A stretch of 64,000 nucleotides of DNA. Origin: Jiangella sp. DSM 45060. GTDB taxonomy: Bacteria > Actinomycetota > Actinomycetes > Jiangellales > Jiangellaceae. This document shows, in pieces, positions 1 through 64,000 of this stretch. A program made the translations under genes and the position numbers. The stretch lies in NCBI RefSeq assembly GCF_900105175.1, contig NZ_LT629771.1, forward strand, positions 7,274,622-7,338,621. The letters run 5' to 3'. A model generated the notes under the pieces. That model made no database searches, had not been told where the DNA came from, and saw only the letters and a list, made by a program, of their open reading frames with translations. Each line of letters opens with the position of its first letter. Position 1 is the stretch's first letter.

Positions 1-149
1 TCGGCGGCTCCCGGTTCGCCGTCACCGAGGTCGGCCGCCTCGACCGGATCGTCGTCCCCGGCCGTAGACGGCACGTCGGTGCAGGCCGCGAGCGTGATCA
101 TGGCCGTGCCGGCGATCATGGCGACTGGCAGCACCAGTGATCTGCGCAT
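1..149 (-). CDS. ABC transporter substrate-binding lipoprotein (N-terminal fragment)
   Basis: Only the first 49 codons lie in the window; the gene runs off the left edge. The start has a GGAG-type ribosome site just upstream. The product begins with two arginines, a hydrophobic stretch and a lipobox LAAC (Cys23), followed by an acidic, flexible linker rich in Asp, Glu and Gly, as in actinobacterial solute-binding lipoproteins. It is divergent from an ABC ATPase of the SsuB/TauB/NrtD type at 369, so the likely role is the binding protein for that importer (nitrate/sulfonate/taurine/NMT1 family). The lipoprotein call is seen directly; the substrate-binding role is inferred from context because the binding domain is outside the window. 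Confidence 0.6.
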   Translation of the reverse strand, partial: MRRSLVLPVAMIAGTAMITLAACTDVPSTAGDDDPVEAADLGDGEPGAA

Positions 150-368
150 TTCACATCTCCGTTCCACGAGGTTCCGCCGATGCCCACCGGGGTTCCGGGC
201 CGATCAGTATTCGGATCACCATATTGATTGCGCGGCCGGAGTCGAGGCCCGCGTTCTCCCCATTCCCGTATCACGCGATGCGGATTTCGCTCGGTACGTT
301 TCCTTCCGCCGGTCGCCGCTTTTTCCTACGCTCGACCAAACGCATCGCAGATCGACGGGAGACACCGC
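150..368. promoter_or_regulatory. Divergent intergenic region between binding protein and catabolic operon
   Basis: A 219-bp gap between two divergent starts. Its centre (about 205-230) is clearly more AT-rich than the surrounding genes, which is where divergent promoters would be expected. I cannot fix individual -35/-10 boxes with confidence. The LysR regulator encoded at 6020 is the obvious candidate to bind here. Confidence 0.3.
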
Positions 369-1223
369 ATGGGCATCTCGCTCGCCACCGAGGCCGGCCA
401 GCCGCCGGGGCGCCGCCCGCAGGACCGCCGGCCGCTCATCAGCGTCCGCGGCCTGTCGGTCCGCTACGGCGCCGGCCGGAAGGGCAAGCAGGTGGTCGCG
501 ATCGAGGACGTGAACCTCGACGTGTTCCCGGGTGAGGTGCTGACGGTGCTCGGGCCCAGCGGCTGCGGCAAGACCACGATGATGAACACCGTCGCCGGCA
601 TCGTGCCCGCGACGGAGGGCACGGTCACGGTCGACGGCGCGCCGGTCACCGGCCCCGGGCCGGACCGCGCGGTCGTCTTCCAGGACTACGCGCTGATGCC
701 GTGGCGGACGGTCGCGGCGAACGTGCGCTTCGGCATGGAGATGCAGACGAAGCTGCGCGGCCGCGACGCCGACCGGCAGGTGAAGGACGCGATCGAGCTG
801 GTCGGGCTGACCGGCTTCGAGAACGCCTACCCGCGTGAGCTGTCCGGCGGCATGCAGCAGCGGGTCGGCCTCGCCCGGGCGCTGGTCGCCGAGCCGGCGA
901 TCCTGCTGATGGACGAGCCGCTCGGCGCGGTCGACGCGCTCACCCGCGAGGTCATGCGCGGCGAGCTGGAGCGGATCATCTCCACGACCGGCAAGACGGT
1001 CATGTTCATCACGCACAGCATCGAGGAGGCGATCCTGCTCGGCGACCGGGTGGCGGTGTTCAGCCGCCATCCCGGCACGGTGGCGGAGATCCTCGACGTC
1101 GACCTGCCCCGCCCGCGCTCCGAGCGGGCCGCCCAGGGCGACTCGCGCTACGTCGAGCTGCGCAACCACCTCTGGGACGTGCTCGAGAACGACGCCCGCG
1201 ACGCCGCGAAGGACCAGCGGTGA
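369..1223 (+). CDS. ABC transporter ATP-binding protein, SsuB/TauB/NrtD type
   Basis: Energises import of a small organic solute across the cytoplasmic membrane. The 284-residue product is a complete nucleotide-binding domain: Walker [10 protein letters not shown] (62-70), signature LSGGMQQR (158-165), Walker B LLMDEP starting at 179, then a switch-region THS. The Q-loop and [10 protein letters not shown] stretch are typical of nitrate/sulfonate/taurine importers. The frame is open further upstream, but ATG 369 is chosen because a GGGAG ribosome site lies just before it and the family-like sequence starts there. No permease gene follows; the next gene overlaps it by one base, so the permease must lie elsewhere, probably beside the divergent binding-protein gene to the left. 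Confidence 0.9.
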
Positions 1224-2242
1224 TGACCGGCGCGGCGGTGGTCGCGCCGGGCGGGGCCGACGGTGTCGTCGTCGGGCCGCTGCCGCTGCCGCGCCCGGCC
1301 GCCGGCGAGGTGCTGGTCGCGGTGCGGACGGTCGGCGCGAACCACCTCGACCTGCACGTCATGAACGGACGGGGTCCCGGTGCGGCGGCGCGGCTGCCGC
1401 TGGTCCCCGGCATCGACCCGGCCGGCGAGATCGTCGAGCAGGGCCCGGACGTGCCCGGCGACCGGCGCGGCGAGCAGGTCGTCGTCAAGCCGAACATCGC
1501 CTGCGGGACCTGCCGGTACTGCCGGGCCGGCGAGGACGCCGACTGCACCGACCAGCGGGTCGTCGGCGGGCACCGCGACGGCGGCGCGGCGCAGTACGTC
1601 GCGGTGCCGGCCCGCGCCGCGATCCCCATCGGCGGGCTCGGCCACGCCACCGCCACCGCCGCCGTGCACAGCGTCCCCATCGCGCTGCACGCCATCGCGG
1701 CGGCCGGCGGCATCGAGGCCGACGCGACGGTCCTGGTCACCGGCGCGACCGGCGCCATCGGATCGGCCGCCGTGCAACTGGCCCGGCACGCCGGCGCGCG
1801 CGTGCTCGCCGCGTCGACGTCGGCGGACGTCACGACCGCGGGCGCCGAGCCGCTGCGCTATGCCGAACCGGACGACCTGCCGGAGCTGGTCGCGGCCCGT
1901 GCACCCGGCGGTGCGGACGTCGTCGTCGACGGCACCGGCCGGGCCGACGTGCTGACGGCGGCGGCGCGCTGCCTGGCCTGGCGCGGCCGGCTGGTGCTGT
2001 GCGCCGCGTCGTCCGCCGGGCAACTGCGGCTGGACCCGCGGATGTTCTACCAGCGGCGGCACACGGTCGTCGGCGCGGCGTCGGCCGGCTACGAGGACGT
2101 CGTCCGGGCCCTGGAGCTGGTGGCCGCCGGCGTCGTCGTCCCCGAGATCGCCGCCGAGTATCCGCTGGCCGAGATCCACGCCGCCTGGGCGGCCCTGGGC
2201 GACCGCGGCCGGCGCGGGAAGGTCGTGATCCGTGTCCGATGA
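1223..2242 (+). CDS. Zinc-type medium-chain dehydrogenase/quinone oxidoreductase
   Basis: NAD(P)-dependent MDR-superfamily oxidoreductase of about 340 residues. The N-terminal GroES-like half carries a full structural-zinc lobe with four cysteines (Cys94, 97, 100, 108). The catalytic-zinc cysteine expected near residue 35-40 is absent (NHLDL instead of a C-G-x-D type motif), as in quinone oxidoreductase or acryloyl-CoA reductase relatives. A Rossmann nucleotide-binding loop GATGAIGSAA follows. Translation starts at ATG 1223, overlapping the ATPase stop; a GTG three bases earlier is an alternative. It is in the same operon as the CoA-transferase and ring-cleavage genes, so it may reduce an unsaturated or acyl-CoA intermediate. 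That role is inference. Confidence 0.82.
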   Translation: MTGAAVVAPGGADGVVVGPLPLPRPAAGEVLVAVRTVGANHLDLHVMNGRGPGAAARLPLVPGIDPAGEIVEQGPDVPGDRRGEQVVVKPNIACGTCRYCRAGEDADCTDQRVVGGHRDGGAAQYVAVPARAAIPIGGLGHATATAAVHSVPIALHAIAAAGGIEADATVLVTGATGAIGSAAVQLARHAGARVLAASTSADVTTAGAEPLRYAEPDDLPELVAARAPGGADVVVDGTGRADVLTAAARCLAWRGRLVLCAASSAGQLRLDPRMFYQRRHTVVGAASAGYEDVVRALELVAAGVVVPEIAAEYPLAEIHAAWAALGDRGRRGKVVIRVR

Positions 2243-2828
2243 GCTGACCAACGCACCGCACCTGCGCGAGGTCGTGCTGTCGACCCGCGAGCGGCTGTCC
2301 CGCGAGCCCGGCGCGGCGCGCATGCGCCCCTGGGTGTCCACCCGGCTGGAGCAGGATGTGCGGGCCGTCGCCCGGTTCATGCAGTACGACCAGCCGTACG
2401 AGTTCCGCTGCGACGAGTCGGTCGCCCGGGCCGGCCTCGGCTCGGCGCCCAGCCCGATGCGGTACCTGCTCAGCGGGTTGGCGTTCTGCCTACAGGTCTG
2501 GTGCGCGAAGGTGGCCGCCCTGCACGACGCGGCCCTGCATGAGCTGCAGATCGATGTACGCACCCTGCTGGACATGCGCGGCGAACACCTGGTCGACGAC
2601 GTCCCGGCACACCCGCAGTGGTTCGTCCTCGACGTGCGGCTGCGCAGCCCCGCGTCGCCCGACGCCGTCATCTCCGTCGTCCGGGAGGCCGCGCGCCGCT
2701 GCCCGGTCACGTCGCTGGTGCGAGCGGCCGTCCCCGTGCACCTGCTGATCACCCACAACGGCACCACCACGTACGACGACCGACCCGATGAGCTGAGCGA
2801 GGAGCACGAGGAGATGACGACCCGATGA
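2232..2828 (+). CDS. OsmC-like family protein
   Basis: 198-residue protein with the OsmC/Ohr fold pattern: an N-terminal region with FRCDE, the central helix GLAFCLQVWCAKVA with a cysteine, and a second conserved cysteine in RRCPVTSLV. OsmC/Ohr enzymes use two such cysteines to reduce organic hydroperoxides, though this divergent branch is often found beside catabolic genes with no shown activity. It starts at GTG 2232, overlapping the dehydrogenase by 11 bp, and is overlapped by the CoA-transferase start (ATGA), so it is clearly part of the operon. Family confidence is good; its biochemical role in an aromatic pathway is unknown. Confidence 0.75.
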   Translation: MSDELTNAPHLREVVLSTRERLSREPGAARMRPWVSTRLEQDVRAVARFMQYDQPYEFRCDESVARAGLGSAPSPMRYLLSGLAFCLQVWCAKVAALHDAALHELQIDVRTLLDMRGEHLVDDVPAHPQWFVLDVRLRSPASPDAVISVVREAARRCPVTSLVRAAVPVHLLITHNGTTTYDDRPDELSEEHEEMTTR

Positions 2829-3946
2829 CCGGCCCGCTGGCCGGCCTGCGCGTGATCGAGCTGGCCCAGTACATCTCCGGGCCGTTCGCCGGCAAGCTGC
2901 TGGCCGACCTCGGCGCGGACGTGCTGAAGGTGGAGTCGCCCAGCGGTGACCCGATGCGACGGTGGGAGGGCGGCGACGCCGACACCAGCCCGCAGTTCGC
3001 CGCGTACAACCGCAACAAGTCCGGCCTCGTGCTGGACCTCAAGACAGACGCCGGGCGGGACGAGCTGACCCGCCTGGTGGCGACGGCGGACGTCCTGATC
3101 GAGAACTTCCGGCCCGGCGTCACCGCCCGCCTCGGCGTCGGCTACCCCGAGCTGGAACGGGTCAACCCGCGGCTGATCGTCTGCTCGATCACCGGGTTCG
3201 GACCGGACGGCCCGTACGCCGGCCGCCCCGCGTACGACACCGTCATCTCCGCGCTCAGCGGTATGTACAGCCAGGTCGTGCCGGCCGGAACGATGCGCCC
3301 GCTCGGCCCGGCCTTCTCCGACCTGCTGTCCGGGATGTCCGCCGCGCAGGCCGTCCTCGCCGCCCTGCACGCCCGGCAGCGGACCGGGCGGGGCGAGCAC
3401 GTGGAGGTGTCGATGCTCGGCTCCGTCGTCGACTTCCTCACCGAGCCGGTGTCGACGTACCTGCGCACCGGCGAGGTGTCCCAGCCGGACAGCCGGCCGC
3501 GGCGGGCCCAGGCGTTCGCCTGCGTCGGCTCCGACGGCGGCGCGTTCGTCGTGCACCTGTCGGTGCCGGAGAAGTTCTGGACCGGACTGCTGGACGTGCT
3601 GGAGCGGCCCGACCTCGCGCACGACCCGCGCTTCGCCACCCGCGAGAACCGGGTGCGGCAGTACGACGCGCTGGACGCGGTCCTCAAGGAGATCACCGCC
3701 GCCCGGCCGCGGGAGCACTGGCTGCGCCGGCTGACCGCCGCCGACATCCCGCACGCCGCGCTCAACGGCGTCGAGGACCTGCTGGCCGATCCGCAGGTCG
3801 CGCACCTCGCGCTGACCGAGCCAGTGGCCGAGGCGGACGGCCGCGAGGTGTTGCAGCCGCGGTTGTCCACCGTCTTCCACCGCAGCGGCGCGCCCGGCTA
3901 CCGGCCGGCGCCGCCGCTGGCGGCCGGCGAGGCGGTGGCGTCGTGA
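2825..3946 (+). CDS. Class III (CaiB/BaiF) CoA-transferase
   Basis: Transfers CoA between carboxylic acids through an enzyme-bound acyl-CoA anhydride. The 373-residue product has the family N-terminus (LAGLRVIELAQYISGPFAG), the LGADVLKVE strand, the RNKSGLVLDLK loop, the NFRPG motif and Asp166 in the SDLLSGM segment, which aligns with the catalytic Asp (D169) of formyl-CoA transferase. The length is slightly short for the family. Its start overlaps the OsmC stop (ATGA), so it is translationally coupled. Together with the dehydrogenase it suggests that one step uses a CoA thioester. The acceptor acid is unknown. Confidence 0.9.
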   Translation: MTGPLAGLRVIELAQYISGPFAGKLLADLGADVLKVESPSGDPMRRWEGGDADTSPQFAAYNRNKSGLVLDLKTDAGRDELTRLVATADVLIENFRPGVTARLGVGYPELERVNPRLIVCSITGFGPDGPYAGRPAYDTVISALSGMYSQVVPAGTMRPLGPAFSDLLSGMSAAQAVLAALHARQRTGRGEHVEVSMLGSVVDFLTEPVSTYLRTGEVSQPDSRPRRAQAFACVGSDGGAFVVHLSVPEKFWTGLLDVLERPDLAHDPRFATRENRVRQYDALDAVLKEITAARPREHWLRRLTAADIPHAALNGVEDLLADPQVAHLALTEPVAEADGREVLQPRLSTVFHRSGAPGYRPAPPLAAGEAVAS

Positions 3947-4818
3947 CGGTGCCCCGCGACCTCGTCGCCGTCGACGTCCACACCCATCCGCAGACCGAGG
4001 AGTTCCTCGCCGCGATGGGCCCGCGCCGGACCCAGATGGCGCAGCACTTCCGCCAGCAACGGCCGGTCGTCTCGTTCGCCGAGCAGGCCGACCAGTACCG
4101 GTCGCGACGGATGATGGCGGTGATCGTCAACTCCGATTCCGAGACCACGTCCGGCATCCGCGGCGCGCCGAACGACCTGCTCGGCAAGGCGCAGGCCGAC
4201 CATCCCGACGTCTTCCTCGCCTTCGCCGGGATCGACCCGTGGAAGGGCGCGGCGGCCGTGGCCGAGATCCGCCGCTGCCACTCCGAGTACGGCATCGCCG
4301 GCGTGGGCGAGCTGAACCCCTCGCGGCAGCGGTTCCTCCCCAACGACCGGAGGTTCTTCCCGATCTGGGAGACCTGCGCCGAGCTGGGGCTGGTCGTGAT
4401 GTTCCACGGCGGCTTCCCCGGCGCCGGCGCCGGGACGCCGGGCGGCGGCGGGCACCGCCTGGAGAACGCCCGTCCGATCCCGTACGTCGACGACGTCGCG
4501 GCCGAGTTCCCCGACCTGCGGATCATCTCCGCGCACCCGGCGTGGCCATGGCACCTGGACAACATCGCGATGGTCTGGCACAAGTCCAACGTGTACCTGG
4601 ACCTGTCCGGCTGGGGGCCGAAGTACCTGCCGCCGGAGGTCGTGCGCTACGCCGACTCGGTGATCAGCGACCGCGTGCTGTTCGGCACCGACTGGCCGGT
4701 CCTGACGGCGGAGCGCTGGCTGGCCGAGTTCGACGAGCTGGGCTGGAAGGACACGTCGCGGCGGAAGATCCTGCGCGACAACGCGCTGCGGCTGTTCGGC
4801 CTGTCCGAGGGGGAGTGA
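3943..4818 (+). CDS. Amidohydrolase family protein (ACMSD / LigI-LigJ-like)
   Basis: Metal-dependent hydrolase or decarboxylase of 291 residues, TIM-barrel amidohydrolase superfamily. It starts with the metal motif VDVHTHP; later come GELNP, MFHGGF (His), SAHPAW (His) and LFGTDWP (Asp), the order of ACMSD-like decarboxylases. The same superfamily includes LigI (2-pyrone-4,6-dicarboxylate lactonase) and LigJ (4-oxalomesaconate hydratase), which act right after LigAB, the enzyme type encoded next door. GTG 3943 was chosen because it overlaps the CoA-transferase stop (GTGA) and sits 7 codons before the HxH motif; the frame is open much further upstream but lies inside the previous gene. Decarboxylase, hydratase and lactonase activity cannot be separated by eye. 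Confidence 0.85.
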   Translation: MTVPRDLVAVDVHTHPQTEEFLAAMGPRRTQMAQHFRQQRPVVSFAEQADQYRSRRMMAVIVNSDSETTSGIRGAPNDLLGKAQADHPDVFLAFAGIDPWKGAAAVAEIRRCHSEYGIAGVGELNPSRQRFLPNDRRFFPIWETCAELGLVVMFHGGFPGAGAGTPGGGGHRLENARPIPYVDDVAAEFPDLRIISAHPAWPWHLDNIAMVWHKSNVYLDLSGWGPKYLPPEVVRYADSVISDRVLFGTDWPVLTAERWLAEFDELGWKDTSRRKILRDNALRLFGLSEGE

Positions 4819-4819
4819 C

Positions 4820-5665
4820 GTGGCCGAGCTGGTGCTGACCGCGGCGACGCCGCACAACCCGCTGCTGTGGCGGGTGCTGACCGACCCACCGCCGGACGAC
4901 CTGCGCGCCGTGGCGGCCAACTTCGCCCGCATCCGCGCGGCGCTGGAGGCCGCCGCCGTCGACGTCATCGTGGTGATCGGGACCGACCACATCAGGCAGT
5001 TCTACTCCGACAACAACCCGGCGTTCGTGATCGGGCTGGGCGACGAGTACCACGGGACGTTCGAGAACGAGGTGCGCACGTTCGGGCTGCCGTACCGGGA
5101 GGTCCGTGGCCACCGGGCGCTGGCCGAGGCGATCGCCGGGCGCGAGCTGCTGACCGGGCCGATCGACTTCGCCGTCAGCCACGAGTGGCGGCTGGACCAC
5201 AGCTTCGTGCTGCCGCTGCTCTACCTGACGCCGCAGTTCGACGTGCCGATCGTGCCGATCCACGTCAACGGCGTGCTGCCGCCGCTGCCGGGGGCGGACC
5301 GCTACGTCGCGCTGGGCGAGCAGGTGCGCGACGGCATCGCCCGCTGGGACTCCGGCGCGCGGGTCGCGCTGCTCACGTCCGGGCACATGGCGACGGAGAT
5401 CGGCGGGCCGCGGCAGTTCCTCGGTGGTGCGTCGTCCGACTCCGGGTTCGACGCCGAGGCCGTCGGCTGGATGCGTGACGGCGACCTCGACGCGGCCGTC
5501 GCCGGGTGCACGTACGAGCGGGTCACCTGCGCCGGCAACATGACCTACCAGTACGTCAACGTCGTGGCCGCGCTCGCCGCCGCCGGTGGCCGGCCCGCCG
5601 ACCTCGCCGAGGCGACGCCGTCGCGGTTCGCCCCCAGCCCCTTCTTCCTGTGGACCGAGCCATGA
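4820..5665 (+). CDS. LigB-like class III extradiol dioxygenase (catalytic subunit)
   Basis: Non-haem Fe(II) ring-cleavage enzyme of 281 residues in the LigB superfamily. Visible family markers are the N-terminal ATPHNPLLW segment (metal-ligand His), VIGTDH, the SHEWRLDHSFVLPL stretch (His residues for metal and acid-base roles) and SGHMATE near the C-terminus. Start GTG 4820 follows the amidohydrolase stop by one base. The LigA-like small subunit is encoded directly after it with a 4-bp overlap, so the active enzyme is probably a LigAB-type heteromer acting on a protocatechuate- or gallate-like catechol. The exact substrate is not visible from the sequence. Confidence 0.88.
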   Translation: MAELVLTAATPHNPLLWRVLTDPPPDDLRAVAANFARIRAALEAAAVDVIVVIGTDHIRQFYSDNNPAFVIGLGDEYHGTFENEVRTFGLPYREVRGHRALAEAIAGRELLTGPIDFAVSHEWRLDHSFVLPLLYLTPQFDVPIVPIHVNGVLPPLPGADRYVALGEQVRDGIARWDSGARVALLTSGHMATEIGGPRQFLGGASSDSGFDAEAVGWMRDGDLDAAVAGCTYERVTCAGNMTYQYVNVVAALAAAGGRPADLAEATPSRFAPSPFFLWTEP

Positions 5666-5997
5666 GCGCGTACATGATCAACAAGTTCATGCGCGCGGTG
5701 GAGATGAGCGACGACGCCGTCCGCGGCTACGTCGCCGACCCCGCCGCGTTCGTCGCGGCGTGGCTGGGTGGCGCGCCCGGGCCGGACCAGCGTCCGGACG
5801 ACCGCGTACTCACCGAGGCGGAACGGGCGGCGTTCGAGGCCCGCGACTACGCGGCGCTCTACGCGCTCGGCGCCCACCCGTACCTGCTGTGGCACTTCAC
5901 CGAGGCCGTGTACATCCACGAGACGTCGTGGCCCGAGCTGAACGAGCGCTACCGTGAAGCCGTACGCCCGCACGGATACCCGGACGCCATCGTGTGA
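5662..5997 (+). CDS. LigA-like small subunit of extradiol dioxygenase
   Basis: A 111-residue all-helical protein resembling the alpha subunit of protocatechuate 4,5-dioxygenase: an N-terminal YMINKFMR helix, a middle ERAAFEARDY segment and the family block YALGAHPYLLWHF. In LigAB the small subunit caps the active site of the catalytic LigB chain. The start (ATG 5662) overlaps the LigB stop (ATGA). The gene order catalytic-then-small is reversed from the classical ligAB order. The frame is open upstream inside ligB, but that part is not LigA-like. Confidence 0.85.
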   Translation: MSAYMINKFMRAVEMSDDAVRGYVADPAAFVAAWLGGAPGPDQRPDDRVLTEAERAAFEARDYAALYALGAHPYLLWHFTEAVYIHETSWPELNERYREAVRPHGYPDAIV

Positions 5998-6019
5998 CGT
6001 GCGGGCACGAGGATGAGGC

Positions 6020-6907
6020 ATGGAGCTGGAGGACCTCACGGCGTACATCGCCGTCGTCGAGCACAACGGATTCCGGCGCGCGGCCGAGGCGCTGTACGTC
6101 TCGCAGCCGTCGCTGACCCGGCGCATCGCCCGGCTCGAACAGGAGCTGGGCGTGCTGCTCCTGGAGCGCAGCCGCCACGGCGTCAAGGTGACGACCCAGG
6201 GTGACGCGCTGCTGTCCACCGCCCGCCGGGTGCTCGCGACGGTCGAGGAGGCCCGCGCCGTCACCAGCGGCGCGTGGTCGCACACCATCGTCGTGGCCTG
6301 CACGCCGACCGCCGTCAGCACCTACCTCACCGACTTCCTGGCCGACTGGATCCCGCGGCACCGCTCGACCCGGGTCCGGCTGATCGAGGACACCCCGATC
6401 CGCACCCGGCAGCGGCTGATGGATCACGAGTGCGACGCCGCCATCGCGTCGCCGCCGATGCCGCGCGAGGTCGACAGCCTGCCGATCACCCGGGTCGAGG
6501 TCGGCGCGCTGATCCCGAGCGGGCACCGGCTGAACGAGCCCGGCCCGCTGCGCGTCACCGAGCTGGACCGCGAGCCGGTGCTCGTCACCGGCGAGCAGTT
6601 CCGCACCAGCAAGCTGCTGCGCTCGGCCTGTCAGATGGCCGGCGTCCAGCCCGAGGTGATCTTCGAGTGCAGCGCCGGCCAGACCATCGCGGCGCTCGTG
6701 GCCGCCGGCGTCGGCATCGGCGTCCTCAGCGACGCCGTCGACAGCCGCAGCAGTGACCTGCTCACCCGCCCGCTCTGCGACGCCGACGGCCGGCGGCTGG
6801 CCTTCGACCTCGCGATCAACTGGGTGCGCGGCCGGACCCTGCACCCGATGGTGCACGAGTTCGTCCACGACCTGTCCGCGTTCACGCGTCAGCTGCGGGA
6901 GTCATAG
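6020..6907 (+). CDS. LysR-family transcriptional regulator
   Basis: 295-residue regulator. The N-terminal winged helix-turn-helix shows the LysR pattern (LEDLTAYIAVVEHNGFRRAAE, then SQPSLTRRIARLE), followed by an inducer-binding domain with GVGIGVLSD near the end. It lies 22 bp after the LigA-like gene on the same strand, so it is probably co-transcribed with, and controls, the aromatic-acid operon; the inducer would be a pathway intermediate. Its stop overlaps the stop of the convergent nuclease-like gene by 6 bp, leaving no room for a terminator between them. Confidence 0.9.
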   Translation: MELEDLTAYIAVVEHNGFRRAAEALYVSQPSLTRRIARLEQELGVLLLERSRHGVKVTTQGDALLSTARRVLATVEEARAVTSGAWSHTIVVACTPTAVSTYLTDFLADWIPRHRSTRVRLIEDTPIRTRQRLMDHECDAAIASPPMPREVDSLPITRVEVGALIPSGHRLNEPGPLRVTELDREPVLVTGEQFRTSKLLRSACQMAGVQPEVIFECSAGQTIAALVAAGVGIGVLSDAVDSRSSDLLTRPLCDADGRRLAFDLAINWVRGRTLHPMVHEFVHDLSAFTRQLRES

Positions 6908-7702
6908 CTCGAGGTCGGCGACGACGGCGAAGTGGTCGGACGGGTGCAGGCCCTCGACCGCCTCGCCGACGACGGCGGCGTGCCGGACCTCCGGCGGCGG
7001 TCCGCCGGCGGACGGGCGCAACAGCACGTAGTCGATGCGCCGGTTCAGCTGCTTCGTCGCGCCCAGCGGGGCGATGGGCAGCGCGGCGCTCAGCGTGACG
7101 CCGTCGCCGTCCGCACCGCTCTGTGTCCACGCGTCGACGATCCCGTCGTGGCCGGTGAGCGCCGCGAGCTCCGGGGTGTCGGGTCCGGCGTTGAGATCGC
7201 CGAGCAGCAGCACCGGCAGCGCGGCGCCGAGCCCGCCGAGGTCGTCGAGCAGCCGGGCCAGCTCCCGCGTCTGCGCCAGGTGGTCGGCGGCGAGGTGCGC
7301 GTGGTGCTCGGCGCACACGCAGACGACGTGCAGGACACCTCCGGGATGCTCCACGGCGGCGACCAGCGCGACCGGGGCCGTCGCGCGGCTGGACGGCATG
7401 CGGTGCGTCCACGCGTGCCGGATCGGCCAGCGGCTGAGGATCGCCAGCCCGAGGTCGACGCCGTCGTGGCCGGGCTCCTCGACGGGGTCGGGCAGCGACG
7501 GCCCGCCGAACACCGAGTACAGGCCCAGCGGCGCCGCCAGCACCTCGGCCTGCGACGATTCCCGGCCGGCCCACGACTCCTGCAGGCCGACGATGTCCGG
7601 ACGGTGCGCGGCCAGGGTCGCGGCGATGCCGATCTGCCGCTCCCGCCACCGCTCGCCGAACTGCCACCAGACGTTCCACGTCATCGCGCGCACGCTGCCC
7701 AT
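6902..7702 (-). CDS. Endonuclease/exonuclease/phosphatase family protein
   Basis: 266-residue member of the DNase I/exonuclease III-like metal-dependent phosphodiesterase superfamily. The markers are all there: MTWNVWWQ (Asn), GLQESW (Glu, metal ligand), the GDLNAGPDTPE loop (Asp and Asn) and the C-terminal SDHFAVVADLEL (Asp-His). No signal peptide is apparent, so it is probably cytoplasmic. The substrate could be nucleic acid, a phosphoinositide-like lipid or another phosphoester; sequence alone does not tell. It is a single gene, convergent with the LysR gene. Confidence 0.88.
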   Translation of the reverse strand: MGSVRAMTWNVWWQFGERWRERQIGIAATLAAHRPDIVGLQESWAGRESSQAEVLAAPLGLYSVFGGPSLPDPVEEPGHDGVDLGLAILSRWPIRHAWTHRMPSSRATAPVALVAAVEHPGGVLHVVCVCAEHHAHLAADHLAQTRELARLLDDLGGLGAALPVLLLGDLNAGPDTPELAALTGHDGIVDAWTQSGADGDGVTLSAALPIAPLGATKQLNRRIDYVLLRPSAGGPPPEVRHAAVVGEAVEGLHPSDHFAVVADLEL

Positions 7703-7738
7703 GCGCGGTGCGTACCCGGAAGCCCGCGGGCCGATCGG

Positions 7739-8713
7739 TCAGACCCAGCCGCGCCGGGCTGCCTGCATGCCGGCCTGGAACCGGGTCTCGGCGTCGAGCA
7801 GCTGCAGCAGCCGCTGCATCCGCCGTCGCACGGTGCGGACGCCGACCTCGAGGTCGCGCGCGATGGCTTCGTCCTTCGCGCCGCTGACCAGCAACGACAG
7901 CAGCCGCCGGTCGTCGGCGGAGAGGTCCGGGCCGGCTGGGGAGGCCGGGGCGGCGGCGGTCAGCGGCAGCGCCCGCTCCCAGAAGAACTCGAACAGCATG
8001 ACCATGGCGTCCAGCAGCGTGGACCGGCGGATGACGGCGCTCTGCGGGATGTCGGAGTCCAGCGTCAGCGGGATCAGCGCCACCCGCCGGTCGAAGACGG
8101 CGAGCTTCAGCGGCAGGCCGGGCAGCACCCGCGCGTCCTCGCCGGCGTCGCCGAGCGCCCGCACGTACGCCGTCGCGTCCTCGCGCAGCAGCGACTCGGG
8201 CGCGTACACCGTCCGCGAGGTGACGTTGCGGGCCAGCACCGACTGCTGCTGCGGGTTGTCCGGCGGCGCGGCGTACGGCGGGCGGTCGAACAGCAACAGC
8301 TCACTGGTGCACGAGCTCTGCAACTCCTCGAACCGCTGCGCCACCGCGGTGGCGCCGGTGAGGATCTCGACCAGCGCGCCGGGGTCGTCGTGGCGGCCGA
8401 TGCGGTACTCGGCGCTGAGCTCGGCGGTCATCGCCAGCGCACCGAGGAGCTCCTGCTGGCGCTGGTGGACCAGGCTCTCGATGGCGGTCTCGGGCGTCAC
8501 CGGCGCGTAGCGGCGCGGCCGGGCGCCGACGGGCCGGACGAAGCCGAGGTCCTGCAGGCGGCGCAGCGACGCCGTCAGCTCGGCCCGCCGGGGCGTCAGC
8601 TCCGCGAGGTCGGCCAGCGAGCCGCCGGGCCGCACCAGCAGCGCGCGGTAGACGCGTTCGTCCAGCTCGGAGACGCCGAGAGAGCCGAGTGGCCGGGGTT
8701 GGGGTCGAGTCAC
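7739..8713 (-). CDS. TrmB/LuxR-like helix-turn-helix regulator, divergent from a subtilase
   Basis: 324-residue regulator with two DNA-binding-like ends. An N-terminal winged helix of TrmB type (ELDERVYRALLVRPGG to LQDLGFVRP) is followed by a middle domain with FDRPPYAAP and TSRTVY. The C-terminal LuxR/GerE-type helix-turn-helix is LSADDRRLLSLLVSG, then AIARDLEVGVRTVRRRMQRL. GTG 8713 is chosen because a GGAAAGG site precedes it; the frame stays open to 8857 but that would enter the divergent promoter. It is clearly paralogous to the protein at 59599-60726 along its whole length. Both sit next to secreted S8 peptidases, so it probably controls the peptidase at 8850. Confidence 0.82.
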   Translation of the reverse strand: MTRPQPRPLGSLGVSELDERVYRALLVRPGGSLADLAELTPRRAELTASLRRLQDLGFVRPVGARPRRYAPVTPETAIESLVHQRQQELLGALAMTAELSAEYRIGRHDDPGALVEILTGATAVAQRFEELQSSCTSELLLFDRPPYAAPPDNPQQQSVLARNVTSRTVYAPESLLREDATAYVRALGDAGEDARVLPGLPLKLAVFDRRVALIPLTLDSDIPQSAVIRRSTLLDAMVMLFEFFWERALPLTAAAPASPAGPDLSADDRRLLSLLVSGAKDEAIARDLEVGVRTVRRRMQRLLQLLDAETRFQAGMQAARRGWV

Positions 8714-8849
8714 ACCTTTCCCATCGGATGTCCTGAACCGGACGTTGTCCGCTGCGGGCCAGCGCCGAGTATAGACGGCGGCCCACCGCGACTGGCAGCG
8801 TGAACGCGCCCCCGACGCCTCCCGAGCCGGGGCGTGGGGAGAGGCTGAC
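8714..8849. promoter_or_regulatory. Divergent promoter region, regulator/subtilase
   Basis: A 136-bp gap between the divergent TrmB/LuxR-like regulator and the subtilase gene, which must hold both promoters. A short inverted repeat TGTCC-N6-GGACG occurs near the regulator start and is a possible autoregulatory operator. The -10 and -35 boxes are not clear enough to assign. Confidence 0.3.
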
Positions 8850-11800
8850 GTGCGCACTCACGAGCGGGTTCGATGGTTCACGACGGCGTCCGCGGCGGCC
8901 GCGCTGCTGCTCGCCCTGGTCCCCGCCGCGGACGGCGCGCAGACGGCCGCCGCGGAGCGGAAGATCGCGCCGGAGCTGCGCGACACCCTGGCCGAGGGGG
9001 CGCCGAGCGACCTCGTCATCGAGTTCGCCCAGCCCGACGGCCTGGCCGGTGAGCTGACCGCGGCCGCCGCCGTCCCGGACTGGACGGCGCGCGGCGAGGC
9101 CGTGGCCGGCGCGCTGCGGGACGCGGCACAGACCAGCCAGGCGGACGTCGTGGCCGAGCTCGAGGCGCGCGGGGTGCGCTACGAGTCGTTCTGGATCACC
9201 AACACGATCATCGTCGAGGGCGCGTCGGAGCAGCTGGCCGCGGTCGCGGTGGCCGACGGCGCCGTCACCGCCGTGCGCGAGCCGGACACCGTAGCGCTGG
9301 AGGAGCCGGTCGCGGCCGCGCCAGTCCGCACTGCGGCCGCCACCGGCGTCGAGTGGGGCGTCGCGAACATCCGCGCCGACCAGGTCTGGGAGCAGGACGG
9401 CGTCACGGGCGAGGGCGTCGTGGTCGCGAGCATCGACTCAGGCGCCCAGTTCGACCACCCGGCGCTGGTCGGGTCGTACCGCGGCAACCGCCACGACGGC
9501 ACCTTCGACCACGCCTACAACTGGTGGGACCCGTCGAACGTCTGCGGCGACCCGTCCACCGCGCCGTGCGACAACGTCGGCCACGGCAGCCACACCATCG
9601 GCACCATGGTCGGCGACGACGGCGCAGGCAACCGCATCGGCGTCGCGCCGGGCGCCACGTGGATCTCGGCCAAGGGCTGCGAGTTCGACGGCTGCAGCGA
9701 GTTCGGCCTGACCTCGGCGGCGCAGTGGGTGCTGCAGCCGACCGACCTCGACGGCCGGAACCCGGACTCCGCGCGCCGCCCGGACATCGTCAACAACTCG
9801 TGGAGCGGCCCGGCCGGCGACGACTGGTTCCGCGACATCGTCAGGGCCTGGCGGGCGGCCGGGATCTTCCCGGTGTTCTCCAACGGCAACACCGGACCGG
9901 CCTGCGGCACCGCCGGCGCGCCGGGCGAGTACGCCGAGGTCTACGCCGTCGGCAACCACAACGTCAACGACCGCATCTCGTTCGACTCCAGCCGCGGCCC
10001 CGGCACCGGCGGCGACACCAAGCCGGACATCTCCGCGCCGGGCACCGCGGTGCGCTCCAGCGTCCCGGGCGGCGGCTACGCGGTCTACAGCGGGACGTCG
10101 ATGGCCGCGCCGCACGTCGCGGGCACGGTGGCGCTGCTGTGGTCGGCGGCGCCGTCGCTCGCCGGCGACGTCGACGCGACCCGGCGGCTGCTCGACGACG
10201 GCGCGCGCGACACCGACGACACCAGCTGCGGCGGCACCGCCGACGACAACAACGTGTACGGCGAGGGCCGGCTGGACGCGCTCGCCGTCATCGCGTCGGC
10301 GCCCACCCGCGACGTCGGGACGCTGAGCGGCACCGTCACCGACGCCGCCACCGGCGCGCCGGTCGAGGGCGCGGAGCTGTCCGTCACCGGGCCGGCGTCG
10401 CGCGGCACGGCCACCGACGCGAGCGGCGCGTTCCGGCTCAGCCTGTCGGCCGGCAGCTACGACGTGACGGTGTCGGTGTTCGGCTACGCGCCGGTGCGGC
10501 TCGACGGCGTCGTCGTCGCCGCCGATGCCACGACGGTCGAGGATCTCGCGCTGACACCGCTGGAGCGGGTCGCCGTGAGCGGCGTCGTCACGGACGGGTC
10601 CGGCGCCGGCTGGCCGCTCGACGCGCGGGTCGACGTCGACGGGACGCCCCTGACGACGGTCACCGATCCGGTCACCGGCGCGTACGAGCTGCAGGTACCG
10701 GTCGGGGCCGCGACGCTGACCGTGACGCCGCGCTACCCCGGCTACCTGCCGGAGACGACGACCCTCGACCTGACCGCCGCGACGACGGCGGACGTCGCGG
10801 TCGCCGTCGACCCGGACACCTGCGTCGCGCCCGGCTACCGCCGCGGCTCCGGCGGGCTGCACGAGTCGTTCGACGACGCCGCGACGCCGGCCGGCTGGAG
10901 CCTCGTCGACCACGCCGGCACCGGCCAGGGCTGGACCTTCGACGACCCCGGCGGGCACGGCAACCGCACCGGCGGCGGCGGCGGGTTCGCCGTCCTCGAC
11001 AGCGACGCCTACGGCGAGGACGGCGAGCAGGACGCGTCGCTCGTCGCGCCCGCCGTCGACCTCAGCGGCGTGGACCGGCCGGTGCTGGAGTTCCGCACGG
11101 ACCTGCAGCACTACTGGTTCGAGCGGGGCGACGTCGACGTGTCGGTGGACGGCGGGGCGACCTGGCAGAACGTCTACCGGCAGCGGGCCGACCTGCGCGG
11201 CCCGGCGGTCGTGCGGGTGCCGGTGCCGGCCGCGGCGGATCGCTCCGGCGTGCTGGTGCGGTTCCACTACGTGGGCGGCGAGCACACCTGGTGGTGGCAG
11301 GTCGACGACGTGTACCTCGGCGACAGCGGCTGCGAGGCGGCGCCCGGCGGGCTGGTCGTCGGCGACGTCACCGGAACCCATACCGGTTCACCGGTGGCCG
11401 GCGCCGAGGTCACCGCCGGTGCGGGCGCCGCCACGACGGCCGAGGACGGGCGGTACTGGCTCTTCGCCGCCGCGGGACGGCAGCGGGTGACGGTGTCCGG
11501 CGGCGAGCTGGCGCCGTCGGTCCAGACCGTGCGGGTGGCGGCCGGCGCGGTCACGCCGTACGACGTCGCGCTCGGCGCCGGTCGCCTGGAGGCCACGCCC
11601 GCCGTCGTCGAGGCGACCGCCGGCCGGCCGGGCGTCGTCACCGCGACCTTCACCGTCACCAACACCGGCGACCGGCCGGCGGGCTTCCGGCTGGAGGAGC
11701 GCGACGGCGCCGGCTTCGCGTCGGCGCCGCCGGCCGCGGCCGACGCCGCGCCGCGGGCCGACGCCGTCCGCCGGGTGCCCGCCGAGGTGAGCCCGCTGCC

Positions 11801-12908
11801 CGGTGGCGCGCGGCCCACTCCGGACGCTGCGCGCGGGGCGAGGCTCGACGCGGCGCCCTGGGTGGACCTGGCCCCGTACCCGACCCGGGTGAAGGACAGC
11901 GTCGCCGGGGTGCTGGACGGACGGCTGTACTCGTTCGGCGGCTCGCTGGGCGACGGCCCGCCGCTGCGCACCGCCTACACGTACGACGAGGCGGCCGGGA
12001 GCTGGGCGCCGCTCGCCCCGTTGCCGACGGGGCGGCAGAAGCCGGCCGGGGCGTTCCTCGGCGGCCGGTTCGTCCTCAGCGGCGGCTGGGGCGACGACCT
12101 GCGGCCGGTCGCCGCGACGTCGATCTACGACCCGGCCACCGATACGTGGTCCGAAGGCGCGCCGAACCCGTCGCCGTGGGCGGCGTCCGGGACGGCGGTG
12201 CTCGACGGGCAGCTGTACGTCGTCGGCGGCTGCGCGGCCGAGACCTGCGGCAACACCGACGTGCTGCGCTACGACCCGGTCGCCGACGCCTGGACCCGGC
12301 TGGCCGACTACCCGCAGAACACCGCCTGGACCTCGTGCGGCGGCATCGACGGGCGCGTGTACTGCGCGGGCGGCATCGGTCCGGGCAGCGACAGCCTGTC
12401 CGCCTACGTCTACTCGCCCTCGGAGGATGAGTGGACGCCGGTGGCGGACCTGCCGCTGGACCAGTGGGCCGCGGCGTACGCCGTCGTCGACGGGCGGCTG
12501 ATCGTGTCGGGCGGGGCAGCCGAGCGGTCGTCCGTCATCACCAACGAGACGCACGCCTACGACCCCGGCACCGACACGTGGACCCGGCTGCCCGCCTCGG
12601 GCTACGCGCTGTACCGGACGGCCGGCGCCTGCGGATTCGTCAAGGTCGGCGGGTCGGACGGCGTCTACTACGGCGACCTGGCGGTCGAGCGGCTGCCCGG
12701 CTACACCGACTGCGCGCCGTCGGCGGACCTGCCGTGGCTGCGGATCGTCAGCCCGGCCGGGGAGCTGAGGCCGGGCGAGAGCCGGACCGTGCGGGTGCTG
12801 CTGGACGGGCGCCGGCTCGCGGCCGGCGAGTACCTGGCCAGCCTGCGCGTCGACGAGTCGACGCCGTACGCGACGCCGCCGGTGGTGGTGCGGCTCACCG
12901 TCGGGTGA
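8850..12908 (+). CDS. Secreted multidomain S8 (subtilisin-like) peptidase with kelch repeats
   Basis: 1352-residue exported protease. GTG 8850 gives a Sec signal peptide (basic start, hydrophobic core, cleavage near DGA). An inhibitor-like prodomain reaches about residue 165. The subtilase domain has an intact triad: Asp196 (SIDSGAQ), His245 (GHGSHT) and Ser417 (GTSMAAPH), with an oxyanion-type SNGN between. After it come carboxypeptidase-regulatory-like beta domains (about 490-570, 575-650 and 835-900), a jelly-roll-like segment at about 670-830, and about five to six kelch repeats (about 1005-1280) with FGGS, LSGGWG, VGGC and CAGGIG glycine pairs. The C-terminus is another beta domain without a sortase or membrane anchor. 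It overlaps the convergent gene by 14 bp. The substrate is unknown. Confidence 0.9.
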   Translation: MRTHERVRWFTTASAAAALLLALVPAADGAQTAAAERKIAPELRDTLAEGAPSDLVIEFAQPDGLAGELTAAAAVPDWTARGEAVAGALRDAAQTSQADVVAELEARGVRYESFWITNTIIVEGASEQLAAVAVADGAVTAVREPDTVALEEPVAAAPVRTAAATGVEWGVANIRADQVWEQDGVTGEGVVVASIDSGAQFDHPALVGSYRGNRHDGTFDHAYNWWDPSNVCGDPSTAPCDNVGHGSHTIGTMVGDDGAGNRIGVAPGATWISAKGCEFDGCSEFGLTSAAQWVLQPTDLDGRNPDSARRPDIVNNSWSGPAGDDWFRDIVRAWRAAGIFPVFSNGNTGPACGTAGAPGEYAEVYAVGNHNVNDRISFDSSRGPGTGGDTKPDISAPGTAVRSSVPGGGYAVYSGTSMAAPHVAGTVALLWSAAPSLAGDVDATRRLLDDGARDTDDTSCGGTADDNNVYGEGRLDALAVIASAPTRDVGTLSGTVTDAATGAPVEGAELSVTGPASRGTATDASGAFRLSLSAGSYDVTVSVFGYAPVRLDGVVVAADATTVEDLALTPLERVAVSGVVTDGSGAGWPLDARVDVDGTPLTTVTDPVTGAYELQVPVGAATLTVTPRYPGYLPETTTLDLTAATTADVAVAVDPDTCVAPGYRRGSGGLHESFDDAATPAGWSLVDHAGTGQGWTFDDPGGHGNRTGGGGGFAVLDSDAYGEDGEQDASLVAPAVDLSGVDRPVLEFRTDLQHYWFERGDVDVSVDGGATWQNVYRQRADLRGPAVVRVPVPAAADRSGVLVRFHYVGGEHTWWWQVDDVYLGDSGCEAAPGGLVVGDVTGTHTGSPVAGAEVTAGAGAATTAEDGRYWLFAAAGRQRVTVSGGELAPSVQTVRVAAGAVTPYDVALGAGRLEATPAVVEATAGRPGVVTATFTVTNTGDRPAGFRLEERDGAGFASAPPAAADAAPRADAVRRVPAEVSPLPGGARPTPDAARGARLDAAPWVDLAPYPTRVKDSVAGVLDGRLYSFGGSLGDGPPLRTAYTYDEAAGSWAPLAPLPTGRQKPAGAFLGGRFVLSGGWGDDLRPVAATSIYDPATDTWSEGAPNPSPWAASGTAVLDGQLYVVGGCAAETCGNTDVLRYDPVADAWTRLADYPQNTAWTSCGGIDGRVYCAGGIGPGSDSLSAYVYSPSEDEWTPVADLPLDQWAAAYAVVDGRLIVSGGAAERSSVITNETHAYDPGTDTWTRLPASGYALYRTAGACGFVKVGGSDGVYYGDLAVERLPGYTDCAPSADLPWLRIVSPAGELRPGESRTVRVLLDGRRLAAGEYLASLRVDESTPYATPPVVVRLTVG

Positions 12909-13536
12909 TGGCCCGCACCGACGCCGGGACGGCGATGCCGTCGCGCAGGTCGGGCGCCGGGACGGGGTCGCCGTAGCCGCGCCGCAGCGGCACGACGCCC
13001 GCCCACGCGGGACCGCCGACGTCCTCGGGGAGGTCGTCGGGCCAGCGCTCGGACACCTTGAGCGACCAGTCGGCGATGGGCAGCGCGAGGATCAGCGTGG
13101 CGGCCAGCTCGCGCTTGGTCGGGCGGCGCAGCTCGCCGGAGCGGCCCGGCAGGATGCGGTCGACCAGCACGTCCAGCGCCCGCTCGCGGTCGTCGCCGTC
13201 GACGGGCGTGAACCGGCCGAACAGCACCGCGCTGCGGTAGTGGAAGGACGACTCGAACCCCGACCGCGCCACCACGACGGCGTCCATGGCCGTGACGCTG
13301 ACCGACGCGGGCGCGCCGGCGCCGAGCGCCCGCAGCCACGACGAGCCGGTGGACCCGTGCACCAGCAGGTGGTCGCCGTCGCGGGCCACCAGCGTCGGGA
13401 ACGCCACCGGGTAGCCGTCGACCACCACCGACACGTGCCCCAGCAGCACGTCGGCGAGGAGGTCGTGCAGCGCGGCGAGGTCGTGGACCGCCTTGTCGGA
13501 CATGCGCGTCAGGCGGGTCGGCGGGTTCGTCACCAT
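12895..13536 (-). CDS. Pyridoxamine 5'-phosphate oxidase-like flavoprotein
   Basis: 213-residue split-barrel FMN-binding protein. The segment GHVSVVVDGYPVAFPT, the GSTGSSWLRALGAGAPASVSVTAMD block and SSFHYRSAVLFGRF follow the PPOX/HugZ-like pattern seen in actinobacterial flavin-dependent detoxification proteins. It contains no biosynthetic PdxH signature at the C-terminus, so vitamin B6 synthesis is unlikely. ATG 13536 is the first start; an internal ATG 12 codons later is possible. It is a single gene whose stop overlaps the subtilase stop by 14 bp. Confidence 0.78.
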   Translation of the reverse strand: MVTNPPTRLTRMSDKAVHDLAALHDLLADVLLGHVSVVVDGYPVAFPTLVARDGDHLLVHGSTGSSWLRALGAGAPASVSVTAMDAVVVARSGFESSFHYRSAVLFGRFTPVDGDDRERALDVLVDRILPGRSGELRRPTKRELAATLILALPIADWSLKVSERWPDDLPEDVGGPAWAGVVPLRRGYGDPVPAPDLRDGIAVPASVRAITRR

Positions 13537-13558
13537 CGGGGCATTCTGCCCTGGCCAC

Positions 13559-14053
13559 TCAGCCGGCGTCGAAGGAGATCCAGACGTCCGGCGGCAGGTC
13601 GGGCCGCCCCGGCACGTCCCGCCGCTCCTCCGTCCACCGCGCGCCGGCCAGCGACGACGCCACCCGCCGCCAGAACCGGACCGCGGTGGGGTTGGCGTCC
13701 TGGAACGCGACCTCCCACGCGCCCGGGTGCCGCCCCACGACGTCGCTCACCGCGGCCAGCCCCACCCCTCGGCGCCGCGCGCCCCGCACGACGAAGAAGC
13801 TGTTCAGCACTCGGGTCGGCTGGTCGAGGCCGCGGACGATCGCGAACCCGGCGGGCCGGCCGTCGCTGCTCAGCAGGTAGGCCCGGCGGCCAGGGTCGGT
13901 GAACGCCGCGTCGAGCCGGTCGCTGCGGAACGTGCCGTCGGGGTTCGGCAGGCCGCCCTGGAACTCGGTCAGGTCGTGGCGGAACATCAGCCACAGCCGG
14001 TCGAACACGGCGCGGTCGGCGGCTGCTGCCAGGCGGACGTCGGGCATGGGCAT
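13559..14053 (-). CDS. GNAT family N-acetyltransferase
   Basis: 164-residue protein with the acetyl-CoA-binding pattern of GNAT enzymes: LNSFFVVRGARRRGVGLAAV (strand 4 and pyrophosphate-binding loop R-R-x-G-V-G) and EVAFQDANPTAVRFWRRV (strand 5 and helix). The substrate amine is unknown. Two in-frame ATGs two codons apart (14053 and 14047) are equally good starts. It lies 22 bp from the start of the PPOX-like gene on the same strand, so the two may be co-transcribed. Confidence 0.82.
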   Translation of the reverse strand: MPMPDVRLAAAADRAVFDRLWLMFRHDLTEFQGGLPNPDGTFRSDRLDAAFTDPGRRAYLLSSDGRPAGFAIVRGLDQPTRVLNSFFVVRGARRRGVGLAAVSDVVGRHPGAWEVAFQDANPTAVRFWRRVASSLAGARWTEERRDVPGRPDLPPDVWISFDAG

Positions 14054-14209
14054 GCTGCTCCCTCGGGTCGATGGATGCGTGGCGACGGGACCGGCGGGGC
14101 GCGAGAAAGGGCCCAGAAACGCCGAAAGCCTCCCGGGTCGGTGATGCCGAGCCGGAAGGCGTGCCGTACGTGATCATCATAGCGGTTCGGCGTGTGCGAC
14201 GGTAGACCC

Positions 14210-14728
14210 GTGTCGTACCCGGCCCCCACCCCTTGGCTGAGCCCGTCCGCCGAGCCGCGGCGGTCCCCGATCCACGGCAGCGGCCTGTTCGCCCGCGTCG
14301 ACCTGCCCGCCGGTGTCACCGTCACCCGCCTCGGCGGCCGGCTCGTCAGCGACGCCGAACTGCGGGCCCTGTTCGACGACCCCGCCACCGGCTACGTCGA
14401 CACCGTGTCACTGCACGCCGACGTCAACCTGGTGCTGCCGCCCGAGGCCCACGACGAGGGTTGCAATCACGGCTGCGACCCGAATCTCTGGTGGGCCGAC
14501 CCGTTCGAGCTGCGCACACGCCGCCCGGTGCCGGCGAACGCGGAGCTGACACTCGACTACGGCACCGTCACCGACGACCCCGGCTTCCGGCTGGCCTGCC
14601 GGTGCGGCACGGCCGGCTGCCGCGGCGTCGTCACCGGCTCCGATTGGCGCCGGCCGGAGTTGCGCGCCCGGTACGGCGAGCATTGGGTCCCGGTGCTGCG
14701 CGACCGCATCGCCGCCGATCGCGGCTGA
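14210..14728 (+). CDS. SET domain protein (putative protein-lysine methyltransferase)
   Basis: About 172 residues. The SET fold is recognisable: SPIHGSGLFAR at the start, CNHGCDPN in the middle (the N-H-x-C-x-P-N motif that binds S-adenosylmethionine), ELTLDYG near the end (active-site Tyr), and a post-SET-like cluster CRCGTAGCRG. Bacterial SET proteins methylate lysines on unknown targets. The frame is open from GTG 14192, but GTG 14210 is preferred because TAGACC lies just before it at a distance typical of leaderless actinobacterial transcripts, and the earlier start has no ribosome site. Confidence 0.8.
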   Translation: MSYPAPTPWLSPSAEPRRSPIHGSGLFARVDLPAGVTVTRLGGRLVSDAELRALFDDPATGYVDTVSLHADVNLVLPPEAHDEGCNHGCDPNLWWADPFELRTRRPVPANAELTLDYGTVTDDPGFRLACRCGTAGCRGVVTGSDWRRPELRARYGEHWVPVLRDRIAADRG

Positions 14729-14738
14729 CGGCCCGCCG

Positions 14739-15341
14739 TCAGGCCGCGGCGCCGAGCGCGGCCGGCGGCAGCTCGCTCCAGTCGCCGGCGGGCCAGGCCA
14801 GTGGGTCGTCCGGCAGGGCAGCCAGCTCGGCGACCTGCCAGGCGCACCAGGGTGAGACGTCGCGGCGGCCGGCCAGGACGTCGTCGCGGAACATGGACCA
14901 GGGCACCCATTCCAGGGCGCCGACCTCGGAGTCGTGCGGTTCCGGCGGGTCGGCCGTCGTCGCGGCGAAGACCGGGCAGACCTCGTTCTCGACGACGCCG
15001 TTCGGCATGACGGCGCGGTAGCGGAACCGGGGCAGGACCGGACGCAGGTCGCCCAGCCTGATCGTCAGCTCGTCCGCCGCCCGCCGGGCCAGCGCCGTCG
15101 CGATGTGCTCGTCCGGGCCGGGATGGCCGCAGAACGAGTTCGTCCACACGTCCGGCCAGGTCGGCTTGCTGGCGGCCCGCTTCGTGACCAGCAGCGAGCC
15201 CCCGGCGTCGAACACGTAGCAGGAGAACGCCAGGTGCAGCGGCGTCGCCGCGTGGTGGACCTCGCTCTTGAGCGCCGTGCCGACGGCGGCGCCGGCCGGG
15301 TCCAGCAACACGACCCGCTCGCCGACCAGGGTCTCTGCCAT
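14739..15341 (-). CDS. idi: Isopentenyl-diphosphate delta-isomerase, type I
   Basis: Interconverts isopentenyl and dimethylallyl diphosphate for isoprenoid synthesis in the cytoplasm. The 200-residue Nudix-fold product has the catalytic cysteine motif TNSFCGHP and the second motif ENEVCPVF with the catalytic glutamate, plus the Nudix-like helix RRAADELTIRLG. ATG 15341 begins the family-like sequence MAETLVGE; the longer open frame to 15512 is unlike the family. It is not in an operon. Convergent with the SET gene, with only 10 bp between the stops. Confidence 0.92.
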   Translation of the reverse strand: MAETLVGERVVLLDPAGAAVGTALKSEVHHAATPLHLAFSCYVFDAGGSLLVTKRAASKPTWPDVWTNSFCGHPGPDEHIATALARRAADELTIRLGDLRPVLPRFRYRAVMPNGVVENEVCPVFAATTADPPEPHDSEVGALEWVPWSMFRDDVLAGRRDVSPWCAWQVAELAALPDDPLAWPAGDWSELPPAALGAAA

Positions 15342-15502
15342 CGCGCCGTCCCCCTTTCGCACAACGCCGTCGAAAGTGCGTCCGTGCAGGATGCCCCACC
15401 CGGCCGCTCCAGGGCAATTGCCCATCACACGCGACTTCACACGCCGGTGCCGGATCGTCCTGCGTCGAACGCACGACAGGATCAACGGGGGGACCCAACA
15501 CC

Positions 15503-15895
15503 GTGAGCACACAGCAGTCCGTCCAGCAGCTCGTCGCCACCGCGAAGAGCGCCATCCGCAACCTCAGCACCGACGAGGTGGCCGACCGGCTGGCGGCCGG
15601 CGGCGTCACGCTGATCGACCTCCGCGAGCCGGACGAGGTCGGCCGCGAGGGCGTCATCGCGGGCGCCGTGCACGCGCCGCGCGGCATGCTCGAGTTCTAC
15701 GCCGACCCGGCCAGCCCGTACCACCGGGCCGAGTTCAGCCCCGGCGGCCAGACCATCCTGTACTGCGCGTCCGGCGGCCGGTCGGCGCTGGCCACGCGGG
15801 CGCTGCAGGACCTCGGCTACACCGACGTCGCGCACCTGGATGGCGGGTTGACGGCATGGACGGCAGCGGGTCGCCCGGTCGCGCCGCCCTCCTGA
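15503..15895 (+). CDS. Rhodanese-like sulfurtransferase domain protein
   Basis: 130-residue single-domain rhodanese. The active-site loop is YCASGGRS with catalytic Cys, preceded by LIDLREPDEVGREG and followed by LDGGLTAW, all typical. It may move sulfane sulfur or act as a redox sensor. GTG 15503 is preceded by a G-rich ribosome site. It is followed by a strong hairpin terminator, so it appears to be monocistronic. Confidence 0.9.
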   Translation: MSTQQSVQQLVATAKSAIRNLSTDEVADRLAAGGVTLIDLREPDEVGREGVIAGAVHAPRGMLEFYADPASPYHRAEFSPGGQTILYCASGGRSALATRALQDLGYTDVAHLDGGLTAWTAAGRPVAPPS

Positions 15896-15906
15896 GCGGC
15901 GCACGG

Positions 15907-15953
15907 CCACGAAAAGCCGGGCCGCCAACGGTTCCGCGGCCCGCTTTTCGTGG
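15907..15953 (+). terminator. Hairpin terminator after the rhodanese gene
   Basis: An 18-bp stem interrupted by a single bulged C: the left arm starts CCACGAAAAG and the right arm ends CTTTTCGTGG, with a loop of about 10 nt. It lies 12 bp after the rhodanese stop and 29 bp before the next start, so it separates two same-strand genes. No T-tract follows apart from the stem's own CTTTT. Confidence 0.8.
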
Positions 15954-15981
15954 TCACAATCGACCCAGCGGGGGGTATCGC

Positions 15982-17802
15982 ATGGGGACGATCCGGCTCC
16001 TGGGGCCACCGGCCATCGAACGCGACGGCCGGCCGGTGCGCGCGCCCCGGGGCCGGAAGGCGTGGGTGCTGCTGGCCTACGTGCTGCTCGCGGAGCGGCC
16101 GCCGAGCCGGCAGCGGCTGGCCGAACTGTTCTTCGCCGACGCGGAGGACCCGCTCGGCGCGCTGCGCTGGACGCTGGCCGAGCTGCGCCGGGCGCTGGGC
16201 CGGTCCGACGTGCTGACCGGCGACCCGGTCGCGCGCGGCGGCCTGCCCGACGACGCCGTCGACGTGCGGCGGCTGACCGACGAGCTGGGCGACCCGGCCC
16301 CGCTGCTGGGCGCCGGCCACGAGCTGCTCGAAGGCGTCCACATGGCGTCCTGCCCGGAGGCGGAGTCGTGGCTGGCGGTCGAGCGGCACCGGGTCTCGGC
16401 GCTGGTCGAGTCGCGGCTGCGGCAGACGGCGGTGGCGCTGCTGGCCGGCGGCCGGGCCGCCGACGCCGTCCCGTACGCGGCCCGGGCGGTCGAGCTGAAC
16501 CCGCTCGAGGAGGGCAACCACGAGCTGCTGGTCCGCAGCCTCGCCATGGCCGGGGACCGGACGGCGGCGCTGCGGCAGGTCGCGGCGGGCCGGGACGTGC
16601 TCATGCGCGAGCTCGGCGTCGAGGCGTCGGTGGCGCTGACGGAGGCCGCGTCGGCCGCGTCGGACTCGCCCCGCACGCCGGCGCTGAGCGGACGCGCGGC
16701 GGCGCTGAGCCAGCTCGACGCGGGCCGCGCGGCGATCGTCGCGGGCGCCGTCGACCCGGGCATCCAGAGCCTGCGCCGTGCGGTCGCCGAGGCGGCCCGC
16801 TGCCGGGACCCGCAGCTGCAGGCCCGGACGCTGACGGCGCTCGGCGGCGCGCTGGTGCACGCCGTCCGCGGCCGCGACGAGGAGGGCGCGCTCGTCCTGC
16901 ACGAGGCGCTGCGGTTCGCCGCCGCGGCCGGCGACCGCGCGACCGCCGTCACCGCGAACCGCGAGCTGGGCTACGTCGAGGTGCAGGCCGGTCGCCGCTC
17001 GGCCGCCCAGGGCTGGCTGTCGCGCGCCCAGGAGCTGGCCGAGACCGACGCCGAGCTGGCCGCGATCCTCGGCGTCCGCGGGCAGAACGCGTCCGACGAG
17101 GGCGACTACCCGGCGTCGTTCACCTACCTGACCGACTCGATCGAGCGGGCCCGCACAGCCGGCGACGACCGGCAGGAGGCGTGGTCACTGTCGATCCTGG
17201 CGCGGGCGCACCTGCTGCGCGACGAGCGGCACCAGGCCGCCGTCGCCGCGGACCGGTCGCTGCGGATCGTCCACGAGCAGCGCTGGCTGGCGTTCCTCCC
17301 GTGGCCGCAGGCGCTGCGCGCCGAGGTGCACCTGCGCAACGGCGAGGTGGCCGCCGCGGCCGACGCGTTCGAGCAGTCGTGGGTGCTCGGCTGCCAGGTC
17401 GGCGACCCGTGCTGGGAGGGGTTCGCGGCGCGCGGGCTCGGCCTCGTCAGCGCCGGCCGCGGCGACCGGCGCGCGGCGGCCGAGTGGCTGACCGAGGCGA
17501 CCGTCCGCTGCAACCGGACCACCGACCGCTACCACTGGATGCAGGGCCACGTGCTCGACACCGCGATCGGCGCCGCCCTCGACCGCGGCGACGACGACCT
17601 CGCCCGTCCGCTGGTCGCGTCGCTGGGAACGCTCGCCGCGCGCGACGGCATGCGCGAACTGGTCGTGCGCGCGCAGCTGCACCGGCACCGCCTCGGCGAC
17701 GGCGGCGCGCTGGCGACCGCCCGCGTCCTCGCCGCCGACGTCGACAACCCCGCCCTGACCGTCCTGATCGACGATCCCGACCGACCGAAGGTGACCCGAT
17801 GA
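15982..17802 (+). CDS. SARP-like (BTAD domain) transcriptional regulator with TPR-like repeats
   Basis: 606 residues. The N-terminus (GTIRLLGPPAIERDG, then RGRKAWVLLAYVLL) is an OmpR-like winged helix as in AfsR/SARP activators. The bacterial transcriptional activation domain follows at about 90-230, with YAARAVELNPLEEGNHELLVRSL. The remaining C-terminal ~350 residues are alpha-helical repeats, consistent with TPRs. No NB-ARC ATPase domain is seen, so it lies between short SARPs and full AfsR proteins. ATG 15982 is chosen over the long upstream open frame because SARP homology starts there. It overlaps the following AhpD-like gene by 4 bp, suggesting coupled expression. Confidence 0.85.
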   Translation: MGTIRLLGPPAIERDGRPVRAPRGRKAWVLLAYVLLAERPPSRQRLAELFFADAEDPLGALRWTLAELRRALGRSDVLTGDPVARGGLPDDAVDVRRLTDELGDPAPLLGAGHELLEGVHMASCPEAESWLAVERHRVSALVESRLRQTAVALLAGGRAADAVPYAARAVELNPLEEGNHELLVRSLAMAGDRTAALRQVAAGRDVLMRELGVEASVALTEAASAASDSPRTPALSGRAAALSQLDAGRAAIVAGAVDPGIQSLRRAVAEAARCRDPQLQARTLTALGGALVHAVRGRDEEGALVLHEALRFAAAAGDRATAVTANRELGYVEVQAGRRSAAQGWLSRAQELAETDAELAAILGVRGQNASDEGDYPASFTYLTDSIERARTAGDDRQEAWSLSILARAHLLRDERHQAAVAADRSLRIVHEQRWLAFLPWPQALRAEVHLRNGEVAAAADAFEQSWVLGCQVGDPCWEGFAARGLGLVSAGRGDRRAAAEWLTEATVRCNRTTDRYHWMQGHVLDTAIGAALDRGDDDLARPLVASLGTLAARDGMRELVVRAQLHRHRLGDGGALATARVLAADVDNPALTVLIDDPDRPKVTR

Positions 17803-18398
17803 CCCACTTCCTGGCCGACCCGCCCGACTCGCCGGCGGCGCAGCAGCTCTACCAGCACGACCTCGACGAGGACGGCTACGTCATGAACGCGTCGCGGCTG
17901 TGGGCGTACGGGCCGGAGGCGCACGAGCGGCTGTTCGACCTGATCACGCACGTGTGGGAGAGCAACGGGATGACGTTCCGGCAGCGCGGCATCCTGGTCG
18001 GCGCCACGGCGTCGTCGCTCGGCGACTCGCTCTGCTCGCTGGTGTGGGGCTCCCGGCTGGCCGGCGAGGCCGACCCGGACACCGCGGCCGCCGTGCTCAC
18101 CGGCCGCGACGACGGCCTGACCGCGAAGGAGCGGGCGATGGCGGCGTGGGCCCGCAAGGTCGTCCGCGACCCGAACGGCACCGCCCAGCGCGACGTCCAG
18201 TCGCTGCGCGAGGCCGGCTGGAGCGACGGGGAGATCTTCGCGATCACGGTCTTCTGCGCGCTGCGCATCGCGTTCTCGACGGTGAACGACGCGCTCGGCG
18301 CCCGGCCGGACGCGGAGATCCTCGACCGCGCCCCGCAGGCCGTCCTCGACGCCGTCGACTTCGGCCGTCCCATCGAGGACCGCGTCAGGGCAGGGTGA
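17799..18398 (+). CDS. AhpD-like/carboxymuconolactone decarboxylase family protein
   Basis: 199 residues of the AhpD-like helical fold: RQRGILVGATASSLGDSLCSLVWG, LTAKERAMAAWARKVVRDP and the tail FCALRIAFSTVNDALGARPD. AhpD-type proteins use a CxxC pair and a His for peroxidase function; here only one cysteine is in the helix (SLC) and the His position is Trp, so classical AhpD peroxidase chemistry is doubtful. Translationally coupled (ATGA) to the SARP-like regulator, suggesting it is its functional partner or target. Its stop overlaps the DyP peroxidase stop by 14 bp. Confidence 0.78.
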   Translation: MTHFLADPPDSPAAQQLYQHDLDEDGYVMNASRLWAYGPEAHERLFDLITHVWESNGMTFRQRGILVGATASSLGDSLCSLVWGSRLAGEADPDTAAAVLTGRDDGLTAKERAMAAWARKVVRDPNGTAQRDVQSLREAGWSDGEIFAITVFCALRIAFSTVNDALGARPDAEILDRAPQAVLDAVDFGRPIEDRVRAG

Positions 18399-19626
18399 CG
18401 CCGAGCGGGTGGTCGGCGTCGAAGCCGGGGAGGACGAGGAAGGTCGCGCTGCCGGTCGGCGTCACGTAGGCGCTCAGGTCGTCGACCTCGTCGAGGCGGA
18501 ACTGGGTCTGGACGAAGGTGCGCAGGTCGCGCTGGAAGCAGACGAACAGCAGACCGGCGTCCGCGGCGCCGTCGTCGAAGGCGTAGCCGCGGCGCAGCAT
18601 GAGGGCGCTGCCCGTGACGGACGGATGCGCCGCCCGGACGTGTGACCGCGCCGGCGTGACGTACTGGCCGTCGGGCGTCTTGGCGAGCAGGTCGACCTCG
18701 CCGGTGGGGCCGCCGCCGGACAGCGGGGAGCCGTCGTTGCGGTGGCGGCCGATGACGGCCTCCTGACGATCGACCGGCTCGGCGGTGAACCGGGCGGCGT
18801 CCAGGCGCAGCCGCCGCACGACGCAGATGCTGCCGCCGGCCAGCGGGCCGTCCGCGATCCAGACGTGTTCGTCCTGCTCGTCGGCGTTCCGCGGGACGAT
18901 GACGCCGTCGTGGAAGCCGAGCGGGTTGCGCGCGATGGTTCCGGTGCCGGGCGCCCGGAAGCCGCGCTGCGACCAGCGGAGGACGGCGTCGGGGGCGGCC
19001 CGCTCGGCCAGCCACGACGCGCCCCGGTGGGCGTCGTTGGGGTCGCTCGCGTAGACGGCGATCAGCAGGTCGCCGCCGGTCCGTTCGGGCGGGACGGAGG
19101 CGTCGGCGGCGAACGCGGGCAGCGGCTGCGCGCCCGGCAGAGCGTCGCCGAACGCGGCGACCACCCGCGGCCCGAGCCCGACCGTCGCCGTGAGGTCGCC
19201 GGGCCCGTCCAGCAGCCCGGCCTCGGCCGCCCGCTCGCCGGTGAGGTCGAGGATTGCGGTCCCCAGCCGCGCGCACAGGGCCCGGACGGCGTCGCGGAAC
19301 GCCGCCGTCGGGGCAGGCGTCGCGACGAGGTCGAGCACCAGCAGCTGGCCGTGCGGCTGCGGCGTCGACGGACGGGCGATGCCGGCCTGGTGCGGCCCGG
19401 CGGCGTCGACGGCGTCGGGCCGCCCGCCCGTGGGAGCGGCCGGCGGAGTGTCGGGCGTGGCAGCGGCCCGCCGCTCGCCGTCGTCGGCGGTCGCGCGCCC
19501 GGCGGCCAGCCCGGCGACCCCGGCGAACCCCGCGGCGGCGCCGGCAGCGGCCACCCCGCGCAGCAGGTCACGGCGCCGGGTGCGCCCGCCCGGCGCGGAC
19601 GCCGGGTCGGTGGTCTGCTCGGTCAT
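18385..19626 (-). CDS. Tat-exported DyP-type haem peroxidase (EfeB-like)
   Basis: 413 residues. The N-terminus has a twin-arginine signal (RTRRRDLLRG plus an Ala-rich hydrophobic stretch), so the folded haem enzyme is exported. The DyP signature GFHDG lies at 237-241 (Asp240 is the distal acid), and the proximal haem ligand is likely the His in SHVRAAHP. Such enzymes oxidise dyes or lignin-like phenols, or act as EfeB in haem or iron handling. Start ATG 19626 overlaps the stop of the lipoprotein gene (TGATG), so the two form an operon. The frame is open further upstream but enters that lipoprotein. No EfeU or EfeO gene is next to it. Confidence 0.9.
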   Translation of the reverse strand: MTEQTTDPASAPGGRTRRRDLLRGVAAAGAAAGFAGVAGLAAGRATADDGERRAAATPDTPPAAPTGGRPDAVDAAGPHQAGIARPSTPQPHGQLLVLDLVATPAPTAAFRDAVRALCARLGTAILDLTGERAAEAGLLDGPGDLTATVGLGPRVVAAFGDALPGAQPLPAFAADASVPPERTGGDLLIAVYASDPNDAHRGASWLAERAAPDAVLRWSQRGFRAPGTGTIARNPLGFHDGVIVPRNADEQDEHVWIADGPLAGGSICVVRRLRLDAARFTAEPVDRQEAVIGRHRNDGSPLSGGGPTGEVDLLAKTPDGQYVTPARSHVRAAHPSVTGSALMLRRGYAFDDGAADAGLLFVCFQRDLRTFVQTQFRLDEVDDLSAYVTPTGSATFLVLPGFDADHPLGVTLP

Positions 19627-20441
19627 CAGCCGCTCGCCGTCGTCGTGAGGAAGGCACTGGCGACGTCGACGCCGGGCGCGTCGGCGAAGTCGACAGTGGT
19701 CCAGTCGCCGGCGCCGCCGAGCCGGGTCTCCAGCCGCAACAGCCGGCCCTGCTCGTCCACCCAGTACCGCAGGGTCGCGTCGCTGCCGTCGGCCGCGCTC
19801 GTGGCCGTCGCGGGGTCGTAGACGCGGTCGGCGGTCGGCCCGGCGACGACGTCGACGGCGACGCCACCGACCTCGTCGGAGCGCAGCCAGCGGGCGTCGG
19901 TCTGCTGCAGCAGCAGCGGGTTGTCGGGCCGGTCGCTGGCGGACTGGAAGAGCAGCGCCAGCACGGCGTGCAGCCGGGACTGCTCCGGCGCCAGCGCGGA
20001 CGTCGTCCACGCGGCGTCGTCGGGCGGCGGCAGCGGCGGCCCGCCGCCGTCGGGATCGGCCGGGCCCACCGGCGCGTGCGAGGTGAGCTCGGACAGCGTC
20101 CACGCCACCAGCTCCGGGTCGGCGCCGTCCTGGCTGACGTGCGCGTAGCCGACGTGCTGGGCGAAGTCGGCCCAGCCGTCGACGGTGAAGGTGCGGCCGT
20201 TGTCGACCACCTCGAAACGGACCGCCCGGACGCCGTCGGTGTAGTTGGTGTACCGCATCATCGACAGCCGCTGCGCCTCGTCGCCGGTGAGCGGACGCGG
20301 CCCGTCGCCCGACTCGGACGTGCCGGCCGCGGCGTCGGGCTCGTCGTCGCCGGAGCACCCGGTGAGGGCGAGGACGGCGACGGCGGCCAGCGCCGCGACG
20401 CGCCCCAGCCGCCGCGTGCGCGGCCCGATCGAAGGGGTCAT
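19626..20441 (-). CDS. Lipoprotein of unknown function, in operon with DyP peroxidase
   Basis: 271-residue lipoprotein. ATG 20441 is followed by RTRRLGRV, a hydrophobic stretch and the lipobox LTGC (a longer start at 20492 is possible but would bury the signal). The mature part has YTNYTDGVRAVRFEV and DARWLRSDEVGGV and reads as a lipid-anchored beta-rich substrate-binding or carrier domain similar in style to LppX/LprG-like proteins, but I do not recognise a family with confidence. Overlaps the DyP peroxidase start by one base, so the two products probably work together at the outer face of the membrane. Confidence 0.75.
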   Translation of the reverse strand: MTPSIGPRTRRLGRVAALAAVAVLALTGCSGDDEPDAAAGTSESGDGPRPLTGDEAQRLSMMRYTNYTDGVRAVRFEVVDNGRTFTVDGWADFAQHVGYAHVSQDGADPELVAWTLSELTSHAPVGPADPDGGGPPLPPPDDAAWTTSALAPEQSRLHAVLALLFQSASDRPDNPLLLQQTDARWLRSDEVGGVAVDVVAGPTADRVYDPATATSAADGSDATLRYWVDEQGRLLRLETRLGGAGDWTTVDFADAPGVDVASAFLTTTASG

Positions 20442-20518
20442 GCGCCCGAGTGTAGGCACGGCCACGGCTCGCTCACCTGGCAATTCGGACACTCACGTCG
20501 AAGAGTTCCGATCCGAAA

Positions 20519-20534
20519 CGTGATGTGCGTCACA
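20519..20534. promoter_or_regulatory. CRP/FNR-type palindromic operator
   Basis: The sequence reads GTGA-N6-TCAC with flanking bases matching the actinobacterial Crp/GlxR consensus TGTGA-N6-TCACA except for one edge base. It sits between the divergent lipoprotein-DyP operon (start 20441) and the surface protein (start 20653), 119 bp before the latter. It could regulate either or both. Confidence 0.6.
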
Positions 20535-20652
20535 TCGCGTGCTGATCGCCATGCCGGCCGACTCTTCATGGTCAGCGCCGTCGTCTATCCGGGCCCCGGG
20601 AGAGCGGCGCCGAGGTGCAACCGCAGTTGTACGACAGCAACGGAGGACCCCT

Positions 20653-23600
20653 GTGAGATCGCTCCAGGAACGCGGCCACGGCCGACCCCCACAACCCCGC
20701 CCACGACGGGCCCGCGCAGCGGGGGGAGGACTCGTCGCCCTGGGCCTGGTCGCATCCGTGCTCGGCGCCGCCGGCGCGTCCACCCTGCCCGCCCAGGCCG
20801 CCGTCGGTGACCCGATCACCGGCACCATCTGGCAGGACTACGACTCCGACGGCATGTACGACACGTTCGAGGCGTCCGGCCTGCTGGAGGGCATCGAGGT
20901 CTACGCCTACGACGCTGACGGCAACGTCGCCGGCCCGGCGCTCACCGACGCGAGCGGCAACTACTCGCTGCCGGTCACGAGTGACGCCGGTCCCTGGCGC
21001 GTCGAGGCGAACGTGCCGGACACGCCGGAATGGGCCGAGTGGCGCGACTCTGTCGTCGGCCGCGCGGCCGGCCGGAGCAACGGCACGACGGTGCAGTTCA
21101 TCGACAGCGTGCCGGCCACCCAGGTCGACTTCTCCTTCCAGGTGCCCAGCACCTTCGTGGAGAACAACCCGCAGGTGTTCCTGCCGGCCTTCCGGTTCGG
21201 CCCGAGCGACGGCGCCCAGGGTGCCGAGTTCGCCGGCGCCGCGCACGCCTACGAGGCGATGAGCCCGAACACCTCCACAGCGGTGCCGCTCACCATGCAG
21301 GTGCCATTCCAGCAGATCGGCACCACCTACGGCACTGCGTACCAGCGGGCCGAGGCGCCCGGCGACCTCGGCACGGTGTTCGCGTCGGCGTACGTCCGCC
21401 GGCACTCGGGTATGGGCCCGGGCGGTGTCGACGCGATCTACCGGATCACCCCGGACGGCGGTGGGGCGGACTCGCCGACGGCGAGCGGCGACGTGTTCGT
21501 CAACCTCGAGGACTACGGCATCGATGTCGGCAGCGACTCCGACGCGGGCGCGGTCTCGGGCGACCCGAACGGCCTGCGCCCGGCCCGGACGCTGGACAAC
21601 CCGGTCTACGACTGGGGCACCGACGCCCAGGCCTGGGACCGGGTCGGCCGTGAGGGTCTCGGCGCGATGGAGATCTCCAACGACCAGGAGTCGTTGTTCG
21701 CGGTGAACCTGCACAACCGGTCGCTGGTCGAGGTGAAGATCAGCCGCGACGGCACCCAGGTGCTGGACGTCGTCGAGCACGAGCTCGACGCGTACTTCCC
21801 GGACGGCAGCGACCTGCGTCCGCACGGCATCTCGGCCAACCCGCTGACCAACGAGATGTACCTGACGGTCACGAACACGGCCGAGTCCACCCAGAACCGG
21901 GCCGACCTGCACGCCTACGTGTACTCGTTCGACCCGGCTGACCCGACGGCGCTGACCGAGGTGCTGGACTTCGGGCTCGGGTACACCCGTGGCCTCTTCG
22001 GCGGCTCCTGGAACGCGGACTACCAGCCGTGGAGCACCAGCCCGGCGTTCTGGCTGCAGTTCGGGCAGCCGGCCGGGGCGCCCTACAGCTTCGTCATGAA
22101 CACGTCGGTGCCGATCGTCGCCGACGCCCGTTACCTGCACGGCGACCTGATCGTGGGCATCCGCGACCTGGGCGGCGACCTGTTCGGGTCGCAGTCCGCC
22201 CTCGCCCCGGGCGATCCCCGGCTGGTCGCCGAGCGGTCGCTGGGCGGTGAACTGCTCAAGGCCGGCTCCAACGGTGACGGCACGTGGTCGATCGAGCAGA
22301 ACGGCGTGGTCAACGGCCAACCGGGTGCTGTGACGAACCAGGTGACGCTGAACGGCCCGAGCGGCCAGGGCAAGTTCTTCATGGACTCCTGGGTCAACGG
22401 CGTCGAGCACCTGGGCGCCACGCTGGTCGTCCCGAGCCGCGAGGACGGCATCCTGGAGACCGGCATCCACGCGGCCGAGGGCTCCTTCCAGGTCGGCACC
22501 CGGCGGTTCTTCCAGGAGAACGGCTCCCTGGTCGAGCCGCGTGGGGCGGCCGTCATGACCGGCCTCAACGTCGGCGTCAACGCGACGTTGAAGGGCAACG
22601 GCCTCGGCGAGCTGACGGCGATGGCCTCGGCCGCGCCGATCGAGATCGGCAACTACGTCTGGTACGACATCGACAATGACGGTGTGCAGGACCCGGACGA
22701 GCCGGTGGTCGAGGGCGCGACGGTCAACCTGTACGAGGTGGACGCGGACGGCAACCGCACGCTCGTCAGCACCACGACGACCGATGCGAAGGGCGAGTAC
22801 TACTTCTCGTCCAACGACCAGGCGTATCAGTTGAAGACGCACACCGACTACGTGGTGGGTGTGGACAATCCGGCCGACTACGAGGCCGGCGGGCCGTTGG
22901 AGAACTGGTACCCGACGGTGCCGGACACCGGTGACCCGAACTCGGTCGACGCGGACCGGAACGACTCCGACGGTCTGGTGGAGACGACCGACGACGGCGA
23001 CTTCCCGTACGCGGCGATCACGACCGGTGGTCCGGGGGAGAACGACCACACGATCGATTTCGGCTATTCGAACATCGACTACGAGTTCGACAAGCGGACG
23101 GTGTCGGGTCCGACGGAGAATCCGGACGACGACGGCACGTGGACGGTGGTGTACGAGCTGGTCGCGGAGAACACCGGGATGATCCCGGGGGCGTACCTGC
23201 TCACCGACGATCTCACCGGGTACGGCGACGGGGTCGAGGTGGTCGACACCCAGGTCGTCAGTGGTCCGCCGGAGGCCGCCGGCCTGTTGAACCCGAACTG
23301 GGACGGCACGTCCGATCTGAACGTGGTGACCGGCGAGGTGCCGATCGCGCCGCAGTCGACCGTGGAGAACGGCACCGAGCACGTCTACACGCTGGAGGTG
23401 ACCGTCAGGCTCACCACCGACCCGGACACCGGTGAGGTGACGGCGCTGCCGGAGAACCTGGCCTGCACCGACGGGCAGCAGGCCGGTGACGCGACGACGG
23501 GGCTGTTCAACCACGCCACGCTGGACCCGACCAATCACGAGGACCTCACCGACGACGAGTGCGGCGATCTGCCGATCGTGACGCTGGACAAGACCGTCGT

Positions 23601-26133
23601 CACCGAGCCGCACGTGGTGGACCGGGAGAACCAGCCCGGCGTGTGGGAGATCACCTACGGGCTCACCGTCACCAACGAGTCCGAGGTGCCGACCGACTAC
23701 GACCTCGAGGACGCGCTGCGCTTCGGCGCCGGCATCGAGATCGTCGACGGCTCGGTGATCGCCGCCAACGTGGCACCGGGTGGCATCGCGACCCGGCCGG
23801 AGTACGACGGCGTCGGCGACCTGCTGATCGTCGAGGACGAGCCGATCGGGGCGCTGGAGGCGCACGAGTACACCGTCACCGTCCAGTTCACCATCGACCT
23901 GCCGAACCCGCCCGCCCAGCCCGACCCGTCGGACTGCACGCTGGCCGGTGGCGAGGGTGAAGAGGGCACGGGGCTGTACAACGACGCGAACTCGTCGTTC
24001 AACGGCTACCCGGACACCGACACCGAGTGCCGTGAGGTCGGCCAGCCGACCCACGACAAGACGCTCATCTCGGCCACGCCGATCGGCAACGGCCAGTGGG
24101 AGATCGTCTACGGCATCGACGTGACGAACAAGGGCGTGCAGGCGACGTGGTACGACCTGTCGGACGAGCTGCACTTCTCCGACCAGGTCAGCATCGTCTC
24201 CGCCGACGTCACCGCGTCGCCGGCCGAGGCCACGCTGTTCGACCCGCCGTGGAACGGCCACGACCAGCTGGTCGTCGCCGAGCAGGTGCCGCTGCTGGGC
24301 ACCGACGACGACGGGTACGCGCCACACCACTACGAGCTGACGGTGATCGCCGAGGCGCCGCTGCAGCTCGTGCCCGGTGAGGACGGCTCGGACCCGACGG
24401 CGTGCCCGGGCGAGGGCGGCGACCCGACGGCGGACACGGCGTTCAACAACACGTCGTCGCTGACCGACGAGGCCGGCCTCACCGAGGACGACCAGGCCTG
24501 CGCGCCGCTGCCGTCGATCGACATCGAGAAGACGATCAGCAGCGGGCCGACCGCCAACGGCGACGGCACGTGGACCATCACCTACGACCTGGTGGCGTCG
24601 AACACGGGCGCGGGCGACGGTGACTACACGATCAGCGACCAGCTCCGCTACGGCGAGGGCATCGTGGTCGAGGACGCCGCCGTCATCACGACGCCGGACG
24701 GGGTCACCGCGCTGGAGACCTGGACCGGCCAGGGCGCGGACGGCGACCCCGTCAACGTCATCGCCGAGGACGTGCCGCTCGCCGCCGGCGGGGTGCACAC
24801 CTACCAGGTGCAGGTGGTCTTCTCGCTGGACGAGGAGACGCTCACCGACGAGTCGATGACCTGCCCCGAGCCGGACTCCGGCGAGAACGGCGGGCTGGCC
24901 AACAGCACCGGCATCGAGCACAACGACCTCACCGACGACGACGAGGCCTGCCTCTCGCTCGGCGAGCCGGACCTCGACAAGGAGCTGGTGTCCGCCGAGC
25001 CGGTGGACGACGGTCAGTGGCAGGTCGTCTACACGCTGACGGTGAACAACCTGCTGCCGGGCGAGACCACGTACGACCTCGAGGACGAGCTGCTGTTCGG
25101 CGACACCGTCGAGGTCGACTACGCCGAGATCACCGACCACCCCGAGGGTGTGGACGTGAACGAGGACTGGGACGGTCTCGAGGACACGCTGATCGCGTCG
25201 GACGTCGTTCTGCCGGGGATGGACGACGAGGGCTACGCGCCGCACGTCTACACCATCACCGTCGTCGCCGACGTGCCGGCCTCGTTCGAGGTGGACGAGG
25301 ACGGCGGGAGTGCTGCCGCCTGCGCTGGTGAGCCCGGCGACAACTGGGAGAACGGCGGTCTGAACAACGGCGCCACCCTCACCACCGAGGGCGGCGACGA
25401 GATCACCGACACCGACTGCGCCGACCTGCCGTCGATCCACCTGGACAAGACCATCGCGTCCGGGCCGACCTCGACCGGTGAGAACGCGTACACCATCACC
25501 TACGAACTGGAGGTGTACAACGACGGCGCCGCGGCCGGGGACTACGTCCTGACCGACCAGTTCCACTTCGGCACCGGCATCGACGTCGTCGACGTCACGG
25601 CGGCCAACACCGACCCGGGCGACATCGCGGTGCTGGACACGTTCACCGGCCAGGGCGAGGAGCCCGACGCGCCGGAGAACGCCATCACCGGCGACGTCAC
25701 CATCGACGTCGACACGACACACACCTACGAGGTGACCGTCGCGGTCACCCTCGACCCGGCCACCGCGACCGCCGACTCGGTCCGGTGCGTCGACGACCCG
25801 GGTGCTGGTGAGGCCGGTGGGCTGGCCAACGTGGGGCTGCTCGACCACAACGGGCACGAGCTGGACGCCGACGCCTGCGCCCCGCTCGACCCGCCCACGC
25901 CGCCGGACACGCCCGGCACGCCGCCTCCCGGCGACGATGACGGCAACGACAACGGCAACGGCGGTGGCAACGGCGGTGGCGACGGTGGTGGCGACGGTGG
26001 CGACGACGACCTCGCCGACACCGGTGGCAACTCGGCGCTGCTGCTCCTCGCGGGCGGCCTGCTCATCATCGCCGGCGCGACGGCCCTCGTCGCCACCCGC
26101 CGCCGGTCGGGGACGGGAGGTCTGATCGGCTGA
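20653..26133 (+). CDS. Giant SdrD-like LAXTG-anchored cell-surface protein
   Basis: 1826-residue secreted protein. GTG 20653 is chosen because a GGAGG site lies 6 bases upstream and a signal peptide follows (arginine-rich start, hydrophobic core, AQA cleavage near 50). Two SdrD B-like calcium-binding domains are visible (about 55-105 and 660-720), with a large domain between them containing AMEISNDQESLFAVN-type blades. Six tandem beta domains of 150-166 residues start at Asp813, 979, 1135, Glu1292, Asp1442 and 1598; each opens with D/E-K-(T/E/R) and contains W-x-(V/I)-x-Y. A Gly/Asn/Asp-rich linker leads to LADTG (1787-1791), a hydrophobic helix and an RRR tail: a class E sortase (LAXTG) signal. 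No sortase gene is in the window. Likely an adhesin or surface-layer-type stalk. Confidence 0.9.
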   Translation: MRSLQERGHGRPPQPRPRRARAAGGGLVALGLVASVLGAAGASTLPAQAAVGDPITGTIWQDYDSDGMYDTFEASGLLEGIEVYAYDADGNVAGPALTDASGNYSLPVTSDAGPWRVEANVPDTPEWAEWRDSVVGRAAGRSNGTTVQFIDSVPATQVDFSFQVPSTFVENNPQVFLPAFRFGPSDGAQGAEFAGAAHAYEAMSPNTSTAVPLTMQVPFQQIGTTYGTAYQRAEAPGDLGTVFASAYVRRHSGMGPGGVDAIYRITPDGGGADSPTASGDVFVNLEDYGIDVGSDSDAGAVSGDPNGLRPARTLDNPVYDWGTDAQAWDRVGREGLGAMEISNDQESLFAVNLHNRSLVEVKISRDGTQVLDVVEHELDAYFPDGSDLRPHGISANPLTNEMYLTVTNTAESTQNRADLHAYVYSFDPADPTALTEVLDFGLGYTRGLFGGSWNADYQPWSTSPAFWLQFGQPAGAPYSFVMNTSVPIVADARYLHGDLIVGIRDLGGDLFGSQSALAPGDPRLVAERSLGGELLKAGSNGDGTWSIEQNGVVNGQPGAVTNQVTLNGPSGQGKFFMDSWVNGVEHLGATLVVPSREDGILETGIHAAEGSFQVGTRRFFQENGSLVEPRGAAVMTGLNVGVNATLKGNGLGELTAMASAAPIEIGNYVWYDIDNDGVQDPDEPVVEGATVNLYEVDADGNRTLVSTTTTDAKGEYYFSSNDQAYQLKTHTDYVVGVDNPADYEAGGPLENWYPTVPDTGDPNSVDADRNDSDGLVETTDDGDFPYAAITTGGPGENDHTIDFGYSNIDYEFDKRTVSGPTENPDDDGTWTVVYELVAENTGMIPGAYLLTDDLTGYGDGVEVVDTQVVSGPPEAAGLLNPNWDGTSDLNVVTGEVPIAPQSTVENGTEHVYTLEVTVRLTTDPDTGEVTALPENLACTDGQQAGDATTGLFNHATLDPTNHEDLTDDECGDLPIVTLDKTVVTEPHVVDRENQPGVWEITYGLTVTNESEVPTDYDLEDALRFGAGIEIVDGSVIAANVAPGGIATRPEYDGVGDLLIVEDEPIGALEAHEYTVTVQFTIDLPNPPAQPDPSDCTLAGGEGEEGTGLYNDANSSFNGYPDTDTECREVGQPTHDKTLISATPIGNGQWEIVYGIDVTNKGVQATWYDLSDELHFSDQVSIVSADVTASPAEATLFDPPWNGHDQLVVAEQVPLLGTDDDGYAPHHYELTVIAEAPLQLVPGEDGSDPTACPGEGGDPTADTAFNNTSSLTDEAGLTEDDQACAPLPSIDIEKTISSGPTANGDGTWTITYDLVASNTGAGDGDYTISDQLRYGEGIVVEDAAVITTPDGVTALETWTGQGADGDPVNVIAEDVPLAAGGVHTYQVQVVFSLDEETLTDESMTCPEPDSGENGGLANSTGIEHNDLTDDDEACLSLGEPDLDKELVSAEPVDDGQWQVVYTLTVNNLLPGETTYDLEDELLFGDTVEVDYAEITDHPEGVDVNEDWDGLEDTLIASDVVLPGMDDEGYAPHVYTITVVADVPASFEVDEDGGSAAACAGEPGDNWENGGLNNGATLTTEGGDEITDTDCADLPSIHLDKTIASGPTSTGENAYTITYELEVYNDGAAAGDYVLTDQFHFGTGIDVVDVTAANTDPGDIAVLDTFTGQGEEPDAPENAITGDVTIDVDTTHTYEVTVAVTLDPATATADSVRCVDDPGAGEAGGLANVGLLDHNGHELDADACAPLDPPTPPDTPGTPPPGDDDGNDNGNGGGNGGGDGGGDGGDDDLADTGGNSALLLLAGGLLIIAGATALVATRRRSGTGGLIG

Positions 26134-26147
26134 CCTTCGGGGCAGCG

Positions 26148-26177
26148 CGGGGCCGGTCGCTGATGCGGCCGGCCCCG
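26148..26177 (+). terminator. Hairpin terminator after the surface-protein gene
   Basis: A 9-bp GC-only stem (CGGGGCCGG pairing with CCGGCCCCG) with a loop of about 12 nt, 14 bp after the stop, followed by GTTCC. Typical of high-GC actinobacterial terminators that lack a T-tract. Confidence 0.7.
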
Positions 26178-26200
26178 TTCCGCACCGTCGTGCTCGCACA

Positions 26201-26290
26201 CGATCAGGTGACGTAGCGCCCTATTCCGGCGGCGCTTGCTCACCTGATCGTTTTGCGTCCGCATGGTGGAGTTGATCAGGTGACGAAGCG
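26201..26290. repeat. Three copies of an 18-bp motif, two forming a hairpin
   Basis: Copy 1 (26201-26218) and copy 3 (26273-26290) are direct, both reading YGATCAGGTGACGWAGCG; copy 2 (26233-26250) is inverted. Copies 1 and 2 form a hairpin of 19 positions with 3 central mismatches, followed directly by TTTT, so it could act as a terminator for either strand. Confidence 0.65.
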
Positions 26291-26459
26291 GCGGGGTCGG
26301 GCTGGGTGTGGCGGGGCTCGGCTGGGCGAGGCGGGCTCGGGCTGGCGGTGCAGGGCTGGGCGTGCGGTGCAGGGCGGGCGGAACAGAGCGGGGCGTGCGG
26401 TGCAGGGCGGGCTCGCTCGCGTCGGGGTGCCCGGGCGCTTGTCGCTCGCGCGCGGGCAG

Positions 26460-26508
26460 ACCCCGCCCGGTTGGGTGGGTCACCCAACCCTATGGGTGGG
26501 CACTGACA
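26460..26508 (+). repeat. Dispersed intergenic repeat, copy R1
   Basis: A 49-bp element beginning ACCCCGCCCGG and ending GGGCACTGACA. Its inner part can form a perfect 9-bp hairpin (GGTTGGGTG/CACCCAACC). Same family as R2-R6 in this window. It lies 86 bp beyond the stop of the sigma-factor gene. Confidence 0.75.
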
Positions 26509-26513
26509 CTCGC

Positions 26514-26562
26514 GCCGAACGCCGAACGCCGAACGCCGAACGCCGAACGCCGAACGCCCAAC
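26514..26562. repeat. Tandem heptamer array (GCCGAAC)
   Basis: Six perfect copies of GCCGAAC and one with a single change (GCCCAAC), contiguous, located between repeat R1 and the 3' end of the sigma-factor gene. A 7-bp unit is not a multiple of three and would shift any reading frame, so it is non-coding. Confidence 0.85.
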
Positions 26563-26593
26563 GCCGTTCTGTGCTCCGGCGTCCAGGCGCCGG

Positions 26594-27151
26594 TCAGCAG
26601 TCGGCGGCGGCCGTTTCCTGGTAGGCGGCCCGCAGGGCCTTGCGGGCCCGCGCCGCCAGGCTGGAGACGGCGTTGGGGGTCATCGAGAGCCGCGACCCCA
26701 GCTCGGACGGCGAATAGCGCTCGACGTCGACGAGCCAGAGGACGTGGCGCCAGCGGGCGGGCAGGGTGGCCAGGGCCGTCGCCACGCGGCTCACGTCGCC
26801 GGAGGCGTCGCCGGGGCGGCCGAGCAGCGCGTCCCACGCCGCCGGGTCCTGGACGGCGACGATGCGGCCGCGGGCGCTCGAATGCCGGTACGCCAGCCGC
26901 TTCACCGTCGACAGCACGTACCCGGGGAACGACGACCGCGGCCCGCGCCCGGCCCGGACGGCGTTCAGCACGAGGCAGAACGTCTCCTGGACCAGGTCGT
27001 CCGCCGCGTGCCGGTCGCGGACGATGTGCTGGGCCGCTCGGTGCGCCATCGGCGCGGTCTTCTCGTACAGGATCCCGAAGGCGTCGTCGTCGCCGTCGTG
27101 GGCCCGGTCCAGCAGGATCGCGAACTCCTGGTGATCCCACGCATCGGTCAT
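26594..27151 (-). CDS. RNA polymerase sigma factor, sigma-70 family (ECF-like)
   Basis: 185 residues with region 2 (AFGILYEKTAPMAHRAAQHIV, then DDLVQETFCLVLNA) and region 4 (LPARWRHVLWLVDVERYSPSELGSRLSM, then SSLAARARKALRAAY). It directs RNA polymerase to a specific promoter set. ATG 27151 was chosen because sigma homology starts soon after; the frame runs on upstream into the neighbouring gene. No anti-sigma factor is next to it; the C-terminus has no extra zinc-finger. It follows the large LuxR gene on the same strand after a gap of about 100 bp. Confidence 0.88.
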   Translation of the reverse strand: MTDAWDHQEFAILLDRAHDGDDDAFGILYEKTAPMAHRAAQHIVRDRHAADDLVQETFCLVLNAVRAGRGPRSSFPGYVLSTVKRLAYRHSSARGRIVAVQDPAAWDALLGRPGDASGDVSRVATALATLPARWRHVLWLVDVERYSPSELGSRLSMTPNAVSSLAARARKALRAAYQETAAADC

Positions 27152-27252
27152 GACGAAGAACCTGGTGGCAACGGGGGTTCCGGCGCGTCGGCACTCCCCG
27201 CAGACCTTGCTACGGGGATTCACGATGATGCGACGAACCCCCACAAAGCGGG

Positions 27253-29757
27253 TCAGGGCGAGGGTGGCAGGATCGCCAGCGCCCGGGCCACCGTGACGGC
27301 CTCGTAGCGGTCGGCCGCGCCGAGCTTGCGGTAGAGCGAGCGGGCCGTCGTCTTCAGCGTGTTGCCGGAGATGTACATCGACTTCGCGATCTCGCTGAGG
27401 GTGTCGGGCCCGTCCAGCGACAGCAGCACCTCGGTCTCGCGCTCGGACAGCGCGGGCGCGCCGCTGGTGTTGGCGCGGTGCAGCGCCGCCAGCTCGACCG
27501 CCAGCGTGCTCAGCGGCCCGGACGGTGGCAGCGGCAGCTCGCCGCCCACGATCGCGGTGCGCAGCAGCGGCGCCAACAGCAGCGGCCGCCGGGCGCCGGT
27601 GCGCTCGATCAGCGCGAACAGCTGGTGTGCGGCGCCGCCGGCGTGCACGCCGCGCTGCAGGGCGCACTCGACGTGCAGGGCGTGGACGTCGGCACGGACG
27701 GTGAGGGGGACTGTGCCGAGGTCGCCCAGCGCGGCCAGCTCGCGCCCGGCCGCCAGCGGGTCGTCGGCGGCCAGCAGGGCGCGGGCCCGGGCGACGGCGA
27801 GCAGCGCGGCGTGCCTGGCCGGCGCGACCACGGGCTCGAGCACGTCGGACGCGGCCTTCGGGTCGTCGCGGGCGAGCAGGGCGTAGGAGCGGGCGATCAT
27901 GGCCAGCAGCCGGTTCAGCGGCAGCCGATTCGTGGCGTAGTCGTCGCCGGTGAGGAGGTCGGCGTGTCCGGCGGCGGTGCGGTCGCCGGCCAGCAGCGCG
28001 AGCACCGACCACGCCAGCGCGAGCCGTCCGGCCGGCGGCACGACGTCGCGGTCGAGGCGGCGCTGGGCGCGGTGCAGCCGCTCGGCCACCCCGGCGGTGC
28101 GGCCGTGCTCGAGGTCGAGCGTGCCGCGGGTGAGGTGCACGTGGTCGGTGAACTGGTTGTCGGCCCAGCCGTGCCGCCGGGCGATCTCGGACGCCGTGCG
28201 CGACTGCCGGGCGGAGCCTGCGAGGTCGCCGCGCAGCAGCGACGTGTACGAGCGCAGCGCCTCGCTGTTGGCCTCGTGCCAAGCGATGCTGTGGTGCCGG
28301 GCCTGCGTGGCGGCCTGGCCGAGGATGGTCTCGGCGGCCTCGAGGTCGCCGGTCGCGAGCCGGTTGGCGCCGGTCTGCCAGTCGAAGTAGACGACGCGGT
28401 CGAGGTGCTCGCGCAGCTGCTCGTCAGCGGCGGCGTCGATCAGCGCGCGCCCCCTGCGCTCGACGGCGAGGGCGGCGGCGTCGTCGCCGCGAGCCCGGGC
28501 CAACACCATCTGGAAGCAGCGGATGGTCAGCAGCGTGCCGCTGAGCGTCTGCTGGTCGACCAGCCGGTCGGCCTGCGCGACGCGACGGGCGAAGGTATCG
28601 AGGTCGGGCGGCGGCGCCACCGCGGAGATGGCGGCCAGCAGCAACAGCACCGGGTCGGCCGCCACGACGTCGTCGGGCAGCGTGTTCACGGCCGGCAGCA
28701 GGTCGTCGAACTGGCCGCGCGCGACGGCCGGCTCCCAGCTGGCCCGCACCACGCTGCCGGCCGTCGCCTTGTCCAGCGCGGAGTCGACCACCAGCGGCAG
28801 CGCGTCGGTGGTGCGCCCGCGCGCGACCAACAGCCGGACGGCGCGCGTGACGAGGTCGGTGCGCCGTCCCGGCCGCTCGAGGTCCAGCTGCGCCAGCAGG
28901 CAGCGGCGCACCGGCAGCGGCAGCCGCCAGTGGCCCTCGTCGGACGCGGGCACCAGCCGCCCCGCCGTGGCCCAGCGGTCGATCAGCGTGGCCGGGTCGT
29001 CCGGCGTCGCGTGGTCCTCGAGCAGCAGCGCCAGCACGGTGGCGTCGAACCGGGGCGCCGCCGCGGCGTCGGTCAGCAGCGCGCGGTCGGACGGCGGGAG
29101 GTCGCCGAGCACCTCGATGCGGACGAAGCGGTCGATGAGGTCGTGCAGCGAGCGCTCGGACAGCGTGGCGTCAGGCCGCTGCGTGCGCAGCCACGCGACC
29201 ACCAGCGCCGGCCAGCCGTCCGTCGCCTGCTCCAGCTCGGCGACGTCGTCGGCGCTCAGGGCGACCCGGAGCCGGGTGGCCAGCTGCTGCACCTCGGCGC
29301 CGTCGAACAGCAGGTCGGGCAGGCCGACGAGGTGGATGGTGCCGTCGAGCAGGCGGTCGGCGGTGACCCAGACGGGGAGCGTGCGGGTGCTCAGCATCAG
29401 CCGGGTGTCGTGGTCGCGCACCGCACGCAGCGCGGCGCGCACGCCGTCGCCGTCGGGATCGGAGGTGTCGTCGAGCAGGATCACCGGCGGGTCGGACGCG
29501 TCGTCGGCCACCGCATGGGCCAGGATGTCGCCGACGGCCGCACCGAGGTCGCCGGCGTCAGGATCGACCCGCGCCACCCGCCCGGCGCCGAGCCTGCGGG
29601 CGACGTCGTCGAGCAGCAGCGACTTGCCCAGCCCGGGCGGGCCCTGGACGACGACGATGGGTGCGGCGTCGCGCCTGGCCAGCGGCTCGCTGAGGCGTGG
29701 CCGGGACAGGACGGGCCGGGGACCCGCCCGCCGGCGGTCGCGCTCGCCACCCTGCAT
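27253..29757 (-). CDS. Large LuxR-family (MalT/LAL-like) ATPase regulator
   Basis: 834 residues. The N-terminal AAA/STAND ATPase has Walker A GPPGLGKS at about 40 and a VILLDDTSD Walker B. The long helical middle is TPR-like (many Ala/Leu/Arg helices). The C-terminal LuxR/GerE helix-turn-helix reads LSEREtEVLL, then EIAKSMYISGNTLKTTARSLYRKLG. Such proteins activate catabolic or secondary-metabolism operons on binding an inducer and ATP. ATG 29757 follows a GAG-containing leader. It is divergent from a second protein of the same class at 29955; the shared 197-bp gap must hold both promoters. Confidence 0.88.
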   Translation of the reverse strand: MQGGERDRRRAGPRPVLSRPRLSEPLARRDAAPIVVVQGPPGLGKSLLLDDVARRLGAGRVARVDPDAGDLGAAVGDILAHAVADDASDPPVILLDDTSDPDGDGVRAALRAVRDHDTRLMLSTRTLPVWVTADRLLDGTIHLVGLPDLLFDGAEVQQLATRLRVALSADDVAELEQATDGWPALVVAWLRTQRPDATLSERSLHDLIDRFVRIEVLGDLPPSDRALLTDAAAAPRFDATVLALLLEDHATPDDPATLIDRWATAGRLVPASDEGHWRLPLPVRRCLLAQLDLERPGRRTDLVTRAVRLLVARGRTTDALPLVVDSALDKATAGSVVRASWEPAVARGQFDDLLPAVNTLPDDVVAADPVLLLLAAISAVAPPPDLDTFARRVAQADRLVDQQTLSGTLLTIRCFQMVLARARGDDAAALAVERRGRALIDAAADEQLREHLDRVVYFDWQTGANRLATGDLEAAETILGQAATQARHHSIAWHEANSEALRSYTSLLRGDLAGSARQSRTASEIARRHGWADNQFTDHVHLTRGTLDLEHGRTAGVAERLHRAQRRLDRDVVPPAGRLALAWSVLALLAGDRTAAGHADLLTGDDYATNRLPLNRLLAMIARSYALLARDDPKAASDVLEPVVAPARHAALLAVARARALLAADDPLAAGRELAALGDLGTVPLTVRADVHALHVECALQRGVHAGGAAHQLFALIERTGARRPLLLAPLLRTAIVGGELPLPPSGPLSTLAVELAALHRANTSGAPALSERETEVLLSLDGPDTLSEIAKSMYISGNTLKTTARSLYRKLGAADRYEAVTVARALAILPPSP

Positions 29758-29954
29758 CGCTCAGCCTCCCCCTGGCCTCCACCCGAAGACGATCTTAGTC
29801 TCACCCCCTCCCTCACCCCACGTTCCACCCCCACTCACCCGTCAGCAGTGTCGGTTTCTGCCGTCATGGGAGGGCGCCGGACCGCGATGCTTGGGGATGA
29901 AGATCGCGATGGGGGGCCCGGCGATGGGGAGTGGTCGCAGGGTGAGGGGAACGG

Positions 29955-32720
29955 GTGGAGAAGGAAGTACGCGACGCGTTGATCGGTCGCGACAGTGAAC
30001 AGACCAGGATCCGGGAAGTCCTGCTGAGGTTGGCGGCCGGCGAGGGGGGCGCGGTCGTCGTGGAGGGCGCCGACGGCGTCGGTAAGAGCGCGTTGGTGCG
30101 CGCCGTGTCCGACGACGCGCGCGCCGGGCGGCTGACCGGCCTCGACGAGGTGACGGTGTCGGCGGTGGTGGCCGCCGACTCCGAGCGCGGCTGGCCGTTC
30201 TCGGGACTGCATCTCGTGCTGTCCGCTGTCGTGGGCTCACTGGAGCCCGAGCAGCAGCGCCAGGCGGCGCGGCTGGTCGACGACCTCACCACGCGGCTGG
30301 AGCAGACGGCGTCGGCGTACGAGCTGGCCGTCCAGGTGCAGCCGCTGGTCAGCCGGGTCCGGCGGCCGCTTGTCATCGTCATCGACGACGCGCACCGGCT
30401 CGACCCCCAGTCGCTGGAGGTGCTGGGCTTCGTCGCCCGCCGGGTCGGCACGTCGCCGCTGGTGTTCCTGGTGGTCGTCGACACCGCCGAGCGGGTGCCC
30501 CCGTTACTGGGCCTGCCGCTGATCCGGCTCGGCGAGCTGCCGCCCACCGACGCGACCGAGCTGGTCCGCCGGGCGGCCGGGTCTCACACCCTGCACAGCG
30601 TCGCCGCGCGCATCGCCGCCCGTGTCGGCGGCAACCCGCGGGCGCTGCTCGACGTCGTCGGCCGGGTGCCCGACGTGCAGCTGCTCGGCCAGGTCGAGCT
30701 GGACCGGCATCTGCCGCACTCGCCGGTGCTGCAGGCGCAGCAGCTGCCCGAGCTCGGCTCGCTCGACGACGACCAGCGGTTCGCGCTGCTGGTCGCCACC
30801 GGCAGCGAGGACCAGCGGATGGCGCCGGTGCTGAACGCGCTCGGCTCGCCGGACGCGCCGCACGTCGCCTGGCTGTTCGCCGAGCACCTGAACCGGTCCG
30901 ATGGCACGTTCACGCTGCAGCGCCCGGCCGTCCGCTCGATCATCTGGCAGGCCGCCACCATGGCCGAGCGCGACGCCGCCCACCAAGCGCTGGCGGCCGC
31001 GTACGCCGACTCCGACCCGGGCCGGCAGCTCTGGCACCTGGCGCAGACGCGGCACGACCACGACGACGAACTGGCGACGCGGCTGGAGCGGGTGGCCGCC
31101 GAGTCGCTGGTCCGCGGCGAGGTGGAGCGGTCGCTGGCGTTCGCCCGCGAGGCGGTTCGGCTGACGTCCAAGCCGGGCGAGCGGGTCGTGCGGCTGCTGC
31201 AGGCCGGCCGGTTCGCCGTCCTCGCCGGGCGGCTGGACGAGGCCGTGCACATCGCCCGCGAGCGGTTCCGCCTCGACACCACGCCCGAGCAGCGGGCCGA
31301 CTTCGCGCTGCTGGAGGTGCGCGCCCGCAACCTGCTCGACGGCGAGGTCGCCACCGGCCTCGTCAGCCGACACGTTGAGGAGGTCGCGCCGATCGACCCG
31401 ACCCGCGCGGCCGCGCTCGACCTCGCCGCCGCGCACGGGCTGGCCGGGCGCATGGAGCAGGCCGAGGCGGCCCGGTTCCTCGCGCTGGCCGAGCGGTTCG
31501 AGGACGACTTCGACCCCACCACCCGGGCCGCGCACCTGCGCACGGCCGCGCTGCTGGCGTCGGTCAGCGGCGAGCTGGACCGCGCGGTCGAACTGGTGGA
31601 GTCCGACAGCGGCGGCGCGGCCGACCTGTTCGGCGAGGCCGAGACGAACCTGCTGCACGCGACGGTGCTGGTGCGGGCCGAGCGGTACGGGCAGGCGCGG
31701 CGGCTGCTGCGCGCCGTCACCAGCGGGCAGTTCGGCGACTCGCCGCTGCTGCTGCGGGCGGCGCTGGCCGGGCTGGTCCAGCTGGAGCTGCGGGCCGGCC
31801 GGCTGCGCGAGGCCGCCGAGGCGGCGGCCGCCTGGGACCGCGTCGACGCCGACAGCGCCCACCGCGCGCTGGTGCCCGCGTACATGGTGCGGGTCAACGC
31901 GTACCTGGGCGAGGACGAGGCCGCCTGGGACCGCCGCCGGCAGTCGATCGAGGGGTCGCGGCGCCACGGCGACTCGTGGGCGACCGCCGTCATGCAGGCC
32001 GAGACCGGCGCGTTCCTGCTGCTGCTCGGCCGGTTCGACGAGGCGATGTCGGTGCTCGACCACGCCCGGCGGCACGCGCTGGAGCACGCCGACCCGTCCA
32101 TCCTCGCCGTGGAGCCCGACTACATCGAGGCGTGCGTGCGCAGCGGCGAGCTGGGCCGGGCCCGGGCGGCGCTGGCCGAGTTCGAGCTGCGGGCCGGACG
32201 GGTCCCGACGGCGTGGGCGCGGCACACCGTCGCCCGCTGCCGGGCGCTGGCCAGCGAGGGGGAGGAGGCGCTGACGCTGTTCCGCGAGGCGGTCGAGACC
32301 GCCACCGACGCCGTGTCGCCGGTCGAGCAGGCGCGCACGCTGCTCTGCTTCGGCGAGCGGCTGCGCCGGCTCGGCCGCCGCACCGACGCGCGGTCCTGGC
32401 TGCAGCGCACCGTCGTGCTGGCCCAGGAGAGCGGTGCCATCGCACTGGCCGGACGGGCCGGGCAGGAGCTGGGCGCGTCCGGCGGCCCGGTGCCGCCGAC
32501 CACCCGGCTGGCCGACCTCACCGACGCCGAGCAGCGCATCGCCACGCTGGTCGCCAGTGGACGGCGCAACCGGGAGATCGCGGCCGAGCTGTTCGTCTCC
32601 GTCCGCACCGTCGAGGCGCACCTGGGCCGCATCTTCCGTAAGCTCGGCATCCGCTCGCGCACCGAGCTGACCGGCATCGTCGTCGCCGGAATCGACGACG
32701 ATGGCGGCGGACAGGCGTGA
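29955..32720 (+). CDS. Large LuxR-family (LAL-like) ATPase regulator
   Basis: 921 residues. The N-terminal ATPase has LIGRDSEQTRI at the very start, Walker A GADGVGKSALV and Walker B LVIVIDDAHRLD, the classic LAL pattern. The middle is an arginine/alanine-rich helical repeat region, and the C-terminus has a LuxR helix-turn-helix (LTDAEQRIATLVASG, then EIAAELFVSVRTVEAHLGRIFRKLGI). GTG 29955 is preceded by a GGGGAA-type site. Divergent from the MalT-like gene. No obvious target operon lies downstream; the gene is closed by a shared terminator. Confidence 0.9.
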   Translation: MEKEVRDALIGRDSEQTRIREVLLRLAAGEGGAVVVEGADGVGKSALVRAVSDDARAGRLTGLDEVTVSAVVAADSERGWPFSGLHLVLSAVVGSLEPEQQRQAARLVDDLTTRLEQTASAYELAVQVQPLVSRVRRPLVIVIDDAHRLDPQSLEVLGFVARRVGTSPLVFLVVVDTAERVPPLLGLPLIRLGELPPTDATELVRRAAGSHTLHSVAARIAARVGGNPRALLDVVGRVPDVQLLGQVELDRHLPHSPVLQAQQLPELGSLDDDQRFALLVATGSEDQRMAPVLNALGSPDAPHVAWLFAEHLNRSDGTFTLQRPAVRSIIWQAATMAERDAAHQALAAAYADSDPGRQLWHLAQTRHDHDDELATRLERVAAESLVRGEVERSLAFAREAVRLTSKPGERVVRLLQAGRFAVLAGRLDEAVHIARERFRLDTTPEQRADFALLEVRARNLLDGEVATGLVSRHVEEVAPIDPTRAAALDLAAAHGLAGRMEQAEAARFLALAERFEDDFDPTTRAAHLRTAALLASVSGELDRAVELVESDSGGAADLFGEAETNLLHATVLVRAERYGQARRLLRAVTSGQFGDSPLLLRAALAGLVQLELRAGRLREAAEAAAAWDRVDADSAHRALVPAYMVRVNAYLGEDEAAWDRRRQSIEGSRRHGDSWATAVMQAETGAFLLLLGRFDEAMSVLDHARRHALEHADPSILAVEPDYIEACVRSGELGRARAALAEFELRAGRVPTAWARHTVARCRALASEGEEALTLFREAVETATDAVSPVEQARTLLCFGERLRRLGRRTDARSWLQRTVVLAQESGAIALAGRAGQELGASGGPVPPTTRLADLTDAEQRIATLVASGRRNREIAAELFVSVRTVEAHLGRIFRKLGIRSRTELTGIVVAGIDDDGGGQA

Positions 32721-32832
32721 GCCGGAAAATTTCTGCGATCGCCGCGTGCTGATCCGGCCCGCCGGTGCCTCCTCTCTAGTGACGGGTGGGAGGTGCAGGG
32801 CCGGCCGGCACATCCGTCCACGGGGGAATCGG

Positions 32833-32874
32833 CACTCCGCTCCCCGCGAAGCCCCCCTTCTCGGGAGCGGAGTG
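32833..32874. terminator. Bidirectional hairpin terminator
   Basis: Perfect 12-bp stem (CACTCCGCTCCC pairing with GGGAGCGGAGTG) with an 18-nt loop, placed between the convergent LuxR gene (stop 32720) and the GAF-ANTAR gene (stop 32886). It can serve both strands. Confidence 0.75.
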
Positions 32875-32885
32875 GCCGTCCCCGA

Positions 32886-33623
32886 TCAGCGTCCGCCGGT
32901 GCCGTCCGGCGCGAGGTCGACGGCGCGGGCGAGCACCTGGTGCGCGATCTCGCCCAGCGTGAGGCCGGCCGCGTAGGCGCGGGCGCGCAGCAGCGCCAGC
33001 GCGTCGTCGGGCGGCAGGCCGAGCCGCGCGACCAGGAACCCGGTGGCCTGGTGCACCTCGGCGCGGGCGGCCCAGACACCGGTGGGCGTGCCGCCCGGGC
33101 AGGCGAGGTCCACCTCGAGGTCGCGGCCGAGGTCGAGGTCGCGCAGCAGCGTCACGCCGACGGCCGCGGCCAGGTGCGCCGTCAGCTCCTCCTCCGGCGC
33201 CGGGTGGCCGTGGCCCGCCCGGTACGCCGTCAGCACGCCCAGCAGCTCCGCGCCGGCCGGGACCGGGACCGCGACGACGGTGAGCGGGCCGGTCTCGCGC
33301 AGCGCCGCCTCGGCGAACAGCGGCCACGTCACCTCCGCCCCGGCGGCGCCGATGCGGCCGACGACCGGGCGGCCGGACCGGTACGCGTCGACGCTGGGCC
33401 CCTCGCCGAGGACGTCCTGCAGATTCTCGACCCGGCCGATGACGTCGTCGGTGACGCAGACGGCCAGCCGCTGCGGCAGCGTGTAGGCGAGCACGAGGGC
33501 GACGCCGTCGGCACCGAGCAGCGACCGGCAGGTCTCGCCGAGCCGCTCCGCCGGCGGAGCACCGGAACCGGCGTCGGCGACCGCCTCAGCCAGTCGCGAC
33601 GTCACCTCGGCTGGTGTGGTCAA
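32886..33623 (-). CDS. GAF and ANTAR domain protein (putative RNA-binding antiterminator)
   Basis: 245 residues. The first half is a GAF sensor domain (ENLQDVLGEGPSVDAYRSG, LFAEAALRETGPLTVVAVPV). The C-terminal ~55 residues form an ANTAR domain (EVHQATGFLVARLGLPPDDALALLRARAYAAGLTLGEIA), which binds paired RNA hairpins to prevent termination. TTG 33623 is chosen because a GGGAG site lies 6 bases upstream; GTG 33605 is an alternative. Targets are unknown; the architecture is typical of stress regulators in actinobacteria. Confidence 0.85.
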   Translation of the reverse strand: MTTPAEVTSRLAEAVADAGSGAPPAERLGETCRSLLGADGVALVLAYTLPQRLAVCVTDDVIGRVENLQDVLGEGPSVDAYRSGRPVVGRIGAAGAEVTWPLFAEAALRETGPLTVVAVPVPAGAELLGVLTAYRAGHGHPAPEEELTAHLAAAVGVTLLRDLDLGRDLEVDLACPGGTPTGVWAARAEVHQATGFLVARLGLPPDDALALLRARAYAAGLTLGEIAHQVLARAVDLAPDGTGGR

Positions 33624-33805
33624 GGGGGACTCCCGGCGGCTGCCGGCGCAGGCGGCCGGTCGCCGCTGCACACGCTACTGGACCGACGCACCGCTCCTAC
33701 GGGCGTCGCCGGCGCGCGACGGCCGCCGTCCATCGGTGCTGACCTGCGGGTTTCCGAGTCGGCCGGTCCCTCGCCACCCAGACCGTACCTCTTCCTGCCC
33801 GCGGG

Positions 33806-34387
33806 TCAGCGATGCTGCTCGATCAGGGTGGCGGCCATCGACCTCGCCCGGCGTGCAGCGTCGATGTCGCCCTCCAGCGCGGCGATGATCGAGCCCTTCA
33901 TGAGGATCTGCCACGACCGCGCGAACCCGTCCGGGTCGCGCAGCTCCGCCTCGGCGGCGCGGCCGCTCACGATCGCGCGCAGGTTGGCCAGGTGCCGGAT
34001 GCTGGCCTGCCCCAGCGGGTGCGAGCGACCCATCTCCAGCAGCACGGTGATGAACGCGATGCCGTCGAAGTCGTCGCTGCGGAACCACTCGTCGAACACG
34101 TCGAAGATCGCGAGCAGGCGCTCCTCGGGGGTGTCGCCGCGCGCCTTGGACCCGGCCTCGACCAGGCCGTGCGTCCATTCGTCCTCGCGGCGGTCGAGGT
34201 AGGCCAGCACGAGGTCGTTCTTGGACGGGAAGTGCTTGTAGAAGGTGGCCTTGGCGACATGGGAACGTTCGATGACCTCGTCGACGCCGACGCCGAGCAC
34301 GCCACGACGGGCGAACAACCGATAGCTGGTCGCCAGAATGCGCTCTCTCGCGGTAGGCGTGGAGCCGGCCGTCTCCGGAGCTTGCAT
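33806..34387 (-). CDS. TetR-family transcriptional regulator
   Basis: 193 residues. The N-terminal helix-turn-helix is clear (ARERILATSYRLFARRGV, then VAKATFYKHFPSKNDLVLAYL), followed by a helical ligand-binding domain typical of the family. Start ATG 34387. It lies 26 bp after the Rv2629-like gene on the same strand, so the two may share a transcript. Ligand and target genes are not apparent. Confidence 0.9.
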   Translation of the reverse strand: MQAPETAGSTPTARERILATSYRLFARRGVLGVGVDEVIERSHVAKATFYKHFPSKNDLVLAYLDRREDEWTHGLVEAGSKARGDTPEERLLAIFDVFDEWFRSDDFDGIAFITVLLEMGRSHPLGQASIRHLANLRAIVSGRAAEAELRDPDGFARSWQILMKGSIIAALEGDIDAARRARSMAATLIEQHR

Positions 34388-34413
34388 GACGCTCGACCCT
34401 ACCGCCTCGCCGC

Positions 34414-35502
34414 TCAGCCGTCCGGGCGGTCCCAGCGCAGCAGCGCGGCGACGCCGTCGTCGGGCAGCAGCGGCGGCGCGGTCAGGACGGCGCCGGCCCC
34501 GGTGGCCGCGGCCGCGGCGAGCACCAGCAGGTCCGACCGGACCGCGGGCGCGGCGAGCACGCCGTCGGGCAGCGGCAGGTACGGATGGTCGGCGGGGCGC
34601 ACGGTGCGTCCGGCCGCCCGCTCCTCGTCGAGGACGACCGTGTCGACGCCGGCCTGGACGGTCATGTCCAGCACGTCGGCCAGCCCGACGGCGACGGCGT
34701 ACCGGCGGCCGAGGCGCTCCTCCAGCCGCTCCGCCGCGCGCCGCCGCCGCTCGTCCACCGTCCGCCGCACCGCGGCGTCGACCTCCGCCACGAACGCCTC
34801 GTTCACGGCGCCGTCGGCGCGGCTGCCGCGCTCGACCTCGACCACCTGCTCGGCGACGTGCGCCGGCAGGCCCGAGCGGACGTCATGGCGGGCGCGGGGG
34901 TCGCCGGCGAGCACGATCAGCGGCGGCTCGGACCCGGCCAGCCGCTCCAGCTCGGCCACGACCGCTCGTGCGTTGAACCGCCACAGCTCGTCCGTCCGGC
35001 TCTGCAGGTCGGCCCGGGCCATACCGCCGTCGGGCACCTTGCTGAGGTTCTCGGTGCTGCCGTCGACGGTGTGAACGGTGCTGGGCGTGCGTCCCCAGGC
35101 GGTGCTGTGGTGCAGGTCCGCCCCGACGTGATCGGCCAGGACGACGAGCACGGGCACGGCGCACTCCTGATAGGCCAGCCATGCCGTCGTGTCGGGCAGC
35201 GGGCCCCACGTCAGCACCTCGTGCCCGGCCCACCCCGGTAGCGGCTCGTCGACCACCACACCGTCGCGCCCGGCCACGACGTACCGTGCCGTCTCGCCCG
35301 GCGTGCCGGTCGGTTCCAGCAACCGCTCGACCACCTCCTCGGCGAGGTCGTCCGGCGCTCCGGACGCCGCCAGCTCCGTCCGGGCGGCCCGGCCGCGCAG
35401 CACCAGCCGCCGCGCGTCCTCCGTCGTCCGGCTGACGTCGAGCAGCGCGCTGGCGAAGGGTCCGGGGTGGTCGAGGATGCGGGTGAGTGGGTCCAGTCGC
35501 AT
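34414..35502 (-). CDS. baeRF2-type (Rv2629-like) eRF1-related protein
   Basis: 362 residues related to mycobacterial Rv2629: GPFASALLDVSR near the N-terminus, an eRF1-like central fold (VLVVLADHVGADLH, LIVLAGDPRARHD) and the C-terminal DGVAALLRW tail. The baeRF families are predicted to act on stalled ribosomes or peptidyl-tRNA, or in hypoxia/stationary-phase stress. ATG 35502 is the first start after a GGAGAC ribosome site. It is the upstream gene of a short minus-strand cluster with a small acidic protein and a TetR. Confidence 0.78.
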   Translation of the reverse strand: MRLDPLTRILDHPGPFASALLDVSRTTEDARRLVLRGRAARTELAASGAPDDLAEEVVERLLEPTGTPGETARYVVAGRDGVVVDEPLPGWAGHEVLTWGPLPDTTAWLAYQECAVPVLVVLADHVGADLHHSTAWGRTPSTVHTVDGSTENLSKVPDGGMARADLQSRTDELWRFNARAVVAELERLAGSEPPLIVLAGDPRARHDVRSGLPAHVAEQVVEVERGSRADGAVNEAFVAEVDAAVRRTVDERRRRAAERLEERLGRRYAVAVGLADVLDMTVQAGVDTVVLDEERAAGRTVRPADHPYLPLPDGVLAAPAVRSDLLVLAAAAATGAGAVLTAPPLLPDDGVAALLRWDRPDG

Positions 35503-35523
35503 CGGGTCTCCTCGTGCGGTGGG

Positions 35524-35814
35524 TCAGCGGTCGTTCTCGATGTGCATGCCGGTGACGCCGTCGCCGGCGGTGGACGGTGGCTGGGTCGCCTCTGTGTCGG
35601 GTTCCTCCTCGGCCAGCCGGTCCTCCAGCGTCCGCTCGGACTCGTCCTCGAACAGGGCGGGTGTCGGCGAGTCCACCGGGACGGGACGGGCTTCCGGTTC
35701 CGGGACGTCGTCGACCGGACGCAGGTCGTCGGCGATCTCGGGCACGCCTGCCTCCTCCTGCGTCGCGCCGGGGTCGCGGTTGTAGCCGTCGTCGGGGTTG
35801 TTCGGATCGCTCAT
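35524..35814 (-). CDS. Small acidic protein, DUF5709-like
   Basis: A 96-residue, strongly acidic, low-complexity protein (DP, EE and PEPEARP stretches) with the motif ERTLEDRLAEEEPD that resembles the DUF5709 family of actinobacterial stress or dormancy-associated proteins. No signal peptide or membrane segment. It ends 21 bp before the Rv2629-like gene start, so the two may be co-transcribed. Function unknown. Confidence 0.55.
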   Translation of the reverse strand: MSDPNNPDDGYNRDPGATQEEAGVPEIADDLRPVDDVPEPEARPVPVDSPTPALFEDESERTLEDRLAEEEPDTEATQPPSTAGDGVTGMHIENDR

Positions 35815-35891
35815 TCCGTGCTGCTACCCGGCCTGCCCGGCGGCAAACGAGGTCGGGATGCTTCGGCCGCGTCGGGGTACGGGCCGAGCAC

Positions 35892-35900
35892 GGAGGTGAT
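35892..35900 (+). promoter_or_regulatory. Near-perfect Shine-Dalgarno site
   Basis: GGAGGTGAT lies five bases before ATG 35905. It is one of the best anti-16S matches in the window and fixes the start of the small basic protein downstream, ruling out the earlier in-frame starts. Confidence 0.75.
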
Positions 35901-35904
35901 CCGG

Positions 35905-36228
35905 ATGCCGAGACAGTGGAGTGACAAACGCGAACGGCAGTACGAGCACATCAAGGAAGGGCTGGAGGACCGCGACTACAGCGAGGACCGCGCCGAGGAG
36001 ATCGCCGCACGCACCGTCAACAAGGAGCGTGCGCGGTCCGGCGAGTCCCGCCAGAAGAGCCGCTCGTCCACCGACGACATCTCGTCCGGCCGGCGTGGCG
36101 GGCTGCGCTCCGGCAAGGGCCCGGGCGGGCGGACGAAGGCCCAGCTCTACAACGAGGCCAAGGAGAAGGGCATCAAGGGCCGGTCGACGATGACGAAGAA
36201 GGAACTGGAGCGCGCGGTCGGCCGCTGA
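35905..36228 (+). CDS. Small basic protein with Rho-N-like C-terminus
   Basis: 107 residues, very rich in Lys, Arg and Glu. The N-terminal part (RQWSDKRERQYEHIKEGLEDRDYS) resembles proteins often labelled plasmid-stabilisation or stress protein in actinobacteria. The C-terminal TKAQLYNEAKEKGIKGRSTM plus the KKELERAV helix matches the Rho_N nucleic-acid-binding fold. It is likely a small nucleic-acid-binding stress protein. Divergent from the acidic DUF5709-like gene (91 bp between starts). Confidence 0.75.
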   Translation: MPRQWSDKRERQYEHIKEGLEDRDYSEDRAEEIAARTVNKERARSGESRQKSRSSTDDISSGRRGGLRSGKGPGGRTKAQLYNEAKEKGIKGRSTMTKKELERAVGR

Positions 36229-36347
36229 CCGAGTCTGCCGGGCCGGTGTCCGAGGGTCACACCGGCCCGGCGTCCGACCTGTTGACGGCGGCGTCCGCCG
36301 GCGCTACCCTCGCGGCTTCCCGATGACGTGCTGGGGGCCGGGGGGCC

Positions 36348-37016
36348 ATGGGTGACGTTGTATCGCGCCTGCGTACGGGCGTTCTCGTTCTTGTTCCGCT
36401 CGCGTTGACGCTGGCCGCGTGCGGCTCCGGCGACGACGGGCCGCGGGCGGCACCGTTGGCGGCCGCACCGTCGGGGGCCGCGTCGGCTTCGGCGGGCCCG
36501 GCGGCTGCGTCGCCGTCGCCGTCGCCGGTGGTGACGGTCGAGACGGTGACGCAGACGGAGGAGGTCCCGTTCGAGCGGGTCACCGTCGAGGACGACACGA
36601 TGGACCTCGGCACGTCCGCCGTCACGACGGCCGGGGTGGCCGGCGTGCGGACGCTCACCTACACCGTCACGCTCATCGACGGTGTCGAGACCGCCCGGGA
36701 GCTGGTCGGCGACGAGGTCACGACGGCGCCGGTCGACGAGGTGACGTCGGTCGGGACGTACGAGCCTCCTCCGCCGCCGCCCCCGGAGCCCGAGCCGGAG
36801 CCTGAGCCCGAGGACGAGCCCGTCGCGCTCGCCGAGGCGCCGTCGGACGACGGCTGCGACCCGAACTACAGCGGCTGCGTCCCGATCGACACCGACGTCG
36901 ACTGCGCCGGCGGTAGCGGCAACGGCCCGTCCTACGCCGACGGGCCGGTGGACGTGATCGGCGAGGACATCTACGACCTCGACGCCGACGACGACGGGGT
37001 CGGCTGCGAGCCGTAG
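36348..37016 (+). CDS. Lipoprotein with G5 domain and Excalibur-like C-terminus
   Basis: 222 residues. Hydrophobic start and lipobox LAAC, an Ala/Ser/Pro linker, then a G5 domain (VTVETVTQTEEVPFERVTVE to TTAPVDEVTSVG), a Pro/Glu repeat spacer (PPPPPPEPEPEPEPE) and a small Cys-rich C-terminus with DLDADDDGVGCE, the Excalibur-type calcium-binding motif. G5 domains bind cell-wall polysaccharide or Zn in other Gram-positives. ATG 36348 is preceded by a G-rich leader. Expected to be anchored outside the membrane. Confidence 0.82.
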   Translation: MGDVVSRLRTGVLVLVPLALTLAACGSGDDGPRAAPLAAAPSGAASASAGPAAASPSPSPVVTVETVTQTEEVPFERVTVEDDTMDLGTSAVTTAGVAGVRTLTYTVTLIDGVETARELVGDEVTTAPVDEVTSVGTYEPPPPPPPEPEPEPEPEDEPVALAEAPSDDGCDPNYSGCVPIDTDVDCAGGSGNGPSYADGPVDVIGEDIYDLDADDDGVGCEP

Positions 37017-37113
37017 CCGCCGGCCGTGCCCCGCCGGCGACGGTCGCTGGTCGTTGGGAGCTGGCCGCAGGTCGTTGGGCGCTGGCCGTTGGCCGTGACG
37101 TTGTGCGCTGGCG

Positions 37114-37183
37114 GTGGTAGGTGGACCCCTCCCGGCCCGGGTGGGGCCCACCCTACGGGCGGGCACCGACAACCTCGCCGCGC
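37114..37183 (+). repeat. Dispersed intergenic repeat, copy R2
   Basis: 70-bp element with core ACCCCTCCCGG to GGGCACCGACA (37125-37171). It is identical to R3 at 37507 except for one base (C to T in CCACCCTACG). Same family as R1, R4, R5 and R6. Confidence 0.85.
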
Positions 37184-37334
37184 GTCGGCGCGCCCGGCCG
37201 GACCGTCCTCGCGTGTTGGGGCGTCTGGTCGCGCCGCCCGTCGCCTGCCGCGTGTCGGGGTGTCTGGTCGCGTCGACCGCTGCGCCTCGGCGCCGCCCAT
37301 GCGTCGCGGGTCGGCCAAGTGCCGCTGCCGCCCC

Positions 37335-37481
37335 CGTACCGCACCGACGACGACCGCGGGGCGCTACCGCCCACGTACCGCACCGACGACGACCGCGGGG
37401 CGCTACCGCCCACGTACCGCACCGACGACGACCGCGGGGCGCTGCCGCCCACGTACCGCGCCGGCGACGACCGCGGACCGC
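37335..37481. repeat. 39-bp minisatellite (about 3.7 copies)
   Basis: Three contiguous copies of a 39-bp unit beginning CGTACCGCACCG, almost identical to each other (37335-37373, 37374-37412, 37413-37451), and a decayed fourth (37452-37481). The unit is a multiple of three and would encode a 13-residue repeat in one frame. The copies are contiguous, with no spacers. Confidence 0.85.
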
Positions 37482-37506
37482 TGACCGTCACGTTCGCGTG
37501 TTGGCC

Positions 37507-37576
37507 GTGGTAGGTGGACCCCTCCCGGCCCGGGTGGGGCCCACCTTACGGGCGGGCACCGACAACCTCGCCGCGC
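37507..37576 (+). repeat. Dispersed intergenic repeat, copy R3
   Basis: 70-bp direct repeat of R2, 393 bp downstream, with one mismatch. The pair brackets the 39-bp minisatellite. Confidence 0.85.
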
Positions 37577-37710
37577 CGCCGCGCCGCCGTCGCGTCCGCT
37601 AGCCCTGTGCGTCCGGTCCGGCGCGTCCGGCCGCGCCGCCATCGCGCCTCGGCGCATCCGGCGGCGCGGTCGTCGCGGGTGAGCGAGGCCGGCCGCGGCG
37701 CTGGCACACG

Positions 37711-39219
37711 TCAGCGCGGCCGGCCGCTCCGTGTCGACGCCCGGTCGCCGTGCGGATGCGGGCGCACCGCCCGGCCCGGCACCGCGCGCGGCTGGCGCCG
37801 TCGCCGTCGCTCGGCCGGGTGCGTGGGCCGCGACCGGCCGCGCAGGCCACGGCTGAGCAGGCCCGGCGTCAGCGACACCGCCGCCGGCGGCACCGCGTCG
37901 CGCGGGACGACGTAGAGCACGCCGCGCCCCGGCCGGTCGCGCAGGATGAGCCGCGTGGTCAGCCGGCTCTTGCGGGCCAGCACCGCGCCGACGATGACGG
38001 CGCCCAGCAGCGGCCCGGCGCCGCACGCGATCATGGCGGCGTGCGCGCCGTACTCGTGCGCGATCCAGCCGATCAGCGTGCCGGACCCGGCCTGCGCGCC
38101 GAACAGCACGAGGATGTAGAGGGCCATGACCCGCCCGCGCATCGTCCCCGCGACCGCTGTCTGCACCAACGTGTTGCCGCCGGTCAGGTACAGCAGCGAC
38201 GCCGCGCCGACGCCGATCAGCACCAGGCAGAACAGCGGCAGCCACGCGATCGTCCCGGCCAGCACCTGCAGCAGGCCGAGCACACCCGCCGAGTAGACGA
38301 GCGTGCGCAGCCGCAGGCTCCGCCGCCGGGTCGAGGCGAGCGCGCCCGCCACCGCGCCGGCCGCGAGGCACGAGTTCAGCAGGCCGTAGCCGGCCGAGCC
38401 GATGTCGAACACGTCGTCGGCGTAGGCGGCGAGGACGGTGGCGAGGTTGATGCCGGTGAGCGCGACGAAGCCGACCATGACGACCGACCACAGGATCACC
38501 GGCTTGTCGCCGACGTAGCGCAGTCCCTCGCGCAGCTGCCCGCGGCTGCGGCTGATCGCCGGCGCCGCGGACAGCTCCGACGCGCGCATCGCGACCAGCA
38601 GCGCGACGGCGGTGATACCGGCCATCGAGTTGACGACGAACGACCAGCCCTGGCCGACCAGCGCGATGCCGAGCGCGGCCAGCGCCGGGCCGACCAGCGC
38701 GCCGAGCTGGAACACTGTCGAGTTGATGCTGATGGCGTTGCGCAGGTGCTGGTGCCCGGCGACCTCCGGGACGAACGCCTGCCGGGCCGGGTTGTCGACG
38801 ACCGTGGCAACACCGAGGAAGGCCGCGCTGGCCAGGATGTGCCACGGCTCGATCGCACCGGTCAGCGTCAGCGTGCCGAGCACGAGCGCCGACAGCGCGA
38901 ACAGCGACTGCGTGATCATCAGCAGCTTGCGCTTGTCGAACCGGTCGGCGACGACGCCGCCGAACAGGCCGAACACGAGCATCGGCGCCAGCTGCAGGGT
39001 GACGGTGAGCCCGACCCACGTGACGTTGCCGGTCAGGCTGAGCATGAGCCAGTCCTGCGCGACGCGCTGCATCCAGCCGCACGTGTTGGTCAGGACCTGG
39101 GAGATGACGTAGAGGCGGTAGTTGCGGACCCGCAGCGAGGCGAAGGTGTCGCGCCAGTGCGGCCGCGTATCTGAGGTGGCTGGTGAGGACGGGTGCAGGA
39201 CGGCGGGCGCCGGTCTCAC
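37711..39219 (-). CDS. MFS transporter (drug/siderophore exporter-like)
   Basis: About 502 residues with the twelve-helix major facilitator pattern. The loop GVVADRFDKRKLL is the MFS motif A (D-R-x-x-K/R). The overall look is that of the EntS/MFS_3 exporters (NPARQAFVPEVAG, YGLLNSCLAAGAVAGAL). GTG 39219 is preferred (AAGGA upstream); a TTG at 39291 is possible. The last ~70 residues after the final helix are an Arg/Pro-rich cytoplasmic tail without family similarity. Divergent from a LysR gene, which probably controls it. Confidence 0.85.
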   Translation of the reverse strand: MRPAPAVLHPSSPATSDTRPHWRDTFASLRVRNYRLYVISQVLTNTCGWMQRVAQDWLMLSLTGNVTWVGLTVTLQLAPMLVFGLFGGVVADRFDKRKLLMITQSLFALSALVLGTLTLTGAIEPWHILASAAFLGVATVVDNPARQAFVPEVAGHQHLRNAISINSTVFQLGALVGPALAALGIALVGQGWSFVVNSMAGITAVALLVAMRASELSAAPAISRSRGQLREGLRYVGDKPVILWSVVMVGFVALTGINLATVLAAYADDVFDIGSAGYGLLNSCLAAGAVAGALASTRRRSLRLRTLVYSAGVLGLLQVLAGTIAWLPLFCLVLIGVGAASLLYLTGGNTLVQTAVAGTMRGRVMALYILVLFGAQAGSGTLIGWIAHEYGAHAAMIACGAGPLLGAVIVGAVLARKSRLTTRLILRDRPGRGVLYVVPRDAVPPAAVSLTPGLLSRGLRGRSRPTHPAERRRRRQPRAVPGRAVRPHPHGDRASTRSGRPR

Positions 39220-39310
39220 GGTGATGTTCCTTGTGATGGTGCGGATGGTTGACGTGCGGTGGTCCCGCCACAGTGGCAGGACCGTGTTCAACGTTAGGTG
39301 CTGATCCCTG

Positions 39311-39325
39311 ATTCTTCGAACGAAT
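39311..39325. promoter_or_regulatory. LysR-type T-N11-A box
   Basis: ATTCTTCGAACGAAT is a near-palindrome with the LysR-regulator T-N11-A pattern. It sits between the divergent MFS and LysR starts, just before a TATAAA box at 39332-39337 that could be the -10 of the LysR gene. Consistent with autorepression and activation of the exporter. Confidence 0.6.
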
Positions 39326-39372
39326 AAGGGCTATAAATGTCATCAGCAATCGCAATGACTGTGAGGTGGCCC

Positions 39373-40254
39373 ATGTTCGACCCGGTACATCTGCGGACAT
39401 TCCTGGCCGTGGCGTCGACGCTGAACTTCACCCAGGCGGCCCAGCAGCTGGGCATCAGCCAGCCGAGCGTCAGTCAGCACGTGCGCCGGCTGGAGGAGGC
39501 GGCCGGGCGGCAGCTGCTGCTGCGCGACACCCGGGTCGTCACGCTCACCGACAACGGCGAGGCGATGGCCGGCTTCGCCCGCTCGATCCTCGCCGCCCAC
39601 GACGAGGCCGCCAGTTACTTCACCGGGACGGCGATGCGCGGCCGGCTCCGCTTCGGCGCGGCCGACGACCTCGCGCTGGCCCAGCTGCCCGTCGTGCTGC
39701 GGGCGTTCCGGCAGTTGCACCCGCGGATCAACCTGGAGCTGACGGTCACCCAGACCCGCACGCTGATGCGCCGGCTGGAGGCCAACCAGCTCGACCTCGT
39801 CTTCATCAAGGAGTTCCCCGGCGAGACCGTCGGCCGGGTGGTCCGCCGCGACCGGCTGGTCTGGATCGGGCTGCCCGGCACCCAGGTCCGCGCGGACGAG
39901 CCGATCCCGCTGATCACCTACACCGCGCCGTCGGTCAGCCGGGTGACGGCGCTGCGGGTGCTCGCGGAGTCGGGGCGCAGCTGGAAGATCACCTGCAAGA
40001 CGCTGGAGGTGAACGGCGTCCTGGCCGCGGCCCGCGCCGGCATCGGCGTCGCGGTGTTCCCGAGCAGCCTCGTCCCCGCCGACCTCCAGGCGCTGCCGGC
40101 GTCGGTCGGCCTGCCCGAGCTGGGCGACATCGACTTCACCCTGCTGTCCAACCCGCGCTCCCCGGTCGAGCCCGTCGAGGCCCTGACCTCGGCCATCCTC
40201 GGCCAGCCGTTCGCCGCCCGCCCGGCCGCACCGCCCGCCCCGGCGCCTGGCTGA
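39373..40254 (+). CDS. LysR-family transcriptional regulator
   Basis: 293 residues. The winged helix is unmistakable (DPVHLRTFLAVASTLNFTQAA, then SQPSVSQHVRRLEE). The C-terminal inducer-binding fold has AARAGIGVAVFPSSL. ATG 39373 is preferred to 39337 because a GAGGTGG site precedes it and the helix-turn-helix starts there. Divergent from the MFS exporter it likely regulates. The stop directly abuts that of the convergent Imm8 gene. Confidence 0.9.
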   Translation: MFDPVHLRTFLAVASTLNFTQAAQQLGISQPSVSQHVRRLEEAAGRQLLLRDTRVVTLTDNGEAMAGFARSILAAHDEAASYFTGTAMRGRLRFGAADDLALAQLPVVLRAFRQLHPRINLELTVTQTRTLMRRLEANQLDLVFIKEFPGETVGRVVRRDRLVWIGLPGTQVRADEPIPLITYTAPSVSRVTALRVLAESGRSWKITCKTLEVNGVLAAARAGIGVAVFPSSLVPADLQALPASVGLPELGDIDFTLLSNPRSPVEPVEALTSAILGQPFAARPAAPPAPAPG

Positions 40255-40608
40255 TCAGGGGCGATAGTCCTCGAACTCCCAGGAGCCGAGGTGCGCGATC
40301 CGCTCGCCCAGCTCGTTCCAGGTGGGCGCGGTGAGGTTCTCGATCCGGTCCCGGAGGAACTCGACCGCGGCGGGAAGGTCGAGCGGGTCGACGATCAGGT
40401 GGTGCCGGCCGAGCCGCGGGCCCTGCACGCGGACGACCCGGCGCAGCCAGAGCGGCGTGCAGACCAGGACGTCGAACGACTCCTCGCCCGGGCCGCCGGC
40501 CGGTCCGACGATCAGCCGCACCCAGACGCCGTCGTCGGCGGGATCGGCGGGGACGTAGGTCGCGAGATCGACGTCGGCACTGTGCGCCGAGCGGAGCACG
40601 GCTCTCAT
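40255..40608 (-). CDS. Immunity protein 8 (Imm8)-like protein
   Basis: 117 residues. The block GEESFDVLVCTPLWL, the upstream GVWVRLIVGP and the C-terminal W-N-E-L and EFEDYRP match Imm8 family proteins, predicted antitoxins of polymorphic toxin systems. No large toxin, Rhs or secretion gene is adjacent, so it appears orphaned or a domesticated immunity gene. It starts 16 bp after the MDR dehydrogenase stop on the same strand, so it may be transcribed at the end of the GntR-SDR operon. Confidence 0.65.
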   Translation of the reverse strand: MRAVLRSAHSADVDLATYVPADPADDGVWVRLIVGPAGGPGEESFDVLVCTPLWLRRVVRVQGPRLGRHHLIVDPLDLPAAVEFLRDRIENLTAPTWNELGERIAHLGSWEFEDYRP

Positions 40609-40624
40609 CGGGCGAGCATAGGCG

Positions 40625-41554
40625 TCACCAGGTGATGGCGGCCTTGACGAAGCCGGGCTCCTTGCCGACGAGGGCGGCGAAGGCGGCGTCGACGTCGTCG
40701 AGGGCGAAGCGGTGGGTGATCAGGGCGCCGACGTCGATGCGGCCGGACGCGACGAGGTCGATGCCGCGCCGGACGCTGTCGCGCAGGCGGTCGCGGTCGC
40801 GGACGTGGGCGTTGACGACGTCGATGGCCTTCCAGTTCCAGGCGTGCAGGTCGACGGTGCGGGGGCCCTGGTGGTAGCCCATGATCGACAGCACGCCGTG
40901 CGGGCGCACGAGCCGCGTCGCGAGGTCCAGGCCCGCCGCCGTGCCGGAGCCCTCGACCACCACGTCGAAGGCGTCGTCGGAGGACGGGCCAGCGGCCTCG
41001 CCCGGCGCCCACGCCGCGTCGGCGCCGTGGACCAGCGCCTGTTCACGCGCGTCCGGCCGCGGGTCGATCGCCACCACCTGACGCGTCCCCGCGTGCCGCA
41101 GCAACTGCAGCAGCACCAGCCCCATGAACCCGGTCCCGACGACGGCGACGCGGTCGCCGGTGTCCAGCCGGGTCCGGCGTAGCGCCTCGACGACACAGCC
41201 GAGCGGCTCGCCGAGCGCCTCGCCGGGCTCCACCCCGGGCGGCACGACGACGAGGTCGCGGACGTCGGCGACGGCGTGGTCGGCGAACGCGGCGTCGACC
41301 CGGCCGGTCACGACGTCGCCCACGCGCACCGCCGACACCTCCGGGCCGACGGCGACGATCTCGCCCACCGCCTCGTGCCCGAGCGCGAGCGAGCCCGGGG
41401 CATCAGGCCCCGCCGTCCACTCCGCCACCTCGCTGGCGCACACCCCGCTGACCAGCACCCGCAGCAGCACCTCGCCGTACCCCGGCGCGGCCAGCTCGAC
41501 GGACCGGACCGCCGACGTCCGCGGCCCGGTCAGCTCGCTCCGTCGCGTCCTCAT
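40625..41554 (-). CDS. Zinc-type alcohol/polyol dehydrogenase (MDR family)
   Basis: 309 residues. The catalytic-zinc motif is SGVCASE (Cys), followed by LGHEAVGEI with the zinc-ligand HE pair; the structural-zinc lobe of four cysteines is missing, so the protein is shorter than classical ADH. A Rossmann loop GTGFMGLV follows. It likely oxidises a sugar alcohol or a carbohydrate hydroxyl with NAD(P). ATG 41554 overlaps the stop of the ASRT-like gene (ATGA). The open frame further upstream lies inside that gene. Confidence 0.85.
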   Translation of the reverse strand: MRTRRSELTGPRTSAVRSVELAAPGYGEVLLRVLVSGVCASEVAEWTAGPDAPGSLALGHEAVGEIVAVGPEVSAVRVGDVVTGRVDAAFADHAVADVRDLVVVPPGVEPGEALGEPLGCVVEALRRTRLDTGDRVAVVGTGFMGLVLLQLLRHAGTRQVVAIDPRPDAREQALVHGADAAWAPGEAAGPSSDDAFDVVVEGSGTAAGLDLATRLVRPHGVLSIMGYHQGPRTVDLHAWNWKAIDVVNAHVRDRDRLRDSVRRGIDLVASGRIDVGALITHRFALDDVDAAFAALVGKEPGFVKAAITW

Positions 41555-41916
41555 CGGGCCGAGTACGCGATCGTCGACATCAGCGCGTTCGCCGCCTGCC
41601 GGGAGTCCAGCCGGGTGTGCTGCACCACGACCGGCACGTCGCTCTCCAGCACGACGCTGTAGTCGACGCCCGACGGCACACCCAGGGCGCCCAGCTGCTG
41701 GTGGAACGCGCGCCGCGCGGGAACGGGCAGGACGTGCGGCCCGTCCGGCTCGCGGTCGGCGAAGTACACCCAGAGCTCGACGGTCGCGTCCGCCGGCCCG
41801 GTGTTGAGGATGCAGACGCTCTCGTGGCTGGCCAGCGCGGGATCGTCCCCGCTGCTGCCCGGCGGGATGTACCCGTCGGCGACCACCCACACCGTCGAAC
41901 CGATCGACGACACCAC
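41551..41916 (-). CDS. Anabaena sensory rhodopsin transducer (ASRT)-like protein
   Basis: 121 residues close to the ASRT family over the whole length: STVWVVADGYIPPGS, SHESVCILNTG, FADREPDGPH and the highly conserved HTRLDSRQAANALMSTIAYS end. ASRT is a soluble tetrameric beta-sandwich that binds DNA or a sugar-type ligand; homologues without any rhodopsin occur in sugar operons. No rhodopsin gene is in this window. GTG 41916 has a GGGAGGA site. Coupled (ATGA) to the MDR dehydrogenase, suggesting a carbohydrate-linked regulatory or enzymatic role. Confidence 0.85.
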   Translation of the reverse strand: MVSSIGSTVWVVADGYIPPGSSGDDPALASHESVCILNTGPADATVELWVYFADREPDGPHVLPVPARRAFHQQLGALGVPSGVDYSVVLESDVPVVVQHTRLDSRQAANALMSTIAYSAR

Positions 41917-41926
41917 GGAGTCCTCC

Positions 41927-42700
41927 CTAGAAGTCGTTGGCGCTCTTCGCCATCAGGCCGCCGTCGCAGACCAGGTGCGACCCGGTGACGTACGACGACT
42001 CGCCGGACAGCAGCCACAGCACCGCCGCGGCCACCTCGTCGGGCCGGCCCAGCCGCCCGAGCGGCACCTGGGTGGCGGCCGCCGCGCGGATGCCGTCGAG
42101 GTCGGCGCCGCCGGTCGTCAGCATCGCGGTGTCGGTGGCCCCGGGCACGACGGCGTTGACGCGGATGCCGTGCGGCGCGTAGTCGAGCGCCGCCGACCGG
42201 ACGAACGCCGACACCCCGCCCTTCGACGCGGCGTAGGCGCTGTTCCCGCCGCCCGCGTGGCCGACGAACGCGGCCGGCGACGACGTGCAGACGACGGAGC
42301 CGCCGCGGCCGGCCTCGACCAACCGGCGCAGCGCCTCGCGGCAGGTCAGGAACACGCCGACGAGGTTGACGGCGACGACGCGCTCCCACTCGCCGGCCGG
42401 GAAGGCGTGCAGCGGCGCGTTCACCTCGATGCCCGCGTTCGCGAACACCGCACCTGGAACGCCGACGGCGGACGCCACCGTGGCGAACGCCGAAGCCACC
42501 GACGCCTCCGACGACACGTCGCACGTCACCGCCACCGCACCGGAAGCGCCACCGGCCAGCGCCTCGTCGATGACGGCGGCCGCCGCCGCGCCGTCGACGT
42601 CCAGCGCCGCCACGCGCGCACCCCGTGCGGCCGCCGCCAGCAGCACCGCCCGCCCGATGCCGGACCCGGCCCCGGTGACGGCGACCGTCTCAGCCCACAT
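41927..42700 (-). CDS. Short-chain dehydrogenase/reductase
   Basis: 257 residues with the complete SDR pattern: nucleotide loop TGAGSGIG (near residue 9), NAGIE, catalytic Ser in TSSPAA, and YAASKGG (Tyr and Lys). Likely oxidises a hydroxyl of the sugar or sugar acid imported by the nearby ABC system. ATG 42700 overlaps the GntR stop by 11 bp; the ASRT-like gene follows after 10 bp. Confidence 0.92.
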   Translation of the reverse strand: MWAETVAVTGAGSGIGRAVLLAAAARGARVAALDVDGAAAAAVIDEALAGGASGAVAVTCDVSSEASVASAFATVASAVGVPGAVFANAGIEVNAPLHAFPAGEWERVVAVNLVGVFLTCREALRRLVEAGRGGSVVCTSSPAAFVGHAGGGNSAYAASKGGVSAFVRSAALDYAPHGIRVNAVVPGATDTAMLTTGGADLDGIRAAAATQVPLGRLGRPDEVAAAVLWLLSGESSYVTGSHLVCDGGLMAKSANDF

Positions 42701-43355
42701 CGGCGGAGCCCGGCCCGAGGTGGATGTGGATGTGCCGCTCGACGGCGTCGAGCACGGCGTCGCGGTCGCCGGAGCGCAGGACGTCGAGCAGTTCCTGATG
42801 CTGCCGGGCCACCTCGCCGGGGTCGGCGTGCGCCGGGGCGTCGCGGCGGAAGTACGCGCGCACCCGCGGCTGGATGGTCTTCCACATCTGCAGGCAGTGC
42901 CGCTGCTCGGAGCGGGTGATGACCAGCTCGTGGAAGCGGATGTCGAGGTCGGCCAGCTGCTCGGCCTCGCCGGAGGAGGCGGCGACCAGCATGTCGTCGA
43001 CCATGCCCTGCAACGCGTCGAGGTCGGCCGCGCCCAGCTTGTCCAGCGCCTTGCCGAACGCGAACCGCTCCAGCGTGATGCGGATCGGCACCAGCACCTG
43101 CTCGACCTCGTCCTGCGAGACGCCGAGCACCTCGCTGCCGCGGTACGGATAGGACGCGATCAGCCCCTCCTGCTCGAGTTGGCGCAGCGCCTCGCGGACC
43201 GGCGCGCGGCTGGTGCCCAGTTCGGCGGCGAGGTCGAGCTCGACCAGCCGGTCGCCCGGCTTGAGCCGGCCGCTGGTGATCGCCTCGCGCAGGATCTCGG
43301 CGACGTGCTCTCGCCGCGACAGGCTCGGGACCCGTCGCAAGCCCAGCCCACTCAT
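42690..43355 (-). CDS. GntR-family (FadR subfamily) regulator
   Basis: 221 residues. The N-terminal wHTH has LREAITSGRLKPGDRLVELDLAAELGTSRAPVREALRQLE, followed by the helical FadR/FCD ligand domain whose metal-site histidines are seen in FHELVITRSE and HQELL, RHIHIHL. ATG 43355 is preceded by GGAGGT; the frame is open 36 codons further upstream but without a site. First gene of the minus-strand arm and divergent from the ABC importer, so it likely represses both arms. Confidence 0.9.
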   Translation of the reverse strand: MSGLGLRRVPSLSRREHVAEILREAITSGRLKPGDRLVELDLAAELGTSRAPVREALRQLEQEGLIASYPYRGSEVLGVSQDEVEQVLVPIRITLERFAFGKALDKLGAADLDALQGMVDDMLVAASSGEAEQLADLDIRFHELVITRSEQRHCLQMWKTIQPRVRAYFRRDAPAHADPGEVARQHQELLDVLRSGDRDAVLDAVERHIHIHLGPGSADVG

Positions 43356-43410
43356 CGGTGACCTCCAACATCTCGGGACCGCATGGCCACGATCGTAGTG
43401 CATATGAGCG

Positions 43411-43422
43411 ACTGTCGACAAT
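43411..43422. promoter_or_regulatory. Candidate GntR/FadR operator
   Basis: TGTCGACA (43413-43420), within ACTGTCGACAAT, is an 8-bp perfect palindrome midway between the divergent GntR start (43355) and binding-protein start (43494). FadR-subfamily proteins commonly bind similar short inverted repeats. No other equally good palindrome was seen in the gap. Confidence 0.5.
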
Positions 43423-43493
43423 CGGCCGTCGACCCTGCTACGGTCTCGCCCTACGAAATCCACCGGTCATCCCGACGAACCGAGGAGCCGACC

Positions 43494-44843
43494 ATGAACC
43501 TGCGTCACCGTGGCGCCGCGCTGGTCGCGGCGGGCGCCGTCGTCACCGCCGTTCTCGCTGCCTGCAGCAGCGAACGGACCGGCCAGGACGAGACCGCGGC
43601 CGACGACGCCGCGGTCGCCGCCGCCGAGGAGGCCGCGCTCGCGGCCGCCGGCGGCGAGGAGCTCGGCGGCAGCGTGACGATGCTCGGCGTGCTGGGCGGC
43701 GAGGAGCTCGACGCGTTCCTCGGCGTCGTCGCGCCGTTCGAGGACGCCACCGGCATCGAGGTGCGCTACGAGGGCACCCGCGACTTCGCCGCCGTCCTGC
43801 AGACCCGCGTCGACGGCGGCAACCCGCCCGACGTCGTCGCCACGCCGGCCATCGGCGAGATGGCGGCGCTGGCCGAGCAGGGCGCGCTCGTCGACCTCCG
43901 GACGGTGGTCGACGACGCTGTGCTCACCGCGAACTACCCGGCCAGCATGCTCGAGACCGGCACCGCCGGCGGCGAGCTGTTCGGCCTGTACAACACCGTC
44001 AACCTGGGCGGGCTGATCTGGTACGACCCGCAGCGCTACGACGGGCCGACCGACCCGGCCAGCTGGGACGAGTTGCAGGCCTGGGCCGCGGAGAAGGCGG
44101 CCGCGGGCGAGACGCCGTGGTGCGTCGGCCTGGAGAGCGGCGCCGCCAGCGGCTGGCCGGCCGCCGACTTCATCGACGAGATCCTGCTCCGCCAGGCCGG
44201 TCCGGAGTTCCACCGGGCCTGGCGCGACGGGGCCGAGCCGTGGACGTCGCCGCAGGTCAAGGAGGCCTACCAGACGTACGGGGAGATGATCGCCGACGGC
44301 ATGGTCTACGGCGGGACGACGACCGTGCTGAGCACCGACTTCTCCCAGGCCGCCAACCCGATGTTCGCGCCGGAGCCGGGCTGCTACCTGCTCCAGCAGG
44401 CGACGTTCATGGGCGGCATCATCGCCGACGCGTTCCCCGACCTCGAGCCGGGCGAGGACCTCGACTTCTTCGCCGCCCCCGACTTCAGCCCGGACTACCC
44501 GGGCATCCGGTCCTTCTCCGGTGAGATCCTTGGTCAGATCACCGACTCGCCGCAGGCCGCCGCGCTGACCCGCTACCTCGCCTCCACCGAGGCCGGGACG
44601 CTGATCGCGGCGACCGGGCGCTGGCTCTCGCCGAACGTGACGGTCGCCGCCGACGCCTACGAAGACCCGTTCCTGCGCCGCGCCCAGCATGTCCTGACCG
44701 AGGCCGAGGCGACGTACCCGCTCGGCAACTCGCAGATGCCGCAGTCGGAGGTGGACGCGTTCTGGCAGTCCGGGCTGGCGTTCGCGCAGAACCCGGCCGA
44801 CCTGGACGCGATCCTGCAGGGCATCGAGGACGCCCGGGGATGA
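43494..44843 (+). CDS. Carbohydrate ABC transporter substrate-binding lipoprotein
   Basis: 449 residues. A Sec/lipoprotein signal with lipobox LAAC, then a family-1-type extracellular solute-binding fold: VTMLGVLGGEELDAFLGVVAPF, the PPDVVATPAIGEMAALAEQGALVDL segment and the YNTVNLGGLIWYDPQRY hinge. Captures a sugar or oligosaccharide outside the cell for the two permeases encoded next. ATG 43494 follows a GAGGAG site. The coiled, Glu/Ala-rich spacer after the lipid anchor is longer than usual. Confidence 0.9.
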   Translation: MNLRHRGAALVAAGAVVTAVLAACSSERTGQDETAADDAAVAAAEEAALAAAGGEELGGSVTMLGVLGGEELDAFLGVVAPFEDATGIEVRYEGTRDFAAVLQTRVDGGNPPDVVATPAIGEMAALAEQGALVDLRTVVDDAVLTANYPASMLETGTAGGELFGLYNTVNLGGLIWYDPQRYDGPTDPASWDELQAWAAEKAAAGETPWCVGLESGAASGWPAADFIDEILLRQAGPEFHRAWRDGAEPWTSPQVKEAYQTYGEMIADGMVYGGTTTVLSTDFSQAANPMFAPEPGCYLLQQATFMGGIIADAFPDLEPGEDLDFFAAPDFSPDYPGIRSFSGEILGQITDSPQAAALTRYLASTEAGTLIAATGRWLSPNVTVAADAYEDPFLRRAQHVLTEAEATYPLGNSQMPQSEVDAFWQSGLAFAQNPADLDAILQGIEDARG

Positions 44844-45811
44844 TCGCCGATCGCATCGTCCTCACGCTGGCGGCGACGGCCGTGATCCTCGTCGGCGGCT
44901 GGGCCTACCTGCGCCTCGGCGACCGCGCGCTGGCGGCGCTGCCGCGCGGCGCGTACCGGCGGCTGGCGCCGTGGCTGTTCGCCGGGCCGGCGGTCGCGAT
45001 GGTGCTGCTGGCGCTGGCGTTCCCCGCCGTCGTCACCGTCGGGTGGAGCTTCGTCGACGACGGCGGCGGGTTCGCCGGCTTCGCGAACTACGCGCAGACG
45101 CTGTCCGACGAGGTCACCCGCGTCGCGCTGCGCAACACCGTCCTCTGGGTGGTGCTGCTGCCGACGCTCGCCGTGCTGGTCGGCCTGGCCATCGCGGTGC
45201 TGGCCGAGCGGGTCCGGTACGGCGCGCTGGTCAAGGCCGCGCTGTTCCTGCCGATCGCGATCTCGGCCGTCGCGGCCGGAGTGATCTGGAGCTTCATGTA
45301 CGACTACCAGCCGCCCGGCGCCGCGCAGACCGCGACGCTGAACGCCGTCGTCACGGCGCTCGGCGGTGAGCCGGTCGCGTGGATCGTCGACACGGCGACC
45401 AACAACTACGCGCTGATCGGGGCGACGCTGTGGACGCAGGCCGGGTTCGCGATGGTGATCTTCGGGGCGGCACTGCGCGCGGTGCCGGACGAGCTGCTGG
45501 AGGCGGCCCGGCTGGACGGCGCGTCGGAGTGGAAGGCGTTCCGGCACGTGACGCTGCCGTTCCTGGCGCCGACGGTGGTGGTCGTGGCCACGACGATGAC
45601 GGTGACCGCGCTGAAGGCGTTCGACATCGTCTACGTGATGACCAACGGGAACTACGGCACCGACGTGCTGTCGACGGTCATGTACCGGGCGCTGTTCACG
45701 GCGAAGGACAACGGGCTGGCCGGGGCGGTCGCGACGATCCTCATGCTCACGGTCGTGCCGATCATGGTCCTCAACGTGCGCCAGTTCCGGCGCGAGACGG
45801 GGGCCGCCTGA
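44840..45811 (+). CDS. Carbohydrate ABC transporter permease (MalF-like)
   Basis: 323 residues with about seven hydrophobic helices. The EAA loop EAARLDGASEWKAFRHVTLP marks the ATPase-contact site of the binding-protein-dependent transport family. The extra N-terminal helix pair (VILVGGWAYLRLG) is common in MalF-like subunits. Overlaps the binding-protein stop by 4 bp (ATGA). Confidence 0.9.
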   Translation: MIADRIVLTLAATAVILVGGWAYLRLGDRALAALPRGAYRRLAPWLFAGPAVAMVLLALAFPAVVTVGWSFVDDGGGFAGFANYAQTLSDEVTRVALRNTVLWVVLLPTLAVLVGLAIAVLAERVRYGALVKAALFLPIAISAVAAGVIWSFMYDYQPPGAAQTATLNAVVTALGGEPVAWIVDTATNNYALIGATLWTQAGFAMVIFGAALRAVPDELLEAARLDGASEWKAFRHVTLPFLAPTVVVVATTMTVTALKAFDIVYVMTNGNYGTDVLSTVMYRALFTAKDNGLAGAVATILMLTVVPIMVLNVRQFRRETGAA

Positions 45812-46647
45812 TGGCGGCGCTGCGGCGGATCCCGCTGCACGTGGTCGTCATCGCGGTGGCGGTGATCTGGACGGTCCCGCTGCTCGGCCTGGTGGTCAGC
45901 GCGTTCCGGCCGTCCTGGGCGGTGCTGTCGTCGGGGTGGTGGGAGTCGTTCGCGCTGCCCGGCGACTACACGCTGGAGAACTACCAGCGGGTGCTGGACC
46001 GCGACGGCATGGCGCTGAGCCTGTTCAACAGCCTCGCGGTGGTGGTGCCGGCGACGGTGCTGACGCTGGCGATCGGCGCGGCCGCGGCGTACGCGCTGGC
46101 CGGGATGCGGTTCCGGCTGCGCAGCGCGGTGCTGCTGACGATCGTCGCGCTGATCATCGTGCCGATCCAGATCACGCTGGTGCCGCTGCTGAAGGTGTTC
46201 AACACGCTCGACCTCACCGGCAGCTTCCTCGGCATCTGGCTGGTGCACCTGGGCTTCGGGCTGCCGTTCGCGGTGTACCTGCTGCACAACTTCTTCGCCG
46301 CGATCCCGCGCGAGCTGTTCGAGGCGGCCGAGATGGACGGCGCCGGCCGCGGCCAGATCTTCTTCTCCATCGTGCTGCCGGTGGCCCGGCCGGCCCTGGC
46401 CGCGCTGGCCATCTTCGACTTCGTGTGGACGTGGAACGACCTGCTGGTCGCGCTGATCTTTCTCGGCGGCTTCCGCGACGTCGCACCGATGACCGTCGCG
46501 GTGTCGCAGCTGGTCGCCTCGCGCGGCGACGGCTGGGAGATCCTCACGTCCGCCGCCGTGCTCTCCGTGCTGGTGCCGATGGGCGTGTTCGTCGCGCTGC
46601 AACGGCACTTCGTCCGCGGCCTGCTGGCCGGTGTCTCGAAAGGATGA
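45811..46647 (+). CDS. Carbohydrate ABC transporter permease (MalG-like)
   Basis: 278 residues, six hydrophobic helices, EAA loop FEAAEMDGAGRGQIFFSIVLP. Pairs with the preceding permease. ATG 45811 overlaps the upstream stop by one base (TGATG); the frame is open upstream but inside the first permease. No ATPase gene is present in the cluster, so a shared, unlinked sugar ATPase of the MsiK type is needed, as in streptomycetes. Confidence 0.9.
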   Translation: MAALRRIPLHVVVIAVAVIWTVPLLGLVVSAFRPSWAVLSSGWWESFALPGDYTLENYQRVLDRDGMALSLFNSLAVVVPATVLTLAIGAAAAYALAGMRFRLRSAVLLTIVALIIVPIQITLVPLLKVFNTLDLTGSFLGIWLVHLGFGLPFAVYLLHNFFAAIPRELFEAAEMDGAGRGQIFFSIVLPVARPALAALAIFDFVWTWNDLLVALIFLGGFRDVAPMTVAVSQLVASRGDGWEILTSAAVLSVLVPMGVFVALQRHFVRGLLAGVSKG

Positions 46648-46655
46648 CCTGACCC

Positions 46656-49539
<2,884 letters not shown>

Positions 49540-49553
<14 letters not shown>

Positions 49554-50688
49554 CATCAAGGCGGCCGGGCTGCGCGGCGCCACCCCGAAGGGCGGCTGGG
49601 CACGTGAGCTGGACCCCGACGACAACGTCCACACGCTGGTCGCCGTGCACACCGACGAGGGGGTCGTCGGCATCGGCAGCGTGTTCTCCAGCGAGGCGCT
49701 GGTGCGGGCGGCGCTGGACCAGCTGCGTCCGCTGGCCGTCGGCACCGACCCGCGCGAGCCGGACCGCGTCAGCCAGACCCTGCACGAGCACACGTTCTGG
49801 CTCGGCCGCGGCGGCGCCGTCACGCACGCCGTCAGCGGCATCGACATCGCGCTGTGGGACATCCTCGGCCAGGTCGCCGGGCTGCCGGTGAGCACGCTGC
49901 TGGGCGGGCGGTACCGCGAGCGGGTCCGGCCGTACGCGTCGGTGCTGATGGACGACCCGCCGGTGCTCAAGGACGACCTCGCCCGGCTGGTGGCGCTCGG
50001 CTTCACCGCGTTCAAGATCGGCTGGGGCTCGTTCGGCCGGGCGAGCGACGCCGTCGACGAGGAGATCGTGCGGGCCGCCCGCGAGACCGTCGGGCCGGAC
50101 GCCCTGCTGGCCGTCGACGCCGGCGGGTCGGACGCGTTCTGGTCGCGCGGGCTGTCCTGGGCGGTGCGGACGACGGACATGCTGGCCGGCTACGACGTCG
50201 CCTGGTTCGAGGAGGCGCTGCGCCCGGACGACGTCGACGGGTTCGCCGCGCTGCGGCGGCGCTCGCGCGTCCCGATCTCCGGCGGCGAGGTCCTGACCCG
50301 GCGGCAGGACTTCCACCGCTTCCTCACCGCGGGCGCGTTCGACATCGTCCAGCCCGACACCACCAAGGGCGGCGGGCTGTCGGAGTCGCGCCGGGTGGCC
50401 TGGCTCGCGGCCGAGTTCGGCGTCGCGTTCATCCCGCACGGCTGGAACACCGCCGTCGGCCTCGCCGCCGACCTGCACCTGGCCGCGGCGCTGCCCGGCA
50501 CCGAGCTGGTCGAGTACAAGACCGGGTCGGCCTACATCGACGAGCTGGCCGCGGGCGGTTTCGCGCTGGACGCCGACGGCCTGCTGCCGGTGCCGTCGAC
50601 GCCGGGGCTGGGGCTGCGGCTGGACCCGGACGCGCTGGACCGGTACGCGCCGGGCAACACCCTGCTCACCCCGGAGCCCGGCCGATGA
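49540..50688 (+). CDS. Enolase-superfamily (mandelate racemase/muconate lactonizing type) enzyme
   Basis: 382 residues, probably a sugar-acid dehydratase or racemase. Metal ligands Asp193 (AVDAGGS), Glu224 (WFEEAL) and Glu250 (SGGEVL) are all present, and a general-base His300 (PHGWNT) is in place. The KxK catalytic pair is reduced to one Lys159 (FKIGWG), so chemistry should be His-driven as in rhamnonate/galactonate-type dehydratases. ATG 49540 has a GGAGAGGG site; it overlaps the upstream gene by 14 bp. Works on the same compound as the neighbouring importer and fusion protein by inference. Confidence 0.88.
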
Positions 50689-51989
50689 CCGCCGTCGCGC
50701 TGCCGGCCGTGCTGGGCGGCTCGCCGGTCGTGACGGCCGCGAACGACCCGGTCTGGCCTGAGGTGAGCGGCGTCGAGAGCGCCTTCCTCGCCGAGGTGAC
50801 CGAAGGTGGGCAGTGGGTCGGCTACGCGAACCATCCGGCGAAGTGGCGGGCGGTGCTCGAGCAGGTGGTCGCCGACACCACCGGCTACCGCTACGGCGTC
50901 GGCCAGCCCAACGGCACGCTGGCGATCGCGAGCGGGCTGCGGGCGCAGCTGCTCGCGCGCGGGGCGTCCTGGGCGCGCGGCCGCGACGAGGTGCTGGTCG
51001 CCGACCTCACGCACGCGTCGGCGCACCACGGCGTGACGCTCGGGGTGGCGGCCCAGCTCGGCCGGGCGCCGCGGCTGGTGCCGGTCCCCGCCAAGCTGGA
51101 CGCGACGATGGACGAGGACGTGGTGGCGTCCTACCTCGCTTCCCACGCCGATCGCGTGCTGGCCGTCGTCCCCGCGACGATGTACGGCAACTTCGGCGCG
51201 ATCGACCGGTTCGCCGCGCTGGGCCGCGAGCACGACGTCGTCGTCCACCACGACAACGCGCTGGGCGGCGCGGCCCGCTACGACGGCGACGGTGCCCCGA
51301 CGGCGTCGCTGTCCGGCCAGGGCGGCGGCAAGGCGGCGCCGTCCTGCGAGGGCGGGCTGACACTGACCGACGACCCCGAGCTGGCCGCGCTCATGCGGGC
51401 CGACACCGACTGCGGCACCGGCCCCGGCCGGCTCGACCCGATCCCGTACGCCGAGGTCGGCCCGATGATGGCCGGCAACCAGCGGATGGGTGAGCAGCCG
51501 GCCGCGTTGCTGCTGGTGCAGTGGCTGCGGGCGCTGCACGCCCGGCTGGTGATGCGCGAGAACCGCCGCTTGATCCGGCTGCTGATCGACGACTCCTCGG
51601 TGTTCCCGGAGCCGGTGCTGTGGAACCCGCCGCCGGACGCCGAGTACCCGCCGTTCTTCGCGCTGTACCTGTCCTGCACCGACGCGCTGGAGTCGTCGCT
51701 CGGGCTGACGCCGAAGGACCTGCGGGTGACGCTGGCCGCCGAGGGCATCTGGGCCGAGGCCGGGTTCACGCCGACCCACCTGGACCCGGCGTGGCGGCAG
51801 TGGGCCGACGGCGTGCCGCTGTCGTACGAGCTGTCGGCGCGGGTGGTCGAGCGGGCGGTGTTCGTGCACACCAAGTTCCTGCGCGACCCGCGGTTCCCGG
51901 ACGTGCTGGCCGAGATCTTCCGCCGGGTCGTCGCGCACCGGGATCGGCTGCGCGGCATCGGGGAGGGGCGTCCGGAACCGGTGTGGTGA
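50685..51989 (+). CDS. DegT/DnrJ/EryC1/StrS-type PLP-dependent aminotransferase
   Basis: 434 residues of the fold-type-I PLP aminotransferase group that acts on keto sugars. The PLP-binding lysine is Lys216 in SGQGGGKAAPSCEGG, corresponding to the family GK-x(4)-GEGG loop with Cys replacing Gly before the Glu. VVHHDNALGG supplies the pyridine-binding Asp. Coupled (ATGA) to the enolase-type gene. Could form or remove an amino sugar; the direction in a catabolic cluster is unclear. Confidence 0.82.
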   Translation: MTAVALPAVLGGSPVVTAANDPVWPEVSGVESAFLAEVTEGGQWVGYANHPAKWRAVLEQVVADTTGYRYGVGQPNGTLAIASGLRAQLLARGASWARGRDEVLVADLTHASAHHGVTLGVAAQLGRAPRLVPVPAKLDATMDEDVVASYLASHADRVLAVVPATMYGNFGAIDRFAALGREHDVVVHHDNALGGAARYDGDGAPTASLSGQGGGKAAPSCEGGLTLTDDPELAALMRADTDCGTGPGRLDPIPYAEVGPMMAGNQRMGEQPAALLLVQWLRALHARLVMRENRRLIRLLIDDSSVFPEPVLWNPPPDAEYPPFFALYLSCTDALESSLGLTPKDLRVTLAAEGIWAEAGFTPTHLDPAWRQWADGVPLSYELSARVVERAVFVHTKFLRDPRFPDVLAEIFRRVVAHRDRLRGIGEGRPEPVW

Positions 51990-52118
51990 GCGGCTACCCG
52001 GGCGGCCTCGGCCTTCTCGGCCGTCCGCCGGGTAGCCGCCGGGCGGCCTCGGCCATCCGCCCGGGTAGCCGCCGGGCGGCTTCGGCCGCCTCGGCCGTCC
52101 GCCCGCGCCGAGCGAGTC

Positions 52119-52166
52119 TGTCGGTGCCCGCCCGTAGGGTGGGCACCCTCCCTTGAGGGGCGGGCC
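52119..52166 (-). repeat. Dispersed intergenic repeat, copy R4 (inverted)
   Basis: On the minus strand it reads GGCCCGCCCC at the start, then CCACCCTACGGGCGGGCACC and GACA, matching the R2/R3 core. It lies in the gap between the convergent DegT (stop 51989) and TfoX-like (stop 52179) genes. Just before it, 51996-52110 carries a degenerate GGGTAGCCGCCGGGCGGC duplication. Confidence 0.75.
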
Positions 52167-52178
52167 ATACCTACCTCG

Positions 52179-52526
52179 CTACCGCGACGGCTTCGGCGGC
52201 TTCGGCGGGAGCGAGCCGGCGAGGGCGGCGCCGCGGCCGACCCAGCGGCGCAGGTCGTCGTCCTCGGCCAGGGCGGCGGCGTCGACCACCAGCCAGCCCC
52301 TCATCGGCCGCCCGGTCAGGTCGAACGGCTTCGCGCCGGGCTCGCCGAGCGCCGCCTCGTGTTCGTCGGCGGGCAGCCGGACCATGAGGTCGTCGTGGTG
52401 GACGCCGCAGGCCAGGTTGCCGTTGACCAGGAACGCGAGGCCGCCGAACATGCGCTTCTCGGTGACGTCGAGGCGCTCGGCGACGAGGTCGCGGATGCGG
52501 GCGGCCAGCCCTTCGTCGTAGGCCAT
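52179..52526 (-). CDS. TfoX/Sxy N-terminal-like domain protein
   Basis: 115 residues. The pattern YDEGLAARIRDLVAERLDVTEKRMFGGLAFLVNGNLACGVH, then LMVRLP and the FDLTGRPMRGWLVV segment is the TfoX N-terminal domain. In Haemophilus TfoX governs competence, but single-domain actinobacterial versions are of unknown function. ATG 52526 was chosen over GTG 52532. The C-terminus (PPKPPKPSR) is a short Pro/Lys tail. Confidence 0.82.
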   Translation of the reverse strand: MAYDEGLAARIRDLVAERLDVTEKRMFGGLAFLVNGNLACGVHHDDLMVRLPADEHEAALGEPGAKPFDLTGRPMRGWLVVDAAALAEDDDLRRWVGRGAALAGSLPPKPPKPSR

Positions 52527-52635
52527 GCCCACAGACTGCCACCGGAGCGGCGCGGCGGTCGCAGGGCGCTGATCCTGGAAAGGTCTTCCAGGCGATGCCG
52601 CCCAGCATGAGCGGTTTCAGAGGATGACGGACGCA

Positions 52636-52664
52636 TTGACATGAAACGTCGTTCTCTGTTGCAT
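52636..52664 (+). promoter_or_regulatory. Candidate sigma-70-type promoter
   Basis: TTGACA (52636-52641), a perfect -35 match, is followed 17 bases later by TTGCAT, a poor -10 candidate. It lies 28 bp before the start of the secreted beta-propeller gene at 52692, in an unusually AT-rich patch for this DNA. Confidence 0.4.
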
Positions 52665-52691
52665 GGCGGGCACCCCGACCGAGGAGGTTCG

Positions 52692-54617
52692 ATGTCGCTC
52701 CGAGCTCTCCGCCGACGGCCCGTGGTCGCCGCCGTCGCCCTGATCCTGCCGTTCCTCATCCCCGCCGCGGTGCAACAGGCCGCCGCAGAGAACGTCGCGC
52801 CGGAACCCGTCGCGGCGCTGCCCAACCCGTCGTTCGAGGAGCTGGACGGCGACCGCCCGGCCCAGTGGATCCTCGACGAGACCCGCGCCCAGACGCTCGC
52901 CGTCGTCGACACCGCCCGGACCGGCGAGCGGGCCGTCGAGATCACCAACCCCAGTGGCCAGGCGATCGCGCTGCGCAGCACGCCGGTGACGACCCGGCCG
53001 GGCGCAACCGTCACCGGGTCGGTCTGGTACCGCAGCGTGAGCGGCACCGCCGCCTGGTTCTACCTCGAGTTCTGGAACGCGGCCGGAACCCGCATCACCG
53101 AGCGCCACGTCATGCCCGCCCCCGCCGCCGACTGGACCCAGACGACGGTGTCGGCCACGGCGCCGAACGGCACGGTCGCCGCCACCGTGCTGCTGTACGG
53201 ATCGTCCACGACGACTGGCGTGAGCCTCGCCGACGACGCCGCGCTCGATACCGGCTACGCGCCGCCCGACCCCGACATCGGCACGCAGGTGCAGCTCTTC
53301 CACGACCTCGACCGCGTCGCGTCGATGGATCAGGTGGGCCGGGTGGTGCACGAGGCCGAGACGACGGAGCAGCCGCTCATCACTCCGACCGAGCCGTGGG
53401 AGTCGGACAACGTCTACGTGTACGGCACCGCCATCGTCGACGACGGCGTCCACAAGCTCTGGTATCACGCGTACAACCGCGAGATCGGCGACTACTTCAC
53501 CCTCTACGCGACGTCGCCCGACGGCCGCACCTGGACGAAGCCGTCGCTCGGGCTGGTCGAGTACGACGGCTCGACGGACAACAACATCGTCGGCACCATG
53601 CACAGCCCGACGGTGATCAAGGACGCGGCCGACCCCGACCCGGACCGCCGCTACAAGATGCTCGCGTTCGAGTACGGCCCCGATCGCGGCTACACCGTCT
53701 ACTTCTCGCCCGACGGGCTGCGGTGGACGCCGTGCGACTGCAACCCGGTCGACGACGGCGCGGACGTCGCGAACATGTTCCACGACCCGAACACCGGCCT
53801 GTACACGGTGACGTGGAAGCAGCCGCACACCGACGGCCGGCGGGCGGTGTTCCTGTCGACCAGCAGCGACTTCGAGACCTGGACCGAGCCGGAGCTGATC
53901 TTCGAGGCCGACGAGCGCGACCAGCAGCAGGCCGTCGGCAACGGGCTGGAGAACGCGCAGGTCTACGGCATGCCGGTGGTGCCGTACGAGGGCCGTTACG
54001 TGGGCTTCCCGTGGATGTACTCCTACGCCGGGGCGGGCGAGGCGGGCACCGCCGGCGACGGGCCGATCGACGTCCAGCTGGCCTTCAGCGACGACCTGCG
54101 CGCCTGGCAGCGCGACGACCGCCGCCCGGTGATCCCGCGCGGGGTGCCCGGATCGTGGGACTACGGCATGGTGTTCACGTCCAGCGGGCTGATCGAGTCC
54201 GGCGACGAGCTGCTGCTCTACTACGGCGCGTGGAACGGCTGGCACGGCACCACCGACCGGCAGGCCGCCGTCGGGCTGGCACGGTGGCGCCGCGACGGGT
54301 TCGCCTCGCTGGTCAACGGCGGCGACCGGCCCGGCACGGTCACCACGACGCCGTTCGTGGTGACCGGCGACGAACTGCGGCTCAACGCCGCGCTGGACAA
54401 GCGCGGCTCGCTGCGGGTGGAGGTCCTGGACGAGAACGGTGTGCCGATCCCCGGGTTCGGCGCCGACCAGGCCCGCCCGATCATCGGCGACCGCGTCGAT
54501 CACCTGGCCCGCTGGCGGGTCGGGGTGTGGCCCGATCTCGAGGGCCGCACGGTGTCGCTGCGCTTCCACCTCGACGGCGGCGACCTGTACTCGTACCGCC
54601 AGCAGGACGCCGGCTGA
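52692..54617 (+). CDS. Secreted GH32/GH43-like beta-propeller protein with N-terminal beta-sandwich
   Basis: 641 residues. ATG 52692 (GAGGAGG upstream) gives a signal peptide ending near AAAEN. Residues about 55-190 form a carbohydrate-binding-like sandwich (NPSFEELDGDRP, GSVWYRSVSG). Residues about 200-540 are a five-bladed propeller of the GH32/43/62/68 type: WYHAYNREIGDYFTLYATSPDGRTW, YFSPDGLRWT, YTVTWKQPHTDGRR and LSTSSDFETWTEPEL. The C-terminal segment may be a small beta domain. Likely binds or cleaves an extracellular polysaccharide, feeding sugars to the nearby importer; the exact activity is not assignable. Confidence 0.75.
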   Translation: MSLRALRRRPVVAAVALILPFLIPAAVQQAAAENVAPEPVAALPNPSFEELDGDRPAQWILDETRAQTLAVVDTARTGERAVEITNPSGQAIALRSTPVTTRPGATVTGSVWYRSVSGTAAWFYLEFWNAAGTRITERHVMPAPAADWTQTTVSATAPNGTVAATVLLYGSSTTTGVSLADDAALDTGYAPPDPDIGTQVQLFHDLDRVASMDQVGRVVHEAETTEQPLITPTEPWESDNVYVYGTAIVDDGVHKLWYHAYNREIGDYFTLYATSPDGRTWTKPSLGLVEYDGSTDNNIVGTMHSPTVIKDAADPDPDRRYKMLAFEYGPDRGYTVYFSPDGLRWTPCDCNPVDDGADVANMFHDPNTGLYTVTWKQPHTDGRRAVFLSTSSDFETWTEPELIFEADERDQQQAVGNGLENAQVYGMPVVPYEGRYVGFPWMYSYAGAGEAGTAGDGPIDVQLAFSDDLRAWQRDDRRPVIPRGVPGSWDYGMVFTSSGLIESGDELLLYYGAWNGWHGTTDRQAAVGLARWRRDGFASLVNGGDRPGTVTTTPFVVTGDELRLNAALDKRGSLRVEVLDENGVPIPGFGADQARPIIGDRVDHLARWRVGVWPDLEGRTVSLRFHLDGGDLYSYRQQDAG

Positions 54618-54622
54618 GCCTG

Positions 54623-54662
54623 GGGCGCGTCGTGGGCGCGGCCGGCCGCCCACGACGCGCCC
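54623..54662 (+). terminator. Perfect 16-bp hairpin terminator
   Basis: GGGCGCGTCGTGGGCG pairs perfectly with the downstream CGCCCACGACGCGCCC; the 8-nt loop is itself palindromic. It lies 5 bp after the beta-propeller stop and 14 bp before the next gene, separating two same-strand genes. Confidence 0.85.
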
Positions 54663-54676
54663 GATAGGTTCGGGTC

Positions 54677-55216
54677 ATGAGCAGGGTGTTGTGGCACGTG
54701 ACGATGTCGGTCGACGGTTTCATCGCCGGGCCGGAGCACGGCATGGACTGGGTGTTCGAGCAGCCGGCGCCGCCGGAGGCCTCGTCCGACGTCGCGCCGC
54801 GGGTCGGCGCCATCCTCAGCGGCCGGCACACCTACGACGTCGGGCAACGCGACGTCGGCAAGGGCAGCGGCGAGGCGTTCGAGGGCGCGTGGTCCGGCCC
54901 CGAGTTCGTGCTGACGACGCACCCGCCGGCCGAGCCGCTGCCGGCCGGGTCGCCGACGTTCCTGTCCGGCGACATCGGTGCCGCCGTGGCGACGGCGCGG
55001 GCCGCGGCCGGCGACGGCGACCTGCTGGTGCTCGGCGCCGACGTCGTGCTCCAGTGCGTCGAGGCCGGGCTGGTCGACGAACTGCTGGTGCACATCGCGC
55101 CGCTGCTCCTGGGCGACGGCGTCCGGCTCTACGGCGGGCCGGGCCGCGGCCGCGTCGACCTCGAACTCGTCGAGGCCACCGGGACGGTGCTGCGCTACCG
55201 GGTGCTCGGGACCTGA
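54677..55216 (+). CDS. Dihydrofolate reductase-like (RibD C-terminal domain) protein
   Basis: 179 residues of the RibD C-terminal/DHFR-like fold: MSVDGFIAGPEHGMDWVF at the N-terminus, GRHTYDVG, and the C-terminal VLGADVVLQCVEAGLVDELLVHIAPLLLGDG block typical of actinobacterial 'dihydrofolate reductase family' proteins. True folate reduction is not established for these. The stop overlaps the convergent AraC-family gene by 22 bp. Confidence 0.88.
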   Translation: MSRVLWHVTMSVDGFIAGPEHGMDWVFEQPAPPEASSDVAPRVGAILSGRHTYDVGQRDVGKGSGEAFEGAWSGPEFVLTTHPPAEPLPAGSPTFLSGDIGAAVATARAAAGDGDLLVLGADVVLQCVEAGLVDELLVHIAPLLLGDGVRLYGGPGRGRVDLELVEATGTVLRYRVLGT

Positions 55217-56175
55217 CCAGCTGGTAGGCCGCCGCGCTTGGCGGCGCCGGGCGGGAGGCCGACGACGCGCTTGAAGGCGCGGGCGAAGGCGGCCTCGGAG
55301 CGGTAGCCGAGCCGCCGCGCCAGCTGCGCCGCCGTGGCCTGCTCGGAGCGCAGCGCGTCGAGCGCGAGGTTCATCCGCCACGTCGTCAGGTACTGCATGA
55401 CCGGCTCGCCGACCACCTTGGTGAACCGGTCGGCGAACGCCGAGCGCGACATCGCCAGCTCGGCCGCGAGGCCGGCCACCGACCAGTCGCGGTCGGGCTG
55501 CTTGTGGATGAGTGAGATGGCCCGGCCGATCTGCTCGTCGTGCAGCGCGCCGAGCCAGCCGGTGCGGGCGGCGGGGTCGGTCTCGAGCCACGCCCGGATG
55601 GCCTGGATCACCAGGATGTCGCCGAGCCGGGTGATGACCTCCTCGCCGCCGGGCCGCAGGTGCTGCGCCTCGGCCGACATCAGCCGCAGCGTGCTGTGCA
55701 TCCACTCCTGCTGCGGTGACCCGCCGACGTCGACGTGGATGGTCTCGGGCAGCGCCTCGACGAGCTTGCGCGCGGCCGGGTGGTCGAACCGGACGGCGCC
55801 GCAGATCAGCGTGGTCGGGTCGCCGCCACCGCCGTGGCGGATGAGCTCGTACCGCTCGGTGGCGGTGACGCGTTCGAGGTCCATGACGTTCGGCGCGGGC
55901 GCGCCGGGCGCGCCGAGGATCAGGTGCCCGCGCCCGTGCGGGACCAGCGCCAGCTCGCCCGGGAGCAGTGCCCGCGGCGGCCCGTCCTCGGTCTGCAGCC
56001 AGGCCGGTCCCGACGTCACGATGTGGAACCAGATGTGGCCCGGCATCGCCGGCATCGTCATGCCCCAGGGGGCGCTCAGTTCGGAACGGCAGTAGAACGC
56101 GCCGTTCATGCGCATCTGGTGCAGCGCCTCGCCGATCGGGTCGGTGGGCGCCCAGAGGTCCGGCGTCGTCGTCAT
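55195..56175 (-). CDS. AraC-family regulator with cupin-like sensor
   Basis: 326 residues. The N-terminal AraC-binding-like cupin (GMTMPAMPGHIWFHIVTSGPAWLQTED, LVPHGRGHLI) is followed by a C-terminal double helix-turn-helix (SLIHKQPDRDWSVAGLAAELAMSRSAFADRFTKVVG, then LARRLGYRSEAAFARAFKRVVG). ATG 56175 is preferred; ATG 56205 is an in-frame alternative. It lies 143 bp from and divergent to an NmrA-like gene, which with the DUF1772 gene it probably controls. Confidence 0.9.
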   Translation of the reverse strand: MTTTPDLWAPTDPIGEALHQMRMNGAFYCRSELSAPWGMTMPAMPGHIWFHIVTSGPAWLQTEDGPPRALLPGELALVPHGRGHLILGAPGAPAPNVMDLERVTATERYELIRHGGGGDPTTLICGAVRFDHPAARKLVEALPETIHVDVGGSPQQEWMHSTLRLMSAEAQHLRPGGEEVITRLGDILVIQAIRAWLETDPAARTGWLGALHDEQIGRAISLIHKQPDRDWSVAGLAAELAMSRSAFADRFTKVVGEPVMQYLTTWRMNLALDALRSEQATAAQLARRLGYRSEAAFARAFKRVVGLPPGAAKRGGLPAGQVPSTR

Positions 56176-56318
56176 GACCCGAGTATCCACCTCATGCTCA
56201 GACATCCAGGGCGACTGGACGAACGAGCATGAACGGCGGCTGTGCAGTCATAGATCCACCGGGTTAGCGCTGCTTGACTGGACGACAAGCAAGCACACAC
56301 CGACTCAGGGAGCACATC

Positions 56319-57140
56319 ATGAACGCCACCACCCTCGTCCTCGGCGGCACCGGCAAGACCGGCCGCCGGGTCGTCGAGCGCCTGACGGCTCGCGGCGCGG
56401 ACTTCCGCGTCGGGTCGCGGTCGGCGCAGATCCCGTTCGACTGGACCGACCGCTCGACCTGGCCGGCCGCGCTGGCCGGTGTCGGCCGGGTCTACATCGC
56501 GTATTACCCCGACATCGCCATCCCCGGCTCCGCCGGCCTGGTCGGGGAGCTGGCCGAGGTCGCCCGCGAGGCCGGCGTCCAGCGGCTGGTGCTGCTGTCC
56601 GGGCGTGGCGAGGAGGAGGCCGAGGCCACCGAGAAGGTCGTGCAGGCGTCCGGGCTGGAGTGGACGATCGTCCGCTGCTCCTGGTTCAACCAGAACTTCG
56701 ACGAGGGCTACCTGCTCGACCCGATCCTCGCCGGCGAGGTCGCGCTGCCGGCCGGCGACGTGCCGGAGCCGTTCGTCGACGCCGACGACATCGCCGACGT
56801 CGCCGTGGCGGCGCTGACGGAGGACGGCCACGCCGGCGAGGTGTACGAGCTGACCGGGCCGCGGATGCTGACGTTCGCCGAAGCGGTCGCCGAGATCGCG
56901 AAGGCCAGCGGGCGCGAGATCGCCTTCATCCCGCTGGCGCACGAGGACTACCTCGCGGCACTGGCGGACGCGGACCTGCCGCCCGAGGTCGCCTGGCTGG
57001 TCGGCTACCTGTTCGGCGAGGTCCTCGACGGCCGCAACGCGCACCTGAGCGACGGGGTCCAGCGGGCCCTGGGCCGCACGCCGAAGGACTTCACCGACTA
57101 CGCCCGCGACGCCGCCGCCCGCGGCGCGTGGACCGCCTGA
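56319..57140 (+). CDS. NAD(P)-binding NmrA-like atypical SDR protein
   Basis: 273 residues. Rossmann start TTLVLGGTGKTGRRVVERL, mid-sequence LVLLSGRGEEEAEATEKVVQASGLEWTIVRCSWFNQNF and DADDIADVAVAAL. Typical of NmrA/azoreductase-like redox sensors or reductases. ATG 56319 has a GGGAG site. Cotranscribed with the DUF1772 gene 34 bp downstream. Confidence 0.88.
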   Translation: MNATTLVLGGTGKTGRRVVERLTARGADFRVGSRSAQIPFDWTDRSTWPAALAGVGRVYIAYYPDIAIPGSAGLVGELAEVAREAGVQRLVLLSGRGEEEAEATEKVVQASGLEWTIVRCSWFNQNFDEGYLLDPILAGEVALPAGDVPEPFVDADDIADVAVAALTEDGHAGEVYELTGPRMLTFAEAVAEIAKASGREIAFIPLAHEDYLAALADADLPPEVAWLVGYLFGEVLDGRNAHLSDGVQRALGRTPKDFTDYARDAAARGAWTA

Positions 57141-57174
57141 CCACACCCCACCGAGAAGCAAAGGAGACCCGGCC

Positions 57175-57660
57175 ATGTCGGACCGCATCGAGACCACCGC
57201 CACCGTCATCGCGATCACCGGCAGTGCCCTCATGGCCGGGATGTGGTTCTTCTGCTCCGTCGCGCTGATGCCGGCGCTGGCGAACCGCCCCGTTCCCGAA
57301 GCGATCGCCGCGATGCGGGAGATCAACGTCGTCATCCTCAACCCGCTGTTCGGGCTGGCCTTCGGCGGGACCGCGCTGGTCTCGCTCGGCCTGACGGTCG
57401 CGACGTTCCTCCGGCTGGACCGGCCGGCGTCCGGGCTGCTGCTGGCCGCCGCGCTCGTCATCCTCGTCGGGACCTTCGTCGTGACGATGGCGTTCAACGT
57501 CCCGCTCAACGACCAGCTCGCCGCCGTCGACCCGGGCAGCGCCGCCGCGGCCGACGTCTGGGAGCGCTACCTGTCCCGCTGGACCGCCTGGAACCACGTA
57601 AGGCTGGTCAGCTCGACGGCGTCGGTGGTGCTGTTCGCGACCTACCTCATCCGGCGCTGA
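57175..57660 (+). CDS. DUF1772 (anthrone oxygenase-like) membrane protein
   Basis: 161 residues with four hydrophobic helices and the family features MWFFCSVALMPAL, VPLNDQLAAVD and WNHVRLVSSTASVVLFATYL. DUF1772 members include fungal anthrone oxygenase-related proteins; bacterial function is unclear, but the pairing with an NmrA-like protein and an AraC regulator recurs in actinobacteria. The stop overlaps the convergent epimerase gene by 14 bp. Confidence 0.82.
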   Translation: MSDRIETTATVIAITGSALMAGMWFFCSVALMPALANRPVPEAIAAMREINVVILNPLFGLAFGGTALVSLGLTVATFLRLDRPASGLLLAAALVILVGTFVVTMAFNVPLNDQLAAVDPGSAAAADVWERYLSRWTAWNHVRLVSSTASVVLFATYLIRR

Positions 57661-58615
57661 GCTCGACGTCGAGCTCGCCATGGCCCGCCAGCCACTCGAC
57701 CGCCTCGCGGACCGCCTCCTCCGGCGCGTACCGCGGGGCGTAGCCGAGTGTGCGGCGGGCCTTGTCGATGGACGCGAACTGGCTGCGCGACAGGTGGTCC
57801 CAGCTCTGCTCCGCGTACTCGGGCGTCGTGCCGGCGCGGAACTCGTCCCAGCCGACGAACTCCAGCGCCGGCTCGCGGCCGAACCACGACGCCGCGTAGC
57901 CGGCGAACCCGCGGACGGTCAGCGCCGACGGCGCCGTGACGTGGAACGCCTGGCCGGCCGCGGCGTCGCGTCGCTCGATCGCCAGCTGGAAGCCCTGCGC
58001 GACGTCGTCGGCGTGGACGTGGTGCAGCAGCTCGGCCCCGATGCCGGGGACGGCCAGCGGCGCGCCGGACGCGAGCGCCGTCCACACCGCCGGGTCGAGG
58101 TTGCCCAGCGGGTTGATCGGGTGCCAGCCCGGCCCGCTGATGTGGCCCGGGTGCAGCGACGTCGTCACCAGCCCGCCGCGTGCGGTCTCGTCCAGCAGCA
58201 GCCGCGCGATGGCCGCCTTCTGCACGCCGTACTCCCCGAACGGGACGGTCTCGCTGTCCTCGTGCAGCGGGATCGACCGGCTCGGCCCGTGCATCCAGAT
58301 CGACCCGCAGTGCACGAGGTGCGCCACCCGCCCGCGCAGCCCGTCGACCAGCTGGCGGGCCGACTCCTCGGTGAAGCACACCATGTCGACGACGACCTCC
58401 GGCGCGAGGTCCGCGACCCGGCCGGCGAACGTCCCGGCGCGGTCCTCGGCCTCGCGGTCGACCGTCAGCTGCTCGACCTGCGCCCACGCCGGATGCTCGG
58501 CGTACGGCTGCCGCGTGCCGCGGCTGAGGTTGACGACCTGGTGCCCGGCGGCGACCAGCCGCGGGATCAGGTATGTGCCGACATGACCGGTCCCGCCGAC
58601 GACGACGATGCGCAT
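57647..58615 (-). CDS. NAD-dependent epimerase/dehydratase family protein
   Basis: 322 residues of the extended SDR fold: GGTGHVGTYLIPRLVAAGHQV at the N-terminus, the YGVQKAA motif (Tyr and Lys of the active site), and a C-terminal segment IDKARRTLGYAPRYAPEEAVREAVEWL typical of sugar epimerases acting on nucleotide or free sugar derivatives. ATG 58615 starts exactly at the Rossmann motif. Divergent from the DapA-like gene by 31 bp. Confidence 0.9.
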   Translation of the reverse strand: MRIVVVGGTGHVGTYLIPRLVAAGHQVVNLSRGTRQPYAEHPAWAQVEQLTVDREAEDRAGTFAGRVADLAPEVVVDMVCFTEESARQLVDGLRGRVAHLVHCGSIWMHGPSRSIPLHEDSETVPFGEYGVQKAAIARLLLDETARGGLVTTSLHPGHISGPGWHPINPLGNLDPAVWTALASGAPLAVPGIGAELLHHVHADDVAQGFQLAIERRDAAAGQAFHVTAPSALTVRGFAGYAASWFGREPALEFVGWDEFRAGTTPEYAEQSWDHLSRSQFASIDKARRTLGYAPRYAPEEAVREAVEWLAGHGELDVELSAG

Positions 58616-58646
58616 GCGCCCATCATGGCCGTCTAGGGTCGTCGTC

Positions 58647-59576
58647 ATGAAGGCGCTGCGGGCGGTCGATGTCAGGGGTGTGTGGGGGACGGTGCTGCTG
58701 CCGCTCGGCGGCCGCGGCGCCGTCGACTGGGCCCGGCTGGCCGCGCAGGTCGACACGCTGGTCGCCAGCGGCGTCGACGGCGTCTACGCGCACGGCACGG
58801 CGGGCGAGTTCCACGCCATCGACGAGGCCGAGTTCGACCACGTCAACGAGGTGGTGGCGACGCGGTGCGAAGCGGCCGGGCTGCCGTTCCAGCTGGGCGG
58901 CTCGCACCCGGCGACGCCCGTCATGCTGGACCGGGTGCGCCGGGCGGCCGCGCTGGAGCCGGGCGCCGTCCAGGTGATCCTGCCCGACTGGGTGCCGCTG
59001 AACGACGACGAGGTGGTGCGCTTCCTGGCCGGCGCGGCCGAGGCGGCGGGGCCCGTGCCGCTGGTGCTCTACAACCCGCCGCACGCGAAGACGCCGGTCG
59101 GGCCGGAGCTGCTGGCCCGCGCGGCCGCCGCGACGCCGTCGCTCATCGGTGTCAAGATGGCCGGCGGCGACGACGGCTGGTACGCCGCCATGACGCCCCT
59201 GGCAGCCGATCTCTCCGTCTTCGTGCCCGGCCACCTGCTGGCGACGGGCCTCGCCCACGGCGCGCACGGCAGCTACTCCAACGTCGCCGCGATGTCGCCG
59301 CGCGGCGCCGTCGCCTGGTACCGCATGATGACGACGGACCCGCGGGGCGCGCTGGACGTCGAGGCGCGCATCGCCGAGTTCTTCCGCCGCCACATCGCGC
59401 CGCTGCAGGCCGCCGGGCTGTCCAATCCGGCGCTCGACAAGTTCCTCGCCACCGTCGGCGGCTGGGCCGACATCGGCACGACGCTGCGCTGGCCCGCGTC
59501 GTCGGCGCCGGACGACGCCGTCGGGCCGGCCCGTGCCGACGCGAACCGGCTGCTCCCGGAGCTGTTCCCGGCCTGA
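58647..59576 (+). CDS. Dihydrodipicolinate synthase/N-acetylneuraminate lyase family aldolase
   Basis: 309 residues, class I aldolase TIM barrel. It shows VYAHGTAGEF (GTxGE-like loop), YNPPHAKTP (Tyr of the active site) and the Schiff-base lysine in LIGVKMAGGD, plus VPGHLLATGLAHGAHGSYSN. Members cleave or make keto sugar acids; biosynthetic DapA is less likely because the gene is beside an epimerase in a sugar context. ATG 58647 was chosen over the earlier in-frame start because it fits the family length. Confidence 0.88.
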   Translation: MKALRAVDVRGVWGTVLLPLGGRGAVDWARLAAQVDTLVASGVDGVYAHGTAGEFHAIDEAEFDHVNEVVATRCEAAGLPFQLGGSHPATPVMLDRVRRAAALEPGAVQVILPDWVPLNDDEVVRFLAGAAEAAGPVPLVLYNPPHAKTPVGPELLARAAAATPSLIGVKMAGGDDGWYAAMTPLAADLSVFVPGHLLATGLAHGAHGSYSNVAAMSPRGAVAWYRMMTTDPRGALDVEARIAEFFRRHIAPLQAAGLSNPALDKFLATVGGWADIGTTLRWPASSAPDDAVGPARADANRLLPELFPA

Positions 59577-59598
59577 TCGCAGCGGCTACCGTGGCCGG

Positions 59599-60726
59599 AT
59601 GCTGGAAGCCGCGGGCGTCACCGCCGTCGAGGAGCAGGTGTACGGCGCCCTCGTCGACTCGCCCGCCGACACCGCGGCCGCCATCGCGACCCGGCTCGGG
59701 CTGTCGTTCGACGAGACCACGGCGGTGCTCGCGTCGCTCGAGGCGAAGGGGCTGATGAGCCGCACCGCCGACCGCACGCCGCGGTTCCTGGCGACGCCGC
59801 CGGACATCGCGATCGAGCCGCTGATCCTGCAACGGCAGGCGGAGCTGCAGGAGACTCGCCGGGCGGTCGACGAGTTGCTGCGCCGCTACCGTGCCAGCCG
59901 CCGTCCCCGCGAGGCCGCCGAACTCGTCGAGGTCGTCGTCGGGCGGCCCGCTGTCGCGCAGCGGTTCCAGCAGCTGCAGCGGCGGGCCGAGCGGGAGGTG
60001 CTGGTGCTGGTCAAGCCGCCGTTCGCGATCCCGCACGAGGCCAACGACACCGAGCTGGACCTCCTCGCCCGCGGCGTCACCGCCCGCGCCGTCTACGAAC
60101 GGTCGGTCCTCGAGACCGACGGCGGCTCCGCGGCCGTCGCCCGCTACGTCGCCGCCGGCGAGCAGGCCCGCGTCGTCGACGAGCTGCCGGTGAAGTTCGC
60201 GCTGATCGACGGGTCGGAGGCGTTCGTGCCGCTGACCCCGGACGACCCCGAGACCGAGCCGACGTTCATGGTCGTGCACCGCAGCGGGCTGCTGGCGGCG
60301 CTGATCGCGCTGTTCGAGTCGCTGTGGGACCGCGCGTTCGACCTGTCCGCGCTGACGGCCCGCGCGTCCGGCCGCCCGCCGCGACTCGCCCCTGCCGACG
60401 CGCAACTGGTGTCGCTGCTGCTGGCCGGGCTGACGGACAAAGCGATCGCGGGCCAGCTGGGGCTGAGCATCCGGACGGTGCACCGGCGGATCAGCGCCCT
60501 GCTCGACCGCGCCCAGGTGTCGACCCGCCTCCAGCTCGGCTGGCACGCCGCCCAGCACGGCTGGCTGGACGGCTACGGCCCGGCTCATGCGGCTGGCGCT
60601 GCTGGCCCGGTCGGCGCTGTTGGACCGGCTGGTTCTGCGGGTCCGGCTGGACCGGCTGGCTCTGCGGGTCCGGTTGGCTCTGCTGGATCGGCTGGGCCGG
60701 CTGGCTCTCGCGGCGGCGCTGACTAG
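59599..60726 (+). CDS. TrmB/LuxR-like regulator with collagen-like tail (paralogue of 7739-8713)
   Basis: 375 residues, paralogous to the regulator at 7739 throughout: N-terminal winged helix (VEEQVYGALVDSPADT, LEAKGLMSR), AIEPLILQRQ versus AIESLVHQRQ, GRPAVAQRFQQLQ versus GATAVAQRFEELQ, LPVKFALIDGSEAFVPLTPD and the C-terminal LuxR-type HTH (LVSLLLAGLTDKAIAGQLGLSIRTVHRRI). The last ~45 residues are a Gly-x-x tail (GPAGSAGPVGSAG-type) with no counterpart in the other copy. ATG 59599 fits best. Convergent with, and 331 bp from, a secreted subtilase gene. Confidence 0.82.
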   Translation: MLEAAGVTAVEEQVYGALVDSPADTAAAIATRLGLSFDETTAVLASLEAKGLMSRTADRTPRFLATPPDIAIEPLILQRQAELQETRRAVDELLRRYRASRRPREAAELVEVVVGRPAVAQRFQQLQRRAEREVLVLVKPPFAIPHEANDTELDLLARGVTARAVYERSVLETDGGSAAVARYVAAGEQARVVDELPVKFALIDGSEAFVPLTPDDPETEPTFMVVHRSGLLAALIALFESLWDRAFDLSALTARASGRPPRLAPADAQLVSLLLAGLTDKAIAGQLGLSIRTVHRRISALLDRAQVSTRLQLGWHAAQHGWLDGYGPAHAAGAAGPVGAVGPAGSAGPAGPAGSAGPVGSAGSAGPAGSRGGAD

Positions 60727-60736
60727 CCGGGCTCAC

Positions 60737-60784
60737 ACCCCGCCCGGCCGGGTGGGCCACCGACTCTACGCGCGGCCACTGACA
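60737..60784 (+). repeat. Dispersed intergenic repeat, copy R5
   Basis: 48-bp element starting ACCCCGCCCGGCCGGGTGGG and ending CCACTGACA. Directly repeated as R6 153 bp downstream with no difference in the 48-bp core, and clearly related to R1. Confidence 0.8.
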
Positions 60785-60889
60785 GCGTCGGCGGGAACGG
60801 GCGGTGGGCTGCGAGGTGCGCTGATGGGCGGTAGCTGCGAGTGGGGACGGCCGCTGCGGTGCAGCCGGGCCGAGCTGCGCCGGGTGCAG

Positions 60890-60937
60890 ACCCCGCCCGG
60901 CCGGGTGGGCCACCGACTCTACGCGCGGCCACTGACA
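60890..60937 (+). repeat. Dispersed intergenic repeat, copy R6
   Basis: Identical in its 48-bp core to R5. The left flank (GTGCAG) is also like the left flank of R1 (GGGCAG), so the element may extend slightly beyond the core. Confidence 0.8.
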
Positions 60938-61057
60938 ACGGCCGCCGACCACGGCCACTGACAACGGCCGCCGACCACGGCCAGCGGCCAGCCGCCGACA
61001 GCCGAGCCAGGCCGCCGACGGCTGGGGTGGGGCCGCTCAGCCGCCGACAGCGCGGAC

Positions 61058-64000
61058 TCAGCGCAGGCCGTAGGCGCGCAGCACCGTCTGCTCGATCCGG
61101 TTCCCGTCGCCGTCCCACGCCTCGACCCGCAGGGCGACGGCGTCGGCGCCGGGTACCGGGTCGAGCAGGGCCGAGTAGACCGCGCCGCGGCGGGTGACGC
61201 GGGCGGGGTGCCAGGTGGCGCCGTCGTCGTAGGAGGCGGAGAGGCGCAGGCCGCCGCCGGTGACCGGGGTGGCGTCGGCCTGCTGGTGCACCGTCAGCGA
61301 GACGCGGGTGCGAGCCCGCGAACCGACCGTGCCCCACTGGTCGACGTCCACGTCGTAGTCGACCTGGAGGAGGGGCAGCGGCTCCCGCTCACCCGCCGCG
61401 GGCCGCGACGACGCGAACGTCCAGGCCGTCCGGGTCGACGTCGAGCGGTGCCACCAGGGAGCGGTGCGGTCGACGTCGAGCTCGAGCCGGTACGTGGAAG
61501 GCGACGGCGAGGCGGGCCAGGTGCCGTACACCCCGTCACGTGAGGCGACGAGCGCGCCGTCGCGGTAGAGCCGCGCGGCCGCGGTGTCGTACGACGACTC
61601 GTCGCCGTTGTGGTCGCTGCCGTCGAGGAACGAGCGGATCAGGATCGTGAACTCGTCGTCCGTGCGGAACCCGGGCATGCCGTACTGGCCGTAGTGGTCG
61701 GTGTCGAGCGGCACGCCGGGCCGGACCACCGGGCCGAACCACGACCGCGGGTCGGACTCGCCGGCCGAGTACGTGCGCTCGCCCTCGATCATGCCCGCGA
61801 CCAGCAACCGCTGCGCCCACACGAACTGCTGCCAGCGGGTGTCGCCGGGCGTGACCCACTCGTCGCGCTGCGACGGCAGCAGCACCTCGCGCGGGCTGCG
61901 GATGGAGAAGTTGTCGTACGGCCGGAACGCGTGCCGCGCCTCGTTGCCCCGGTGCTCCGGCCCGGTCGCCACATAGGTCGACTCCAGCGACGCGAGATCG
62001 CGCGGACGCACCTTCTCGACGAGACCGGACGGAATCGCGCCCGGCCACGACTGCATGAGGTCGTACAGGTACGGGCTGACGGCGACGCCGTCGAACTGGA
62101 CGGTGGGCAGGCGGTCGAGCAGCGCCGCGCCGTCGGCCTGCGAAACCGTCACCACCGGGATCGTCGTGCCCTCGGCGACCCACTGCAGCAGCCACCCCGG
62201 CCGGTCGTGGTACTGGATCATCGCCGCGGCACCGGCCGCCGTCACAGCCGCGACCTGGTCGTCGATGGAGACGTCGTCGGAGCGGCGGACCAGCGCCGCC
62301 GCGCCGGTGAGGTCGCGGCCGGCCAGCTCTGCGGGCGTGCCGGTTCCGGCGTCGACGACCGGGTGGCCGTGCCGGCCGTCGACCCGGGGCGAGCCGACGG
62401 CGTACTCGTGCGCCAGCTCGCGGCCGTCCGCCCGCAGCGTCAGTTCGGGCGCGAACAGCTCCCACAGGCTGGAGAACTCGAACGTGCCCCGCTCCACCGG
62501 CTCGGTCGGAGCGGCGTACGCGACGTCGATGTACTGGTCGAGCATGTACTTGAGGTTGAACATGTGGTTCTCGGAGCTGCGGTACCAGCCGAGGGTGAGG
62601 CCCTGGTGCTCGGTCGGCCGCGGGGTGTCGACGGCGACGCGGGTGGCGGTGCGCCCGTCCAGCACGAGGTGGGTGTCCTCGGTCAGCTCCAGCTCGGTGT
62701 CGCCGACGATCGCCACCTCGCGTGCCTGCTCGCCGGACTCGTCCGGCGTGAACAACACTCCGAACAGGCTGTACGTGCCCGGCGGCACCCGGAACACGGC
62801 CGGCCCGCTGCCGCCGCCCTTGCGGCCGAAGAACCCGGTGCCCGACCAGTCGGTGTCGAGGTTCCACAGCTCGGCCGAGCTGGCCCCGATGGCCGGCGCG
62901 CCCTCGTGGTCGATGCCCTCGATGGTCACCTCGATGGTCTGCTGCTCCTTCGTGGCGCCGACGACGGTGTGCACGACGACGCCGCCGTCGGCCGAGCGGG
63001 CGGTGACGCGGCCGCCGTAGATGTCCGGGTCGCCGAGGTTCGGGTCGAACGTGACGTCGACGCTGGCGCTGTCGCCCGCCGGCACCGTCACCGACGGTGC
63101 GCTCAGCGTCAGCATGCCGGACGGCGCGGGCGTGCCGGCCGCGCCGGTCAGCGTCGCGTCGAGCGCCAGCACCACGGGCTCGCCGCCGTCGTTGGTGTAC
63201 GTGACGGCGTGCGTGACCACCGGGTCGGTGCCGTCGTGCGGCCAGTCGTAGACGCCGAGATCGAGGGTCGCGGTGTCGGCGAACGTCGTCTGCGTGACGG
63301 CACGCGCGGCGTCGAGGCGCCCGGCGCCCTGCTCGTAGACGGTGTACTCGTCCAGCTCCCGCGCCGACTGCACGAGCGCCCGCTTCAGCTGGTCCGCCGC
63401 CCAGTCCGGGTGCCGCTGCAGCAGCAGCGCGGCCGCGCCGGACACGTGCGGCGTCGCCATCGAGGTGCCGTCGAGGCTGGTGTAGAGGTCGTCGACGGGG
63501 TCGCCGAGCGACGTCCCGGCCGCCCGGGCCGCGACGATCCCCACGCCCGGCGCGGTGATCTCCGGCTTGATCGCGTGGTCGCCGAGCCGCGGGCCGCGGC
63601 TGGAGAACGAGGCCAGCACGTCGGACTTGTCGACGGCGCCGACGCTGAGCGCGGCGTCGGCCACGCCCGGCGCCCGGACGGTGGTCGCGCCCGGCCCTTC
63701 GTTGCCGGCCGCCGCCACGAACAGCGTCCCGCTGGCCGCCGTCAGCTCGTTCACCGCCTGGCTGAGCGGGTCGGTGCCGTCGCTGACCTCGCTGGACAGG
63801 CTCATGCTGACGACGTCGGCGCCCTGCGTGACGGCCCACTCCATGCCCTCGATCAGCCACGAGTTCTGGCCGCTGCCGTCGTCGCCGAGCACCTTGCCGA
63901 TGAGCAGGTCGGCACCGGGAGCGACGCCGGCGCGGGCGCCGCCGGACCCCGCCCCGGTGCCGGCGACGGTGGCCGCGACGTGCGTGCCGTGCCCGTGGCC
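61058..64000 (-). CDS. Secreted S8 (subtilisin-like) peptidase with PA-type insert (partial, 5' end beyond window)
   Basis: 980 codons plus a stop are in the window; the start lies beyond 64000. At the right edge the frame begins with the catalytic-His motif GHGTHVAATVAG, and the Ser motif is GTSMATPHVSG (Ser codon 63461-63459). The catalytic Asp is off-window. Mid-protein segments include a PA-like domain (GRDLTGAAALVRR to AAAMIQYHDRPG) and several beta domains with VTVPAGDSASVDVTF, without a sortase motif. The C-terminus is a beta domain ending AYGLR. Together with the nearby paralogous regulator this mirrors the 7739-12908 pair. Confidence 0.88.
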   Translation of the reverse strand, partial: GHGHGTHVAATVAGTGAGSGGARAGVAPGADLLIGKVLGDDGSGQNSWLIEGMEWAVTQGADVVSMSLSSEVSDGTDPLSQAVNELTAASGTLFVAAAGNEGPGATTVRAPGVADAALSVGAVDKSDVLASFSSRGPRLGDHAIKPEITAPGVGIVAARAAGTSLGDPVDDLYTSLDGTSMATPHVSGAAALLLQRHPDWAADQLKRALVQSARELDEYTVYEQGAGRLDAARAVTQTTFADTATLDLGVYDWPHDGTDPVVTHAVTYTNDGGEPVVLALDATLTGAAGTPAPSGMLTLSAPSVTVPAGDSASVDVTFDPNLGDPDIYGGRVTARSADGGVVVHTVVGATKEQQTIEVTIEGIDHEGAPAIGASSAELWNLDTDWSGTGFFGRKGGGSGPAVFRVPPGTYSLFGVLFTPDESGEQAREVAIVGDTELELTEDTHLVLDGRTATRVAVDTPRPTEHQGLTLGWYRSSENHMFNLKYMLDQYIDVAYAAPTEPVERGTFEFSSLWELFAPELTLRADGRELAHEYAVGSPRVDGRHGHPVVDAGTGTPAELAGRDLTGAAALVRRSDDVSIDDQVAAVTAAGAAAMIQYHDRPGWLLQWVAEGTTIPVVTVSQADGAALLDRLPTVQFDGVAVSPYLYDLMQSWPGAIPSGLVEKVRPRDLASLESTYVATGPEHRGNEARHAFRPYDNFSIRSPREVLLPSQRDEWVTPGDTRWQQFVWAQRLLVAGMIEGERTYSAGESDPRSWFGPVVRPGVPLDTDHYGQYGMPGFRTDDEFTILIRSFLDGSDHNGDESSYDTAAARLYRDGALVASRDGVYGTWPASPSPSTYRLELDVDRTAPWWHRSTSTRTAWTFASSRPAAGEREPLPLLQVDYDVDVDQWGTVGSRARTRVSLTVHQQADATPVTGGGLRLSASYDDGATWHPARVTRRGAVYSALLDPVPGADAVALRVEAWDGDGNRIEQTVLRAYGLR

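What the first reader, a model, noticed from the sequence alone, without database searches (positions are those of the whole stretch)
26460..60937. Dispersed repeat family confined to tail-to-tail intergenic gaps
Six copies (R1 26460, R2 37125, R3 37518, R4 52119 inverted, R5 60737, R6 60890; core 47-49 bp) share ACCCCGCCCGG, then GGGTGGG, then CTACGGGYGGGCAC-like and CACYGACA. All four host gaps lie between convergent genes; the only other convergent gap over 150 bp (32721-32885) has an ordinary hairpin instead. No copy is in a divergent or tandem gap. The element can fold (e.g. GGTTGGGTG/CACCCAACC in R1), suggesting a REP-like or bidirectional terminator or chromosome-structuring element.
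Basis: seen in the sequence. Interest (0 to 1): 0.75.

Follow-up and report, generated by a model that had tools for sequence, protein, structure and literature searches.

The report
Scattered DNA-damage promoters with hairpins
A short sequence repeated well over a hundred times, mostly between genes, in a soil bacterium (Jiangella) looks like a copied-and-pasted DNA-damage-response promoter fused to a hairpin, which would give this genus a large, unstudied set of damage-triggered transcription starts.

Summary
The six copies are real and belong to a family with 226 near matches in this 7.49-Mb genome (genus Jiangella, inferred; 9 for the reversed control). They are not confined to convergent gaps. 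Outside the window, in a one-third sample, 16 of 96 convergent, 24 of 289 tandem and 8 of 209 divergent gaps of at least 100 bp carry one: about three-fold convergent enrichment that fades in long gaps.

On the other strand each window copy is TGTCRGTG-N8-TANNNT, the published RecA-NDp consensus bound by PafBC, the actinobacterial DNA-damage activator. A CCCNCCC-loop-GGGNGGG hairpin begins 3-7 nt after the -10. PafBC is encoded, and the motif precedes recA and radA. In a promoter-blind scan 71 of 81 such hairpins have the motif upstream.

The unit occurs in 9 of 12 genomes of the genus and 0 of 284 others of the class. Where two species share a copy, orientation agrees (11 of 11) while the spacer around it is rebuilt.

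Best reading: a promoter-bearing dispersed repeat (Correia-like in kind) of PafBC promoters starting short 5'-hairpin RNAs. Expression is untested.

The parts
26487..26508 (-). R1: RecA-NDp/PafBC-type promoter TGTCAGTG-CCCACCCA-TAGGGT
   Evidence: consensus as quoted
26462..26479 (-). R1: hairpin CCCACCC-AACC-GGGCGGG, 7 nt after the -10 (predicted RNA 5' end)
37150..37171 (-). R2: promoter TGTCGGTG-CCCGCCCG-TAGGGT
37126..37146 (-). R2: hairpin CCCCACCC-GGGCC-GGGAGGGG
37543..37564 (-). R3: promoter TGTCGGTG-CCCGCCCG-TAAGGT; R2 and R3 look like a local duplication
   Evidence: (D7, 89% over 97 nt)
37519..37539 (-). R3: hairpin, as R2
52119..52140 (+).
52146..52164 (+). R4: hairpin CCCTCCC-TTGA-GGGGCGGG
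60763..60784 (-). R5: promoter with changed spacer TGTCAGTG-GCCGCGCG-TAGAGT
60739..60756 (-). R5: hairpin CCCACCC-GGCC-GGGCGGG
60916..60937 (-). R6: promoter, identical to R5; second copy 153 bp away
60892..60909 (-). R6: hairpin, identical to R5

Best explanation
The repeats are a genus-specific (Jiangella) family of dispersed elements of about 57 bp. Each is a consensus RecA-NDp (PafBC-dependent) promoter plus a hairpin that begins at the predicted transcription start. Shown by sequence: promoter match, narrow promoter-hairpin spacing, conservation pattern, dispersal, genus restriction; local duplication by eye. Inferred: when ssDNA from damage activates PafBC, it redirects sigma-A RNA polymerase to these sites; transcription starts 6-7 nt after the -10 and yields RNAs with a 5'-terminal hairpin. 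In convergent gaps the RNA must run antisense into a neighbouring 3' end. The elements spread as promoter-bearing, Correia-like repeats by an unknown copying route. They are commonest in convergent gaps, and in tandem gaps lie nearer 3' ends, because insertion between a gene and its own promoter is selected against.
For: The consensus 'tTGTCRgtg - 8 nt - TannnT' is printed in PMC5656591 (passages read). Six of six window copies fit TGTCRGTG-N8-TANNNT exactly. The genome encodes Pup ligase (TIGR03686 over cut-off), next to a WYL+WCX protein in pafB position and a protein with HTH_PafC+WYL. The same motif lies before recA and, 6-7 nt before an ATG, at radA (TIGR00416 over cut-off), an epoxide hydrolase and two glyoxalase-like genes. 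Promoter-blind scan: 71 of 81 distinct CCCNCCC-N3-6-GGGNGGG hairpins have the motif with at most 1 mismatch, 2-9 nt upstream. Per match (284, both strands) mismatches are 59 with 0, 12 with 1, none with 2-3, then 4-8. 300 nt further upstream none is below 3. Among 31 distinct upstream sequences of hairpins (own and fetched loci, filtered to at most 3 mismatches, so partly circular), 24-31 keep the motif base at defined positions (30 a purine at R), against 18-28 at spacer positions. In copies picked by overall similarity, 19 of 25 with a changed spacer or -10 core keep all 11 defined positions (some are local duplicates). The unit is present in 9 of 296 genomes, all of the window's genus (161 copies here); the reversed pattern is 0 in all. 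Bare motif: 198 here; the highest of 234 genomes outside the genus is 72. In orthologous gaps with a copy in both species, orientation agrees in 11 of 11 rows (9 distinct own gaps).
Against: No expression data. 13 of 74 distinct own copies have lost at least one defined position (several TGTCRGCG), so not all are kept intact; and changed-spacer copies (19 of 25 intact) are no more intact than all copies (61 of 74). Some defined positions (T at 6, 24 of 31) vary as much as the spacer. Presence is not fully stable: 5 of 16 orthologous-gap rows with a copy in either species have it in one only, and 9 of 28 relatives' copies with assigned flanks had no own copy found nearby (at least L184 and L214 of these were found on better mapping). 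In tandem gaps the promoter points with the genes in 13 and against them in 10 of 23, so it is not kept to drive neighbours. The predicted 40-nt RNAs are no more stable than shuffles (z -0.71 to +0.77, 5 of 5), and arm pairs are nearly all C-G, so there is no covariation to prove an RNA hairpin.
Confidence: 0.62

Rival explanations
1. Selfish or inert REP/MITE-like repeat: the promoter was captured once and rides along, or serves only the spread of the repeat; no cellular role.
For: Copy number runs from 0 to 161 across 12 genomes of the genus; near-identical cores sit in unrelated flanks (by eye); copies in one gap look alike; orientation near random in tandem gaps (13 to 10); depletion from divergent gaps.
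Against: A passive passenger should decay evenly, yet most motif positions vary less than the spacer (partly circular filter). Gap and orientation persist between species in 11 of 16 rows. No Y1 transposase and no flanking inverted repeats above re-paired controls.
Confidence: 0.22
2. PafBC/RNA-polymerase decoy array: many promoter sites buffer or delay the damage response, and the transcripts are by-products.
For: The genome carries 198 exact motifs, against 29-34 in the three genomes of the genus without the unit; PafBC formed a complex only with polymerase bound at its promoter (PMC11804915, passages read).
Against: Does not explain the hairpin placed at the start site. Three near-relatives do without the unit.
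Confidence: 0.08
3. Bidirectional terminator or 3'-end barrier.
For: G+C-rich hairpin; convergent enrichment; 17 of 23 tandem-gap copies lie nearer the upstream gene's 3' end.
Against: 80 of 96 convergent gaps of at least 100 bp outside the window lack it; no U-tract by eye; a conserved block lies outside the hairpin and matches a promoter; 8 divergent gaps carry it.
Confidence: 0.06
4. Chance resemblance: the tail only looks like RecA-NDp and binds another factor or an unknown transposase.
For: Motif recognition was not measured here; most copies share one spacer, CCCGCCCG (107 of 127 distinct motif-selected cores).
Against: Eleven defined positions match, and 19 of 25 similarity-selected copies with a changed spacer or core keep them; the same motif precedes recA and radA in this genome.
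Confidence: 0.05

Closest known systems
RecA-NDp / PafBC-dependent promoters (Gamulin 2004 as cited in PMC5656591; PMC6789036, PMC11804915; passages read)
   Same: Consensus tTGTCRgtg-8 nt-TannnT, PafBC in the host, same motif at recA and radA
   Different: Known sites are described upstream of damage-inducible genes; these are mostly not directly before genes, in over a hundred dispersed near-copies, each with a hairpin at the predicted start site
Correia repeat enclosed elements of Neisseria (PMC2649163 and PMC5039591, listing and start of abstract only)
   Same: Small dispersed repeat that can create promoters and is linked with non-coding RNA; genus restriction and copy-number variation are recalled
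   Different: Different sequence and architecture; the promoter type here is that of the DNA-damage activator; no terminal inverted repeats found here
REP/REPIN elements with RAYT transposase (PMC3116915, listing only; traits recalled)
   Same: Short hairpin, intergenic, clustered similar copies, depleted before genes
   Different: No Y1 transposase match in the genome; the conserved tail matches a promoter
Intrinsic (bidirectional) terminators (recalled)
   Same: G+C-rich hairpin, often between convergent genes
   Different: No U-tract, promoter attached, absent from most convergent gaps

Membership tests
RecA-NDp / PafBC promoter | TGTCRGTG-N8-TANNNT | tested here: met
   6 of 6 window copies; 61 of 74 distinct own copies intact at all defined positions
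RecA-NDp / PafBC promoter | PafB and PafC in the host; same motif at known regulon genes | tested here: met
   pafA, WYL+WCX protein and HTH_PafC protein in one locus; recA and radA. NCBIfam named neither PafB nor PafC (0 families each)
RecA-NDp / PafBC promoter | PafBC-dependent, damage-induced transcription | not testable with these tools
   no expression data
REP/REPIN (RAYT-linked) | RAYT / Y1 transposase in the genome | tested here: not met
   PF01797: 0 matches; rings in 5 of 14 control genomes
REP/REPIN (RAYT-linked) | Short intergenic palindrome in many copies | tested here: met
MITE / Correia-type element | Terminal inverted repeats and target duplication | tested here: inconclusive
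   Flank complementarity equals re-paired controls (10.64 vs 10.78, sd 0.15); flanks too diverged to read an empty site
Correia-type element | Carries promoter sequence | tested here: met
   (sequence only)
Intrinsic terminator | Hairpin followed by U-tract | tested here: not met
   By eye, no T-run after the hairpin in the listed copies
Rfam RNA family | Match at gathering score | tested here: not met
   0 matches in the window

The most novel reading that the evidence does not exclude
Jiangella has turned its DNA-damage promoter into a self-spreading repeat: on damage, about 160 PafBC promoters scattered through the spacers fire at once, making hairpin-capped non-coding, largely antisense RNAs that alter neighbouring 3' ends genome-wide, while damage-time transcription and repair at these sites drive the rapid rebuilding of the spacers around them.
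Probability: 0.25. Interest if true: 0.85.

Novelty: new variant of a known kind. Interest (0 to 1): 0.6.

Why it matters
Promoter-bearing repeats are known, but I found no report of one whose promoter belongs to the PafBC damage response. In the held library, PafBC with 'intergenic repeat' gave 0 papers; PafBC with 'small RNA' and 'antisense' gave 1 paper, seen as a listing only; a six-term search on palindromic repeats, promoters and DNA damage in Actinobacteria gave 12 papers, none on this by title or start of abstract; repeat terms with Jiangella gave 81 papers holding two of five terms, and none of the 10 listed mentions Jiangella. If active, one regulator would control far more start sites than its gene regulon. 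It offers a natural test of how PafBC shares polymerase among many promoters, and of how a regulatory site becomes a genomic repeat.

Tried and rejected
Convergent-only placement: rejected genome-wide. RAYT-type REP: no PF01797. DUF222/13E12 link (recalled association with this promoter type): 7 domain matches at about 4 loci; the loci of three were scanned and no TGTCRGTG was printed for them. Composite transposon: the gene between two own copies (3864877, 3866555) is a Mutator-family transposase (PF00872) in a gap where the relative has one copy. Replication-strand bias: none among the 100 listed exact copies of 226 places, 84 clusters. Terminal inverted repeats in the flanks: none above re-paired controls. 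RNA stability beyond composition: not significant. DNA folds of four window copies: z -2.59, -1.31, -3.64, +0.23, mixed. Clean empty sites: not obtained. A G-quadruplex reading of the G-tracts was considered, not tested. Streptomyces locus L195 has a RecA-NDp match 6 nt before an ATG opening a 294-codon ORF, without the hairpin.

Limits: my gene caller is home-made (codon log-odds, no Prodigal), fuses some same-strand genes and has no RNA genes. The 2.46-Mb sample is 33% of the genome. The tandem count of 24 of 289 adds 6 fused gaps that carry elements but no fused gaps without them, which overstates the tandem share and so works against convergent enrichment. In one search I chose 20 locus-element pairs by hand, mainly, and 19 were scored. 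Named relatives were picked by an exact 23-mer, which favours intact promoters there. The 127 cores are selected for the exact motif, so they show spacer and loop variety, not motif conservation. Copies and gaps are treated as independent although some are local duplicates.

Full report
OBSERVATION. The 19-nt core (up to 3 mismatches) matches six times in the window, against 0.15 expected. The window is positions 7,274,622-7,338,621 of a one-contig genome of 7,485,957 bases, which holds 226 matches with up to 3 mismatches (117 and 109 by strand) against 9 for the reversed pattern. An exact 23-mer search of named genomes gave 101 stretches; of the 80 rows listed, 79 are Jiangella and one Streptomyces.

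WHERE COPIES LIE. I pulled six evenly spaced 400-kb blocks, added the window, and called genes with a codon log-odds script. Copies with at most 2 mismatches: 31 convergent, 29 tandem, 9 divergent, 8 in called ORFs (77 in all). With a stricter definition (motif plus hairpin) there are 67 elements, 10 of them in 6 called ORFs. Coding potential is low at these: over +-30 codons it is below zero for 4 and between +2.4 and +10.5 for 6 of the 10, where most other 50-codon windows of these ORFs score 15-30; this fits same-strand genes fused by the caller. Counting those 6 as tandem gaps, gaps of at least 100 bp outside the window carry an element in 16 of 96 convergent, 24 of 289 tandem and 8 of 209 divergent cases: convergent against the rest odds ratio 2.9, p=0.002; convergent against tandem 2.2, p=0.03; divergent against the rest 0.34, p=0.004. 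Without that correction the convergent odds ratio is 3.6 for gaps of at least 100 bp and 1.65 (p=0.21) for gaps of at least 300 bp, so gap length accounts for part of it. In tandem gaps 17 of 23 elements are nearer the upstream gene's 3' end; the promoter is sense in 13 and antisense in 10. Orientation is even on both halves of the chromosome (84 clusters of the 100 listed exact copies).

WHAT IT IS. PMC5656591 prints the consensus upstream of LexA-independent damage genes as 'tTGTCRgtg - 8 nt - TannnT' (passages read). PMC6789036 and PMC8223512 tie this RecA-NDp motif to PafBC (passages). PMC11804915 reports that ssDNA-bound PafBC redirects sigma-A polymerase to PafBC-dependent promoters (passages). 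In 2.464 Mb there are 74 exact motif matches; by eye 6 lie outside the repeats, and 4 of those 6 have an ATG 6-7 nt after the -10: radA, an epoxide hydrolase and two glyoxalase-like genes. recA has TTGTCAGTG-N8-TAACGT. Next to pafA lie a WYL+WCX protein (pafB by position) and an HTH_PafC+WYL protein.

ANATOMY. Across 127 distinct cores (own genome plus fetched loci, selected for the exact motif) the hairpin arm starts 3-7 nt after the -10 (94 of 127 at 5-6), loops vary widely, and 14 spacers occur, one of them in 107. The predicted start therefore falls at the base of the hairpin (inference from the leaderless genes). Promoter-blind: of 81 distinct hairpin places, 71 have the motif with at most 1 mismatch 2-9 nt upstream. 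Of the 10 others, by my reading 7 are a second arm match inside an element, 1 is an element cut by an insertion, and 2 are unrelated. By overall similarity to eight seed copies (at least 38 of 58), the own sample has 74 distinct copies: 61 intact at all defined positions, 67 with intact arms; of 25 with a changed spacer or -10 core, 19 intact. Thirteen copies have lost a position.

DISTRIBUTION. Motif plus hairpin: 161 copies here; 93, 54, 44, 21, 21, 19, 16, 1, 0, 0, 0 in the other 11 genomes of the genus; 0 in 284 other genomes of the class; reversed control 0 in all 296. The bare motif counts 198 here and at most 72 in the 234 genomes outside the genus of a 246-genome draw, with reversed controls of 0-3 per strand. 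The three genomes of the genus without the unit still have 29-34 motifs. The looser 19-nt core gives 14-148 matches in the other 11 genomes of the genus; outside it counts are mostly near the reversed control, though up to 29 against 13 and 24 against 6.

EVOLUTION. Copies with identical cores sit in unrelated flanks (by eye), so the unit disperses. Neighbouring copies in one gap look like one subfamily (by eye), so they seem to duplicate locally. Of 151 orthologous gaps in relatives' loci, 16 rows have an element in either species: 11 in both (9 distinct own gaps), all in the same orientation, 4 only in own, 1 only in the relative. By a cruder mapping, 19 of 28 relatives' copies had an own copy nearby. 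Gap identity, one row per own gap, is 0.48 (median, n=10, element in either) against 0.80 for element-free gaps of at least 150 bp (n=21), p=0.009; length changes over 1.5-fold in 7 of 10 against 4 of 21, p=0.013. In 19 hand-chosen pairs the element averages 0.90 identity and flanks 0.64/0.58 against 0.56 (sd 0.13) for unrelated flanks; in about half of the pairs the hairpin type differs by eye. Relatives' copies were selected by an exact 23-mer, so the 0.90 is inflated; the hairpin figure of 0.83 is less so.

MECHANISM. Shown: sequence match to the promoter class, PafBC in the host, narrow promoter-hairpin geometry, dispersal, genus restriction. Inferred: PafBC-dependent firing after damage, and RNAs with a sealed 5' end that run antisense in convergent gaps. 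Unknown: how the unit is copied, and whether the RNA, the promoter occupancy or neither matters to the cell. RNA folding alone is not informative.

COMPARISON. [quoted passage not shown] It meets the sequence definition of a RecA-NDp promoter, fails the RAYT criterion of REP, and fails the U-tract criterion of a terminator. I call it a new variant of promoter-bearing dispersed repeats.

Noticed in passing
G000:C1:3798449-3799492 (L093, block 3750001): An insertion sequence (DDE transposase ORF 3798500-3799423, minus strand; PF01609) splits one copy inside the -10 at CTAG; its ends next to the split read ATGAGTGAGTCC / GGACTCACTCAT. Relatives L211 and L246 carry an uninterrupted copy in that gap.
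   Followed up: partly
G000:C1:3864725-3866681: A Mutator-family transposase gene (PF00872) lies between two own elements; J. anatolica (L221) has a 279-bp gap with one element there.
   Followed up: partly
L294:1393-1468: An ATG 8 nt after the recA RecA-NDp motif is in frame with the called GTG start, without a stop between, so RecA may be translated from a leaderless, N-terminally longer form.
   Followed up: partly
window 37310-37470 and 26515-26560: Short tandem arrays (39-bp units between R2 and R3; GCCGAAC-like units beside R1): element-bearing gaps look like sites of minisatellite growth.
   Followed up: no
G000:C1:4143060-4143674: A phage-integrase-family gene starts 114 nt downstream of a solitary RecA-NDp match, a possible damage-inducible mobile element.
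   Followed up: no
L195:5731-5767: Streptomyces sp. SID9727 has a RecA-NDp match with the commonest element spacer, 6 nt before an ATG that opens a 294-codon ORF, and without the hairpin.
   Followed up: partly
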